Both the position numbers and the translations under genes were made by a program. 64,000 nt of DNA from Alentia gelatinosa (taxonomy: Eukaryota; Annelida; Polychaeta; Phyllodocida; Polynoidae). Position 1 is the stretch's first letter. Every line of letters begins with the position of its first letter. Location: positions 851,234-915,233 of the forward strand of contig OX465592.1 of the NCBI GenBank assembly GCA_950022655.1, read 5' to 3'. Positions 1 to 64,000 of the stretch are shown one piece after another. The notes beneath the pieces are model-generated. The model did no database searches. It had not been told where the DNA came from and worked only from the letters and a program-made list of their open reading frames with translations.

Positions 1-330
1 GCGATTCCGGAAATTGCTGACCGTCTTTTTAATATCGGGGTAATATCAAGCGAGTCAGGTGGCAATATCTGGAATCGCTATACAAAATGGCATGTATGTG
101 AGATATTATTTCATAGTATTATAATTTAGCGCCTCGGAAGCAATAATCATGTGAAATATGAAATAATATCTCGCATATACGCCATTACGTGTTGGCGATT
201 ATATACGGAACTCGCTGCGTTTCTCGCTTGGTGTGTCTCCGGCTTTATGTCAAGCCAGTTAAGGCAGTGATGTCTGGAATCACCAATACAAAATAGCACA
301 CATTTCTTTCATAGACAAGTGGAGACTCCT
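1..330. mobile_element. MITE-A, one degraded copy plus a truncated second copy
   Basis: The right end at 195-247 reads as the TIR (CTCGCTTGGTGTG followed by CCGGC), and 62-118 carries the left inner part (GGAATCGC, ACAAAATGGC, GAGATATTATTTCATA). A second left end follows at 247-316 and stops abruptly. Better copies lie at 26139-26356 and 26358-26580. It has no coding capacity. The left edge of the first copy may run off the window or be scrambled. Confidence 0.75.
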
Positions 331-1405
331 GGTGTCAAAATCCGGCATCAGATCTGGTTGATTCTGGCAGGTGACGGGACCCAGACAAAACGCAACTGGA
401 AAACCAGGAAAAACTGAATCTGGTACCTGAGTACGCATTGACAAAATCGAGAACGAACCAGCGGAAAAAGTTTGGGGTGTATCTAGGTCAAATCTCTCAC
501 CACTTGAAGATCATATTTTTGCCAATATCTTTGGAACGGATGGGAATTTTTGGATGATTTTTTCACTGATGGATAGAACATCTTGACCCGCATTAATCCA
601 TCCAAATATTTATGCAGTTATCTGGATTAGAAGTAAAGAAATCGAATATTTCTCATTTTGAGAAATGATGAAACTAGGTCAAATCTTTAGAGCTGTGTCA
701 GACAATGAAAACACATCATAGATAAATCATTTAGGGCTTAAATGATAGCTGGATAAGTTGTCTTCTGGGCTTAGCATTTAATTTTGCCCAGAATTGCAAA
801 TGTTTGGTGTAATTAATTTTTTAACACAACCCACTTGAAATTTGCTATCAATTTTTCTTTAAATCGACAAAAAACATATTTAGGTTTAACATATGACAAT
901 GATATCAGAGCTGGCATTGCAGGAGATATAGATGTTTCATTCTGATCGATTGTTACTGTCCTACACTTGATTGGATGCTTGTAATTAATTTTTGAATAAG
1001 AGATAATTCTCTCTTTTTGTTAAATGTCGGTGCATTGACATTGATTTCTCAATGAATACACACTTTACCAACACGGGCAATTGTCAAACTCTAATAGAAG
1101 AACTTTCCCGAGGTTACTTAAGATGTTACGTCTCAAAGAATGTGTAGATATTTATATTATACTTAAAAATTTGAAAACATCCTCTAAAGGTGATTATTTC
1201 TGCCTGCACTGCCATCTAGTGGCTCTTGTCAAAATCAAAATCCCACTCTCCCATGCAGATGTTTAGTTTCGATCTCCGTTCACTCAATTGTAATAGACTC
1301 TGTATGGAGAGTGCACCTGTTTGACTGGCCGAATAGATCCATAGCTCTTTCTCTATATCTACTAGCGACTTCGTTGAGTCCGAGTTAGGGGGAAAATATT
1401 AAAAA
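331..1405. other. single-copy AT-rich DNA, no feature seen
   Basis: I see no repeat shared with the rest of the window and no protein-like reading frame. The stretch 480-1100 is AT-rich with long T and A runs. It could be intronic or intergenic. Confidence 0.5.
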
Positions 1406-1424
1406 CAAATGAAAAGATAAAAAG

Positions 1425-1595
1425 CCTTTAGCGGGATTCGAACGCCCGACGCTCGCGCTTCGTCGAGTCCGAGTCCGAGAGGAGAAAGTATAGGAAAATG
1501 AAAAGTCGGACTCCCGATAGCTGGGTTCGAACTCCCGGCACAGGGATTCCTAGCCTAGTGTTCTGCTGACTGCTCCACAGAGCCTATGCGCCTTT
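1425..1595 (-). mobile_element. two tRNA-like pol III promoter relics (SINE-type)
   Basis: On the minus strand 1433-1456 reads GGCGTTCGAATCCCGC, a good B box. The segment 1510-1592 reads as a longer tRNA-like unit with an A-box-like TGTGGAGCAGTCAGC and B box GAGTTCGAACCC. I cannot fold a full cloverleaf with a proper anticodon stem, so these are relics or SINE heads rather than working tRNA genes. The second relic abuts R560 copy 1. Confidence 0.5.
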
Positions 1596-1596
1596 T

Positions 1597-2163
1597 TCCG
1601 GTGTCCCGTGTCGCACCTTATCTGGTTGGTTACCCAATGCCTGTAGCCAAACAAGCCCCTGGCAACGTATTCCTTAGCATTGGATCACTCAGTATATGAG
1701 CGTAATACGTTGATAATACCCATGTATATCATTGGCAGAGAAATAACAGTGATTTCATCGTATTCTATGATATTCCAGCTCCAATTCGATGTATCATACA
1801 TGTATATCACCTCAATGATACTTTAGATATAGCTTAGATAATACAGGGACACTGAAACTGGGTACACAGTAATACATTGGAAGGCCTAGCTAGAATATGT
1901 TTATCTTTTTCCTTGTTCAAACCAAGATAAATATCAACTATAAAGTTTAGACAGCTCAGACTCATTTATACAATACCCTAGTTCGTTCCAGGAATTTAAT
2001 CTGTCAAAAAACTACACTCCTGCAATCACACCCACCGTTCACACTTTAGATGTGATTGTTGTGCGTCTCTATATGAATACCGCTGGACTCGCGGTGTTTG
2101 TCCGAGCGGCCGCGTTACTAGACAGTGGGCCGTTAGGCGGCGCTGAACGGCAACACCTGTATT
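1597..2163 (+). repeat. R560 interspersed repeat, copy 1
   Basis: About 565 bp shared with 50411-50975 (same orientation) and, inverted, with 20685-21262 and 24205-24775. Landmarks are CGTGTCGCACCTTATCT near the left end, a central GGTGATAT region in reverse, and GTTAGGCGGCGCTGAACGGC at the right. Near the right it carries an inverted repeat, CAATCACACC against GGTGTGATTG in the best copies. There is no ORF and the class is unknown. Confidence 0.85.
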
Positions 2164-2689
2164 GTTCTAATGCCTATTAGTAATGGGGTCAAATACTTAG
2201 GCTGGTGTTGGGTGGAGGAAATCAGCGGAGTTTTGAAAGGGCTTTTAGCGAAAGTTGAGATCTCATTGGTTTCTCACGAGAAATGTAGATAAGGAAACTA
2301 CACTACTAAACATCGATTTCGGCATGGCTCGAAATAAATCATAAGAAAAAAAGATACTTCTGTCAATAGATCTACAAAAAAGAAGAACAGATTATAATAT
2401 TTTCCTCCACGAGATTCTCACTCTCGTGGCCCTCACTCTCCAAGCCTAAGTCTGGTTCACTCTGTCCTTATGTGCGGGGAGAAGTCCAAGCAGATACTAC
2501 CAGAATCGTAGTTTTTTAGATATAGTAGATAATAATGATCTATGATAGATCATAGAAGTGGGGTGACTAATTCTACGTATAGATAAACTGCACACCTCCC
2601 GCGCCACGGTGCTTTGCTCTGGTGTCCGGTGTACGTTTGAGGCTGGGCCTGTTACTATCAGAATCATAGTCTTTTAGATATAGTAGGTA
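2164..2689. other. single-copy DNA with one short duplicated segment
   Basis: A segment of about 45 bp (CAGAATCGTAGTTTTTTAGA and onward) at 2500-2540 recurs with changes at 2657-2695. Nothing else is recognisable. Confidence 0.4.
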
Positions 2690-2815
2690 ATAAATATCTC
2701 CCGCCCATAATCTGGCATCTCGCAATCAATAATCAGGTGAAATATAAAATAATAGCTCATATATAGTGCATGTTGTGTTGGCGCCTCTCGCTTGGTGTGT
2801 CTCCGACTTGACTGG
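2690..2815. mobile_element. MITE-A right-end fragment
   Basis: It shares CAATAATCAGGTGAAATAT and the terminal CTCTCGCTTGGTGTGTCTCC with the other MITE-A copies. The left half is missing. Confidence 0.65.
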
Positions 2816-3318
2816 CGTGCTAGTCTCCAGTTTGAGATTTGAAAAGGCCGTGGAATATTGTGAGGTGAATTCGACGTGGAGTCCGGGCGGAGTTCTACAC
2901 TGTAATATTGCTGATTACGGCGAACTGCAAAACCTCGAGCCGCATTTGAAATTTGTGATTAATACCAAATGCGACCCGATATAAAACGTTATTTGATATC
3001 AGAATAATTTAAATTTTGACTCGGGAAATAGATCGATTTAATTTCCAAGTAGGTTTGGCTGATAAGAAAAGCAGAATTGCCTCGTTCAATATTTTTGTCT
3101 CTATTATAATATTATTAGACGGTCATAACCGTAGAATTATCCCGAATATGTGAAGCCTGTCACAACTACGATCCGTCGGCCTCAGGGCATTTTCAATTGT
3201 GATTCTTTTTGCTTGGCGTTGAAATAAATCGTGAGTGGTAGAAAGCCCATTCCTTTTTCACTGGACACATATTCTTTCTGAAGCGATATGATTTTGTCTA
3301 TTGTGATTGCCTTTATCA
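2816..3318. other. single-copy DNA, nothing recognised
   Basis: There is no repeat or protein-like frame. A short open stretch over 2766-2984 starts inside the MITE-A fragment and has no protein character I recognise. Confidence 0.4.
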
Positions 3319-3870
3319 GCGTTTACACTCGACGATTATAGGCAGCGATTCTTGAATTTAACGCCAACTGACATATACTGGGCGTTTACACGAGACGATT
3401 ATAGGCGGCGGTTCTTGAATTTAGTGACAACTGACAATGTACTGGGCGTTTACACGAGACGATTATAGGCGGCGGTTCTTGAATATAGCGCCAACTGACA
3501 ATGTACTGGGCGTTTACACTCAACGATTATAGGCGGAGATTCTTGAATTTAGCGCCAACTGACAATGTATTGGGCATTTACACGAGACGATTATAGGCGG
3601 CGATTCTTGAATTTAGTGCCAACTGACAACGTATTGGGCATTTACACTCGGCGATTATAGGAGGCGATTCTTGAATTTAGTGACAACTGACAATGTACTG
3701 GGCGTTTACACGAGGCGATTATAGGAGGCGATTCTTGAATTTAGTGACAACTGACAATGTACTGGGCGTTTACACTCAACGATTATAGGAGGCGATTCTT
3801 GAATTTAGTGACAACTGACAATGTATTGGGCGTTTACACGAGACGATTACAGGCGGCGATTCTTGAAAAT
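3319..3870. repeat. 64-bp tandem array, about 8.6 copies, made of a MITE-B terminus
   Basis: Units begin GCGTTTACACGAGACGATTA and recur at 3319, 3382, 3446, 3510 and so on at 64 bp (the first is 63). Each unit is the left end of MITE-B plus about 40 bp of its interior. The array runs directly into a single MITE-B body ending near 4285. The same terminus, reverse complemented, forms the arrays at 44.66-46.46 kb. Confidence 0.95.
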
Positions 3871-4285
3871 ATCACCACCTGACGAATTTCAGCCGTCAAT
3901 GGCTAGAAATCGTCTAATGTAAACGCAGAGCGCGTGGCGACTGAAGATCATCTGATCGCGTCAGATTACTCAATTCGGCACCACCTGACGACTATTGAAC
4001 ACGCTCTGACACCTGTGACTATTTCTAATCTGCACTTCAATTCCTACCGTTTTACTCACTTGGCGTCTCTGCCTGTGGTATATACAGAGACATCTTGTGG
4101 CGACTATTTGAACTCAAGCCATCGCCAAAGTGCATTTCTATTGAAAATCGTCCTGTGTAAACGCTTTAGGAAATTCTGGTGTCGATGGCTTTTGTTTGGG
4201 GATTACCTAATCGAGCACCATCTGACGACTATTGGCCAGACGATCTACAGCCGCCACACATTTAGTCGTCTAGTGTAAACGCCGG
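3871..4285. mobile_element. MITE-B body, left end replaced by the tandem array
   Basis: It contains the family core (GCACCACCTGACGACTATTG, GACGATCTACAGCCGCCAC) and the right TIR TCGTCTAGTGTAAACGCCGG. Comparable complete copies are 13638-13968 and 27888-28234. The open frame across it (about 114 codons from 3934) is not protein-like. Confidence 0.85.
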
Positions 4286-4654
4286 GTTAGGCGATTATTG
4301 AATCAATCATAAATGAGAGTATACTCCCACCAACACGACCACTTACGGCTCCGACCATAAACGGTCGCTCTAACGGGATGCTGTTAACCTTATATAAAAG
4401 GAACACATCATCTCACCTCGGGTATCTTTCTCTCCATAGACTTCACATAGGGAACAAATACTCAACGCCCGTTGAATATTTAGAGAAAAAAAAACTTAAT
4501 GGAGGATCATGTCAAAAATGTTAGTCAATGTTAGGGGTGAGAAAAATTCAAAAACCGTAAATTCTGACCGTAAACTTTATAGGCTTTCTCTATATCTAAC
4601 TTTCCTCTATATTCCAATGATAAGTGGCCGTAGTCGCGGATAGTCGCCTGACCG
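4286..4654. other. single-copy DNA, nothing recognised
   Basis: No repeat or coding signal is seen. A TTATATAAAAG box lies near 4391-4401 with no supported transcript downstream. Confidence 0.35.
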
Positions 4655-4746
4655 TTTCCACCTGCCGATTATGACCACCGATTATGGCATTTAGCACCGC
4701 CGACCGATTATGTCACACTTTTGGTTCGATAATCGTCAGGTGGAAA
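4655..4746. mobile_element. MITE-M short derivative (92 bp)
   Basis: TIRs are TTTCCACCTGCCGATTATG at 4655 and the inverted ATAATCGTCAGGTGGAAA at 4727-4744. The interior (CACCGATTATGGCATTTAGC) matches the right end of the longer copy at 43651-44003, so this is an internally deleted copy. Confidence 0.8.
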
Positions 4747-5120
4747 CAAAAAGGGTCAACGACTTTTCTTCGCCAACATTACACAATCTAGCACCACTGA
4801 AAAGTCTCTCCATTGAATTCATCAGACACGGAATGAACGTGAGTGTCAAACGTCGGCCGGTGACTACCTCAGTTACCATCGGGAAATGGTATCCTTCATT
4901 AGTTAACGATGTATTTAGTAACGAACCCGAATTTCAGCCTCAATCCACACATAGCTTAACCACTGAAGCCTCGTTATCAGTTGTCTCCGGATGTAGCCCA
5001 CATTGTAGTGTGAACGGGTATCTGTTGTTTCAGCGGGTTCATATCAGCTCCGTAGAGCCCGAAACAAACCCTCCTTCCCGTACCCTACTTACAACGCAAT
5101 GCCATACCATCTGAGTATTA
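4747..5120. other. single-copy DNA, nothing recognised
   Basis: An open frame of 134 codons covers 4710-5114 but starts inside the MITE and has no recognisable domain. I do not support it as a gene. Confidence 0.35.
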
Positions 5121-5124
5121 CATA

Positions 5125-5460
5125 CACAATATTGACTGGTTTCAGATACAAGCGGCCGTATGCTCCAAAGAGTTGACGAGTAGTAATATCCGAGCGTGAG
5201 CGAGGATATTCTGCAGAGTCAACTCCTAGGAGCATAAAACCGCTTTTATCTGAAACCAGTCAATATTGTATTTATTATCCACCTTTTCTGGGCAAGTGGC
5301 ATGTCAATATCAGTTCATTTTAGTTATGCACTATTTTCCCGTGCGCACTATTTTTCCCTATGCGCCACCCGGAGCATACAACAAATCCGTATGCGCCGGG
5401 TATGTCCATACAAACTCCCTATGTGTTTTCTATGGACACTTTGTATTATGTGGATAATAA
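5125..5460 (+). mobile_element. FB-C foldback element, copy 1
   Basis: The palindromic tail 5125-5270 has arms starting ACACAATATTGACTGG and ending CCAGTCAATATTGT. Its apex is AATATCCGAGCGTGAGCGAG at 5184-5203, completed by GATATT. It is followed by a TIR module from TTTATTATCCACC (5271) to GTGGATAATAA (5460). Ten copies or fragments occur in the window. It encodes nothing. Confidence 0.92.
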
Positions 5461-5783
5461 AACGTGGTATGCAATTCTACCCGCTAATAGGGGTGCAGTA
5501 GGCCTATATATAATGTTCGGGCTCACTAAGATGTACTGAATGAGCTATGAATTGGTGAATAAAATGATTAAATAAAATGCCGTTTATCATCTTTTTGTTC
5601 AGGTATACATATGCATGTAATTATAATAAAACGTAGTGAGTGAACCCGTAGTGATTCCGTTCTCGATCTTTTGTTCTGTATTTACGGCCCTCCGCCTCTG
5701 CCATCAGGCCATACTTATAGGACAAAAGACATTGAGCACCAATCGCTACGGCCTCACTGACTACATTTTCTCTTATTATACCT
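5461..5783. mobile_element. FB-H foldback element, diverged copy
   Basis: Arms ACGTAGTGAGTGAACCCGTA (from about 5630) and the inverse ending CTCACTGACTACATTTTCTC form a palindrome with apex CCCTCCGCCTCTGCCATCAG near 5690-5709. The GTTCGGGCTCACT and CCGCTAATAGGGGT words match the better copy at 26957-27293. Confidence 0.65.
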
Positions 5784-6374
5784 GTGGACGAATGTCTCAC
5801 ACTTACTGACCAGCTGTATGGATTTCAGTTTTCACAGTGCGACAAACTAAAATTCATACTACACGATGGAAAATAAGTTTTTAATTATTTGCAGGAATAT
5901 AATGATATGGAGACAAAGTGAGAGTTCTATCTGCTCCTTGTTGGTTTGGTCGAAAATACGTACTTCGTTCTTCGACCTCGGTGGGTATTTTCAGCACAAA
6001 AGAAAACACGGTACAGATTCCTTTCGGCCACCCTAACCATGTCTCCCTATACTACTACTCAACATCGCCAACTGACCCTTCACTCTGACATAACTGATAT
6101 TACTGTTTGGCATTGTGTTCTAACACAACCTATGAACCTAGAAAGGGAATTAAATGCCACCCTTTCCAGTCGTGGCTCTTCTGAATCTATTCGTGACGTG
6201 AATGTTTTGGACCAGAATCAGAATAATTTATACATGTATTTATCCCAGCTTGGAAAGTCCCATCTTGTTAAGAGTTGCCTCTCCAGGATGCTATGATTGT
6301 AACCGCGTTGTTGAGTTATTCCGCTGCCTGTTTCTCTGCTAAGCAACTGGGAATCGTTTTGATATGAAGAAAAA
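5784..6374. other. single-copy DNA, no gene recognised
   Basis: A 116-codon frame at 5946-6296 has no recognisable motif or splice context. No repeats are shared with other parts of the window. Confidence 0.35.
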
Positions 6375-6554
6375 GGCCATTTTCCACTGGCCGACGAAAA
6401 CGGCACCAGTTTATTGTGTTCTCCTAATAGTCGGTCGGTGGTGGCCAACGACTGTACGTCGGTTTCTGATAACCAGTGAGGGTGAAGTGTGTGCCTTGTT
6501 TCTGCCGCATGTGACACGTCTACACTGACTGAAGTCAGACGGTGGTGGCCTTAT
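6375..6554. mobile_element. MITE-M copy, rearranged
   Basis: It starts GGCCATTTTCCACTGGCCGA and has interior words shared with 14515-14866 (TTCTCCTAATAGTCGG, ACGTCGGTTTCTGATA, ATTAATCGGTGAACACTTC just outside). The right border is unclear. Confidence 0.65.
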
Positions 6555-7074
6555 TGTATAATCTGTGCACAATTAATCGGTGAACACTTCTCTGCATGTT
6601 TCAATTCACTGATCTGGTGTCGGTGAATGACTTTATGGCAGGTTCCTGTACAGGTGATAAGAGTGAACAGATCCAAAAGACGCCACTGGACGAGCAGCCA
6701 CCTAGTGACGAGATTGTGAATCAATAAAACGTACTCGCTGTCTAAATATATCTACAATCATTAGAGTCCACGTTATATACACCACTAGAAGGGCTTTTGG
6801 TCAATACCGAAGTAAACTGTCTTGAATAACAACAACATTTTCATTTGTTTTCATTTATGTAAATTTTCTGTTTGGTTTCTTATGTAGAATATAGTCTAGT
6901 TTAAGTACCCAAGCAGTCTCTTGCATCTCAGAATATATTTGATACTGTTCTCTACCACGAAATAACCTTTTACAGAAAACTTTCATTCTGTGGTATAGCT
7001 AAGGTTTTAGTTTTGTTCATTCACCATTTGATATGAGCAGCACAATTCTACATTTTTGAATATGCGATGAAAAA
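6555..7074. other. single-copy AT-rich DNA
   Basis: Apart from a MITE-M inner word at 6570-6600, nothing repeated or coding is visible. Confidence 0.35.
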
Positions 7075-7400
7075 TTAAAAACAGCGAAAACTACCCCAGC
7101 CTCGCTCGGGAGAGACGCTAGACAGACGCCGGACGGACGCCGCGGGGACGCTGAGCTGCTCTAGTTCGGCGAACTGCCTGCAGGTGGCAGCACTCACTAA
7201 CCATCTCCAGCGTCTCTCTGCCTTATACACCATTTCATACAGAGATCCTACATATCCATAGACTATACCATTTTTTATGCCTGATAACCACGCAAATTTA
7301 ACACCAATAACATTCCCCTTTGTGCATTCGATAGCGACATGATTCAATCTAAATGTCTCACGTGTATATGACGCAGTATTTCTGATTCTTCCCGGTCTAG
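7075..7400. promoter_or_regulatory. GC-rich non-repetitive stretch upstream of the candidate exon
   Basis: 7080-7200 is CpG-rich. A pyrimidine-rich run ending TTCTTCCCGGTCTAG at 7386-7400 would serve as a splice acceptor. Further on, AACCAAGATGGCGAC at 7439-7453 also fits a YY1-type element at a start codon, so the region could instead be a promoter with a first exon at ATG 7447. Both readings are inference. Confidence 0.3.
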
Positions 7401-7567
7401 CAGGACAATAAAAAGCGGGAGTCTATAGTAAGCATCGCGAACCAAGATGGCGACTGCCTTCCAGGTTGGAATTTCTCCTATTTTCTCCGATTTACTGACG
7501 ATATTCACGAGCGGGAATCGTTCTCAGCTAACGACTACGTGGAGTTTAGCAGTTCCCTGTGTGGCTG
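7401..7567 (+). CDS. candidate internal exon, function unknown
   Basis: After an AG acceptor at 7399-7400, 56 codons are open up to TGA at 7569. The product has a balanced, soluble-protein composition unlike the repeat-derived frames around it: it starts QDNKKRESIV, contains DGDCLPGWNF and RFTDDIHERESF, and ends NDYVEFSSSLCG. A weak GT donor (CTG|GTGACA) lies at 7568. The spacing of aromatic residues before DYVEF is loosely like the second half of a cold-shock domain, but I would not name it on that. A competing frame starts at ATG 7447 (MATAFQ) with a good Kozak context. No neighbouring exon was recognised on either side. Confidence 0.3.
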
Positions 7568-7571
7568 GTGA

Positions 7572-8550
7572 CAGAGAGAGGCGGGTGGTCGGGTTGTCTG
7601 AGCGGGGGCTGTGTTCGGGGGTTCGGGATCTGAACGTGTTACATCCAGTATCTGGTTTACTCTCCGCTGTATGGCCGGCCACACTGTGGGAGCGACAGTC
7701 ACTCGGAAACCACAGGTTGGAGATGCATGAATGACTACTTATAATCGAGTATATCTCATCTGTGTGTGGTAACAGAACCGGGCGGCGACCCGGAGACTGG
7801 GTGAGTGTGACACCAGTTCCTGCGGTCCCTGAGACACCGGACCGGGCCGGAGCACCACACACACCGTGTTCCGTGTGTCGACATCTCTCCGTGAATCTCA
7901 GTGTGAATCACTCGGCCTACCACCTCGTTTAGCACACATCGCTTTACTAAACCAGAAAGTATACAATACACAGTATATTACAGAGGGGTACCACCATTAA
8001 ATGTCGGTCATGGTTTAAAAACATGTATATATGAATGTGATTCATTTGCGTTCGTTCCTTGTGCTGTGGGTCTTTGTTGTTGTTGTTGTTGCTGTTTTTG
8101 TTTGTAATATCTATTTATTTATTTCTAATTGGGGGAGGGTTGCTATATGTATTTTTGAACCTTGAGGCCTTAGTAAAATGTAATTTGCCCATAACTGTTT
8201 GTGTCTATCTGTCTATGTATAAATAGCGTATGGTTGTACATGTGCTTTGTCATCTATGTAGGCTTATGCTACATTTACATTGAATCCACACATTTGGATG
8301 TTCCACAAGTATTTACATTACTAAATAAATACATCACTATTCGCGACCATATATATACACACACAAGACCGTATAACACTTGACTTTCGTTGTATAGTCT
8401 CACTTTATGAATGTCATTAAATTATCTATCTTGGTAACTTAAAAAATGCCCGTACTCTGGAAATATCAAAATACCTAGGCTAATAGAAAACGAAGAATGC
8501 AAGTCTAAGGAATGGGACAAATCACTAAGACTTCTGCCGTAAGTTATCCT
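7572..8550. other. single-copy DNA with a GTT microsatellite
   Basis: 7572-7960 is GC-rich and non-repetitive. 8073-8098 is an imperfect (GTT)n run. No further exon-like frame is convincing. Confidence 0.4.
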
Positions 8551-8555
8551 GTGTA

Positions 8556-8870
8556 AATACACAATATCGACCGGTATCAGAGACAACCTGTCGTAATCTC
8601 CGAGGACCAGACGCCTTGTAATATCCGAGCGAATGCGGGAATATTACGTATGGAATCTGGTCTGAGCAGCACACACACGCTTTTATCTGAAACCAGTTTA
8701 TATTGTTTTTATTAACCTCCATTTGTCGCTGATACTTGCCATACTTTGACATTTCCAACGTCCTACTTTCGGGAGTAGGAGATTACGGGCCTCCGTAATC
8801 TGCTACTTGTAAATTACACACTCAATGCGGTATCTATGGAGACTCCGTAATCGGCGGTGAACACATCACG
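8556..8870. mobile_element. FB-C diverged copy with a variant flank
   Basis: The palindrome 8560-8707 has apex AATATCCGAGCGAATGCGGG and a right arm ending TATCTGAAACCAG. The expected TIR module is replaced by a block with GGAGATTACGGGCCTCCGTA and TGGAGACTCCGTAATC, which recurs at 53605-53715 and in part at 13021-13075. Confidence 0.75.
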
Positions 8871-8966
8871 TTTCCTGTCCCTGTCCACCTCTTTACACCT
8901 GTCTCCTGTCCTCTGTCTTTCACTACTGTCCATTGTCTGTGAACCTATGAAGTATAGATCTACAAT
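8871..8966. other. short spacer
   Basis: A pyrimidine-rich spacer with CCTGTC-like words. Nothing else is seen. Confidence 0.3.
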
Positions 8967-9236
8967 TATCTTAGCCTGGTTTATACGTCCATAGGCTTAA
9001 CATTAGGAACCCGTACTCAATAGGCTTGTGAGTATAGTAACTCATATTCAATGGAAGATAAACGGGTAAATACATCCAGGCTAAGATAAAATCAGGAACA
9101 TATTCGTGCTTGGTCTGAGTCCCCGTTCGCCATCTCGTTTGGAGGACTTCAGAATATTCACTCGGTTATCGCCTCGTTCATATTACTACATACTCCAAAC
9201 TCGATGGCCAACGGGGACACAGATCAAATGGTCATA
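8967..9236 (+). mobile_element. FB-F foldback element
   Basis: The TIR module runs from TTATCTTAGCCTGG (8967) to CCAGGCTAAGATAA (about 9082-9095) and contains CCATAGGCTTAACATTAGGA. The palindromic tail follows, with arms GAGTCCCCGTTCGCCATC and GATGGCCAACGGGGACAC and apex AATATTCACTCGG then CGCCTCGTTCATATT. It is single copy in this window, but its architecture matches FB-D and FB-E. Confidence 0.8.
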
Positions 9237-9440
9237 CATTTCTTTCTTATTAAGATTCTTGCCGTAGAACTTAACTTTGTAAATAAAAAAAATAAAAAAA
9301 TAAAAAAAGGTTCTCCCAACCACCAAAGATATGCAGCAAGCAATTTTATCGACTTCAATGGAAATACCAGGACGAAACGTACGATCTATTCCTATATACC
9401 TATGGCTGTACACTCTATGCTTACACCACGCTCTGGGGGG
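9237..9440. other. single-copy DNA with an A-rich run
   Basis: An (A)n-TAAAAAA run lies at 9285-9308. No gene is seen. Confidence 0.3.
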
Positions 9441-9450
9441 TGGAGTAACT

Positions 9451-9515
9451 ATCTGATACTACCCAAGGTTGGTATACTACCCAAGGTTGCCGTATACTAC
9501 CCAAGGTTGACATTT
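9451..9515. repeat. short triplicated motif
   Basis: TACTACCCAAGGTTG occurs three times within about 60 bp (near 9457, 9474 and 9493), with spacers of a few bases. Confidence 0.7.
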
Positions 9516-9555
9516 AGACCAATCAGATTGTCTCTTATTAAACCACATTTGAAGG

Positions 9556-9725
9556 TATATAGGAATAGGGAAACCAAGTACCAGTGAAAGGAAGTCAAAA
9601 TTACTCGGTAAGGCTTGGAAAAATTACTGCCCGCGGCCAGGGCCTTGGGCAGTAATTTTTCCAAGCCTTACCTCGTAGCTTTGACTTCCTTTCACCGGAA
9701 CATAGTTTCCCTCTACTCCTATATA
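9556..9725. repeat. 170-bp foldback palindrome with near-perfect arms
   Basis: The left arm 9556-9632 and right arm 9647-9725 are inverted copies around a 14-bp loop (GCGGCCAGGGCCTT). The inner part is close to perfect, for example GGCTTGGAAAAATTACTGCC against its complement. A half copy (one arm only) lies at 33975-34043, so this is a dispersed family. Confidence 0.92.
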
Positions 9726-10395
9726 TCTGCACATTACTATCAAAACAACCCTGGAATCTCGCATATTGAGAAAGAACTGCATCGACATCCATAGCCCCTG
9801 AACATACGCCATGGCTGCGGAGTAATCTCACGAGGCAAAGCTTTGGGAGATTATGTCGCAATCCAAAATGAATGGCATATATATCCTGTGGCTATGGATC
9901 GAGCGCAGTTCAGATTATATCCCCCTATCATTGACTAATTGGCTAACATTTGTGACATCATGGAGTATGTCTTTTACAATACTCTATGGGTGTTGAGTAC
10001 GAGTTCGCAAAGTTAAGTCTATGAGGAAAAACACCAGGGTGAGAAAACTACGCTACTCATATACGTGTATAATACTGTAAATATTCATGGGGATTGATGT
10101 GTGTAGCTCTGTATGAATCAGGAGATGATCTAACCCCTCGTGGTGTATGGTGTGGGTGTGGTTGTTGAAAGGTGGAAGTGTAACTGTGTCATTTAAAATC
10201 AAAACGTTAAGTATTTATCAGAAACAAGTCACAGTGGTCCTATTACAGTCTTATATTAGGAATACTATATGGAAACAGGGTTACTTTGGCTATACGTGAT
10301 ACATACTCTGTAAAATTCACGATACCAGAGGCAGAGGTTCACCTAATCTATGCATGTTTATTAATTTACCTTCGCTTTTGCACGATTTCTTTAGT
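9726..10395. other. single-copy DNA, with one FB-L-like fragment
   Basis: 10318-10372 carries GAGGCAGAGGTTCACC, similar to the FB-L apex at 63235-63252. No coding signal is seen. Confidence 0.4.
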
Positions 10396-10397
10396 TT

Positions 10398-11215
10398 AGT
10401 CATTGCACATACCCCGTACACCACATAAATACTCTGTATGCCACATACATACCCCGTATGCCACGTACATACCCGTACGCCACATACATATACTCGTACG
10501 CCACATAATACCCTGTATGCCACATAATACCCTGTATGCCACATAATACCCTGTATGCCACATACATACCCCGTATGCCCCATACATCCCTGTATGCCAC
10601 ATAATACCCCGTACTCCAAATACATACCCCGTACACCATATACATACCCTGTACACCACATACATACCCCGTACACCAAATAAATACCCCGTACACCACA
10701 TACATACCCCGTACGCCACATACATACCCCGTACACCACATACATCCCCTGTACACCACATACATACCCCGTACACCACGAAAATACCCCGTACACCACA
10801 TACATACCCTGTACGCCACATACATACCCCGTACGCCACATACATACCCTGTATGCAACATGCATACCCTGTACGCCACGTACATACCCCGTACACCACA
10901 TAATACCCCATACACCACATAATACCCCATACGCCACGTACATACCCCGTACGCCACATACATACCTCGCACGCCACATAATACCCTGTATGCCACATAA
11001 TACCCTGTATGCCACAAACATACCCCGTATGCCACATACATCCCCTGTATGCCACGTACATACCCCGTACTCCAAATACATACCCCGTACACCACATACA
11101 TACCCCTTACACCACATACATACCCTGTACACCACATACATACCCCGTACACCACATACATACCCCGTACACCACATACATACCCTGTACACCACATACA
11201 TACCCCGTACACACA
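10398..11215. repeat. 20-bp minisatellite, about 41 units
   Basis: The unit TACATACCCCGTACACCACA varies at fixed sites (ACACC, ACGCC or ATGCC, and CCCCG or CCCTG), with occasional short units (CACATAATACC). Long open frames on both strands (up to 355 codons on minus) only reflect the absence of stops in the unit and extend into the next array. Confidence 0.95.
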
Positions 11216-12393
11216 CACACAGGTGTCTACAACCACGCTCCATACAACACATATAAACCACATATAGCTGCACCATCCTAGATCTCCCCTGAACATATGT
11301 GTGCGGCCAGGTGTCTACAACCACGCTCCATACAACACATATAAACCACATATAGCTGCACCATCCTAGATCACCACTGAACATATGTGTGCGGCCAGGT
11401 GTCTACAACCACGCTCCATACAACACATATAAACCACATATAGCTGCACCATCCTAGATCTCCACTGAACATATGTGTGCGGCCAGGTGTCTACAACCAC
11501 GCTCCTTACAACACATATAAACCACATATAGCTGCACCATCCTAGATCTCCACTGAACATATGTGTGCGGCCAGGTGTCTACAACCACGCGCCATACAAC
11601 ACATATAAACCACATATAGCTGCACCATCCTAGATCTCCACTGAACATATGTGTGCGGCCAGGTGTCTACAACCAAGCTCCATACAACACATATAAACCA
11701 CATATAGCTGCACCATCCTAGATCTCCCCTGAACATATGTGTGCGGCCATGTGTCTACAACCACGCTCCTTACAACACATATAAACCACATATAGCTGCA
11801 CCATCCTAGATCACCACTGAACATATGTGTGCAGCCAGGTGTCTACAACCACGCTCCATACAACACATATAAACCACATATAGCTGCACCATCCTAGATC
11901 TCCCCTGAACATATGTGTGCGGCCAGGTGTCTACAACCACGCTCCTTACAACACATATAAACCACATATAGCTGCACCATCCTAGATCTCCACTGAACAT
12001 ATGTGTGCGGCCTGGTGTCTACAACCACGCTCCTTACAACACATATAAACCACATATAGCTGCACCATCCTAGATCTCCCCTGAACATATGTGTGCGGCC
12101 AGGTGTCTATAACCACGCTCCATACAACACATATAAACCACATATAGCTGCACCATCCTAGATCTCCACTGAACATATGTGTGCGGCCAGGTGTCTACAA
12201 CCACGCTCCATACAACACATATAAACCACATATAGCTGCACCATCCTAGATCTCCACTGAACATATGTGTGCGGCCAGGTGTCTATAACGACGCTCCTTA
12301 CAACACATATAAACCACATATAGCTGCACCATCCTAGATCTCCCCTGAACATATGTGTGCGGCCAGGTGTCTACAACCACGCTCCTTACAACA
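11216..12393. repeat. 88-bp satellite, 13 units and a partial
   Basis: Units start GGTGTCTACAACCACGCTCC at 11222, 11310 and onward every 88 bp to 12366. Variation is low (CCATAC or CCTTAC, CCACTG or CCCCTG, ATC-ACC or ATC-TCC). The unit ends with ATATGTGTGCGGCCAG. The nine identical-looking 64-codon frames on the minus strand are just this repeat read once per unit. Confidence 0.97.
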
Positions 12394-12407
12394 ACCTGAT
12401 GCCGCGC

Positions 12408-12453
12408 TCACCCTCCCCTCGCCTCCCCTCGCCTCCCCTCGCCTCCCCTCGCC
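12408..12453. repeat. 10-bp C-rich minisatellite
   Basis: CCTCCCCTCG is repeated about four times directly downstream of the 88-bp satellite. Confidence 0.85.
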
Positions 12454-12808
12454 TTCTAATTACCACATCTGTTCCCATCAGAACATATTTCCATATTTCC
12501 ATGGGCACATTATAACGAAATCTTCATTTTGATTTCTTCATAATAGGGTCCTCCACTTGAAAAGCGGTCCTTTATTTTTAGCTTTCTAAAGAGTGTTATA
12601 ATTGGCATGATTCACCTGAATGGGGTTTAGATAAAGGCGATAGAGGTGTACATAGAAGGGCGTCAATGCTACAGCGGGGATGTGTCGGTATGACTGTTTT
12701 ACTGATGACAAATAAAACCGTCTCTGCACGGTTCAGTGAATACACCACGCCATCAATAGACACTTGGTTTCTATGGTAAACCCCACCTGTCACTGCAGAC
12801 TTCTGGTG
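12454..12808. other. single-copy DNA
   Basis: GGGGTTTA at 12619 and TAAACCCC at 12778 face each other and could be ends of a degraded MITE, but no second copy is visible. Confidence 0.3.
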
Positions 12809-12809
12809 T

Positions 12810-13080
12810 ACATACACAACATTAACTGGCCGAAATCTCCGTGTAGTTGACGCCTAGTAATCTCCCAGGGATGCCAGGCAGGACGGACAAAAACGTCCGG
12901 AATTTAAAACTAAAAAAAGGAAGCATTCGTAATAATATTTTGGTGATGAATATACCCGTATATTCTGATTTTATTTTAATTACTGTTAGTCTTAGTGTCT
13001 GGAGATATATTGACATTTCCAATATAAATATGGCTCGATGGCGTTTTGGGAGACTCCGTAATCGGTGGATAAATAAGTGA
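12810..13080. mobile_element. degraded FB-C-related element
   Basis: ACACAACATTAACTGGCCGA at 12815 and GTTGACGCCTAGTAATCTCC follow the FB-C left arm, then diverge. GGAGACTCCGTAATCGGTGG at 13050-13069 matches the variant flank at 8848-8868 and 53690-53705. Confidence 0.55.
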
Positions 13081-13262
13081 ATGATAATTGCAAATATTTA
13101 CATAGACTCTACATTTCGGTATAATCGTTGATATGTAACAATTTATGTAAGTATAAAATGATGTATGATAACAGTTCATACAACGGGGAAATTAATGTCT
13201 TATAGTCGTATGGTCATATGGACATAAATGTGTATGTATACATATCTGTGCATACACACTTT
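13081..13262. other. single-copy AT-rich DNA
   Basis: Nothing recognisable. Confidence 0.3.
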
Positions 13263-13600
13263 TATTTCACCCCGGTATATTTCTCCATAGGCTTAACGTT
13301 AGGAACTCATACTCCACGGCCGTGAATGTAGTGTACCCAATACACAATGGCTATTTGGATGATTTATTTCATTAATAAATTATGTTATACGGGATAAGAT
13401 AAAATAAGGTAGTTTTGTGTTGTTTCATTGAAGATACTATAGAAGAAACCTATAAAGGTTTAGGATCAGAGCTCGTATCCCATCAAGTTTGAATCGCGTA
13501 GTAATTCACGAGGTGAAGCCGCGTGAATTACGCCGAACTCGGATATAACTACGCGTAGCCTCGGAGCACCTGAAACCAGTCAGTAGTGTGTCTGTACCGG
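13263..13600. mobile_element. degraded modular foldback element (FB-D/F-like)
   Basis: TCCATAGGCTTAACGTTAGG at 13289-13308 is the core of the FB-D/F module. A palindromic tail follows, with apex GTAATTCACGAGGTGAAGCC then GCGTGAATTAC at 13500-13530. The termini are too diverged to define. Confidence 0.55.
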
Positions 13601-13637
13601 ATACGGGTTAAAGCTGACTTCCGGAGATGCCTCCTGA

Positions 13638-13968
13638 CCCGGCGTTTACACCAGACGATTCTGAGCAGTTAAATGATAGAAATCGTCTTGTGTAAACGCC
13701 AAGTGTGTGGCGACTGCAGATCGTCTGGTTACTTCAGATTATACAATTAGGCACCACCCGACGACTATTGGACACGCTATGATGCCGGCGATTATTTCAC
13801 ATAGGTGACGATTCTGTGAAAACTTATAGTCGTCAGTGTAAACGTTCGGTACATTCTGAGCTCTATGACTTTTGCGGTGGACATTGCCTCCAACTGACGA
13901 CTATTAGCTGACGATCTACAGTCGTCACGTTTTAAGTAGTTGTACATCGGAGCTAAGTGGACGCTGGG
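13638..13968. mobile_element. MITE-B, full-length unexpanded copy (331 bp)
   Basis: It starts CCCGGCGTTTACACCAGACG. Its diverged right end reads GTGGACGCTGGG. The core has GGCACCACCCGACGACTATT and an internal second end pair (AAACTTATAGTCGTCAGTGT). This is one of the two copies without tandem growth. Confidence 0.8.
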
Positions 13969-14514
13969 TCTAAAATTGACAATCTCACCCAATGAAGTAT
14001 TTTGAAGTAACTTTGACTTAAAACTAGAAGAATATCCAATCCTAATAAAGCCCTGAGTCAGGTACCTGGTAGAACTCATTTGACGATCAGTGTCCGATAT
14101 CTTTTAGATGAGAACAAATGTGACATTTTTAGGAAGGATTTTGACAAGTGATCGGGTATATAGGAGGTAATAATTTTTAACTTAGACTAAATTGGGATTG
14201 TAAATCTATCCTCTCCGGGCCCAAAACACCCAAAGCCGTCCCGGTACAACTCCAACATCTCCAAATAGAAAATGTCTGATTAAAGATGTGTCATTGTGAG
14301 CCGTTTTTTAACAACCCGAGAAGTAAATGCAATCTGTGTTGTACGTCAGCAGCCAGGTTAATAATGTATATTTCACGTTCATTACTCTTGTTATTGAGGA
14401 GACCCGGTGTTTTACCGTCAGTGGGCGGCTTCTGGAACAGGTCGTCGGCATTTGTTCCCGATTCAACCCGACCATCGGCTCGGTGAGAGGCGGGAATAAA
14501 ATACCAATGTCTTA
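13969..14514. other. single-copy DNA
   Basis: No repeat or coding signal. Short open frames on both strands near 14286-14542 overlap each other and look random. Confidence 0.35.
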
Positions 14515-14866
14515 TAGCCATTTTCCACTGGCCGACTATTGACTATCGATCTGTAGTCGGGAACTACCGATCGATTTGTTTGTTTCCATTGGCCGACGAA
14601 AACGGTGTAGATTTTATGAGTTCCCCTAAAAGCCCATTTCCATGTTGCGTAAGCAATGATGAAACAGACATGCAGAGAAGTGTTCACCGATTAATACAAT
14701 CTGGCCGTAGTCCAGATACTGGAACGACTTCAGTCGGTATGGACCTGACAAATGCGCAGAAACAAGGCATACACACCACCCTCACCGATTTTTAGATACC
14801 GACGTGCAGTCGTTGGCCACCACCGATCTCAATTAATCGGAGTCATCGGCCGATGGAAAATGGCTT
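14515..14866. mobile_element. MITE-M, long copy (about 352 bp)
   Basis: TIRs are AGCCATTTTCCACTGGCCGA at 14516 and its inverse ending GATGGAAAATGGCT at 14865. A second internal end (TTTCCATTGGCCGACGAAAA, 14583) suggests nested or duplicated termini. Fragments of this family lie at 6375, 20005, 21283 and 24790. Confidence 0.85.
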
Positions 14867-14986
14867 TATATTGGGAGCAAAACTGTCTGAAGAAATGCAG
14901 TAATTGCGGCTAGAGGATAATTTTGAAATATTAAGAGATGAAACGACAATGCATGTTATAAACTACATTCCGAATAAAACCAAACC
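14867..14986. repeat. copy 1 of a locally triplicated 110-bp segment
   Basis: AACTGTCTGAAGAAATGCAG and the downstream GAATAAAACCAAAC recur after the 3.36-kb transposon at 18468-18580 and 18642-18775. The transposon inserted inside this segment. Confidence 0.75.
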
Positions 14987-15154
14987 TTTTCCAGGGGCGT
15001 CAGAACGTTTTAAATGTGGGGGGGCGAACTGAAAAATTGCTGACTTTTTTCTTAGTATGAAGACAGCCTTCAACATTCGCCTGGGGGTCGTTGCATAAAC
15101 CGGAAACGATAATACACTTACATTTTGGTGAAGAACGAAAGTACAACAGGGAAC

Positions 15155-15836
15155 AGGGCCGGGCCGCAAACAGGGCCGGGCTGCGAACCGGGCTCGGGAT
15201 CAAACCGGGTCCGTGCCTGGTGCGGGATCAAACGGGATCAAACGGGGCCTGGGATCAAATGGGGCCCGGGATCAAACGGGGCCCGGGTGCGGCCGGGCCG
15301 GGTGCGGCCGGGCCGGGGATCGAACTGGGCCGGGGATCGAACTGGACCAGGGATCGAACCGGGCCGGGGATCGAACCGCGCCCGGGATCGAACCGGGCCC
15401 AGGATCGAACCGGGCCCAGGATCAAACCCGGTTTGATCCCAGGCCCGGGATCAAACCGGGCCCGGGATCAAACCGGGCCCGGGATCAAATCGGGTCCGTG
15501 CCTGGTGCGGGATCAAACGGGGCCCGGGATCAAACGGGGCCCGGGATCAAACGGGGCCCGGGATCAAACCAGGGCCCGGGATCAAACCGGGATCGAACTT
15601 GGCCGGGGATCAAACTTGGCCGGGGATCGAACTTGGCCGGGGATCGAACTTGGCCGGGGATAGAACTTGGCCCGGGATCGAACTTGGCCCGGGATCGAAC
15701 TTGGCCCGGGATCGAACTTGGCCCGGGATCGAACCGGGCCCGGGATCGAACCGGGCCCGGGATCGAACCGGGCCCGGGATCGAACCGGGCCCGGGATCGA
15801 ACCGGGCCCGGGATCGAACCGGGCCCGGGATCGAAT
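15155..15836. repeat. 18-bp GC-rich minisatellite
   Basis: Units of the form CGGGATCGAACCGGGCCC, with GATCAAAC and AACTTGGCC variants, number about 37. Three frames are open for 100-220 codons (GPGSNRA-type peptides) purely because of unit length and composition. A second short block lies at 16722-16770. Confidence 0.95.
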
Positions 15837-16002
15837 TTAAAAATCACCAGGTGGCGCCACCGTGGATTGTAGGATATGTCTTTAATTGATCCATTATTTC
15901 TTTGTTAAAATCAACTTTGTAATTGTTTTTGATTTGATGCCTTGAGGCATCATTCGGCCTGGGCCGGTTGATGCCTCAAGGCATCATTCGGCCTAGGCCG
16001 AT
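15837..16002. repeat. MITE-end fragment and inverted GAGGCATCA motifs
   Basis: 15839-15885 carries ATCACCAGGTGGCGCCACCG and TTGTAGGATATGTCTTT, matching 60151-60195 in reverse. 15938-16000 holds GATGCCTTGAGGCATCATTC, itself palindromic, twice. Confidence 0.65.
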
Positions 16003-16627
16003 CGCCCCAACGGGACGATCAACCAATAGGACGATCGGTCAACGGGACGATCGGTCGATGGGACAATCAGTCAATGGGACGATCAACCACTTGGACGATT
16101 GGTCAATGGGATGATCTGTCAATGGGACGATCAGTCAATGGGACGATCGGTCAATGGGATAATCAGTCATTGGGATCACCTGTCAGTGGGATCACCTGTC
16201 AGTGGGATGATCAGTCAGTGGGATGATCAGTCAGTGGGATGATTGGTCGGTGGCACAATCAGTCAATTGGTCGATCAGTCAGTTAGTCCATCCATCAGTT
16301 ATTGGTTGGGTCAGTGTCAAGTTAATTGGTCAGTGGGATGATCGGTCGGTTGGTAAATCCGTCAATGAGTCGATTGATCGTTTCGTGGGTCAGTCGGTGG
16401 GACGATAGGTCAATGGGATGATCGGTCAATGGGACGATCAACCAATGGGACGATCAACCAATGGGACGATCAACCAATGGGACGATCGGTCAATGGGACG
16501 ATCGGTCAATGGGATGATCGGTCAATGGGACGATCGGTCAATGGGACGATCAGTCAATGGGACAATCGGTCAATGGGACGATCGGTCAATGGGATGATTG
16601 GTCAATGGGTCGATCAGTCAATGGGAC
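16003..16627. repeat. 16-bp minisatellite, about 38 units
   Basis: The unit GACGATCGGTCAATGG is best conserved at the two ends (16010-16160 and 16390-16625) and degraded in the middle (16170-16390), where GATCAGTCAGTGG forms occur. Confidence 0.93.
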
Positions 16628-16628
16628 A

Positions 16629-16770
16629 AACCGGACGGCTGTGGCCCGGACGGCTGCGGCCCGGACGGCTGCGGCCCGGACGGCTGCGGCCCGGACGGCT
16701 GCGGCCCGGACGGCTGCGGCCCGGCCCAGGATCAAACCGGGCCCGGGATCAAACCGGGCCCGGGATCAAA
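16629..16770. repeat. 15-bp array followed by 18-bp units
   Basis: CGGACGGCTGCGGCC is repeated about six times to 16722, then three units of the 18-bp family (GGGATCAAACCGGGCCC). Adjacent arrays thus share units with the 15.2-15.8 kb block. Confidence 0.92.
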
Positions 16771-16865
16771 CCGGATGTGCAGGTAGGCATGCAGGCAAGC
16801 AGGCAGGCAGGCAGTCAGGTAGGCAGGCAGGCAGGCAGGGGGGGGGGGGGGGCGGGGGGGAGGGG
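16771..16865. repeat. GGCA tetranucleotide tract and long G run
   Basis: GCAG and GGCA repeats over 16775-16838 are followed by a run of about 14 G at 16839-16852 and further G tracts. It could form a G-quadruplex. Confidence 0.85.
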
Positions 16866-17315
16866 CTGGTACACGCTGGGCACGTGATTGGATAAGTTTT
16901 GGGGGTTCCTTTGAAAAAAATTCAAACTACGACAACTCCTGACTTGTCTGGGGTTATCGTTCTTTGTTGCCACTTTCGGTCACTTTTGGAAGGGTCAAAT
17001 TGTTTAAATGCAACACAAATTGTCTTATGAATTTCCGAATTAACGAACGATAAATGTTTGCGGGGTCGACTTGTCTTTATGCAACGTGACACTACGAAAG
17101 TTAACAACGAAACCACAACGTACGATAAAACAAGGAAAGGTTTTTATGCACCTCAATTTTTTGCGTTTTGAAGATTAACGTTCGTTGTTGGTATATGACA
17201 TTACAATTCGTTCTTTATTCATCACCAACGTTCGTTATACACTTTCGTTATGGTTTTATCGATCGTTCCCGGTTTATGCAACACCCCCCAGCTGTTCCTC
17301 TAGATTTACCGTGTA

Positions 17316-18232
17316 TCTGCGAAAGGTCAGACGTTGACACGGTGAAAAGTCAGGGGTTAGTTAAAAAGTCAGACTTTGACACTTTTCCACAGTGAAAAAT
17401 CAGGGATTAGCCATCATTGCACACTAAAGAGTCAGATTTTGCCACTTTTCAATGGTGAAAAGTCAGGGTTTAGCCATCATTGCACACTAAAGCGTCAGAC
17501 TTTGACACTTTTCCACGGTGAAAAGTGAGGGCTTAGCCATCATTGCATGCTAAAGAGTCAGACTTTGACACTTTTCCAAGGTGAAAAGTCAGGACTTAGC
17601 CATCATTGCATGCTAAAGAGTCAGACTTTGACACTTTTGCACGGTGAAAAGTCAGGACTTAGCCATCATTGCATGCTAAAATGTCAGACGTTGACACTTT
17701 TCCACGGTGAAAAGTCAGGGCTTAGCCATCATTGCATGCTAAAGAGTCAGACTTTGACACTTTTCCACGGTGAAAAGTCAGGGTTTAGCCATCATTGCAC
17801 ACTAAAGCGTCAGACTTTGACACTTTTCCACGGTGAAAAGTGAGGGCTTAGCCATCATTGCATGCTAAAGAGTCAGACTTTGACACTTTTCCAAGGTGAA
17901 AAGTCAGGACTTAGCCATCATTGCATGCTAAAGAGTCAGACTTTGACACTTTTGCACGGTGAAAAGTCAGGACTTAGCCATCATTGCATGCTAAAATGTC
18001 AGACGTTGACACTTTTCCACGGTGAAAAGTCAGGGCTTAGCCATCATTGCATGCTAAAGAGTCAGACTTTGACACTTTTCCACGGTGAAAAGTCAGGACT
18101 TAGCCATCATTGCATGCTAAAATGTCAGACTTTGACACTTTTCACGGTGAAAAGTCAGGGCTTAGCCATCATTGCATGCTAATAAGTCTGGCTTTGACAA
18201 TTTTCCATGGTGAAAAGTCAAGGCTTAGCCAC
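17316..18232. repeat. 63-bp satellite with a 315-bp higher-order repeat
   Basis: The unit contains GAAAAGTCAGGGCTTAGCCA and GTCAGACTTTGACACTTTTC and occurs about 14 times. The series of five variant units starting at 17547 recurs at 17862, a 315-bp (5 x 63) duplication. ACTTTTCCACGGTGAAAAGT is a hairpin within each unit. Since 63 is divisible by 3, frames of about 100 codons stay open; they are not genes. Confidence 0.95.
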
Positions 18233-18355
18233 TGTTGCAAGACAGGTTTTACACACGTTTGAGTAAAATTTGAAGCTGCTGACTTTTTTTGGCTGGCAAA
18301 AAAGTGGGGGGGCAGTCGCCCCCCCTGCCCCCCCTATTCTGGCGCCACTGTTTTC

Positions 18356-19075
18356 ACATATCATAAACATAATGAATAAAACCAAACACTCATACATATA
18401 AGTAACAAACAGAACTCAATTACTCGGTGCCATGTTCGTCGTGGAAAATGCATTTATATTGAGAGCTAACTGGGATAATTTGTCTAAAGAAATGCAAAAA
18501 GATGTGGCTAGGGGATAGTTTTAAAATGTAAAGAGATCAAATAACAAGACATATCATAGACTACTGAACACCTTGACATATAAGTAACGAGAATAACGGA
18601 GTGACTCGGTGCCGGTAGTGTCGTGGAAATGGCTTTATATTGGAAACAAACTGGGATAAACTGTCTGAAGAAACACAAAAATGACGGCTAAGAGAGTTTT
18701 CAAATACAAAGAGGTGAAACGCCAGGGTATATTATAAACTACAAACAGAATAAAACCACGCACTTTAACATATAAGTAACAACAATAACTGAATGACTCT
18801 GTACCGTTTTGGTGGGGGTGACGGCTCGTGCTGCGGGACAGCCCCAGACCCTCGTTTACAGCCGACACACGCTCGCAGCCTCCGTCAGGAAAATCATAAC
18901 TTTTTAACTTGTTAACCATTGCGACAACGCATGACAAAATCAGTTCAATTATGTTTTTGCAGATTTTAATTGTATCATGGTGCGGTGTAAAAACCAGTAC
19001 ATTGGAGTTTTTACCGGGAAAGTAGTAGTCATTTGGGGATTATGACAATCCCGAAATAATAACCTTTCTTAGTAA
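18356..19075. repeat. copies 2 and 3 of the 110-bp segment, with MITE-M ends
   Basis: Two further copies (18468-18580, 18642-18775) are spaced about 175 bp apart. Each is preceded by a MITE-M-like end (CGTGGAAATGGCTTTATATT at 18612-18640). The remainder to 19075 is single copy. Confidence 0.7.
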
Positions 19076-19440
19076 ATGGTTCTTTATTCGCCTTGTCATG
19101 GCCGCGGAAACCGGTGTCTGAGTGTATTAATAGACCTCCGTACACCTCACCCACGGGCCTACAAGTGGAGTCCTTATCATCGCAGAATGATGTACAATGT
19201 TAGATGCCCACTGTTCGTGCCCATTGAAAATATGAATCTAGGAATACGATTCATTGAGACTAACTCCATAAGAAAGAGCGCGAGGATAAAACCCTCCCGC
19301 GCCGGGGCTCATTTTTCAATTAGTCTCCCATTGATGACCAGGCGTTTTTAACGGACTACTTTTTTGACGCATCACGACTTAGAAATGCAGCAGCCTCGTT
19401 GTGAGGAGTAAAATGTCATAGCTGCAGTCCGCAAAATAAC
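19076..19440. other. single-copy DNA
   Basis: A 91-codon frame at 19076-19351 has no recognisable feature. Confidence 0.35.
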
Positions 19441-19441
19441 C

Positions 19442-19770
19442 CGATGCAACGCATAAAGACTCGGCTTGGTGACGTAGATGAAATATGCATAAAGAATCGG
19501 CTTGGTGATTATACATGCATAAAGAATCCGCTTGGTGATGTAGATTATACATGCATAAAGAATCCGCTTGATGATGTAGATTATACATGCATAACGAATC
19601 GGCTTGGTGATTATACATGCATAAAGAATCCGCTTGTTGATGTAGATTATACATGCATAAAGAATCCGCTTGGTGATGTTGATTATACATGCATAAAGAA
19701 TCCGCTTGGTGATGTAGATTATACATGGATAACGAATCGGCTTGGAGATGTAGATATTACATGCATTAAA
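19442..19770. repeat. 36-bp minisatellite, about nine units
   Basis: The unit is CATAAAGAATCCGCTTGGTG followed by ATGTAGATTATACATG, with shorter units lacking the GATGTA part. Both strands are open because the unit lengths are multiples of three. Confidence 0.93.
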
Positions 19771-20004
19771 TGGACCAGAATAGATATAAAAAAAACAAGC
19801 AGAACCATTCCCTGAATGAATATAATTCTAAAATGTCATCAGTATAATCAATAGAGACACTGTCATGGTTATGGTAATGAATAAACTCGTTAATATCTAA
19901 ATTAATACGAAATTAGATTGATTTTCAGTCATTCTTAATAACCCCCTTAAAAAGGGAGAATAATACAGGCCGATAATGCAGATATTTCCGTATTGAGTAT
20001 ACCT
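19771..20004. other. single-copy AT-rich DNA
   Basis: Nothing recognisable. Confidence 0.3.
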
Positions 20005-20156
20005 ATAGGCCCGTTACCATTGGCCAATGAAAAGGGTGTAGATTTTTTTAGTTCTCCTAAAAGCCCATTTCTGCTTTACAGTGCTAAAGGTCTGTCGGGG
20101 GTTCCTGACTGTAGATCGGCGAGGGACGATCGTGTTCGTCGGCCAATACACCCTCC
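20005..20156. mobile_element. MITE-M fragment
   Basis: CCGTTACCATTGGCCAATGA and TTCTCCTAAAAGCCCATTTC match the interior of 14515-14866. GTTCGTCGGCCAATA closes it on the right. Confidence 0.65.
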
Positions 20157-20307
20157 AGACGTGACTAAACTCCCTAATATCGCCCTGGGTACGTAAAATA
20201 TCCGCTCCCAACTGGCTGGCCAACTGTCATTTGATATGTATATGTATCTATAGAAATAACTAAAATTTCCATTTCTGCCATCGGATTTCCAATTTGAATT
20301 TATTGGG

Positions 20308-20595
20308 TAAGGCCTGGCGTCCACCTACTACGATAGAAATTTAGACCTACCGATATGGCACCGATACAAAAAGCAAATATCAGAGTCATATTGGGAAGGT
20401 GCAAAATTGTAGACATCTGTCTAGACATGCCAAGCCACCATGCATTGTATGGGGTTTTTATCGTTGTCTAATCGGAGAAACGTGGTCAACTGCCCTGATA
20501 TTAGGTGACCTTCCGATGCGATTTTGATTTTGTATTGGGAGGTCCATCGTAGACTATATCGGAACCATGTCGTATTAGGTGGACGCCGGGCCTTA
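20308..20595. mobile_element. MITE-O (288 bp)
   Basis: TAAGGCCTGGCGTCCACCTA at 20308 faces its inverse (TAGGTGGACGCCGGGCCTTA) ending at 20595. The inner parts also pair (CTACGATAGAAATTT region against ATCGTAGACTATATCGG). It is single copy here and non-coding. Confidence 0.88.
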
Positions 20596-20684
20596 AACTG
20601 CAATAATTGTAGGATATGGGTCAAGGGTCTATCACCCTACAACGACGGATACCTGCTAACACCCTATCCTGTAAACAGATTGGT

Positions 20685-21262
20685 AATACAGGTGTTTCCG
20701 TTGAGCGCCGCCTAACGGCCCACCATCTAGTTACGCGGCCGCTCGGACAAACGGTGTGAACGGTGGCATTCATATAGAGACATATGGCAATCACACCTAG
20801 AGTGTGAACGGTGGGTGTGATTGCAGGAGTGTTGTGTTTGACAGATTAAATTGTTGGAACAAATTAAGGTATTGTATCAACAAGTCATGGCTAACTGAAC
20901 TCTATAGTTGATAATTATCTTGGTTATGAATAGGAAAAAAGATATGCATATATAACAGCGAGGTATGCCAATGCAATAGTGTGTATGCAGTTTCGGTGTC
21001 CCTGTGTTATCTAAGGTATATCTAAAGTATCATTGAGGTGATATGCATGTATGACATACCAAATTGGAGCTGAAATATCATAGAATACGATGTAATCACT
21101 GATATTTCTCTGAAAACAATGTGCACGGGTATCATGAGCATATTACACTAATACACTCTGTGAATTAATGCTAAACTATACGTTGCCAGGTGAATGTTTG
21201 GCTTCAGCCTTGGCGTAACTAAGCAGATAAGGTGCGACACTGGCCTACGGAAAAAGGCCTAT
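20685..21262 (-). repeat. R560 interspersed repeat, copy 2
   Basis: Inverted relative to copy 1. It begins TACAGGTGTTTCCGTTGAGC. The hairpin CAATCACACC / GGTGTGATTG is perfect at 20789-20825. Words such as GGTGATATGCATGTATGA and ACGTTGCCAGGTGAATGTTT are shared by all copies. Confidence 0.88.
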
Positions 21263-21360
21263 TATGGGATACCCCAATAAGTAGGACCTTTATGATTCTT
21301 GTTTAGGAGAACTAATGAAAAAAACTCCACCGTTCTCGTTGGCCAATGGAAACGGGCCTT
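21263..21360. mobile_element. MITE-M terminal fragment
   Basis: TTAGGAGAACTAATGAAAAA and GTTGGCCAATGGAAACGGGC are the end of MITE-M in reverse. Confidence 0.6.
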
Positions 21361-21960
21361 ATGAAGGTATGCTTTCTCTAAACTCGTTGGTATAACCTTT
21401 GCACACACACACCATTCTAAATCAACCGGAAATCCGTGCACACACGCTGTTGCCGCTAGGGGCGTGAATAACAGACAGAGGTGGGGGGGGGGGGGGCGTC
21501 ATATGTTACCTGAGGTTTTCACCTGGGTTTGTCAGCACCAAGTGACACCTCGTGTACGCCCAGCACACTATTTACAGCCTCGTACACTCCCCCTCCATTA
21601 CACACACCCTCACAAGTCACGTCCACTGTGTACTGCACAGTGTGCCGTACCAGCTATAAAACAAACCCCGCACAGTGCCCGATAGGGGGCGTGGTGGTCA
21701 GCTGGGCCAGTGATTGTCCGCCAGCGTCCGGGTGACCCCTGGGGACCCCCTGCGGAGCGGAGGTCACCCCCCCGTAGCGCGGGACAGCGATGGGCGCGAC
21801 CCCTGGCGGATGATGACTGAAACCATGGGGATGAGTAGTGAGGTGACGTTTCCGGAAACACGCGGACGGATTGGCCTACACTCTATCTACAAGTTGACCT
21901 TGCTACAAGTTTAGCCCTAGGTATACCGTTAGAAAAAAACAACAACTCAACGATCACCCC
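21361..21960. other. single-copy, GC-rich DNA with a G run
   Basis: A run of about 14 G lies at 21483-21496. 21660-21800 is GC-rich with GGGGTCACC-type inverted words. A-box-like TGGTCAGCTGGG at 21693 lacks a matching B box. No gene is supported. Confidence 0.4.
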
Positions 21961-21966
21961 ATAAAT

Positions 21967-22309
21967 ACACAATATTGACTGGTTTCAGATACAAGCGGTG
22001 GTATGCTCCGAGGAGTTGACGCGTAGTAATATCCGAGCGTATGCGAGGATATTGCGCAGAGTCAACTCCGAGGAGTATACAACTGCTTTTATCTGAAACC
22101 AGTCTATATTGTATTTATTATCCACATTTTCTGGACAAGTGGCATGTTGATATCAGTTCGTTCTAGTTATGCAAGTGCACTGTTTTTCCCTACGCACTAT
22201 TTTTTCGTATGCGCCACCCGGAGCATACAACATATCCGTATGTGCCGGGTATGTCCATGCATACTACCTATGTGTTTTCTACAGACACTTTGTATTATCT
22301 GGATAATAA
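21967..22309 (+). mobile_element. FB-C foldback element, copy 3
   Basis: The palindrome 21967-22115 has apex AATATCCGAGCGTATGCGAG. The TIR module starts TTTATTATCCACATTTTCTG and ends GGATAATAA at 22309. A tandem array starts 8 bp later. Confidence 0.93.
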
Positions 22310-22316
22310 TGTTCAG

Positions 22317-22590
22317 TCTATGGAGATTTATATGAGGGGTAGGATAATAACCATGGCATACAGTCACACCATGTCTATGGAGATTTATATGAGGGGTAGG
22401 ATAATAACCATGGCATACAGTCACACCATGTTAGGTCTATGGAGATTTATATGAGGGGTAGGATAATAACCATGGCATACAGTCACACCATGTCTATGGA
22501 GATTTATATGAGGGGTAGGATAATAACCATGGCATACAGTCACACCATGTTAAGTCTATGGAGATTTATATGAGGGGTAAGATAAAACAG
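22317..22590. repeat. 57/62-bp alternating tandem array built from an FB-E-type end
   Basis: Units start TCTATGGAGATTTATATGAG at 22317, 22374, 22436, 22493 and 22555, so lengths alternate 57, 62, 57, 62. In reverse the unit reads TTATCCTACCCCTCATATAA then CTCCATAGACTTAACATGG, matching the FB-E end at 28314-28355. A single unit lies at 43460-43515. Confidence 0.92.
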
Positions 22591-23545
22591 ACTCCCCTAA
22601 AGGCAGTCCCTGTAATAGGAAATGGAGGTAAATACAAGTTGAAAACCTTCTGTGCGCATAAATTATCATAGGCAAGAGAATTTAATAAAGTTTGATTTAA
22701 AACATGGTGATTTTTTTCTCTTAATTCTTGATTATTTATTGATTGCCATTCCTTGCCACTTTACTGGCAGCCCGCCCGACTTCTGCCCACCACACTTCCC
22801 TCTCCCCGCCGACAACTCGCAACTTCTGCTTTAATTTCCGCCATTTTATCTTCTCATTTTCTCCTTCCTCCGCCGGAAAAACAGTTAGAAAATCACCTCC
22901 AAAACAAGGCGCTCTGTTTTAATCGAATTATTTTTGAGAATTTCTTGCACGTCACGGAAATAGGTTATTGATCTAAAACGACGCGGGTACTAATGGTATG
23001 CCTGCTTTTATGAATTATTTATAGAGATTAATTATTTATTTTTCAATACGTCAACGATTTTACGATGCTTCTGGGGAAGGGAGGGAGGGCCGATAAGAAG
23101 CGCCGGAATCTTTAACGTCGTCCTGAAGCACTGCAGGAGGTTGGAGTCTTATCACTTAAAGACATTGTTTATTGAATATCCAGGACGCAATGTAAATAAA
23201 GCAATTCGTTGCCGTCCTCTGTTTCAATTAAATCACGACGATATAAAGTTAAATCCACGGCCTTGGATTGACAATACTCGCCCGAGAACGTAGAGTGTAA
23301 AACAATGGCGCCAACCATCAGAATTCTGCATTCGCAGCGGCTACACGGCAAAAAGAGGCTTTCTTATGATTCTTAACTCGAAAGGGATCTAGGAGTGAAG
23401 GGAAGTTTGTACTTTAACACTAATGAATATTATATCAGAACAAAAGAAAGCCATGGAAGTAGAGTTATTAGAAAGGTGCATGTCTGTTTGAACATAGAAA
23501 ATACTGCTATTTATCCACGCTTACCTTTCCCCTATATGCATGCAT
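22591..23545. other. single-copy DNA of conserved-noncoding character
   Basis: No repeat is shared with the rest of the window, and there is no satisfactory coding frame. 22650-23350 mixes AT-rich stretches (TTATTTATTGATTGCC) and GC-containing words (AACAATGGCGCCAACC), the texture often seen in regulatory DNA. This is an inference from composition only. Confidence 0.35.
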
Positions 23546-23790
23546 TATCTCACCCCTGGTATTTTTTGTCCCATAGGCTTATCACTGACTCGTTATCCAT
23601 TCCCCTATGAGTATTGCAGTCCGTTCTCCATGGTCTATATCCTGTGTGACGTACATTCTTTTAGTGTATATATACAGGGGTGAGATAAATACAGAATTCA
23701 ACTCGTTTTGGTTAAAGTTGTCATTCTCCAACTCGTTTGAATGCTACGTGATCAAAGTCATGGAGAATGATGACTTTGACCAAAACGTCT
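23546..23790 (+). mobile_element. FB-D modular element, copy 1
   Basis: The TIR module runs from TATCTCACCCCTGG (23546) to CAGGGGTGAGATA (23676-23688). The palindromic tail has arms AACTCGTTTTGGTTAAAGTT and ACTTTGACCAAAACG. The apex is lost here by an internal deletion but is present at 40675-40705. Confidence 0.9.
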
Positions 23791-24204
23791 AATTTTCTTC
23801 TTTAGTTCGTAAACAGCTGGTTACACTGGCTGCATATGTACAGGTTATCTCCTTGCACTGTCCGCAACAAGGGTAAGGAGCTACGCCAACTATGGCCATT
23901 GCGTATGTCATCGAACTTTGGCATATGACAGAAATCAATCTACAACAAAAAGGGCAGTTTCACAGAGAGAGTAAATCTAGTATCGTATGCTGCCTTTCTC
24001 CAGGTCGAAGAGTCCTGATACAGCAGTTCGTCTTTTGTCAAACTCTCTACATGTACTTGTTTAGGAACTCTCCCCAAATGAATATGTTAGCTATGGACAA
24101 CAAAAACGGCACCAATGGATTGAGCTCTCTAAGTAGTCGATATCTATGCACGTCGGTGTCTAAAACTCTGTGAAGATGTAGTGTGTGGCTTGTGTCTACC
24201 GCAA
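23791..24204. other. single-copy DNA with a MITE-M trace
   Basis: GGACAACAAAAACGGCACCA at 24096 resembles MITE-M. A 93-codon frame at 23892-24173 has no recognisable domain. Confidence 0.35.
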
Positions 24205-24775
24205 TACAGATGTTGCCGTTCAGCGCCGCCTAACGGCCCACTGTCTAGTTACGCGGCCGCTCGGACAAACACCGCGAGTCTGACGGTATTCATATAGAGA
24301 CGCACAACAATCACACCTAAAGTGTGAACGGTGGGTGTGATTGCAGGAGTGTTGTTTTTTGACAGATTAAATTGCTGAAACAAACTAGGGTATTGTAGTA
24401 ACAAGTCATGGTTGTCTAAACTGTATAGTTGATATTTATCTTGGTTTTAGATAGGAAAAAGATAAGCATATAACAGCTGGGTCTGCCAATGTTTTAATGT
24501 GTATGCAGTTTCGGTGTCCCTATGTTATCTAAGGTATATCTAAAGTATCATTGAGATGATATGCCTGTATGATACACTAAATCGGAGCTGGAGTAACATA
24601 GAATGCGATGCAATCACTGTTATTTCTGTGGAAATAATGTGCAGAGGTATTATGAACGTATTACGGTCACGCACTTTGTTTATCAATGCTAAAGTATACG
24701 TTGTCAGGTGAATGTTTGGCCTCAGACATGGCGTAGCTAAGCAGATAACGTGCGACACCAGCCTGTGGAAAAATA
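24205..24775 (-). repeat. R560 interspersed repeat, copy 3
   Basis: It shares its whole length with copy 2, starting TACAGATGTTGCCGTTCAGC. The copy ends near GTGCGACACCAGCCTGTGG. A MITE-M end follows. Confidence 0.9.
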
Positions 24776-24870
24776 ACAGGTCCATACCGACAGAACTGTC
24801 TCCAACTACAACGACCATCACCGACGATTTCCTATTGGTGGCGAATGGTCGGCCAGTGGAAAACGGGTAT
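24776..24870. mobile_element. MITE-M end fragment
   Basis: GTCGGCCAGTGGAAAACGGG at 24849-24868 is the right TIR. Confidence 0.6.
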
Positions 24871-25290
24871 AGAGTGGTGAGGGCCTGAAGTTCTCAGTGC
24901 GATGTTGTTTTATTTTTTGTTTTTTTGGTTTTTTTCCCGCTCGGCTTCACTTCACCTCATTCTGCGGAATACATCTATCATCTTTACTCCACCATTTTAG
25001 GAGAGTTGTCAAGCATGATAAATGAGCTAAGTAATATGCAAACTCTGTAGAGCTCTGGCTTTTCACGAAATTTGAAATAAGAAGACAAAATGTTTCCTAA
25101 CTTTCAGGATGTAGGTTTGATTGGTGTAGTTCCGTGGCTTCACTTTATTACTCTCACAATTTCTCCGCTGCCAGAACTGTCCACAAGTGTCGGTTTTTAT
25201 CCACCATATCAGAGTATGATTGTGTCAATTGTTCTATTATCAAATATAGTTCTATGCAGAACGAAAGAATGAATTTGAAATGCCACGGTT
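24871..25290. other. single-copy DNA
   Basis: A T-rich run lies at 24905-24936. Short frames at 25090-25325 are not convincing. Confidence 0.35.
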
Positions 25291-25332
25291 TCTATGACGT
25301 CAGAGGTTGTGGGGCTTCTTACTGACGTCATG
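25291..25332. promoter_or_regulatory. two perfect CRE sites 28 bp apart
   Basis: TGACGTCA occurs at 25295-25302 and 25323-25330. This is the full palindromic binding site of CREB/ATF bZIP proteins. The flanks are single copy. No start site is visible, so it could be an enhancer element or chance. Confidence 0.45.
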
Positions 25333-25629
25333 TTCACAAAATGCGTACTCAAACTTTCGCTAAAAAGCGCGCAATGCTTTATCATCTAATGCAGTTTATT
25401 ATGCTATTTGCTCTTTGTGTGTGTGTTTTTCTTTAAAATTCTTTATTTCCATTGAGACGTGTCTCAAGGTTGCATAACGAGAATATTCCACACATGACTA
25501 AGATACCACAAGGGTTTCCTTAGACCAGTGGCCAATTTTTAGACCCATTTCTTTTAATGTATCTTAAACTTTATCATAGTCTGGAATTTTCTATATGTGC
25601 GGGGAAAAAGTATTCTACTCTTGAGCACT
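25333..25629. other. single-copy DNA
   Basis: A GAGACGTGTCTC palindrome lies at 25455-25466. Nothing else is recognised. Confidence 0.3.
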
Positions 25630-25956
25630 GCGATACAACAAAGTGTCCGACACATAGGGAGTGTGTGTCGACATACCAGGGGCATCTGTTCGGCACCGGG
25701 TTGTGACAAAGCACGTAAAAATTCAGAAAAACAGTGCGTACGGAAAAATAGTGCATCACTAAAGCCAACTAATATCTGCACGCCACATGTCTGGAAAAGG
25801 TGGATAATAAGCACAATAAAGATTGGTTGCAGATAAAAGCAGTTCTATACTCTGAGTTAACTACACGCAATATCCTCGCATTTGCTCTGATATTACTACG
25901 CGTCAACTCCTGGGAGCATACGGCCGCTTGTATACGTGAAACCAGTCAATATTGTG
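25630..25956 (-). mobile_element. FB-C foldback element, inverted copy
   Basis: The TIR module comes first (AAAGTGTCCGACACATAGGG), then the palindrome whose right end is ACCAGTCAATATTGTGC. The left arm is shortened. The apex reads AATATCCTCGCATTTGCTCT. Confidence 0.85.
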
Positions 25957-26138
25957 CATGTATACTCAGCCCCCTTTTTTGAGCGTGGGAAACGCGCTCA
26001 GATACGCTGCTAAGGTTAGGGAGTTGTTCTATAGACTTCCAGCGTGCTGCAAAAATGATCTCTGCACTCTCTGCATTCCAACTCTCTGTGACATTGGTGA
26101 GCCAGGCCCTAGTGTCTCAGAGGAGCGCCCAGTCGTGA
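25957..26138. other. short single-copy spacer
   Basis: Nothing recognisable. Confidence 0.3.
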
Positions 26139-26356
26139 AGCCAGAGACACACCACGTGAGTCAAGGCAGCGATCTCCGGAATAACCAACACAAAATATCA
26201 TGTCTATGAGATATCATTTCATAGTAATATCTCCCACTGATGATTTAGCGTATAAGAAACAATAATCAAATATGGAATAATAGCTCACATACACGTCATT
26301 TTGTGTTGGCGATTCCGTAAATTGCTGTGTTACTCGCTTGGTGTGTGTCCGGCTTT
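26139..26356. mobile_element. MITE-A copy (218 bp)
   Basis: The left end is GCCAGAGACACACCACGTGA and the right end CTCGCTTGGTGTGTGTCCGG. The interior has the shared ATATCTCCCACTGATGATTT. It is head-to-tail with the next copy. Confidence 0.9.
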
Positions 26357-26357
26357 A

Positions 26358-26580
26358 AGCCTGGGACACACACCAAGCGAGAAACGCAGCGATTCTCGGA
26401 ATCGCCAACACAAAATGGCGTGTATATAAGATATAATTTCATAGTAATATCTCCCACTGATGATTTAGCGTATAAGAAGCAATAATCAGGTAATATCTGA
26501 AATTATACCTCACATACAGACCATTTTGAGTTGGCGATTCCGGAAATGGCTGTATTTCTCGCTTGGTGTGTGTCCGGCTT
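26358..26580. mobile_element. MITE-A copy (223 bp), tandem with the previous one
   Basis: TIRs GACACACACCAAGCGAGAAA and TTTCTCGCTTGGTGTGTGTC are nearly perfect, followed inward by paired GCGATTC-CGGAATCGCC words. The two copies meet at GGCTTTAAGCCTGGG. Confidence 0.93.
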
Positions 26581-26735
26581 AACAGACTGAAATGCCTCAT
26601 GCCGGGAACACAACAGCAGGGCGATGCCTACTTGTGTACGAACATCGTGTTCCAATGATGGTTATTAGCACCTTTATTATCCGCCTAATACAAATGAATA
26701 CAATGTAGTCTGTTTTCAGATGAACTGTTCATCCT
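26581..26735. other. short single-copy spacer
   Basis: Nothing recognisable. Confidence 0.3.
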
Positions 26736-26950
26736 GTGCCGTATCCTCACATACGCTCGGATATTACTACGCGTCAACTCCTCAGGGCATACGGACCGCC
26801 TGTATCTGAAACCAGTCTATATTGTATTTATTATTCACCTTTTCCTGACAAGTGGCGTACTGATATTAGTTCATTCAGGTACGGACTATCTTTTCATACG
26901 CACTATTTTTCCGTATGCGCCGCAGTTTGCAGCCCGGGTCATGCAATGTG
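26736..26950 (+). mobile_element. FB-C partial copy
   Basis: It retains the apex (ATCCTCACATACGCTCGGAT), the right palindrome arm and the beginning of the TIR module (TTTATTATTCACCTTTTCCT). The left arm and the module right end are missing. Confidence 0.8.
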
Positions 26951-26956
26951 TTTGTA

Positions 26957-27293
26957 CTAAGAGAAAACGTGGTGACTGAGCCCGTAGGGATGCCCTTTCG
27001 AGGTTTTTTGATGCCATAAATACGTCCTAATGCCGCAGGCGGAGGGACGTTTTAATGGCATCAAAAGGCCGAGAATGGCATCCCTACGGGCTCAGTCATT
27101 ATGTTTTCTTTTTATTACATACCTAAATATTTAAAAAAGCCATTATATAAACTTATTATATGTACCAATTGACCTGATGGTCACAGTGCGCCCGAATATT
27201 TACTACAGGCGCAGTGCGCCCGAACATTATTTATACTGTACCCCTAATAGCGGGTAGTATTTCAAAAACGTTCGGCCATAGGTATGTAATAAT
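26957..27293 (-). mobile_element. FB-H modular foldback element
   Basis: The palindromic tail 26960-27111 has arms ACTGAGCCCGTAGGGATGCC and its complement and apex AATGCCGCAGGCGGAGGGAC. It is followed by a TIR module from TATTACATACCTAAATATTT (27113) to ATAGGTATGTAATA (27293). A diverged copy lies at 5461-5783. Confidence 0.85.
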
Positions 27294-27394
27294 ATACATG
27301 CAATGTGCATGTACTATAACCGCTGGCAATGCCTGACAACGTCGTTCACGAGTAGGAAGTGATTGCAGCGTCAGGTGCTAGAGTTCATGAATAG
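27294..27394. other. short single-copy spacer
   Basis: Nothing recognisable. Confidence 0.3.
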
Positions 27395-28310
27395 TAAAGC
27401 CTTGCACCCACCAACGCCGATTCTCGTCCCGATAGACCTTACGACTACCCGAATAGAATACATTTTCATCGGGAGGTCAGACAAAATTGTGGACAGTTGA
27501 CAATGCCTCTATGATTGACTCTACGATAGCCCATGATTGTAAACCAATAGGCCACGATTGTAAACCGATGGGCTATGATTGAAAATGCCAATTGTAGAGC
27601 TCCTGATACAATCCTGCATGTTGGATTTGTCGTAGCGTATCATAGCCTATTGTCGCCTATTAGTAGCTAGTCGTAGCCATGGAGCAGGATTCAGCAGTTG
27701 GATCACGACAGAGCTCTACGATTCAAGGCCTCTTTCAAATACCTCCCGATACGCTACGATATCGCCATTTCCAATTGTAGCCTATCGGGAGCTCTATCGC
27801 AGACCATCGGCGTTGATGGGTGCAGGGCCTTACTAGTAGAGGCAAATCTCCTGCTAGTTGTCGTTAGTCTCCAAATACCTCCCGAGACCTGGTGTTTACG
27901 CCAGACAACTATTGGCGATTTAGAACTGCCTGACGATTTTCAGCCGTAAAAGACAAGAAGTCCTCGAGTGTAAAAGCCAAGTGTGTGGCGACTGCAGATC
28001 ATCTTGTTACGTCTGATTATGGAATTTGGCACCACCTGACGACTATTGGACACACTCTGACGCTGGCGACTAATTCAAGCCGGCTTGAATCAGTCGTCTT
28101 AGTCATCAGTGTAAACACTCGAGAGTCCATTCTGAGGTTGAGGACTTCTGTGGTGGACATTGCCACCACCTGACAACTACTGGCTTGACGATCTACAGCC
28201 GCCACGTATTTAGTCGTCTAATGTAAACGCCAGGTTAGGCTACGATTTCCAATCGTAGCCTTTCGGGAGCTCTATCGTAGACCATCGGCATTGGTGGTTG
28301 CAGGGCCTTA
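27395..28310. mobile_element. MITE-P complex, with a MITE-B nested in it
   Basis: TIRs are TAAAGCCTTGCACCCACCAA at 27395 and the inverse ATGGGTGCAGGGCCTTA ending 27832. A second right end (TTGGTGGTTGCAGGGCCTTA) ends at 28310. Between the two right ends a complete MITE-B sits at 27888-28234. The internal words ATCGTAGCCTATTG and GGGAGCTCTATCG recur on both sides, so a duplication preceded or accompanied the insertion. Confidence 0.8.
27888..28234. mobile_element. MITE-B, full-length nested copy (347 bp)
   Basis: The ends CCTGGTGTTTACGCCAGAC and GTCTAATGTAAACGCCAGG pair. The core GCACCACCTGACGACTATTG is present and there is no tandem growth. Confidence 0.85.
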
Positions 28311-28312
28311 CT

Positions 28313-28590
28313 TTTATCCTACCCCTAATATAAGATCCCATAGGTTTAACATTGAGTTTCTGTATGCCACGCTGACTGGCCTACAGAGTTTTATATGCCA
28401 CTAGTGGCATACAGCGTTGTTATCACATAATATTTCAAAATTGAGGAGACAGGGTAGGATAAAATCAAAACCTGATTCGTTTTAATCTACTCCTGGCGTT
28501 TTGGCTCCGGACTTGCTTCATGAAGTCACTATGCCAAACTCCAGTCGTGGCATACGGTGGCCAAGATTAAAACTCATCCAGTTTTACGAT
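28313..28590 (+). mobile_element. FB-E modular foldback element
   Basis: The TIR module runs from TTTATCCTACCCCTAATATA (28313) to AGGGTAGGATAAAAT (28452-28466) with CCCATAGGTTTAACATTGAG inside. The palindromic tail has arms GTTTTAATCTACTCCTGGCG and the inverse GGCCAAGATTAAAAC, and apex GGACTTGCTTCATGAAGTCA. Confidence 0.82.
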
Positions 28591-29309
28591 CGTATTGGGA
28601 CATCTCCTGCTAGTTTTCATCCCACCACTATCCCGTACGTGAGCACGACCGTAGCTACGGCTGGCAAGCCGTAGCGAGACGCACATCAAAGTCCAACATT
28701 AACTAGCTATGGCGAAATGACATCTGAAAATCGTCTTTATCAATCAGCAACATAATATTTAACCATGCACACATCCTGTGGAGAGTGATGACATTGGAAA
28801 GCGAATCAAATAATATTCCGCCCAAATAAAATCCAGTCGTCGATCTTTCAGTTTTAAAATCTTATACTCAATCTAACAGCAGTGGTCGGTCGGCCATCTC
28901 AAATAAAAGTTTGATCACACCAGATGAATTATTGTGTTTTAATGCCATGTCTGCTTTGTTCATTTATACGCCATTTTTCAGTAAGATATTATTTCATTCA
29001 ACAGCAGATTGGATGTCCAATACAAATTATTAAGTTAATCTGACGCACGGAAGACGTCAGCGCAAGTAAATTAATTTAAAATCTATTTGTCTTTTTCTTG
29101 GCGTGCTTGTAAGGCGTTTCCTGTTCGAAAACTCAATACTCTGAAGTTTCTAGACGCGAGCTGCGTTGCGTTGGCTCATTCTCTGAAATAAAGCTTTCTA
29201 ATGCACATATAAATACGCCAGGCATGGATACCGCGTATATTTGTAGCATCTATTTCATTGGATATTCTAATTAGATGTTCTGATATCAAGTGGCGGAGCC
29301 TTGCCTTCT
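28591..29309. other. single-copy DNA of conserved-noncoding character
   Basis: No repeats are found. 28860-29270 has homeobox-type AT words (AATTATTAAGTTAAT, AAATTAATTTAAAA) and AAGACGTCAGC. No reading frame looks coding. Confidence 0.35.
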
Positions 29310-29675
29310 TTATTATCCACCTAATACAAGGTGTCCATTTGAAACACATAGGGAGTGTGTACGGACATACCCGGAATATACAGATATACCCACCTTATAC
29401 AAAGTGTCCATAGAAAACACATAGGGAGTGTGTACGGACATACCCGGCACATACGGATATGTTGTATATCTATAACTAAAACGAACTGATATCGGAATCC
29501 CACTTGTGCAGAAAATGTGGATTATGAATACAATATAGACTAGTTTCAGATAAAAGGGGTTGTATGCTCCTTGGAGTTGACTCTCCGCAATATCCTTGCA
29601 AGCTCTCGGATATTACTACGCGTCAACTCCTCGTAGCATACGGCCGCTTGTATCTGAAACCAGCCAATATTGTGT
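29310..29675 (-). mobile_element. FB-C foldback element, inverted copy with an internal duplication
   Basis: The TIR module starts TATTATCCACCTAATACAAG. The segment ACACATAGGGAGTGTGTACG occurs twice (29343 and 29419), a local duplication unique to this copy. The palindrome 29525-29675 has apex AATATCCTTGCAAGCTCTCG. Confidence 0.92.
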
Positions 29676-30794
29676 AATATATATTTGCTTATTGTTAACC
29701 CTTTCCCTGCAGCACCCAGTTCCCCTGCACAGCATTACACGGCAGGCATTGCCTGCAGAAACCGCCCTTCTACGGCAGACACCTTATATGGGAAATAGAA
29801 ATATGTCACGTTATTTGAGTAATTTACCATGGTAACTGATGATATTTTGTTATATCAAATCAAGTCCATAATGCCCTTTATAATTTGTCAAAATTCCTTT
29901 TCATTCAACCAATTATTTATCTATTGAGGCATCATGCTACAGCTGAATGGTTAATAATAATTTTATTATCTACAAATCTGACAAATCGTATGTCTGAAGA
30001 TATCTAAAACCTCGACAAATGACATTCATAAAGTCGGTCAACAAGTCATTACAAACTTCTTCTCGCCATTCTGAAATATAAACTTATACATTTCTTTATC
30101 AGAATCCCCATAATATTGCCTATCAATGCGTCGTTTATTAAATGAAATATATAACTTTTAGCCACCTTAATGGTCAAATTAGAAAATTTAGGAATAAGGC
30201 TGAAGCTCTCTATTTCATTTCAAACCACAACTTTACCGAGAGACATTTTACATTCCATGAGCATACCATAGTTGCATCTTTCTATTACATACAATATCAT
30301 TTGAATATTACATAACCATTAATCTCATTGTTTCATTCAAATTGCCTACGGAGGGATTGGTTTGTTTAGTTGAATGTTGGGACACGATTGAGGCTTGTGT
30401 TGTTAACATGGGATATTGAAACAGGTGTTTTATAGAATACAAATCAGGTACCAGGACAGTTGTGTGGAACATGTTGCTGCCGATCATGAGATTTGACGAT
30501 TCAGCGGGTTTCTGTAGTTGTTTTACCTGTATTTGATTACTCTGGCCGTGGGTAGTGGACTGAATATAGATAGTATTATATATTTCTTTGGTCTGTAGCA
30601 CAAAGGGACTATTTTCCCCGTATACCATGGTTGTGAGGCCGTATACCACAGATTTGAATCTATATACCACTGTTATGTTATCTCACAGGTTTTATATAAT
30701 GGGTCGTGGAGTCCAAAAATATTTTCAATGGGGTCTTTGCATATGATGGGTTATGAAACATAATGCTCTTCTGTACTTACTTAATACAATACCA
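29676..30794. other. single-copy AT-rich DNA
   Basis: Three GTATACCA-type words lie at 30620-30672. A fragment related to the 63433-63620 element lies at 30700-30762 (TAATGGGTCGTGGAGTCC). The 120-codon minus frame at 30308-30670 has no recognisable domain. Confidence 0.4.
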
Positions 30795-30985
30795 AGCTCA
30801 GTGGCTAAGTGGTAGGGGTGTTCGCCTCGAGCATGGGAGGTCGTGGGTTCAAACCCCGGCCGGGTCATACCAAAGACTTACATAAAAATGGCACCCACTG
30901 CCCATTAGGCTTAACACCCGCCATTAGAATGAGGAGTAGGGGGCTAGGGCCCCAGTGGAAGAATGGCTGTATCGCCAAATTCGGT
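30795..30985 (+). mobile_element. tRNA-derived SINE
   Basis: The head 30795-30867 has an A box (GTGGCTAAGTGGTAGGGG) and a strong B box (GGGTTCAAACCCC) at tRNA-like spacing. The body begins CATACCAAAGACTTACATAA and GGCACCCACTGCCC, which I recall resembling the start of SINEs common in molluscs; that is memory, not a search. No clear 3' repeat tail or flanking duplication could be fixed. It is single copy here. Confidence 0.75.
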
Positions 30986-31081
30986 CACTATACACACAAT
31001 ATTCCCCTAACGAAAATTACTTTTAAAAAGAACAAAACAATCGTTCAGCCACTTTCTGACAATGTTATATGCTATATATTG
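30986..31081. other. short AT-rich spacer
   Basis: It may include the degraded 3' tail of the SINE. Confidence 0.3.
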
Positions 31082-31281
31082 TACAGTAGAACCCCACCCA
31101 ACGGACACCCCGTGCAAGCGAACACCCTACGTTAACAGACACGTTTGCTCGGAATAGATCCCTCTATTATATGTTTATTTTAACCCCGCATAAGCGAACA
31201 CTATGCATAAGCGAACACCCCGCGTAAGCGGTCACTTTGACCCGGAATGAAGGGTGTCCACTTACGCGGGGTTCTACTGTA
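31082..31281. mobile_element. pogo/Tigger-like MITE (about 196 bp, TA target site)
   Basis: The TIRs CAGTAGAACCCC and GGGGTTCTACTG are flanked by TA on both sides. CAGTAGAACC-type ends and TA duplications are established features of the pogo/Tigger branch of Tc1/mariner. The inner words GCGAACACCC and GGGTGTCCACTTACGCG also pair. No transposase is present. Confidence 0.88.
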
Positions 31282-31640
31282 TATTACAGTTAATATCATA
31301 ATATCATCCTGATTAATGTCTATTAGATCAGTAATTAACTCTAACAACCTCTACGCAGGTTTCCGCTGGTCAGCTGTACCCAGATAGAATACCTCGTCTT
31401 TCAGTCACGGTATCCGTGTAATTACGCAGCTAAACGGGTGCGTCAATATTGACCTAAACCGTTAAATATTCAGTGAGTTATACTAACCCAGTCTGAGACT
31501 TAAATATTCAGTTAATAATATTAACCTAGACGCCGGCCCCCGACCGCCTTCTCCGGTAGCCGTGAATATCTTCGAGGCCAGCGGCTGAGAAATTGAAGAC
31601 GGTTGGACGTTTAAAAAGATTTCGTTCAGATGTTTGTGAT
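31282..31640. other. single-copy DNA
   Basis: AATATTCAGT-AACCTAGAC words recur loosely. Nothing is identified. Confidence 0.3.
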
Positions 31641-32088
31641 TCACAAGAAGTTTTGTCTAAACTAAATTAGCCCCGTGAATCACTCCGGTGGAGGGCCGTG
31701 ATCGGGGGAGGGGGGGGGGGTTTGGGGGTGGGGGTGGGGGTGAGGGGGGCGGGGGGCCCGGCGCCGTGCTAGGAGGGGGCGGGGTAAAAACCAGCGGCGA
31801 TGAGTCATCCGTCTGTCTCCACCGCTCACGAACGGAACAGAACGCTGCACAGACGCTGCCGTGTGGGCCCAGTTCTCGCCCGGCGCGAGAGCTCGCGAGA
31901 GAGCGCGAGATGGTGGTTGCGCATGCGTGCACTCACCTGGCGGAGATCAAGGGAACTAAGGGCGTTAAGGAGCCGAGTAGAATGGGAGGATGAGACACTG
32001 GAGAAAATAAAGAGTGAGGTGGCGGAGCGGGACAGGGAGAGGCTTCTCCGGACAGAGACGAGGATAGGGACAGGGAAAGACGGGGTTG
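31641..32088. promoter_or_regulatory. CpG-rich stretch with G-quadruplex tract and NRF1-like site
   Basis: 31708-31788 is almost pure G with TTT/GT breaks and can form G-quadruplexes. TTGCGCATGCGTGCAC at 31918-31933 is close to the NRF1 palindrome (GCGCATGCGC). ATGAGTCATC at 31800 is an AP-1-like site. This could be a promoter, but no supported exon follows. Frames across it are low-complexity (proline or glycine). Confidence 0.35.
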
Positions 32089-32443
32089 AAGGCCCAATCC
32101 CACTTGACGAGTCCTGCCCCTGAGACTACTGCCGGGCATAATCGCCGGGAAACGGCAGTCGCACCGCGGGTGGGAGGACATAGTCGGCGACTCAGTCTAG
32201 GTCACAGCAGGGGGTCGGCGACTGCCCTGATATATTTCAAACATGTTTGAAATCGAATCGCAAGAAACTGGTGCCCTTTTAAGAGACAATCCAGTCGCCG
32301 ACTCAAGCCCGAATAGTCACCGATAATTTTGCCATTTTGCATTCCCACTTGGCGACTCTGTAAATTCCTAGAAATTTTGGCTGATAGTCGCCGACGGGTG
32401 CCTTCTGGATGCCCCAAAATCGCTTAGTGTGAACACGGCTTTA
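32089..32443. mobile_element. MITE-N, full copy (355 bp)
   Basis: It starts AAGGCCCAATCCCACTTGAC and ends GTGTGAACACGGCTTTA. ATAGTCGGCGACTCAGTCTA and TTTCAAACATGTTTGAAAT are shared with 59238-59599. There is no coding capacity. Confidence 0.9.
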
Positions 32444-32665
32444 AAGGGAGCAGGGTCACGACAGGCAGGAAAGTCGATCCGCGGATCCTCTCTCGAATTT
32501 GGATATTTGGTTTTTTTCCTGATCTATCAGTTTAATAATTTCATGTGTGTTGCATCACAATTCATACATAATACAATTTCCGTGAGGTTATGCATACTGA
32601 GATACCAAAATTCTTCTTGAATACTTGCAAAGATTAATACGATTTTAAAATTGGGAGGCTTTGGG
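32444..32665. other. short single-copy spacer
   Basis: Nothing recognisable. Confidence 0.3.
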
Positions 32666-32759
32666 TTAAAGGCCTGCACCCACTGCGCGATTCCTGTTCC
32701 TTTCCCTGCGATTTATGCCCCCCCACCCCAAATCGCATCGCACAGTGGGTTTAGCCTTT
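32666..32759. mobile_element. 94-bp MITE, single copy
   Basis: The ends TTAAAGGCCTGCACCCACTG and CACAGTGGGTTTAGCCTTT form imperfect TIRs. Inner CGATTCC / AATCGC words also pair. Related GCGATT words continue to 32950, so a longer nested ancestor is possible. Confidence 0.7.
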
Positions 32760-33318
32760 CAGTACATTTTCTCCGCGACAAATTGTACCTCGGAGGGACC
32801 TTGAATCGCATGCGACAAATTTCAAATATGTCTGAATTTTTCAATGCAATTCTGTTCCTAGACCCGTGTACCCCCCGTGGAGAGGGTCGTCGGCCGCCTG
32901 TCCCCAAATCGCAGGGTAGCGCTGACCAACGAGGAAAATAGGTGCTGCTGCGATTAAGGATCTCAGTGGTCGATGGTCCAATCAGGCCACTGGATTTGGT
33001 CACATGGTGTCAACAACAACACTGTCACGTGCCACAAGACTCAGACATTGGGAGCATCTTTTTTGTGTGATAATTTAGATGACCATCCTCTGTAGTCCTG
33101 TTCCGTGGGCTTCATCTGGTATTCCACCTTGTCACCTGACCTCCTCCACTGTATCGTCCAACATTGCATTGTACTGTCCTGTCTACTTTATTGTTACGAT
33201 ATTAGATATAAGTCTTCTCTCTTTTCACCAGCCAGATTACCTCTGACTATACCTGATACTGTTATCAGTGTAATAGGACAATTGGATTTCCTACGATTAT
33301 CGGTTATAGATGGAACAT
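32760..33318. other. single-copy DNA
   Basis: 32870-32945 is GC-rich. 33105-33330 has an open frame without recognisable features. Confidence 0.35.
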
Positions 33319-33658
33319 ATACACAATATTGACTGGTTCCAGATACAAGCGGCCGTATGCTCCGAGGAGTTGACGCGTAGTAATATCCGAGCGTATGCGA
33401 GGATATTGCGCAGAGTCAACTCCGAGGAGCATACAACCACTTTTATCTGAAACCAGTCTATATTGTATTTATCATCCACCTTTTCTGGGCAAGTGGCATG
33501 TCGATATCAGTTCATTTTAGTTATGCACTATGTTACTGTACGCACTTTTTTTCCGTATGCGCCACCCGGAGCATACAACATATCCGTATGCTCCAGGTAT
33601 GTCCATGCAAATTCCCTACGTGGTTTCTATGGACACTTTGTATTAGGTGGATAATAAT
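33319..33658 (+). mobile_element. FB-C foldback element, full copy
   Basis: The palindrome 33321-33467 has clean arms (GTATGCTCCGAGGAGTTGAC against GTCAACTCCGAGGAGCATAC) and apex AATATCCGAGCGTATGCGAG. The TIR module from TTTATCATCCACC to GGTGGATAATAA ends at 33658. This is the best copy for defining the family. Confidence 0.95.
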
Positions 33659-34160
33659 ACTCTATATTATGAGTATTTGCCCCAAGAACAATAGTCTAAG
33701 GGTGGCAACCTCAGAATAGAGGCTCGTTAGGGTTCTTAGAATGTTAGACTATTCACTCCTCCATATACCAAACATTAAAAAAAGAGAGAACCACAGTTAA
33801 AGATATGATCCGTCGTCAGGACTTATCATACTTACGTATTATGCCCATCTATGATTGTAATCAACGAATGTAAATGGAAATAAACTGCTCTTGAAAGTTC
33901 TTTTTAGATTACCAATAAAGTGGGTATGCTGTAAATGACAGGGCACTGGTTTGGAAATATGTCCACATTAGAGGGAAACTATGTTCCGGTGAAAGGAAGT
34001 CAAAGTTACGAGGTAAGGCTTGGAAAAATTACTGCCCAATTGGATTCTTCTTTGTATATATGACACTGGAATGGGTGAAGTATCCCCATGTCATAACTAT
34101 ACACTCAGGATATCATATTCATACCCTTAGTCTGTATCCCCCTTCTCTCTATCTTTATAT
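33659..34160. other. single-copy DNA with half of the 9.6-kb palindrome
   Basis: 33975-34043 (GTGAAAGGAAGTCAAAGTTA onward to TTACTGCCC) is one arm of the foldback at 9556-9725. The rest shows nothing. Confidence 0.7.
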
Positions 34161-34565
34161 CTGCCCTTCTCAACTCTTGATCTTTGCCTCTCCCCCGCCT
34201 CTCTTCCTCTCCTTATCTTTCTCTCCTCGCTCTCTCCCTCTCTCTCCCTCTCTCTCCCTCTGTCTCCCTCTGTCTCCCTCTCTCTCCCTCTCTCCCTTTC
34301 TCTTTCTCCTCTTCTCTCCCTCTCTCCCTTTCTCCCTCTCCCTACCCTTCCCCACTCTCTCTCTCACTCCCTTCCCCTTTTTTCTCCCTCACTCTTATCC
34401 TCTCTCTCTCCATATCTCTCTCCCTCCCTCTCCCTCTCCATCTCTCTCCCTCTCTCCCTTCTTCACTCCATCTTTCTCTCTCCCTCTCTCAGTCCCTCCC
34501 TCCCTCTCTCCTTCCCTCCCTCCTACCTCTCCCTCCCTCTCTCCCTCTCTCTCCCCCTCCCTCCC
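34161..34565. repeat. CT-rich simple repeat
   Basis: Imperfect (TCTCCC)n and (TC)n over about 400 bp. Open frames on both strands are low-complexity serine/leucine/proline or arginine/glutamate strings. A second tract lies at 48494-48937. Confidence 0.95.
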
Positions 34566-34761
34566 CACCTCTACACGTACGCTGCACGTTGTAAACCGTC
34601 GCTACGTGGTCGCAGACAGCTGAGTGTAAGAAGTCTACAAAACGTCGCCTTCTCCTCGGGGTGGTCTCGGCGCGTGGTATCACGGATCAGACCTGATATG
34701 GCAGAGAGAAGGTCACTCCACACCACGTGGGGGGTCCCTGCCGCACGCGCCTCCACGTGAG
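34566..34761. other. short single-copy GC-rich spacer
   Basis: It lies between the CT tract and the minisatellite, with a CCACGTGG E-box-like palindrome at 34721-34728. Confidence 0.4.
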
Positions 34762-37700
34762 AGGACGGGGCGGGAGCGACCTGAGTCGTGTCCCGGCCAC
34801 CGGGTTCACCGAGCGGGACGGTCGTCAGGGGGCGACCTGAGTCGTGTCCCGGCCACCGGGTTCACAGAGCGGGACGGTCGTCAGGGGGCGACCTGAGTCG
34901 TGTCCCGGCCACCGGGTTCACCGAGCGGGACGGTCGTCAGGGAGCGACCTGAGTCGTGTCCCGGCCACCGGGTTCACCGAGCGGGACGGGGCGAGGGGCG
35001 ACCTGAGTCGTGTCCCGGCCACCGGGTTCACAGAGCGGGACGGGGCGAGGGGCGACCTGAGTCGTGTCCCGGCCACCGGGTTCACAGAGCGGGACGGGGC
35101 GAGGGGCGACCTGAGTCGTGTCCTGGCCACCGGGTTCACAGAGCGGGACGGGGCGAGGGGCGACCTGAGTCGTGTCCCGGCCACCGGGTTCACCGAGCGG
35201 GCCAGTCGTCAGGGAGCGACCTGAGTCGTGTCCCGGCCACCGGGTTCACAGAGCGGGACGGGGCGGGAGCGACCTGAGTCGTGTCCCGGCCACCCGGTTC
35301 ACAGAGCGGGACGGGGCGAGGGGCGACCTGAGTCGTGTCCCGGCGTCCGGGTTCACAGAGCGGGACGGGGCGAGGGGCGACCTGAGTCGTGTCCCGGCCA
35401 CCGGGTTCACCGAGCGGGACGGTCGTCAGGGAGCGACCTGAGTCGTGTCCCGGCCACCGGGTTCACAGAGCGGGACGGGGCGGGAGCGACCTGAGTCGTG
35501 TCCCGGCCACCGGGTTCACAGAGCGGGACGGGGCGGGAGCGACCTGAGTCGTGTCCCGGCCACCGGGTTCACAGAGCGGGACGGGGCGAGGGGCGACCTG
35601 AGTCGTGTCCCGGCCACCGGGTTCACAGAGCGGGACGGGGCGGGGAGCGACCTGAGTCGTGTCCCGGCCACCGGGTTCACAGAGCGGGACGGGGCGGGAG
35701 CGACCTGAGTCGTGTCCCGGCCACCGGGTTCACAGAGCGGGACGGTCGTCAGGGAGCGACCTGAGTCGTGTCCCGGCCACCAGGTTCACAGAGCGGGACG
35801 GGGCGGGGGGCGACCTGAGTCGTGTCCCGGCCACCGGGTTCACAGAGCGGGCCGGTCGTCAGGGAGCGACCTGAGTCGTGTCCCGGCCACCGGGTTCACA
35901 GAGCGGGACGGTTGTCAGGGAGCGACCTGAGTCGTGTCCCGGCCACCAGGTTCACAGAGCGGGACGGGGCGGGGGGCGACCTGAGTCGTGTCCCGGCCAC
36001 CGGGTTACCCGAGCGGGACGGGGCGGGGGGCGACCTGAGTCGTGTCCCGGCCACCGGGTTCACAGAGCGGGACGGGGCGAGGGGCGACCTGAGTCGTGTC
36101 CCGGCCACCGGGTTCACAGAGCGGGACGGGGCAGGGAGCGACCTGAGTCGTGTCCCGGCCAGCGGGTTCACAGAGCGGGCCGGTCGTCAGGGAGCGACCT
36201 GAGTCGTGTCCCGGCGTCCGGGTTCACCGAGCGGGACGGTCGTCAGGGGGCGACCTGAGTCGTGTCCCGGCCACCGGGTTCACAGAGCGGGACGGGGCAG
36301 GGAGCGACCTGAGTCATGTCCCGGCCACCGGGTTCACAGAGCGGGACGGGGCAGGGAGCGACCTGAGTCGTGTCCCGGCCAGCGGGTTCACAGAGCGGGC
36401 CGGTCGTCAGGGAGCGACCTGAGTCGTGTCCCGGCCACCGGGTTCACAGAGCGGGACGGTCGTCAGGGAGGCGACCTGAGTCGTGTCCCGGCCACCGGGT
36501 TCACAGAGCGGGACGGGGCGGGGGGCGACCTGAGTCGTGTCCCGGCCACCGGGTTCACAGAGCGGGACGGTCGTCAGGGGGCGACCTGAGTCGTGTCCCG
36601 GCCACCGGGTTCACAGAGCGGGACTTCATCGTCAGTGACTGCACAGAGCGGGACGGTCGTCAGGGAGGCGACCTGAGTCGTGTCCCGGCCACCGGGTTCA
36701 CAGAGCGGGACGGTCGTCAGGGAGCGACCTGAGTCGTGTCCCGGCCACCAGGTTCACAGAGCGGGACGGGGCGGGGGGCGACCTGAGTCGTGTCCCGGCC
36801 ACCAGGTTCACAGAGCGGGACGGGGCGGGGGGTGACCTGAGTCGTGTCCCGGCCACCGGGTTCACAGAGCGGGCCGGTCGTCAGGGAGCGACCTGAGTCG
36901 TGTCCCGGCCACCGGGTTCACAGAGCGGGACGGTCGTCAGGGAGCGACCTGAGTCGTGTCCCGGCCACCAGGTTCACAGAGCGGGACGGGGCGGGGGGCG
37001 ACCTGAGTCGTGTCCCGGCCACCGGGTTACCCGAGCGGGACGGGGTGGGGGGCGACCTGAGTCGTGTCCCGGCCACCGGGTTCACAGAGCGGGACGGGGC
37101 AGGGAGCGACCTGAGTCGTGTCCCGGCCACCGGGTTCACAGAGCGGGACGGGGCGAGGGGCGACCTGAGTCGTGTCCCGGCCACCGGGTTCACAGAGCGG
37201 GACGGGGCAGGGAGCGACCTGAGTCGTGTCCCGGCCAGCGGGTTCACAGAGCGGGCCGGTCGTCAGGGAGCGACCTGAGTCGTGTCCCGGCGTCCGGGTT
37301 CACCGAGCGGGACGGTCGTCAGGGGGCGACCTGAGTCGTGTCCCGGCCACCGGGTTCACAGAGCGGGACGGTCGTCAGGGGGCGACCTGAGTCGTGTCCC
37401 GGCCACCGGGTTCACAGAGCGGGACTTCATCGTCAGTGACTGCACTGAGCGGGACGGTCGTCAGGGAGGCGACCTGAGTCGTGTCCCGGCCACCGGGTTC
37501 ACAGAGCGGGACGGTCGTCAGGGGGCGACCTGAGTCGTGTCCCGGCCACTGGGTTCACAGAGTGGGACGGGGCGGGGGGCGACCTGAGTCGTGTCCCGGC
37601 CACCGGGTTCACCGAGCGGGACGGTCGTCAGGGAGGCGACCTGAGTCGTGTCCCGGCCACCGGGTTCACAGAGCGGGACGGTCGTCAGGGGGCGACCTGA

Positions 37701-37877
37701 GTCGTGTCCCGGCCACCGGGTTCACAGAGCGGGACGGTCGTCAGGGAGGCGACCTGAGTCGTGTCCCGGCCACCGGGTTCACGGAGCGGGACGGGGCGGG
37801 GAGCGACCTGAGTCGTGTCCCGGCCACCGGGTTCACAGAGCAGTGACTGCACCGAGTGGGACGGTCGTCAGGGAGGG
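34762..37877. repeat. 3.1-kb GC-rich minisatellite, about 57 units of 53-57 bp
   Basis: The unit starts GCGACCTGAGTCGTGTCCCG, continues GCCACCGGGTTCACAGAGCG and ends in one of several tails (GGTCGTCAGGGA, GGGGCGAGGG, GGGGCGGGA, GGGGCAGGGA). Rare variants mark larger duplications: GGGTTACCCGAGCGGG at about 36003 and 37025, and GACTTCATCGTCAGTGACTG at about 36623 and 37423. Open frames across it are by-products. Confidence 0.97.
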
Positions 37878-37929
37878 ACTTCATCGTCAGTGACGTCCGG
37901 GATCAGAGTCACCCGGTGAAGGGTGACAA

Positions 37930-39222
37930 GAGAGACCGTTATAGGACACACCGTGTCTGTGATATGGGACTGGTGACTAGAGAGACCGTCATAGGACACA
38001 CCGTGTCTGTGATATGGGACTGGTGACTAGAGAGACCGTCATAGGACACACCGTGTCTGTGATGTGGGACTGGTGACTAGAGAGACCGTCATAGGACACA
38101 CCGTGTCTGTGATATGGGACTGGTGACTGTAGAGACTGTCATAGGACACACCGTGTCTGTGATATGGGACTGGTGACTAGAGAGACCGTCATAGGACACA
38201 CCGTGTCTGTGATATGGGACTGGTGACTGTAGAGACCGTCATAGGACACACCGTGTCTGTGATATGGGACTGGTGACTGTAGAGACCGTCATAGGACACA
38301 CCGTGTCTGTGATATGGGACTGGTGACTAGAGAGACCGTCATAGGACACACCGTGTCTGTGATGTGGGACTGGTGACTGTAGAGACCGTCATAGGACACA
38401 CCGTGTCTGTTATATGGGACTGGTGACTGTAGAGACCGTCATAGGACACACCGTGTCTGTGATGTGGGACTGGTGACTGTAGAGACCGTCATAGGACACA
38501 CCGTGTCTGTGATGTGGGACTGGTGACTGTAGAGACCGTCATAGGACACACCGTGTCTGTGATATGGGACTGGTGACTAGAGAGACCGTCATAGGACACA
38601 CCGTGTCTGTTATATGGGACTGGTGACTGTAGAGACCGTCATAGGACACACCGTGTCTGTTATATGGGACTGGTGACTGTAGAGACCGTCATAGGACACA
38701 CCGTGTCTGTGATATGGGACTGGTGACTGTAGAGACCGTCATAGGACACACCGTGTCTGTGATATGGGACTGGTGACTGTAGAGACCGTCATAGGACACA
38801 CCGTGTCTGTGATATGGGACTGGTGACTAGAGAGACCGTCATAGGACACCCCGTGTCTGTGATATGGGACTGGTGACTAGAGAGACCGTCATAGGACACA
38901 CCGTGTCTGTGATATGGGACTGGTGACTGTAGAGACCGTCATAGGACACACCGTGTCTGTGATGTGGGACTGGTGACTGTAGAGACCGTCATAGGACACA
39001 CCGTGTCTGTGATATGGGACTGGTGACTGTAGAGACCGTCATAGGACACACCGTGTCTGTGATATGGGACTGGTGACTGTAGAGACCGTCATAGGACACA
39101 CCGTGTCTGTGATATGGGACTGGTGACTATAGAGAGACCGTCATAGGACACACCGTGTCTGTGATATGGGACTGGTGACTAGAGAGACTGTCATAGGACA
39201 CACCATGTCTGTGATATGGGAC
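37930..39222. repeat. 50-bp satellite, about 26 units
   Basis: The unit GAGAGACCGTCATAGGACAC then ACCGTGTCTGTGATATGGGA then CTGGTGACTA (or CTGT). It is very homogeneous, with dimorphic sites (ATATGG or ATGTGG, TAGAG or TGTAG). It abuts the GC-rich minisatellite with a 52-bp junction. Confidence 0.97.
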
Positions 39223-39422
39223 TCTGTATTGTTGAATGGACGTTGTGGATTCTGTAAACGGGAGTAGATCTAGGGTTGATTGTGAGTTTTATGGGTTGTG
39301 TCTTCGTCACTAACGTTGGAGCTGAATGGACGGACACTGTCCATGATGACTGGGTGGACCATGGTGTTGATTCCAGAGAGAGTTTAGACAAAATTCAGAC
39401 GAACTCAGAGGAGGTGATGGAT
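39223..39422. other. short single-copy spacer
   Basis: A 64-codon frame at 39276-39470 runs into the FB-C element and is unlikely to be real. Confidence 0.35.
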
Positions 39423-39763
39423 CCACTGACTGGTGTCAGATACAAGCGGCCGTATGCTCCGAGCAGTTGACGCGCAGTAATATCCGAGCACATGCGAGGA
39501 TATTGCACAGAGGCAACTCCGAGGAGCATACAACCACTTTTATCTGAAACCATTATATATTGTACATATATGTATTTATCATCCACCTTTTCCTGACAAG
39601 TGGGGTACTTATATAAGTTTATTTAGGTACGCACTACTTTTTTATACGCACTATATTTTTTCCGTATGCGCGTTTGCGACCCGGAGCATACAACATGTTC
39701 CAGGTATCTAGATATATCCTCCCTTTATGTTTTCTATGGACACTTTATATTATGTCGATGATA
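39423..39763 (+). mobile_element. FB-C foldback element, copy with a truncated left arm
   Basis: It starts at ACTGGTGTCAGATACAAGCG, with the palindrome apex AATATCCGAGCACATGCGAG. The module ends TATGTCGATGATAA at 39763. Confidence 0.9.
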
Positions 39764-40069
39764 AAATCAATGAAGAATATCACTACCTGGATATAGGCGT
39801 ACCAATCTACTGTAATGATAGTCGACATCTTTGCAGGGAAAATAGGTAAATTGATAGACAAAAAATCATGAAGAATATTGTATACTGAGGTGTCAGCAAA
39901 AACTACCATCCTCAACCACATGAATTGCCAATACTACGCCACGGTCATGGCAGAATGATGGTAGATGACGGCATAAGTAACTGGCCAATCAGCGGCTAGG
40001 GTTTCAAATTTATATGTTCCTTACTGGATTTTTGAAGTAATTTGAAGTATTCTGATATTACTATTCTAA
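39764..40069. other. single-copy DNA
   Basis: Nothing recognisable. Confidence 0.3.
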
Positions 40070-40222
40070 TCCAGAACCGTACTTGAATCCTAAGTGCACA
40101 ATACTCCACATATTTCGATGTACCATAATCGTCACTCGGCTTTGCCTCGATGATGACTGCACCACATCCAAACTCGTGGAGTATTGTGTATTTAAAGTAT
40201 TCTCGATCCAGTTCTGTGATAA
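40070..40222. mobile_element. FB-J palindrome, copy 1
   Basis: The arms CACAATACTCCACATATTTC and the inverse GTGGAGTATTGTGTATTTAA flank an apex AATCGTCACTCGGC then TTTGCCTCGATGATGA. The outer arms (AGAACCGTACTTGAATCC) also pair. Copy 2 is at 51615-51775. Confidence 0.85.
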
Positions 40223-40458
40223 TGTTCAACCAGGTAACGGCTACCGACCCACCCTCCAAAGGGTACTTAATCCGTCTACTTGGTTGTATTAGTACTCCTG
40301 ATGAGATAAAAGCAGCGTGAATAGTGAGTGTATCACCAGTTAGTGCATGCATCAAGGATTACGTCTCATTTAACTCTCACCCCACAGAGACTGTCAATGT
40401 AGAGTCATTTGAAGTTGGGATGGGAAAATTAATGTTAATTTTGCGTGTGTTTTTTTTT
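40223..40458. other. short single-copy spacer
   Basis: Nothing recognisable. Confidence 0.3.
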
Positions 40459-40738
40459 TATCTCACCCCTGGTATTTTTGTCCGATAGATTTAACATTGG
40501 GGACTCGTTCTCCATGCCCCTAAGAGTATTACAGGCCGTTCTCCATGTTCTATATTCGGTGTTCCCTCCATTCTGTTAGTGCGTACAGGGGTGAGATGAA
40601 TACAGAAAGCAACTTGTTTTGATCAAAGTTGTCATTCTCCAATTATTTTGAATGCCATGTGATATTCACTCGGCTGTCGCCTCGTTCATATTACACCGCA
40701 TTAAACTTGTGGAGAACGACGACTTCGACCAAAACTTG
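40459..40738 (+). mobile_element. FB-D modular element, full copy
   Basis: The TIR module goes from TATCTCACCCCTGG to CAGGGGTGAGAT (about 40598). The palindromic tail carries the intact apex TGATATTCACTCGG then CTGTCGCCTCGTTCATATTA, essentially the same apex as FB-F at 9150-9185. Confidence 0.92.
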
Positions 40739-41111
40739 TTGGTTTCTTCTCTAGTACTTGTGTTTATACTTAGTCTTGTCTTGTGTTGGACTCACCTTTT
40801 GACAATTACATGGAGGAACACTATTGGGTGAATATGATACGTCTATTGTATTCTTGTGATTGAAAACAAATGAGTAAAGGGAAATGCCGCAGCGGAAAGC
40901 GCAGTAACTTACTAAAGCGCAACATTCGTATCACGATTTTATGGTTTTTACTGGTTATTAAGGAAGCAATCCATGGTCCATGGACTATTCAAAATAGCAA
41001 ATCATTCAAAACATATTCCAAGTAGTCTATATTACTTTTGAGTCAGAGAGTTAACCCAAAGGATGAGCAAGCCACGCAGTCAATTTGTGTGGGAGTAAAG
41101 AAGAAACAACA
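40739..41111. other. single-copy DNA
   Basis: Nothing recognisable. Confidence 0.3.
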
Positions 41112-41378
41112 GGTTTTGGTCAAAATCATTGTTCTCCATGAGTTTGACACAGACTGATATGAAGGAGGCCACAGCCGAGTGAATATCACGTAGTGGTCAA
41201 ATGAGTTGGATGACTTTGACCAAAACGAGTTACATTCTGTATTTATTGCACCCCTGTATACACTAAAATAAGGGACAACACACAGGATATAGACCATGGA
41301 GAACGGACTACAATACTCATAAGTGCATTGGGGTTACCAATGCTAAGCCTATGGGAGAGAAATACCAGGGGTGAGATA
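41112..41378 (-). mobile_element. FB-D modular element, inverted copy
   Basis: The palindromic tail comes first (GGTTTTGGTCAAAATCATTG to ACTTTGACCAAAACGAG), with apex GGCCACAGCCGAGTGAATAT. The TIR module ends at CAGGGGTGAGATA. It lies only 370 bp from the previous copy, in opposite orientation. Confidence 0.9.
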
Positions 41379-42420
41379 GGTTTATGACGTGTATGATAAA
41401 AGTGCCGTGCAGGAGAGAAGGAGGCTGCTGAGTTTTGTCGTGTCTTTGTGGGGCAGAACATACAATGGGCTCTGTAGCTCTGTGTGCTCACTTACTTAAT
41501 AAAACTTACCCTGCTGCAAGCGGCACTTAATCCCAAAATATAATTCTCTTTAGTATTTACACAAGCTACTTTTGTTTCCTGCTAAGTGGCGCCAACCTCG
41601 CCGAATCCGCATCTTAAATTCTACCTGCTTCGAGCAGAACGCTGCTTTTTGCCTCAAATATTGCTGCACATCGATTAGAATTTCGCCTTGATCTTTTAGA
41701 GATAACTTAGAAGGTGGTGGTTTTTGGAGGCGTCTACATCTCAGATGCCTTCACTTGACACACGCCGCCTATTTACTGCTGCCCACGACGCATGCGTATC
41801 GCAATGTATCCGGTGCCCAGCTAAAGGCAATTAAAAGATAAAAGTAACATTTCCTGCGTTTTTCCTCCCAGCTCTGTTTTAGAAAAGAGAATATCAGAAT
41901 TGCACCGGCAGCCGACATTTCTTGTCTGTTTGGACACTTTTCCCGCCATTTTCCACAGCGAGGCTCTGATGATTTATTTCAAAGCAGACGAGATTTCTGC
42001 TTGTATGTAAACACGGCGCACGAAGCCCGCCCTCTCTCCCTCGCCCCTTGCTCTCAAATTGAGACATTATTTTGATACGCTGCTATTGTAGATGCCCACA
42101 ATAGGATTGATTGAATTTCCACATTTTTTCCCCGTTTTAATTCTGCACGGGCGGGTGGCGGGAACCCGGGGGAGATGAGGAGGAGGTGGCGGGGTACGGA
42201 GGGGCGTCTAGTCAGGGTCGCCGCTATCCCTACTACCCTGGATCGAAACCCAAAAACTTAGCAAATGGGGAAGTTGGTGTTTTTCTACAATTTGTTCGCT
42301 GGTTGTGGCGTCATTGTCTCCAAACAACGGAGGCAGATTGCGGGTTTTTAATCGGTGATAAATACAGCCGTTCTACACGTGTCGGGTGGCGGGTCCTCGT
42401 ATAGCACCCTTGTTTCTCAC
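41379..42420. other. single-copy DNA of conserved-noncoding character
   Basis: 41520-42170 lacks repeats and reading frames and contains regulatory-looking words such as GTATGTAAACACGGCG (forkhead type), TTTATTTCAAAGCAGACG and GACGCATGCGTATCGC. Assignment as enhancer DNA is inference. Confidence 0.35.
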
Positions 42421-42944
42421 CCCGCGTTTACACCAGACGATTCTGTCAATTTGCACTTCCTGACGATTTTCAGCAGTAAAATGATAGAAATCGTCTAATG
42501 TAAATGCCAACCGCATGGCGACTGCAGATCGTCTGATTACGTAAGATTTTACAATTCGGCACCACCTGACGACTATTGGACACGCTCTGACACCTGCGAC
42601 CATTTCAAGTAAGCTTGAATTAGTCGTCTTGATGGGCGGTGATTCTGTGAGAACTTAGTCGTCAGTGTAAACGCTAGAGAGTCCTTTCTGGGGTTGAAGA
42701 CCTTTGCGGTGGACATTGCCGCCACCTGACGACTACTGGTATCATGATCTACAGTCGCCACATATTTGGTCGTCTAGTGTAAACACCAGGTTAGAGCACC
42801 ACCTGACGACTATTGGCCTGACGATCTACAGTCTTCACGTTTTTAGTCGTCTAGTGTAAACATCAGGTTAGAGCACCACCTGATGACTATTGGCTAGACG
42901 ATTTTCAGTCGTCACGTTTTTGGTCGTCTAGTGTAAACGCCGGG
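42421..42944. mobile_element. MITE-B copy with two extra terminal 77-bp units
   Basis: It starts CCCGCGTTTACACCAGACGA and ends GTCTAGTGTAAACGCCGGG. After the first right end (near 42790), two further units GAGCACCACCTGACGACTAT to GTGTAAAC follow. This is the early stage of the expansion seen at 55.2 kb. Confidence 0.88.
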
Positions 42945-43650
42945 ATACGTCATTTCCGCCGTGTGTAGTACCCAGTCTCACCACCAGGAGGCCAGCCCTG
43001 AAGGCAAGATGGCGGGGGTATATCCCAGGGTGCACCGCATGATGACACATCAGTGTGGGCCGTTTTTGAAATCTCTTTGAAAATTAATGCACATTGCGTA
43101 GAGAAGGTGTCGAGGGGTCTGTGTTGTTTAGAAATATGCGCAGGTTTGTTTTGTTTTGGATGTATTTGTTTACAGATCTGCAATTATCAATGTATGCGGA
43201 TATTTAGGTGCATGTCATTAAATGTACATACAGAAAATACCCTAAATACCAGCCTCTGCTACAGAAGTGGTACCACCATACTGTGCTGGTATGAGGACGT
43301 ACCACCATACTCTGAACTTTAGATATAAAAGAAATGAATATTATACAGACTAAAAATTCATAATGAACATTTCAAAATTATATCATTATTATGAATAACG
43401 CAAAGAAAATAACTTTAAAAGCTGTGTAAATTCTTCTTCTTCGTCCCGCATATAAATATTTTATACGTAGCATACAGTCACATCATGTTAAGTCTAAGGG
43501 GATTTATATGAGGGGTCGAATAAGGACTAGAAATGACTGACATTACCTCCTTTTACCTTTGCATTATATGGAATAAAAATAAATAACAGGTAGAGACATT
43601 CTGAGATCCTGTGTCATATCAGCTCTGAACACGATTTGTGGAGCCTTGCG
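42945..43650. other. single-copy DNA with one solo unit of the 57/62-bp array
   Basis: AAGATGGCGGGGG at 43006-43018 is a YY1-like word. 43460-43515 carries a lone unit (CATACAGTCACATCATGTTA, GGATTTATATGAGGGGT). An open frame at 43053-43322 has no recognised domain. Confidence 0.4.
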
Positions 43651-44003
43651 TTTCCACCTGCCGACTAAAACCCCAGCGATAATTCACACGCTGTACACAA
43701 GTCGGCCGGCGGTTCTCCTTGTGAAAGGTCGGTGGCACATAGTCTGTGACCTGCAGTACACAAAACGTGGTGGACCCTCACAGACTTTTGATAGTAAAGT
43801 GCAGGGCATCATCAATTGATTTAATGTGCTTTGATTTCGTTGGTGGGTGCAGAAGTCGGTCGGTGCTGCCAAATTGCATAAAGTGGCAGAAAAATTCAAT
43901 GACCATTTCTGTTTCCACCTGACGATTATTGCACTAGATGTGTCGCATAATCGGTCGGCGGTGTGAAATGCCGTAATCGGTGGTCATAATCGGCCGGTGG
44001 AAA
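43651..44003. mobile_element. MITE-M long copy (353 bp)
   Basis: The TIRs TTTCCACCTGCCGACTAAAA and the inverse AATCGGCCGGTGGAAA define it. An internal right-end pair (TTTCCACCTGACGATTATTG at 43913) suggests a second MITE-M end inserted near the right. Confidence 0.85.
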
Positions 44004-44171
44004 CTCCACATCAGATTCACCGGAAAGTTTTCGTGTGTGCATGCACTCACACACAAAGGACTCTGGGGCCTGTTTAATAATCTAGGATCGTACATGAAGA
44101 CCCTTTTCTGTTCCTTGTACGAGGGTTATCGTTTAATAATATTTAAGTTCATTCACTAAGACAATATAACC

Positions 44172-44665
44172 TGGCGTTTACATTGGACAACTAAATATGT
44201 GGCGACTGTAAATAGTCGTCAAGTGGAAGCAATATCCACTGCAAAAGTCTACCTCAGAATGTACCGAACGTTTACACTGACGACTATAAGTTTTCACAGT
44301 ATTGCTGCCCGTGTAGACGACGAATTCAAACCCAATTGAAATAGTCGCAGGTATCAGAGTGTGTCAAATAGTTGTCAAATGGTGGCAATGTCTGCTACAA
44401 AAGTCGACCTCAAAATGTACCCTAGCGTTTACACTGACGACTATAAGTTCTCACAGAATCGCCACCTATCTAGACAACTAATTCAAGCCTGCTTAAAATA
44501 GTGGGCAGAAGAGCGTGTCCAACAGTCGTCAGGTGGTGCCGAAATGTATAATCTGATGTAACCAGACGATCTGCACTCGCCATGCGCCTGGGCTTTACAC
44601 TAGACGGCTTCTAGCCTTATACGGCTGAAAGTCGCCAGGCAGTTTACAATGCCAAAATCGCCGCC
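44172..44665. mobile_element. MITE-B body feeding the satellite array
   Basis: It starts GGCGTTTACATTGGACAACT and holds the family core in reverse (CAACAGTCGTCAGGTGGTGC). A duplicated inner block (TAGCGTTTACACTGACGACT at 44270 and 44410) precedes the array. Confidence 0.85.
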
Positions 44666-45652
44666 TATAAAGGTCTAGTGTAAAGGCGGTTTAAAATGCC
44701 AGAATCGCCGCCTTAAATCGTCTAGTGTAAATGCGGTTTAAAATGCCAGAATCGCCGCCTATAATCGTCTAGTGTAAAGGCGGTTTAAAATGCCAGAATC
44801 GCCGCCTATAATGGTCTAGTGTAAAGGCGGTTTAAAATGCCAGAATCGCCGCCTATAATGGTCTAGTGTAAAGGCGGTTTAAAATGCCAGAATCGCCGCC
44901 TACAATCGTCTAGTGTAAAGGCGGTTTAAAATGCCAGAATCGCCGCCTATAATTGTCTAGTGTAAAGGCAGTTTAACATACCAGAATCGCCGCCTATAAT
45001 GGTCTAGTGTAAAGGCGGTTTAAAATACCAGAATTGCCGCCTATAATTGTCTAGTGTAAAGGCAGTTTAAAATGCCAGAATCGCCGCCTACAATCGTCTA
45101 GTGTAAAGGCGGTTTAAAATGCCAGAATCGCCGCCTATAATTGTCTAGTGTAAAGGCAGTTTAACATACCAGAATCGCCGCCTATAATGGTCTAGTGTAA
45201 AGGTGGTTTAAAATACCAGAATTGCCGCCTATAATGGTCTAGTGTAAAGGCGGTTTAAAATACCAGAATTGCCGCCTATAATTGTCTAGTGTAAAGGCAG
45301 TTTAAAATGCCAGAATCGCCGCCTACAATCGTCTAGTGTAAAGGCGGTTTAAAATGCCAGAATCGCCGCCTATAATTGTCTAGTGTAAAGGCAGTTTAAC
45401 ATACCAGAATCGCCGCCTATAATGGTCTAGTGTAAAGGCGGTTTAAAATACCAGAATTGCCGCCTATAATTGTCTAGTGTAAAGGCAGTTTAAAATGCCA
45501 GAATCGCCGCCTATAATCGTCTTGTGTAAATGCGGTTTAAAATGCCAGAATCGCCGCCTATAATCGTCTTGTGTAAAGGTGGTTTAAAATGCCAGAATCG
45601 CCGCCAATAATTGTCTAGTGTAAAGGCGGTTTAAAATACCAGAATCGCGCCT
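44666..45652. repeat. 47-bp satellite, about 21 units, with 4- and 5-unit higher-order repeats
   Basis: The unit GTCTAGTGTAAAGGCGGTTT then AAAATGCCAGAATCGCCGCC then TATAATC is the reverse complement of the MITE-B end that also forms the 3.3-kb array. The variant TACAATCGTC recurs at 44901, 45089 and 45324, giving spacings of 188 (4 x 47) and 235 (5 x 47) bp. Confidence 0.96.
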
Positions 45653-46460
45653 ATAATCGTCTCGTGTAAAGGCCGGAATAGCCGCCTATAATCGTCTCTT
45701 GTAAAGGCCGGAATCGCCGCCTATAATCGTCTCGTGTAAAGGCCGGAATAGCCGCCTATAATCGTCTCGTGTAAAGGCCGGAATCGCCGCCTATAATCGT
45801 CTCGTGTAAAGGCCGGAATAGCCGCCTATAATCGTCTCTTGTAAAGGCCGGAATCGCCGCCTATAATCGTCTCGTGTAAAGGCCGGAATAGCCGCCTATA
45901 ATCGTCTCGTGTAAAGGCCGGAATAGCCGCCTATAATCGTCTCGTGTAGAGGCCGGAATAGCCGCCTATAAACGTCTCGTGTAAAGGCCGGAATAGCCGC
46001 CTATAATCGTCTCGTGTAAAGGCCGGAATAGCCGCCTATAAACGTCTCGTGTAAAGGCCGGAATAGCCGCCTATAATCGTCTCGTGTAAAGGCCGGAATA
46101 GCCGCCTATAAACGTCTCGTGTAAAGGCCGGAATAGCCGCCTATAATCGTCTCGTGTAAAGGCCGGAATAGCCGCCTATAATCGTCTCGTGTAAAGGCCG
46201 GGATAGCCGCCTATAATCGTCTCGTGTAAAGGCCGGGATAGCCGCCTATAATCGTCTCGTGTAAAGGCCGGAATAGCCGCCTATAAACGTCTCGTGTAAA
46301 GGCCGGAATAGCCGCCTATAATCGTCTCGTGTAAAGGCCGGAATAGCCGCCTATAATCGTCTCGTGTAAAGGCCGGGATAGCCGCCTATAATCGTCTCGT
46401 GTAAAGGCCGGGATAGCCGCCTATAATCGTCTCGTGTAAAGGCCGGAATAGCCGCCTACA
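45653..46460. repeat. 35-bp satellite, about 23 units
   Basis: The unit CGTCTCGTGTAAAGGCCGGA then ATAGCCGCCTATAAT is the 47-bp unit with a 12-bp internal deletion. The switch is abrupt near 45650. Dimorphic sites: AATCG or AATAG, and AATCGTC or AAACGTC. Confidence 0.96.
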
Positions 46461-46562
46461 GCCATCCACAAGTGTTGAATAAAGCTGGCCGCAGCTTCCC
46501 TGGCTCTCCTCTGCTACAGAGAACGGTCTTCATGTACGAGCCTAGATCATTAAACGGGCCCC

Positions 46563-47991
46563 TGAACCGCACGGCCCCCACGTATTGTTTCCCGCGCTCA
46601 CAGTAATACGAAGACGCCTGGCCGCGCTTTCCCGTTTTTCTCATCATATCCTCGCGCATTTTAGCTTCCTAATGAAACTCCCGCGACGAAATGCAAGCTA
46701 GCCATGTTTTCTTGTCCCGATACAAGCCTAAAACAACAATAATAATGAACATTTCCATCGGTGTGGTTTTTAAACGCGGTTTTCATCCTTTTACTGCGGA
46801 TAGATCTCGAGTTGAGTTCTGTATTCCGACTCCAGTTTCCCAAACATTATTTTCTGCTTCACAAGGTATCGCTGTACATTAGGAGCAGGTCGTTTTCAAA
46901 CCATACATGGAAACCTTGCTACCTGTGAGAGTACCTTACCTGTCAATTTATTCATGTTATTGTCACTAATTATTTCGGACCAGTTTTTAGGCAGTCCCTG
47001 ACAATGTTAGATGCACTAGAAAACATTTCCCCCGTCGACAAATGAAAACCTGACGCGGTTGTATGTGGATTCTCACTGCGAGTCTAAATACAAGGTGAAG
47101 TTTTATTTCGGGCCTGAGTCATTATACACCTTCCCGCTTTTTTGAATTTCATTAAAATCGTCTGCTTTAGACACCCGGACATGTTGACAGAGCATCACTT
47201 CAACAATCCCAGGTTTAATAGTTTACAGGAAAACCTTCCCCGGAGACAACCATTGCCGATGTTTCACGTAATTTCAGAGATTCGAAATATTTGAATGAAA
47301 ACTGAAAAATACCTTTCGAATCGGTCCTGATTTTGTATGGACCCTGTCATTTTTGACAGAAATTGTTCATTAATATCATATTTAAAGTAGATGTATTTTC
47401 TGTGAGTTAGTAAATAAATGACATATCAACTGATACAAGCGATTTAAATGACGTCGAACCTGACCTCATTTAACGCCCTCTGATTGGTTAAAACTTCAGA
47501 AGCCACGCACACTGACGTCACAACTAAATCAAAGACATCAACAGAATTAACAAATCTGACATGTCGGAAAAAAGAACCAGTATACCTGATTAACTAGGAG
47601 CAAATAGAGTGTTCATCATTGACGAATGAGCGTGCAATTATAAATGAATAATCATCAAAAGGTTTGGGTTACATTCAGTCAATGGATAGTTTTCTGTTAC
47701 CCACTTGCACCCAGTCAACTTGCTATTTCTGCAACTGTCTGAGTCTAGGATCAAAACATATCAAGCACCAGTGGGGCAATGAGGTATTTTGGCCTTGAGT
47801 GATTGGTCATGGTCAGTTGGGCATGCCTCGAAGACCCTTAGACACTGGCACCCTGCTCCTTTCTCAATATCACAGTGAGCAGCACACAGAAAGTGAAGGG
47901 ATAGTCTTTATGCAGTACGCTGGAAGTCTATATGTGACCATTCTAACCTCTAGGTGATGTATAAAGCCCGTAAAAGCACATTCTAATAAAT
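46563..47991. other. single-copy DNA
   Basis: No repeat and no convincing frame. It contains a CRE/CCAAT cluster (listed separately). Confidence 0.4.
47446..47525. promoter_or_regulatory. CRE and CCAAT-box cluster
   Basis: AATGACGTCGAAC at 47448, TGATTGGTTAA (inverted CCAAT) at 47481 and a perfect TGACGTCA at 47513-47520 lie within 80 bp of single-copy DNA. This combination is typical of proximal promoters in animals, but no exon is recognised nearby. Confidence 0.35.
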
Positions 47992-48170
47992 ACAAAATAT
48001 TGACTGGTTTCAGATACAAGTGGCAGTATGCTCCGAGGACCGGACGCGTAGTAATATCCGAGCGCATGGGAGGATATTACGCAGAGTCAACTCCGAGGAG
48101 CACACAACCGCTTTATCTGAAACCAGTCCATATTTTGCATTTATTATCCACCTTTTCCTGACAAGTGGCA
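47992..48170 (+). mobile_element. FB-C palindrome, truncated after the tail
   Basis: The palindrome 47992-48140 has apex AATATCCGAGCGCATGGGAG. Only the first 25 bp of the TIR module (TTTATTATCCACCTTTTCCT) remain. Confidence 0.9.
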
Positions 48171-48493
48171 GCACCACCTCCTATGCTTTTTTGTTGATAT
48201 TTCTTGCAACAATTTCATACTCTAAATTAAATTACCAACATAAACCTCATAAAGATCCCAAGGCGAGAATAGATATTTGAAAAAACAGTCCCCAATATAT
48301 ATATATGTGTATTATTGTTTTGAAATGTGTATTCAACTGTCATTGTAACCTTTTTCAGGCGCGCATATGTTGTTGTTCTCGGATATTCTCATGATGCTAT
48401 AGACCATAATACATTGTCTTTATTTCCACGAACAAGCAGTATGTTTAGACTATGTTATAATACTTCTTAATTTGTGGAATCTCTGTCTTTGTC
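48171..48493. other. single-copy AT-rich DNA
   Basis: A short (TA)n lies at 48296-48307. Nothing else. Confidence 0.3.
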
Positions 48494-48937
48494 CTTCTTC
48501 CTTAGTCCCTCTCTCTCTCCCCTCTCTCCCTCCCTCTCTCTCTCCCCTCTCTCCCTCCCTCTCTCTCCCTCTCCCCCACTCTCTCTCTCTCCCTCTCTCT
48601 ATCTTTCTCTCTCCCTCTCTCCTCTCTCTCTCTCTCCCTCTCTCTCTCTCCCTCTCTCTCCCTCTCTCTCTCATTCCCCTCTCTCTCCCTCTCTCTCTCC
48701 CTCTCCCTCTCTCTTTCTCCCTCTCTCTCTCTCCCTCTCTCTCTCCCTCTCTCTCTCCCCTCTCTCTCCCTCTCTCTCTCCCTCTCTCTCTCTCTCCCTC
48801 TCTCTCTTTCTCTCCCTCTCTCTAGCTTCCTCTCTCCTCTCTCTCCCTCTCTCACCTTTCTCTAACTTTCTCCCCCCTTTCTTCCCTCTCTCACTTTCTC
48901 TCCGTCCCCCCCCCCTCTCTCTCTCTCTCCCCTCTCT
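48494..48937. repeat. CT-rich simple repeat, second tract
   Basis: (TCTCTCCC)n-type imperfect repeat. Serine/leucine and arginine/glutamate frames here are artefacts of composition. Confidence 0.95.
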
Positions 48938-49415
48938 GTAAATACGCACCGTTTACTATATACCCATGCCGTATATATATATATATTGTAAATACGCACC
49001 GTTTACTATATACCCATGCCGTATATATATATACTGTAAATACGCACCGTTTACTATATACCCATCCCGTATATATACTGTAAATACGCACCGTTTACGA
49101 TATACCCATGCCGTATATATACTGTAAATACGCACCGTTTACTATATACCCATGCCGTATATATATATATATATTGTAAATACGCACCGTTTAATATATA
49201 CCCATGCCGTATATATATATATTGTAAATACGCACCGTTTACTATATACCCATCCCGTATATATACTGTAAATACGCACCGTTTACTAAATACCCATGCC
49301 GTATATAATACTGTAAATACGCACCGTTTACTAAATACCCATGCCGTATATATACTGTAAATACGCACCGTTTACTATATACCCATGCTGTATATACTGT
49401 AAATACGCACCGTTT
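48938..49415. repeat. 44-50 bp minisatellite with variable (TA)n, 11 units
   Basis: The unit CTGTAAATACGCACCGTTTA then CTATATACCCATGCCG then (TA)3-8. Unit length varies with the TA count. It abuts the CT tract directly. Confidence 0.95.
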
Positions 49416-49574
49416 CGCTTTATAATGTCAAAATACAGTACATTTGTACAGCAAAATACGGAACACTGTTCCATACGCGTCGATTAAACCATTATTTGTC
49501 ATTAGGCCGAATTAAGTTGGTTGTTTTTAATGAATTCTGGGTATATAGTTTCCCTTTCCCTCCCTCTATGATAC
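49416..49574. other. short single-copy spacer
   Basis: Nothing recognisable. Confidence 0.3.
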
Positions 49575-49735
49575 TTATAGAACAACTCACCATGCTTGTA
49601 CAAGACACAAAACTCGATAATAATTTATGGCTCGTACGGAACTCGGTGTAAACGCCTCGTGCCGTATGAACCCTGAATCATTATGTCGTTTTGTAGCTTG
49701 TACAGCATGGTCAGGTCGTTCTATGTAAGTACCTT
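49575..49735. mobile_element. FB-K hairpin element, copy 1
   Basis: The arms CACCATGCTTGTACAAGACA and TTGTAGCTTGTACAGCATGG pair over about 65 nt. The apex carries GTACGGAACTCGGTGTAAAC then GCCTCGTGCCGTA. Better copies lie at 51393-51553 and 63015-63165. Confidence 0.85.
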
Positions 49736-50157
49736 TAATGTATGTTCAGTTTACCATAGCTGTATCTAGGCTTTCAGAACATTTTACAATTCAGCCATAA
49801 ACAACGATATATCCAATATTCAACATTAATCCAACGTTGTACAAACTGGATCTCTTGACTTCAGGACATGTCTCCATTCCATCGCTGAACAATACTAACC
49901 TAAACTTTCAAGAAAACACGGGAGTTAGTTCTTTTTCCATATTTCCAATTAGCTATTTTCTTAATGCTTAAAAATGAGTTTAATATCGAGTTTGCTATCA
50001 CGTCAATACTCGTCGTATGGCAGTGTTTACGCGGACTCGCCTTCTTAATATCGCTCGTTTTTCAGAAAACCAGTTTCCATTTCCCCTGATTTTGCTTTTC
50101 CTCGTACAGAAAGTATGACATTTTTACTTGGTTCAAAACACAAGCAAAGAGAGTGGG
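49736..50157. other. single-copy DNA
   Basis: Nothing recognisable. Confidence 0.3.
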
Positions 50158-50410
50158 TGTAGACCCCGCTTAAGGGGACACCCTCTGAGGAGTGGACCCC
50201 GCTTAAGGGGACACCCTCTGAGGAGTAGACCCCGCTTAAGGGGACACCCTCTGAGGAGTAGACCCCGCTTAAGGGGACACCCCCTGAGGAGTAGACCCCG
50301 CTTAAGGGGCACCCTCTGAGGAGTGGACCCCGCTTAAGGGGCACCCTCTGAGGAGTAGACCCCGCTTAAGGGGACACCCTCTGAGGAGTGGACCCCGCTT
50401 AAGGGGACAC
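50158..50410. repeat. 33-bp tandem array, about 8 units, resembling a pogo-like MITE end
   Basis: The unit GTAGACCCCGCTTAAGGGGA then CACCCTCTGAGGA. AGTAGA-CCCCGCTTAA-GGACACCC parallels the end of the pogo-like MITE at 31082 (AGTAGAACCCC then AACGGACACCC). The array runs straight into R560 copy 4. Confidence 0.93.
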
Positions 50411-50975
50411 GCCTGGTTACGCAATGCCTGCAGCCAAACAATCACCTGGCAACGTGTTCTTTAACTGACTAAACCCCTTACACAGGCCCGTGTCGCACCT
50501 TATCTGCCTGGTTACGCGATGCCTGCAGCCAAACACCTAGTAACATATTCTTTAGGATTAGATCACTTAATGTATGGACGATATATATTCATGATCTGCG
50601 TGGAAATGATTTCTAGAGAAATAACATCGTATTCTATGGTATTCCAGCTCCTATTTGATGTATCATACATGCATATCACCTCATCTATACTTTAGATATA
50701 TCTTAAATGGCACAGGGACACCAAAACTGGATACACAAAAATGTATTGGTAGGCCCAGCTATGATATGCTTATCTTTTTCAATGTTAAAACCAACATAAT
50801 CATTAAATAATCGTCAAAAAACAACACTCCTGCAGTCACACCCACCGTTCACACTCTAGGTGTGATTGCTGTGTGTCTCTATAGGCATGAGGCCAGACTC
50901 GGTCGAGTTTGTCCGAGTGGCGGTCTAATTAGAAAATGCACCGTTAGGTGGCGTTAGACGGCAACACCTGTAAAA
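50411..50975 (+). repeat. R560 interspersed repeat, copy 4
   Basis: Same orientation as copy 1. The first 60 bp are duplicated (GCCTGGTTACGCAATGCCTG at 50410 and CTGCCTGGTTACGCGATGCC at 50504). It ends GACGGCAACACCTGTA. Confidence 0.88.
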
Positions 50976-51392
50976 GTACCGTGACACGCCCCGTTTTAAG
51001 TATTTCTACAAGGAATACTTCACAGAAAACCTTCTTATTCTTCTTTGTGTGTATTACAAAATAATAATATTTGTCTCCTCGCAGGTGTATCTGTATTGTC
51101 TCATCAGTTTAAAATGTCCCCAGAGCTCTGTCTAAGATTATAACCAACACCCTTCTTTTTATCCTGGAAAAGATTTAAAGAGAGGGAAAAAATGGCAGCA
51201 TTGCCATGGTTTGTTCTTTGTAAGAAGGACGACTTGTGAAGCTTTACTTTTTCATTTTATCCATCTAGATGTCTGCTACACGAAATCCGGATAACATACA
51301 CACTGTGTCAGTAAAAAAATAAAGCTGCTTTATATATAAAAGAAATTAAAATGATATCATTTAAGAGTAGGAGAACATAAGTGTTTCATAAG
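50976..51392. other. single-copy DNA
   Basis: Nothing recognisable. Confidence 0.3.
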
Positions 51393-51553
51393 TTCTTATA
51401 TAGAACGACCTGACCATGCTATACAAGCTACAAAAAGAGATGATAATTTACGGTTTGTACAGAACGAAGCGTTTACGCCGAGTTCCCTACAAACCGTAAA
51501 TCATCACCGACTTTTGTAGCTTGTACAAGCATGGTGGGCCGTTCTATATTTAG
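51393..51553. mobile_element. FB-K hairpin element, copy 2
   Basis: The arms TATAGAACGACCTGACCATG and its inverse (CATGGTGGGCCGTTCTATA) and GATGATTTACGG-type inner pairs give about 68 nt of stem. The apex is AACGAAGCGTTTACGCCGAG. Confidence 0.92.
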
Positions 51554-51614
51554 TATATACCTGAAATTAATGAAATAATTGATTCAATTTGGCCTAGCAA
51601 CTACCAGTTTGGCC

Positions 51615-51775
51615 TAGAACTGCATCGAGAATCGTATGAATACACAATACTCCACAAGCTTGGATGGGCTGCAATCGTCAGCGAGGTGAAGCCGAGTGAC
51701 GATTACGACCCATTAAAACGAGTGGAGTATTGTGTATTTTACGATTCGAGTGCGGTTTCACTGACATTAGATAGC
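51615..51775. mobile_element. FB-J palindrome, copy 2
   Basis: The arms AATACACAATACTCCACAAG and the inverse GTGGAGTATTGTGTATTTTA, with apex TCGTCAGCGAGGTGAAGCCG then AGTGACGATT. Outer GAGAATCGTATG / TACGATTCGAG also pair. Confidence 0.88.
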
Positions 51776-52583
51776 ATCACAAAATCAAAATAATTTATGT
51801 TACTTCGGAAATCCAGTTGGTTAGTAGCATATGACGTCATCTCATATTCACTCCGCCACGACCGTGGCATATTATTATCACTCAAGGTGCTCTAATCTGC
51901 CAGTCACAATTATACGGATTATTATTAAAAAAACAACCCCAATGTCTATCAAATAAAAGGAAGCTAGATGATAATTCAGTTATGTAACTAGAAAGGTGAA
52001 GCGGCTATCAAATAGGTAGATCGAATGAAAATCTCGAGTGGTGGAAATGGCGTGTGGAAACCCAATCCTCATATATCCTCATCTTTAGGGGGTTTATAAA
52101 GGATGTTCACGGCAGGTTTCTGCTACAGACACACGTGAAAAACACCCCTCCTTAGGAGTATAGCTCGGCCAGATCTAAAAACACACCGTGCGATTTGAGG
52201 CCTGCCTTGGTATTTAGGCGAAGGATATTTACGTTTTGTTGTCGCTGAAGGATCAGGGATCAAAAGGGAGGCCACACCTCCAGGCCCAACAAAAAAGGGC
52301 GGCAAAAAGCGTTCTCCTCGCGTTTCTTACGTGAGCGGGGAGGTGTATGGTTGTCGGCACTGCACGCCGGAGGGCGTGGGAAAAACTCCACTGAGAGAAG
52401 GCAGAAAGTGTAAAAAAGACAAGCAACAGCAATACGCGTAGCAACTGTGAGGGGCAAGTGGGGATATAGCAGACGAAAAACCTGGGAGATGTCAGTGAGG
52501 GGATTGTTAGGGAAACAATACAATAAAACAAAGCTATTAATGTGATCCCTGACGCCTTAATAGTGTGTTTCCAGCATCCTTCT
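51776..52583. other. single-copy DNA
   Basis: ATATGACGTCATCTCATA at 51829-51846 is a CRE palindrome. Frames on minus at 52123-52531 have no recognised domain. Confidence 0.35.
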
Positions 52584-53605
52584 TTATCTTTTGTTTGACT
52601 GGGATTTTTTGTCTATTTTTCCCTGATGCTGAGTCTGCAGTTCCTGTCTTAGCTCGTCTTTCATGGCTGGATAGTTTCTGTATTGAATATTCAACGCGTT
52701 AGTTTCTGTATTCAACGCGTTAGTTTCTGTATTCAACGCGTTAGTTTCTGTATTCAACGCGTTAGTTTCTGTAGTCAACGCGTTAGTTTCTGTATTCAAC
52801 GTTAGTTTCTGTAGTCAACATGTTAGTTTCTGTAGTCAACACGTTAGTTTCTGTATTCAACACGTTAGTTTCTGTAGTCAACACGTTAGTTTCTGTAGTC
52901 AACACGTTAGTTTCTGTATTCAACGCGTTAGTTTCTGTAGTCAACACGTTAGTTTCTGTAGTCAACATGTTAGTTTCTGAAGTCAACGCGTTAGTTTCTG
53001 TAGTCAACACGTTAGTTTCTGTAGTCAACGCGTTAGTTTCTGTAGTCAACATGTTAGTTTCTGTAGTCAACACGTTAGTTTCTGTCGTCAACACGTTAGT
53101 TTCTGTAGTCAACGCGTTAGTTTCTGTATTCAACGCGTTAGTTTCTGTAGTCAACACGTTAGTTTCTGTAGTCAACATGTTAGTTTCTGAAGTCAACGCG
53201 TTAGTTTCTGTAGTCAACACGTTAGTTTCTGTAGTCAACGCGTTAGTTTCTGTATTCAACACGTTAGTTTCTGTATTCAACGTTAGTTTCTGTAGTCAAC
53301 GCGTTAGTTTCTGTATTCAACACGTTAGTTTCTGTAGTCAACATGTTAGTTTCTGTAGTCAACATGTTAGTTTCTGTAGTCAACACGTTAGTTTCTGTAG
53401 TCAACACGTTAGTTTCTGTAGTCAACACGTTAGTTTCTGTATTCAACATGTTAGTTTCTGTAGTCAACGCGTTAGTTTCTGTATTCAACACGTTAGTTTC
53501 TGTAGTCAACGCGTTAGTTTCTGTATTCAACGCGTTAGTTTCTGTATTCGACACGTTAGTTTCTGTATTCAACGTTAGTTTCTGTATTCAATGCGTTAGT
53601 TTCAA
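52584..53605 (-). repeat. 21-bp minisatellite (about 44 units), open as heptad repeats on both strands
   Basis: The unit is GTTAGTTTCTGTAGTCAACG plus one base, with two independent dimorphic sites (GTAGTC or GTATTC; CGCG, CACG or CATG). As 21 = 7 codons without stops, plus reads VSVVNTL heptads (52820-53578) and minus reads TETNALN heptads. Three 19-bp units (about 52800, 53280 and 53571) shift the frame. The minus frame leaves the array into a charged 34-residue unique tail (RNYPAMKDELRQELQTQHQG onward, stop at 52584). A decayed coiled-coil gene is possible, but pure satellite is more likely. A 210-bp (10-unit) block is duplicated at 52971 and 53181. Confidence 0.9.
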
Positions 53606-53720
53606 TCTCCTACTTTTATGAATAGGGGATTACAGGCCTCCGTAATCTCCTACTTGCAAATTACACACGCCCAATGCGTCCACAATGGGGACTCCGTAAT
53701 CTGTGGTTAATAAAATCGTT
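53606..53720. mobile_element. fragment of the FB-C variant flank
   Basis: AATCTCCTACTTTTATGAAT, GGATTACAGGCCTCCGTAAT and GGGGACTCCGTAATC match 8760-8865. Confidence 0.7.
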
Positions 53721-54298
53721 GACTTAGATGCATTCATGTATGATACAACTTATATAATCTACTATATATTCATGATAAGTAACTAGAATATAAATCTCAT
53801 GTTATATAACTGGGAGCCTGCAGTAACCGAAGTTTCTCCATAAACTAACGCACTCTGGGGTGTCATATTCTGTCGGTGATTTTTTTCCACAATGACTAAA
53901 TAACTTGTGCATGTCGTGTTGTTTGTGACTCCCCACAATACCGGGGTTTCTCGCTGATCCGCCCTACCTCATCAAGGCACCATCTCCTATGTGTTTTAAT
54001 CTCCACTTTTTAATTTTGATTAAAAAAATCTATTGAAGGAAAAGAATAAGTAAGCGGACGCGTATCTGTGGCTGCTCTGATGTGCTGGCCGACTCTCGGT
54101 TTGAATACCCGGGGTTGTCTCCCGTCACACCGCACAGAAATAGGCCGGGTCGAGGCCCGCCGTCGGCCTGTCTCGGGGGGGGGGGGGGGCGGGGGGGGTG
54201 TCCCCCAGATTTACCCCTACACCTCCCTCGTACCTGGATGTTCCCCCTCACGCCAGCCTGCCGCCAATTAAAGGTATATGCAGCACGCTGGCACATCC
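53721..54298. other. single-copy DNA with a G run
   Basis: A run of about 14 G lies at 54175-54188. CGGTTTGAATACCCGG at 54098-54113 resembles a pol III B box without a clear A box. Confidence 0.4.
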
Positions 54299-54549
54299 TT
54301 AAAGCCCGGTAAACATCTACCGATTTCGGAACATTGATGTACCTAACTCAGTCGGCGGGGTGCATAATCGTATCTCTGTCGGTAGGTGTAGCCCGATTTG
54401 CTTAGCACTAATACCCTCCACACCCTCTCCTCGAGAGCCGCGGGTCGAGCAATGGGTTACGTAATTTGCCTGCGACAAGTTCACCGACTCCTATACCATT
54501 TGGGAACTAATCGTTCAACCTGAAATCGGTAGATGGGCATTAGGCTTAA
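54299..54549. mobile_element. MITE-Q, full copy (251 bp)
   Basis: TTAAAGCCCGGTAAACATCT at 54299 faces AGATGGGCATTAGGCTTAA ending 54549, with CCGATTTCGG / CTGAAATCGG pairing further in. Confidence 0.88.
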
Positions 54550-54584
54550 CGGACGGTAATTTGTCTCAGGCGAGGCACCCTAAC

Positions 54585-54897
54585 GGACTTGGCCGTAGTC
54601 GGTAGATGTAGCAAAGCTAGGCAAGGGTCAGGCAACGATTAGTGAATCACCTCCTTCAGATGTTATTTTGTAGCCGACAAGTTGTGGTTCAGTGTTCCTA
54701 AATCGGTGGCGAAAAGTTTATCAACATGTTGATAAATCTAGTCACCAACAACGGAGGTTGGTAAATGGCCCCTGATTGGGAGGCCGACACAGGCCGAGGG
54801 GTTACGTAATTCTCCTGGGACAAGTTCACCGACTCCTATACGATTTGGGAACTCATCGTTCAACCCTGAATCGGGAGATGTGTATTTGGCTTTAAGG
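54585..54897. mobile_element. MITE-Q, second copy, diverged
   Basis: GTAGTCGGTAGATGTAGC at 54595 and ATCGGGAGATGTGTATTTGG at 54869 are the ends. GGTTACGTAATTCTCCTGGG and ACAAGTTCACCGACTCCTAT are shared with the first copy. An inner GGTTGGTAAATGGCCCC suggests a nested end. Confidence 0.8.
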
Positions 54898-55094
54898 CAT
54901 ATCGACAATTTTCCTGGATAATTCAAATCCGTGTCATTTATTTGAAAAGATAATAGGATGATTGTCAAGTGTTATGAATCACACATCTAACTTAATAATC
55001 GGGGGTTTCGATTGCTAGTTTTCGATTTAGATATCAATATTGTGATAATATTACAGTAGAATATATAGAGATTTTTAAAAGGTCTTTTCCCCTA
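54898..55094. other. short AT-rich spacer
   Basis: Nothing recognisable. Confidence 0.3.
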
Positions 55095-55825
55095 GTAAAC
55101 CCCTCTCATTTCCCCACCTGTCACCACCTGGCGACTATGCAGACAATTTGACGCTGATGATTATTTCAAAGCAATACATTTCTCCGCTTGAGTAAACGCT
55201 TGAAGAAAGGGCACCACCTGACGACTTTTGGATCTACAGTCGTCACGTTTTAGTTGTCTAGTGTAAATGCCGGGTTAGAGCACCACCTGACGACTACTGG
55301 CTAGACGATCTACAGTCGTCACATTTTAGTCGTCTAGTGTAAACGCCGGGTTAGGGCACCACCTGACGACTATTGGCTAGACGATCTACAGTCGCCACGT
55401 TTTTAGTCGTCTAGTGTAAACGCCGGGTTAGAGCACCACCTGACGACTATTGGCTAGACGATCTACAGTCGCCACGTTTTTCGTCGTCTAGTGTAAACAC
55501 CGGGGTAGAGCACCACCTGACGATTATTGGTTAGGCGATTTACAGTCGTCATGTTTTTAGTCGTCTAGTGTAAACGCCGGGTTAGGGCACCACCTGACGA
55601 CTATTGGCCAGACGATCTACAGTCGCCACGTTTTTCGTCGTCTAGTGTAAACACCGGGGTAGAGCACCACCTGACGATTATTGGTTAGGCGATTTACAGT
55701 CGTCATGTTTTTAGTCGTCTAGTGTAAACGCCGGGTTAGGGCACCACCTGACGACTATTGGCCAGACGATCTACAGTCATCACGTTTTTCGTCGTTCAGG
55801 GTAAACGCCGGGTTAGGGCACCACC
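55095..55825. repeat. MITE-B with a 77-bp terminal array, about 8 units
   Basis: The unit GAGCACCACCTGACGACTAT then TGGCTAGACGATCTACAGTC then the end GTCGTCTAGTGTAAACGCCG and GGTTA. It is the opposite terminus of MITE-B from the one amplified at 3.3 and 44.7 kb. A two-unit segment (CACCGGGGTAGAGCACC variant) is itself duplicated at 55496 and 55650. Confidence 0.95.
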
Positions 55826-56429
55826 TGATCACAGAGTGATTGCTAGTTCCACCAGCATCGAACATGAAATCGTAAGAAAGCGCCATTGTAGTCGGGGGAC
55901 AACCACTATTTTCTGCTGTCTTTATCTATAGATAATCGTAAGGCAAGGCTAAACCCCTTTAATGGTAAACCAAAAACAATATCCTCAATAAAAATCCATT
56001 GATAACTGGTCCCGCCACCTGGTGTTTTGTTTAGCGTCAGGGAACAAGATGGACGCCTCCATAACACAATAGCTATGTGCCCTATATCAAAGAGAATGCT
56101 ACAACAATACACAGACAGGTCGAGACATTTGACATGTTTCATTTTAGTCGGAAAAAGTGAAGTTCTTGAGAATCATCCACGTAGCCATTAGTGTTCGGAG
56201 CGACAAGATAAACAATCTATAGTCAAGATGAACAGCCTCAGTCAATACTGTCACCTTCTTGAGGAGAATACTTTGAAGGATAAAACATTTATCTAAGTGG
56301 ATAGACAATCATATAACACGGAATGATCGTTTGTTTGGAGCATGCCACGGTAAAGTATCCGTATTTAAACTCGCTGTTAAATATCTCAAAAACCCGTTCT
56401 AGTCTGAAGCGAGCTGAGCTTGACAAAGA
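55826..56429. other. single-copy DNA
   Basis: No repeats or convincing frames. Confidence 0.3.
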
Positions 56430-57500
56430 CTCGCTCAAGGTGCACTTCTGTAAAAAGCCCGTTTGTGATTATGGAAGCAGCGAAACATGAAGACAACACT
56501 CGCTCTATGCCTCCCTATAAATCGCTGAAAGATCATTCCCCTTGAAATAAAATAAAATTCCGAGGAGGACCTTTGAGAAAAGCAGCAGCTACATCGATAC
56601 ATGCATGTCATTCCAAGGATACCAATGGCCGACATGAAAGCACGATTATAAGAACTGCGCATGCGTAGAGAGACAAAGTACAAGACGCAGACGACATTTC
56701 AATCTTTCCAAAAGAAGCCGAAAAGCGCGGGAAAACGCCAGTTTGGGCGGGAGTTTAACTTCGCCCGGAATAGCGTGATGACAAAGCGCGGCCATTTTCA
56801 GGCCGTCCACGGGCGACTTATTTTTGCGCGTCGGGCCCATGGTTCGGGTTACAAAGCTCGGCGCCATGTTGTTTGTTTCTTAGCAACATCAAGACCTGGC
56901 TGTCACGTGACATGCTCGACGCGTGACGTATCTCCAGGTTTTCCGCCGTTTTTCCCGCCATGCGACGCCTGGTGGCACATTTGATAACTAAGCATTCAAA
57001 AAGGCATCATGCCTGTAAGGCGCGAGTTCGTCTGCTCCTGGTCGCGTCATCTTTTCGCGCCACGGAAAGGATCGAGAACTAGAAACTAAAACAAGGAGAG
57101 CCTACTCCCTGATAGGAGGAAGGAGGAGGGGGGGGGGGGGGCAAGTCAGGCAAGGAGCGGGGGATTCTTTTGGCCCCCTAGCGGCGTTGCCAGTCAACGG
57201 CGTTAGAGCGCATGCTCGGAGCAGAAAGGTGTTAAAACCACTTCCTGTCCTCGGGCGACAGTGTCCGATTTCGGCGCGCGTAACGAGCGGGAATTAGACA
57301 GAACTTTTGATCAACTCCTCTCTAAACTGAAAATAAAACTGGAGAAAAGGCGATCTGGTGTGTGTGGTTTTTACGTCTGGAGGACGCGGGAAGATGGCGG
57401 TAATTTACCGCGTTTAGATGAACACCTCCGAGACAAACGTCGAGACGCAGCTCCAGCGTCTTGCTCTTTTCCAGGAGCCGCCATTGTGCGCCGAGGTTAA
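56430..57500 (+). promoter_or_regulatory. CpG-rich promoter-like region
   Basis: Sites seen: NRF1-like ACTGCGCATGCGTAG at 56654, RFX/X-box-like GTTTCTTAGCAAC at 56874, E-box palindrome GTCACGTGAC at 56902, CRE half GTGACGTATC at 56924, ETS-type CCACTTCCTGTC at 57239, and YY1-type AAGATGGCGG at 57392 and (inverted) GCCGCCATTGTG at 57477. The density of housekeeping-type sites is much higher than elsewhere in the window. Frames inside (56661-56984; 57261-57500) carry no domain I recognise, though the second is lysine/arginine-rich and helix-prone (LLSKLKIKLEKRRS). A G run lies at 57129-57141. Confidence 0.5.
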
Positions 57501-57529
57501 GGCCTGTTCACACTTTGCGGCCTTGCGAG

Positions 57530-57695
57530 CGTCCTAAAGCCCGGTTCCCACTAAGTGATTTGGGACATCCAGAAGGCACCAGTCTAGGTATTTGCCGAGT
57601 CGCTCAGTGGGAATGCATAATGGCAAAATTGTTGGCGACTATTGCCCTACCCCCCATTGTCCGGGCTTGAGTCAGCGACTGGATTCCCTCTAAAA
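57530..57695. mobile_element. MITE-N fragment, inverted
   Basis: AAAGCCCGGTTCCCACTAAG and TGTCCGGGCTTGAGTCAGCG match the MITE-N right half in reverse. Confidence 0.75.
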
Positions 57696-57950
57696 AGGGC
57701 TTGAGACTGGAGACACTGTGCTTGAAACTGGACATTCCAAATTAGAGAGCAATAAAATCGCAAGCTAGGCTCAAATTTGTGTCAGAACTACTTCCAAGGT
57801 GCGACTGGAAAGCTTGTGACTGGAGGTACCTCGGTATGCCCAGTTGACGACTAGTGTTACCAAATATCAAACATGTTTGATATTCAAAAATACTTGTGAC
57901 TGGTGTGCCTGAGGTACCTCCAGGCTGAGTCTCAGACTGGAGGTACCAGG
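57696..57950. other. MITE-like DNA leading into the 38-bp array
   Basis: TATCAAACATGTTTGATATT at 57866-57885 is a palindrome like that of MITE-N. TGGAGGTACC words anticipate the array unit. Confidence 0.5.
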
Positions 57951-58196
57951 TACCTCCAGTCGGACAGTGTGAACTGGGCATACCTAGGCATCTCCAGTCA
58001 CACAGTGTGAACTGGGCGTACCTCGGTATCTCCAGTCGCACAGTGTGAACTGGGCGTACCTCGGTATCTCCAGTCTCAGACTGGGTGTACTGAGGTACCT
58101 CCAGTCACACAGTGTGAACTGGGCGTACCTAGGTACCTCCAGTCTGAGACTGGGTGTACCTAGGTATCTCCAGTCACACAGTGTGAGACTGGGCAT
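57951..58196. repeat. 38-bp tandem array, about six units
   Basis: The unit CTCCAGTCACACAGTGTGAA then CTGGGCGTACCTCGGTAT. Two units carry TCTGAGACTGGGTGTACC instead. CAGTGTGAACTGGGC recalls the end of MITE-N (TAGTGTGAACTGGGC). Confidence 0.92.
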
Positions 58197-58342
58197 TAGA
58201 CGTGCGTGACTAGGGTTCTGCTTGGAGAGTGAGTGAATTGAAAAGTCGCTTTCATGTTTCTCATCCGTTTTTGTACATACCCCTGATCGGCTGACCTGAC
58301 ATCCAGGTATATAACAAATACCTACATTAATGTACTGAAAGC
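58197..58342. other. short single-copy spacer
   Basis: Nothing recognisable. Confidence 0.3.
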
Positions 58343-58563
58343 TGGGCCGTTGAGTAAACTAGGATCGTACATGAAGACCCTCTTTTTTTACCTCGTGGTT
58401 TATCTTTTAATGATATTTAAGTCCGTTCGCTAAGACAGTATTAGCCGTCCATAAGGTCGTCCATAAGTGTTGAATAAAGTTGACCCACATCGTCCCTGGG
58501 TCTCTATGGTATACGGAAAAGGGTGTACAGGTACGCGCTTATATTATTAAACCGGCCCCTGGA
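58343..58563. mobile_element. MITE-R, uninterrupted copy (221 bp)
   Basis: It runs from GGGCCGTTGAGTAAACTAGG to ATTATTAAACCGGCCCC. It contains AAGACAGTATTAGCCGTCCA, the site where the copy at 44.1 kb received its insert. Confidence 0.88.
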
Positions 58564-58702
58564 TTGTTTCAGTAACTAGGTCTACGTTTTATATTCACGG
58601 GATAAATGATATGAAACCTTATGGCAGTAGATAAGTATTCTGGTCTCTTATGAAACACAGACAATCTGACACAGAAAGCGACTCGGTGGGAAATAGATAT
58701 AT
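58564..58702. other. short single-copy spacer
   Basis: Nothing recognisable. Confidence 0.3.
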
Positions 58703-58865
58703 AATGCTATGTTCACACTATGTTCCCGGCAGCCCCGGTTCTCTGAAACGTAGGTCACCGCTGTAGACGGCACGGAGGTCATGAATATGCATTTACACTA
58801 TGATCCTGGTGGCCACAGTTTGAGGATGTTCAAGAGGTCTGTTTTGTCCGTGGTGCCATGTACGG

Positions 58866-59125
58866 CCACCCACGTTCTGTCACGTCCCTCACGTTCTGTT
58901 CACGGTTCCCTGTACGGCCACCCACGTTATGTCGCATCCCTCACGTTCTGTTCACGGTTCCCTGTACGGCCACCCACGTTATGTCACGTCCCTCACGTTC
59001 TGTTCACAGTTCCCTGTACGGCCACCCACGTTATGTCACGTCCCTCACGTTCTGTTCACGGTTCCCTGTACGGCCACCCACGTTATGTCACGTCCCTCAC
59101 GTTCTGTTCACGGTTCCCTGTAGCC
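58866..59125. repeat. 52-bp tandem array, five units
   Basis: The unit CCACCCACGTTATGTCACGT then CCCTCACGTTCTGTTCACGG then TTCCCTGTACGG. The 179-codon plus frame at 58781-59320 comes from this array. Confidence 0.95.
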
Positions 59126-59237
59126 CACATTAAGTCACATCTCTCACATCTCTCAAATTTTGTCTGCCGTAGACTGCCGGTGGCCAGGTTGCGCTACGGT
59201 CATTCACGTTTCCCCATCCCGTCTCCTGGCATTGTCT

Positions 59238-59599
59238 TAAGGCCCATTTCCACTTGTCAATCCCTGCCCCGGAGACTACTGCCGGGAGACGGCAGTCGCA
59301 CAGCGGGCGGGAGGACATAGTCGGCGACTCAGTCTAGGTCACAGCAGGGGGTCGGCGACTAAACCCTGATATATTTCAAACATGTTTGAAATTGAAACGC
59401 AAGAGACTGGTGCTCTTTTTAGAGGGAATCCAGTCACCAACTCAAGCCCGAACAACGGGGATAGGGCAATAGTCTCCGACAATTTTGCCATTTTCCATCC
59501 CCACTGAGCGACTTGGCAAATTCTTAGATATTATGGCTGATAGTCGCCGACGGGAGCCCTCTGGATGCCCCAAAATCGCTTAGTGTGAACTGGGCTTTA
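59238..59599. mobile_element. MITE-N, full nested copy (362 bp)
   Basis: TAAGGCCCATTTCCACTTGT to AGTGTGAACTGGGCTTTA. It is closely related to 32089-32443 along its full length. Confidence 0.92.
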
Positions 59600-59659
59600 T
59601 ATCTATCGCCCACGGAGCTCAAAAACGGAGCGACAGGAACATAGTGTAAACGTAGCATT

Positions 59660-60150
59660 AATCTAGAAATGTTCTGACAGCAGGATTGACGTAAAACGTG
59701 GACAATCTGTTTCGTTTAAATGTTACTGGTAAGGATGATGAAACAGGTAAAAAGAGTTCTGTAGACCTCCCCTTGTGGAGACACATGTCTGACTAAATAT
59801 AACTCTCCTCTCATATTTATCTTCCAGTTCTTACACTTCTCACCACTGCATGACACTAGCTACAGGACTATTGTCAGTTCTTTTAATCGGCCATGGAGTA
59901 TTTCTATCTTACTGAGAGAATCTTAATACGTTTAACAAAAGCAACTTGTACAGTGATTTATTGTGCTCTGATTGTCAACTAAAGCTTTCCATGGAATTAA
60001 TCAAACAGTTTCACTTACTGTTTCACACCCGACCGTCTGAAAATGTTAAAGATGAGCAAACCAAAAATCCATCTGAAGTTCTGCATTTCATTTATCTCCG
60101 ACGGAATGTTCACCATTCGCCCTGCATGTACATACTGCCCAAAAGTATTG
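59660..60150. other. single-copy DNA
   Basis: An 82-codon frame at 59946-60194 has no recognisable domain and ends in a MITE fragment. Confidence 0.35.
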
Positions 60151-60198
60151 TCTTAAAGGGATATCCTACAGTCTACGGTGGCGCCACCTGGTGATATT
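60151..60198. mobile_element. MITE-end fragment with GGTGGCGCCACC palindrome
   Basis: TTAAAGGGATATCCTACAGT then CTACGGTGGCGCCACC matches 15839-15885 in reverse. Only one end is present at each site. Confidence 0.6.
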
Positions 60199-60868
60199 TA
60201 GATATTGTCAATTATCGATTGTCGTAGCGCGTCGGTGTGTATCGGTGACGCTTTGAACAGGAAATAACATGAAATCTCCAATGGAAAATTATGGGATCTA
60301 AAGAATACCTAGAATATATAGTGATAATGTCGCTCTGCAAATATGGTGAAACTTTATAATAGATAAAAGTCTCAAATCGATCGTTTTATACTTTAACAAA
60401 CACAACATTTGTTGATAAAGTCTTCTCCTGAGAGGTGGGTCTTTTGATCTAATTGTTTTAAAGCCCTTTTTAGTTTCCATCTCTTTTTAATATTTCTGGC
60501 AAGTTACTTCAGTGCATTACTTAGAATGAAGGGAACAATCCACATAACGAAGTTCCAAAGCAAGAAGACTTTCTACGACATAAGGCCTCTTCAAACCGAG
60601 ATTTCTCATTTCATCTGACATATACTACTCCATATGAAACCCCATAACTATTTGCGAATATACTATTGTAAGCTCTATGAGCTACAACCAAAACAGCATA
60701 AATCACCATGTTTAATTATCCGTGCTCCTATAAAATATTGCGAGTTTTCACATGATCATAATGCTCTAACATGGAAATAATGTAAAATTCTTAACTGAAA
60801 TAAAAGTTGGCTAAAAATATCTCATAAATGACCACTGTCGGAGCAATTGTAAATCCGATTCAATCATC
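60199..60868. other. single-copy AT-rich DNA
   Basis: Nothing recognisable. Confidence 0.3.
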
Positions 60869-61038
60869 TAAGGGCCATCTATAAAGTACGTACGCACTGA
60901 GGGGAGGATGGGAGGTAAAAAAATTCAGAAATTTTGCGTATGGTCCCTCTTTGTTCTATTGCGCACAAAACCAGAAGGGGGGATGAGGGGCTAAAAATCT
61001 AAGAAATTCTGCGTACGTACTTTAAGGATAGCCCCTTA
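60869..61038. mobile_element. MITE-T (170 bp)
   Basis: TAAGGGCCATCTATAAAGTA at 60869 and GCGTACGTACTTTAAGGATA then GCCCCTTA at 61038 form long TIRs. The inner halves (AAATTTTGCGTATGG against AAATTCTGCGTACG) are also related. Ends of this type are widespread in animal genomes; I do not assign a superfamily. Confidence 0.9.
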
Positions 61039-62639
61039 CCAGTATTCCAGCTGCATTCTAAAAATAACTGGTGGGAGATCATCAAGAAATACATCCATGC
61101 TTATTCTCCAGAGTTTTGAAGGAGAATCGGGTGATATTTTGAGCACATGAGGCGGCGGCGATCACAGATTACGATTAGTTGTTGTTATTTTGTGGCATGT
61201 ACACTGGACACCTGCCCCTGAAGCCGAGACTTCCCCGCTCCGTGTATTTCCCGAACTCCGGCGGCGTCCACTCAGATCACCAGAGCAGATTAAAGTGGTC
61301 TCTTCTCACCAGGGCTCATTATCTTTATTAAGAAGTTCGGGCAATCTGAGGTGGTCAAAGTAGACTCCCGTCTCTGATCTTTGTAGAAATGAATCTGGGC
61401 TCAGGTGGACGCGGACTGCGTGGTCGAGGGAATGAAATAACGCATTGAGATCTTCTACGAGAATCCCCCAAGATCATTTATATTTCCCAAGTAAATTTCT
61501 CTTTTGCCTCAATCTTTTCACTAATGATTTTGCATTATTGTTTTTCAACATATACTCAAATTCCTAACAAATGATAATAAAATGGAGCAAGCTCATACAG
61601 TAAAAGCAAGTCAAATACAAGTCAAAGTATTAATCACCAATGCAATGAAAATATGCATCATGTTATCATGATATTGAAAACTGAGCTAGACTTTCTATTA
61701 GAAATAGAGAAATCTTTGATTAATGATCTCAAATTTGAACTATGTGAAATAAGAATTGTTATGAGGCGCTTCAGAAGGTACAGAATCCGGCTCTGAGAGT
61801 GACGTTGGGAGCTGCTCTGTTAACTCCACGTGTTGAGCTGCACAGAGAGCCCAGGTACCACACTTAGTAGACGGACGTGAGAGACATAAAGTTAATCATA
61901 TGTACAAAGAAAACAGTGACTGTACAAAACGGCAAAGGATAGACCGGCCTACTAGTCGTAGACGTCAAGGTGATTTATTCAATTTAACGATTCCAAACTG
62001 TGCGCACTATCAAAACTCACTGGACCATTTACATTGTATATGAAACAGTCTCCCGCTAGAATTTAGAACGATTCCAACAAATAGAAACTTTAAATTGTAA
62101 ACTAAGAAAGATTGCAAAACTCTAACCCATAACTGAAAACAAATGCTGAGACCATTGTCTTATGCTTGATCTTCATAAATTGTCAAATATATCATCATAG
62201 GACCTTCGTGGTCTCATATTGCCCCGGCTTATTGTAGTAAGATGCAAGTTTTTCCTTTTCTTTTTCATTCGATCTGTAATGTATGTATGTATATGTGTTA
62301 AATCTGGTTGTTTGTTAATTGCTATTCTACTACTACAGAATTAACTCAGAATTAACTTAATTAAGTGTACCACTCTCTATGTATTAAACCAGCATTATAA
62401 GATACTGAACATCGACAATATAAATAAACGATTTAAAAAAGTTGTTGATTCTGCATCTCTGGTAAAGTGAAGCTGAGGCAGATTTGATCCACGTTTGTCT
62501 ACTTCAGTAGAACAAAAACAATTGTAGCTCTAACTTCCTCACTGAGGATATTGAATTTTTTTTCTTCCCGAGTATTTTGGAAAAGCTTGTCTGTAGTTAA
62601 TCAATAATAACTACTTTCCAGGACTATAACAAAAACATT
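61039..62639. other. single-copy DNA of conserved-noncoding character
   Basis: 61115-61480 is repeat-free and rich in regulatory-type words (CAGATTAAAGTGG, TTATCTTTATTAAG, CAGGTGGACG, CTTTGTAGAAATGAATC). 61480-62640 is AT-rich. Assignment is inference. Confidence 0.35.
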
Positions 62640-62956
62640 TATCATCCACCTGATAGGAAAGCGCCACAGAAAACATACAAGGAGTTCGTATTTCTACTGG
62701 CGGGGGATATAACTCCGCTGTATCCTCCTAGGAGGATACATGAAAAAGTAGTGCGAAGTAGCGGGTCAGCAGATCGGCGGCCATTTTGTATTTCCTCCAA
62801 TAACTTGAGATTTGATATGATAAATACAATATCAACCTGCGTCAGGTACTGCGCGTATCCTCCTCTTAGTTGACTCCTCGCAATATCCTCGCTTACGCTC
62901 CGATATTACAACGTGTCATCTACGGGGAGGATAGACCCACTGGTATCAGAAACATA
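62640..62956 (-). mobile_element. FB-C-related element, diverged inverted copy
   Basis: The TIR module begins TTATCATCCACCTGATAGGA. The tail has AATATCCTCGCTTACGCTCC then GATATTACAACG at the apex, and the arm CACTGGTATCAGAAAC. Confidence 0.75.
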
Positions 62957-63014
62957 TGGTGCACCTCTCAGCATCCTGGAAGTCTCCATCAACATGTTAT
63001 CTGAACTAGTCCTT

Positions 63015-63165
63015 ATATAGAACGACCTGACCATGCTGTACAAGCTACAAAATGAGATGATAATTTACCGTTTGTACGGAACGAAGCGTTTACGCAGAGT
63101 TCCGTACAAGGCGTAAATTATCATCGAGTTTTGTAGCTTGTACAGCATGGTCAGGTCGTTCTATA
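63015..63165. mobile_element. FB-K hairpin element, copy 3, best preserved
   Basis: Left arm 63015-63085 and right arm 63096-63165 pair over about 68 nt with few mismatches (ATAGAACGACCTGACCATGC against its exact complement). The apex is GGAACGAAGCGTTTACGCAG. Confidence 0.95.
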
Positions 63166-63189
63166 GAGAAACCGGCTGACTGTCTCCGT

Positions 63190-63432
63190 ACGGATGAAAT
63201 ACGCAGTAACATCGGCGATCAGATGAACTGATGCCGAAGGCAGAGGTTCATCTGATTGCCGATTTTACCATGTATCTATTATTATATACCTTGAAATATC
63301 CAATTTTTAACCTAGCTTCTGGGGGAGTTTTTGGATTTCGCCGAGGTGTCGCACGGATATAAATATGAATATAGACTTGAGTAGGAGCGGGCCGTATGTG
63401 TAGGATATACTACCACAGGTATATAATAATAT
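63190..63432. mobile_element. FB-L modular foldback element
   Basis: The palindromic tail 63190-63268 (AACATCGGCGATCAGATGAA against TTCATCTGATTGCCGAT) has apex GATGCCGAAGGCAGAGG. The TIR module runs from TATTATTATATACC (63277) to GGTATATAATAATA (63419-63432). Confidence 0.8.
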
Positions 63433-63620
63433 ATTCATCATACACATACCTGTAATTCATGTAGCGAAGCTGAGTGATTTACGTAGGAGTTAAACGAGGT
63501 GGAGTGCAGACCAAGTCTCAATGGGGACTTTGTATACGATGGGTGATAAATAATGGGTCGTGGTTTACTGAGTCCCCATACATTCTCAATGGTTTCTTTG
63601 TACACGACGGATAATAAAAT
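63433..63620. mobile_element. diverged foldback/MITE fragment
   Basis: TATTCATCATACACATACCT and GTATACGATGGGTGATAAAT pair loosely. The apex-like GTAGCGAAGCTGAGTGATTT lies at 63461-63480. Related to 30700-30762. Confidence 0.55.
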
Positions 63621-64000
63621 AGATCCCTGACCTAGTAAGATGGAGAATAGGGAACCCATGTCTAGATTCTGTTGAGAATGGGGAGTGGAGGTGAGAGGCT
63701 CAGAGAGTCTTAATGCTCACGCCTCGATGCCCGAGCTTTTACAAATATTCAGTTTCAAGATGTTTTACGGCGTTGGAAAAGTTTCTAAATTCAATCAAAT
63801 CGGCCCAGATCTGAAGATAGTCTCCAATACGCATCGCTCGCTATTAATTGCATTCTCCAATTGCTCTCCCTCGATATCTCCCAGAAAAAAGGAGAAAAGA
63901 GACGAGAAAACCAACACTTCGGAGGAAGCGAGGCAGTTTTTTTCTCTCCTGCAGCAGCTCGAGATCCCGATCCGGAACAACAACTGGCATTAAACATAAA
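63621..64000. other. single-copy DNA at the window edge
   Basis: 63700-63990 is open on both strands (102 codons plus, 68 minus) and repeat-free, with moderate GC content. I recognise no domain and no clear splice sites. It could be the edge of a conserved element or exon continuing beyond the window. Confidence 0.35.

Follow-up and report, generated by a model that had tools for sequence, protein, structure and literature searches.

The window analysed here, a stretch of 64,000 nucleotides of the Alentia gelatinosa genome, carries several families of small hairpin-ended elements. Self-comparison and folding revealed one common plan in families C, D, F, G, H and L, in which a 12-15 bp inverted repeat (TIR) of the TTAT..CC type at one end is followed by a module, a second copy of the repeat, and an imperfect palindrome of 85-190 bp that reaches the other end of the element. 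In all six families the 5' end bears the short inverted repeat, whose internal copy lies upstream of the 3' hairpin, and the elements begin with TTAT... and finish with ...GTAT or ...CTTA. The two-part layout, a TIR module adjoining a palindrome, had been proposed in an earlier sequence-only reading and is confirmed for these families; the palindromes were recovered at the places given there, including all ten of family C, and families G and K, absent from that list, were found in addition. The proposal that these two-part elements form one superfamily is likewise supported.

Whole C units lie at 5122..5460 (minus strand; palindrome 5115-5277 first on the plus strand, module to 5460), 21965..22309 (minus; palindrome 21961-22119), 29310..29677 (plus; palindrome 29524-29676, with an internal duplication within the module) and 33319..33657 (minus; palindrome 33313-33474), the last serving as the reference for the genome search. 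The element at 39427..39765 (minus; palindrome 39427-39570) is truncated at its palindrome end, those at 47984..48170 (minus; palindrome 47984-48146) and 25726..25969 (plus; palindrome 25800-25966) have incomplete modules, and 8551..8717 (minus; palindrome 8551-8716) retains only the palindrome and the inner inverted repeat. A fragment is present at 26734..26952 (minus; palindrome fragment 26742-26850) and a palindrome fragment at 62817..62953 (plus). Folding of two C elements gave z values of -13.2 and -9.2 against dinucleotide shuffles. At the 5' end a hairpin is weak or absent: the first 45 nt of 12 elements have folding energies of 0 to -3.2 kcal/mol, and TIR bases pair with downstream bases in C5 and C21 (-2.8 and -2.4) and not in most other elements.

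The D element at 40458..40753 (plus) has its TIR, TTATCTCACCCC, at 40458-40471 and 40586-40599 and its palindrome at 40598-40753, while a second one lies in the opposite orientation at 41090..41378 (minus; palindrome 41090-41245). A D-like element with a deleted hairpin tip lies at 23545..23800 (plus); it may be the family E of the sequence-only reading, for which no place could be matched with certainty. The F element, 8966..9230 (plus), carries TTATCTTAGCCT at 8966 and 9078-9089 and a palindrome at 9107-9230. In the G element, 9387..9728 (plus), the TIR TATTCCTATATACCT occurs at 9387-9401 and 9553-9567, its inner copy sitting within an arm of the palindrome (9550-9728). Tandem repeats between the terminal modules are found in G only, as 20-bp repeats at 9456-9509, with many copies in L018. 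The whole H unit at 26955..27292 (minus) has its palindrome reaching 27111 (26950-27116 by folding) and its TIR, TTATTACATACCTA, at 27112-27125 and 27279-27292, and the L element at 63195..63434 (minus) has a palindrome at 63195-63281 and TIRs around 63277-63291 and 63417-63432.

Some palindromes stand alone. K is a palindrome-only family, at 49573..49735, 51398..51549 and 63013..63168, and no TIR module was found within 900 bp of these, of the J palindromes (40090..40203 and 51636..51741) or of an H palindrome at 5620..5776. The joining of tail and module assumed earlier holds for most C tails, five of the ten having a full module and three a partial one, and does not extend to K, in which the tail occurs by itself.

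Hairpin tips, arms and GA/GA steps

The apex of the palindrome had been described as conserved above unrelated arms, and selection on the hairpin tip had been suggested. Between families the tips are indeed similar: over 28 family pairs the mean pairwise score is 0.54 for the tip and -6.24 for arm windows, although in 15 of these pairs the tip score is reached by more than 5% of the arm windows. A slower divergence of the apex is not seen within C: pairwise identity in the window is 0.87 (26 nt) or 0.79 (16-nt core) for the apex and 0.75-0.89 for the arms, and among 20 genome copies divergence is 0.017 for the apex vs 0.006-0.021 for the arms. The corresponding H values were discarded, no match to the tip string having been obtained and the axis having been placed arbitrarily. 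Copy divergence was therefore dropped as an argument for apex conservation, and because the C apex diverges like the C arms, selection is argued from the comparison between families and from covariation, by which the tip does look constrained as a hairpin signal. The exact C apex had no match in viral contigs. Nor are the arms unrelated throughout, since those of the D-like group align and covary: 31 of 35 pairs show covariation, 89.7% of cells are paired vs 33-41% when slid, and hairpin pairing is retained through changes on both sides.

The conservation seen at the tip extends along the hairpin. Across families, GA faces GA near 7, 34 and 62 nt from the palindrome axis, the third layer, near 62 nt, having first been noticed in a 200-kb test stretch; this set of GA/GA mismatches is a wider and stronger shared feature than the apex. 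Twenty window palindromes contain 35 two-by-two loops, of which 17 are GA/GA; with one copy per family the count is 11 of 18, and the 12 loops of seven control stretches include none. Out of sample, in the 200 kb unused in forming the idea, it makes up 13 of 29 two-by-two loops vs 2 of 217 in simulated palindromes. In H the tip reads AA/GA in the window, and the consensus of 21 copies has GA/GA at the tip and in a second layer. A strict tip scan of the window was set aside; it found GA/GA in 5 of 52 tips, four of them C copies, and its rule missed D, F, K and L.

The steps are also strand-specific, as they lie on the strand that reads from palindrome to module, that is, on the complement of the strand carrying the 3' hairpin by Helitron convention. 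When palindromes were oriented by their GA steps, a TIR head was found on the right in 10 of 14 and on the left in 0 of 14 (127 of 5000 random stretches matched), with a stricter TIR pattern chosen after those flanks had been inspected. A looser pattern (11 of 14 right, 2 of 14 left) was rejected, as 832 of 5000 random stretches also matched.

Genome copies, insertion and possible partners

Very many copies of these small hairpin-ended elements are present in the A. gelatinosa genome. Searches with C and H each returned 39 other copies among 40 scored places, 94-96% identical for C (query positions 1-9 to 343-348 of 348 nt) and 90-94% for H (1-13 to 341-343 of 343 nt); both lists favour whole copies because each query held a whole unit. 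Copies of G are 97-99% identical, and the family is thus young.

C and H share the insertion motif |NTAY, with the element placed in front of it. Among 20 C copies the flanks show T at -1 in 18, followed by N, T (19/20), A (18/20) and T/C (20/20); in 20 H copies, with the tail set at CTCTTA, TA precedes the insertion point and NT(A/C)Y follows it (N, T 18/20, A 13/20 or C 6/20, T/C 18/20). Target-site duplications (TSDs) of 3, 4, 5 or 8 bp were not in excess over shuffles in these 20 C and 20 H copies at any of nine tail settings. Empty sites agree with this picture. Eight of 40 joined flank pairs had spanning relatives, with 53 spanning matches; the sites are clean and gapless at three C loci (L054, L057 and L071), gapless with one relative at a fourth (L064), but inside C-like sequence, and at two H loci (L077 and L078) they place the junction within 3 nt. 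The spanning matches of two further C loci, L058 and L068, were set aside as element-on-element and mostly gapped, the L058 relatives lacking letters at and near the junction. C and H are simple insertions without target duplication. A scan of gapped matches yielded 24 events with one clean nested insertion, L036, the remainder being read as rearrangements inside G chains. This L-type event is ambiguous, as it fits T|T among other readings and also allows a 5-bp TATTA duplication.

A profile search for the Helitron_like_N domain (PF14214) gave one locus in 1.23 Gb, at C7:36.825 Mb, from three scored candidates, and divergent Reps may escape such a search. Its reading frames are broken, its ends are unlike those of the present families and no GA palindrome was seen there, so that this Rep element was rejected as a partner. 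The PIF1 profile had nine matches; Y1_Tnp (IS200/IS605) had none in the genome, its control matching in 5 of 14 genomes, and ten window reading frames had no Pfam match at 0.01. Given the youth of families such as G, it is surprising that no autonomous partner was found.

Interpretation and comparison with known systems

The reading that we favour, with a probability of about 0.6, is that these are non-autonomous elements of the Helitron2/Helentron type, HINE-like, whose hairpin is a strand-specific end signal read in trans by a rolling-circle transposase. Membership in the Helitron2/Helentron/HINE class is probable, and the tail hairpin probably marks the element end for the mobilising enzyme. 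A transposase of the HUH Rep/helicase kind would recognise the hairpin; the small tip and the GA steps, which are probably sheared pairs, would be putative marks for recognition or cutting, and this may be why both are retained while the two arms change in concert. Chains of units could arise by missed termination or by repeated insertion beside a resident end. Several observations count against the Helentron reading, namely K without a module, some G chains in which the palindrome is oriented opposite to the neighbouring module, a C tip that is not slower than its arms, and GA on the strand opposite to the Helitron convention. The lack of an autonomous partner in the searches, the length of the 3' hairpin, the weak or absent 5' hairpin and a target that is not strictly TT weigh in the same direction.

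Less probable, but worth entertaining, is that the tail constitutes a DNA hairpin code, specific to one strand, of two or three tandem GA/GA steps that follow one another at intervals of about 28 nt beneath a small stable tip and are kept by selection while the arms change in pairs. It would be read by a hairpin-binding recombinase, not necessarily a known Rep/helicase, that inserts before NTAY without duplication, and would define a superfamily that is present in a single genome in very many copies. It is unlikely that the tip is free of selection, all families descending from one hairpin with an ancestral GA/GA tip and arms kept paired by palindromic gene conversion. The equal divergence of tip and arms in C and the recognisable kinship of D-like arms suit such a history, but conversion that mends arms should mend GA/GA too, and yet these positions remain unpaired, at two or three layers, in families whose arms differ.

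Parvoviral hairpins contain a bubble of mismatched steps, which the steps here resemble, and in G chains modules of either orientation flank a palindrome that they share. Rolling-hairpin elements, with the palindrome as a telomere copied by fold-back synthesis and the P-M-P-M chains as concatemer junctions, nevertheless seem rather improbable: a single unit carries its palindrome at one end, adjacent modules of a chain come from different subfamilies (about 70-100% identity), and a Parvo_NS1 search gave 0 matches, with its controls silent too. Short TIRs, absent coding capacity, high copy number and long palindromes would also fit cut-and-paste MITEs or foldback elements moved by a DDE transposase, with the palindrome as one enlarged terminal repeat, and the nested L036 insertion alone would permit a 5-bp duplication. 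Foldback elements such as Galileo and FB share the long inverted repeats; here, however, just one of the two ends has a palindrome, one of the TIR copies is internal, direct repeats are not in excess at any tail setting and three C loci have gapless empty sites, so that this quite doubtful alternative is already weakened. That the hairpin acts as RNA (as a transcribed hairpin, a source of small RNAs or a signal for export) is very improbable, for although RNA, too, accommodates stable tandem GA pairs and the strand specificity would suit it, no Rfam family reached its threshold in the window.

To our knowledge, the way in which eukaryotic rolling-circle transposons recognise their 3' hairpin and terminate there is still an open question. 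Several families that differ in their arms yet share one kind of GA step on one strand amount to a natural mutational scan, and because that step is kept, oligonucleotides can be used to test a recognition rule. Elements that might otherwise pass for unrelated foldback MITEs can also be found and classified by their GA-step signature together with the TTAT..CC inverted repeat.

The layout had been thought to match no named class, and it is in fact the asymmetric TIR with 3' hairpin of Helitron2, Helentron and HINE, as described in the sections consulted of three papers (PMC3627910, PMC4067079, PMC7492417). Canonical Helitron1 (5'-TC, CTRR-3', A|T insertion) was rejected on the element ends. 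According to the parts consulted of PMC3627910, the 5' TIR copy of Helitron2 is terminal and the 3' copy internal, just before the 3' hairpin and about 20-30 bp from the 3' end; Helitron-1N1_CRe inserts after T-rich sequence without TSD, and CRe-1 to 3 have TSDs. The present elements share the asymmetric TIR, the internal copy and, with Helitron-1N1_CRe, the lack of a TSD, but the 5' hairpin, which in Helitron2 includes the 5' ATIR, is weak or absent in them, and their target is |NTAY, which is not the strict TT of Helentrons; that of Helitron2 is TTTT|T/C. HINE/DINE-1 elements have subTIRs of 12-15 bp, a 3' palindrome of 5-10 bp and no target modification (PMC4067079, in part); they resemble those here in subTIRs, palindrome, unmodified target and, in some members, internal tandem repeats (here in G), and differ in the short palindrome, in that the portion consulted does not mention GA steps, and in that no linked Rep/helicase/endonuclease element was found here. 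Cg_HINE of the Pacific oyster is similar in its 11-12 bp subTIR, central tandem repeats, 3' palindrome, lack of a TSD and T-rich target, although its right flank measures about 60 bp and the palindrome in it is short (PMC7492417, in part). FoHeli elements of Fusarium share ATIRs and terminal hairpins, with GAA-loop hairpins at FoHeli1 and 2 termini and insertion between TNAT and T, but they are autonomous, 5-11 kb long, and their ATIR itself includes the GAA hairpin (PMC5148889, in part). A long GA-stepped Helitron tail did not appear in the limited literature consulted. Across the described Helitron2, Helentron and HINE elements, again as far as the consulted parts go, 3' hairpins measure 5-20 bp and the 3' ATIR lies 20-60 bp from the end, compared with about 85-190 bp here; within these sources, the class layout is what was known, and the much longer 3' hairpin with its GA steps is what is new.

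Hairpin-tailed units and their copies

Self-comparison and folding of the window confirm imperfect palindromes where the sequence-only reading had placed them, and in six families (C, D, F, G, H and L) the palindrome is joined to a module bounded by an inverted repeat (TIR) of 12-15 bp, which is TTATTATCCACC in C, TTATCTCACCCC in D, TTATCTTAGCCT in F, TATTCCTATATACCT in G, TTATTACATACCT in H and TTATTATATACCT in L. The inner TIR copy adjoins, overlaps or lies near the palindrome, which then extends to the opposite end of the element. Family K consists of a palindrome only, and no module was found within 900 bp of the palindrome of family J.

The window lies on contig C14 (G000:C14:851234-915233) of the 1.23-Gb assembly. 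The G palindrome gave 1273 first-look candidates, 40 of them scored, the others being 97-99% identical; the C unit gave 4710, with 39 other copies among the 40 scored places (94-96% identical, spanning q1-9 to q343-348 of the 348-long query); and the H unit gave 3876, with 39 others scored at 90-94% identity. The C and H queries were entire units, which biases these listings towards whole copies. Copies of G (loci L002-L028) are often chained, their modules pointing either way, belonging to different subfamilies and sharing a palindrome, in a search biased towards chains by its query of palindrome plus repeat ends.

Other repeats lie nearby. Another dispersed family, which may represent a second satellite-carrying element family, has tandem arrays of 35, 47, 64 and 77 bp with shared flanks and the motifs GTAAACGCC and GACGACTAT (window 3319-4025, 13649-13940, 27894-28240, 42425-42947, 44167-46458 and 55208-55862). 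A G+C-rich minisatellite of about 4.4 kb occupies 34763-39223, with units of 54-57 bp and 50 bp, in a background of 40-45% G+C. Four scattered copies of a repeat some 570 bp long (1590-2163, 20685-21258, 24202-24758 and 50414-50972) are 70-85% identical to one another and had no match to the palindromic families in self-comparison. In the next 200 kb, two long open frames that share a strand (L047:1055-3088, 678 aa, and 3092-6598, 1169 aa) look like an LTR retrotransposon, with a protease-like DTGAE motif picked out by eye, and L045:3525-6320 holds a 932-aa open frame on the minus strand.

GA steps and paired change in the hairpin

Among 20 folded window palindromes, 17 of the 35 two-by-two internal loops place GA opposite GA (11/18 with one copy per family), and none of 12 loops does so in seven stretches of unrelated inverted repeats used as controls, some of which overlap and all of which were taken on both strands. 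One such control repeat (window 26128-26589, and 47-247) is a multi-arm inverted array that folds without GA/GA steps. The idea came from the window and was then tested on the next 200 kb (L029-L048); the joined map has 264,000 letters, of which 5,000 were masked. This test stretch holds 27 palindromes of 60-230 bp with 29 two-by-two loops, of which 13, spread over 11 palindromes, are GA/GA and six more differ by one letter; simulated palindromes of matched lengths and identities gave 2/217. Distances from the axis are 7-8, 33-37 or 62-63 nt for ten of the 13 and 23, 27 and 50 nt for the rest, the third layer having first been seen in the test stretch itself; the palindrome at map 238043 (L046) has steps at 7, 34 and 63.

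The steps also give the hairpin a direction. The GA strand reads from palindrome to module in all six window families with modules, and some G chains include a palindrome in reversed orientation. GA could orient 14 of the 27 test palindromes, and a TIR head lies to the right of 10 of these and to the left of none (random stretches match in 127/5000). The window copy of H has AA/GA at its tip, and the consensus of 21 copies (20 from the genome, one from the window) has GA/GA at the tip and in the second layer. In the D-like group, H and L, the tip loop is often GAA or GCA. The hairpin with a 2-bp stem and a melting temperature of 76.5 C is reportedly GCGAAGC. Short hairpins can be very stable, as that value for a 2-bp stem illustrates in the available portion of PMC10527192.

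Fifteen D-like palindromes of the 264-kb map could be aligned, a sixteenth candidate (map 190801) being excluded since its tip was not centred. Changes on both sides occur at 31 of 35 predicted pairs, and 89.7% of cells pair, a percentage biased towards the structure because the structure was taken from the same alignment, against 33-41% with the partner slid; none of the five observed values was reached in 500 shuffles. The arms thus change in pairs. Many members nonetheless leave the GA steps unpaired, with exact GA/GA by eye in 7 of the 14 that have a tip. If one arm were converted to match the other, GA/TC would return; we infer that selection keeps GA opposite GA. The sequence-only reading had taken similar tips on unrelated arms to suggest selection on a hairpin tip, in a layout of no named class it knew. 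Its observation holds and its interpretation survives in part. The plan is shared with Helitron2/Helentron/HINE elements. Two results on the tip count against our reading: within family C it changes no slower than the arms, and between families its score falls inside the arm-window range in 15 of 28 pairs (more than 5% of windows as high).

Insertion sites and the search for a partner

Flanks of 20 C copies carry T at -1 in 18, followed by N, T (19/20), A (18/20) and T or C (20/20). In 20 H copies TA precedes the element (T 17/20, A 18/20), and the tail CTCTTA is followed by N, T (18/20), A (13/20) or C (6/20), and T or C (18/20). Thus C and H, although they look unrelated in sequence, both insert directly ahead of NTAY, and this points to a single machinery serving the two. 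Direct repeats of 3, 4, 5 and 8 bp in the flanks showed no clear excess over shuffled pairs at nine tail settings, the top counts, both at 3 bp, being 4/20 for H (expected 3.4) and 3/20 for C (expected 2.9). When 40 joined flank pairs were compared with the 264-kb map and other loci, relatives spanned the junction for eight. Gapless relatives exist for L054, L057 and L071, all C copies, and two further relatives of L057 are off at the junction by 1 nt; a fourth C copy, L064, matches one relative without gaps, its own flank being C-like and its other relatives gapped. The H copies L078 and L077 fit most relatives if the tail end is moved 3 nt inward, and one each as first set. The spanning relatives of L058 and L068 were set aside. 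We conclude that C and H insert without target duplication, which counts against DDE transposases. In L036 (map 136926-137212) an L-type element sits within a C-like palindrome, which would agree with a T|T insertion and equally well with a 5-bp TATTA repeat.

A broken Helitron-like element lies on contig C7 (36.8207-36.8280 Mb, L050-L051). It has Rep and helicase, several of its frames are interrupted, an OTU-like stretch was picked out by eye, and its inverted ends of 45 bp lie at 36820724 and 36827979. It includes the one locus found with PF14214 (C7:36825292-36825621); PIF1 gave nine matches. The ends of this element are unlike those of the hairpin families, and no GA palindrome was seen at the locus, which also counts against our reading. 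Y1_Tnp gave no match in the genome with a good control, and Parvo_NS1 none with a silent control.

Relation to Helitron2, Helentron and HINE elements

Helitron convention makes the hairpin the sense strand's 3' end, so the GA steps fall on the complementary strand and the sense strand has TC facing TC. No description of such a strand-specific GA-stepped hairpin was found in the literature searched. In the available portions of PMC3627910, PMC4067079, PMC7492417 and PMC5148889, Helitron2, Helentron and HINE elements have asymmetric or subterminal inverted repeats and a 3' palindrome, mostly lack target duplications and favour T-rich targets. The window elements have this general plan in common and probably belong to the class (probability about 0.6); compared with the elements as described in those portions, however, their hairpin is several times longer and alone carries GA steps, their target is |NTAY, and their 5' hairpin is weak or missing.
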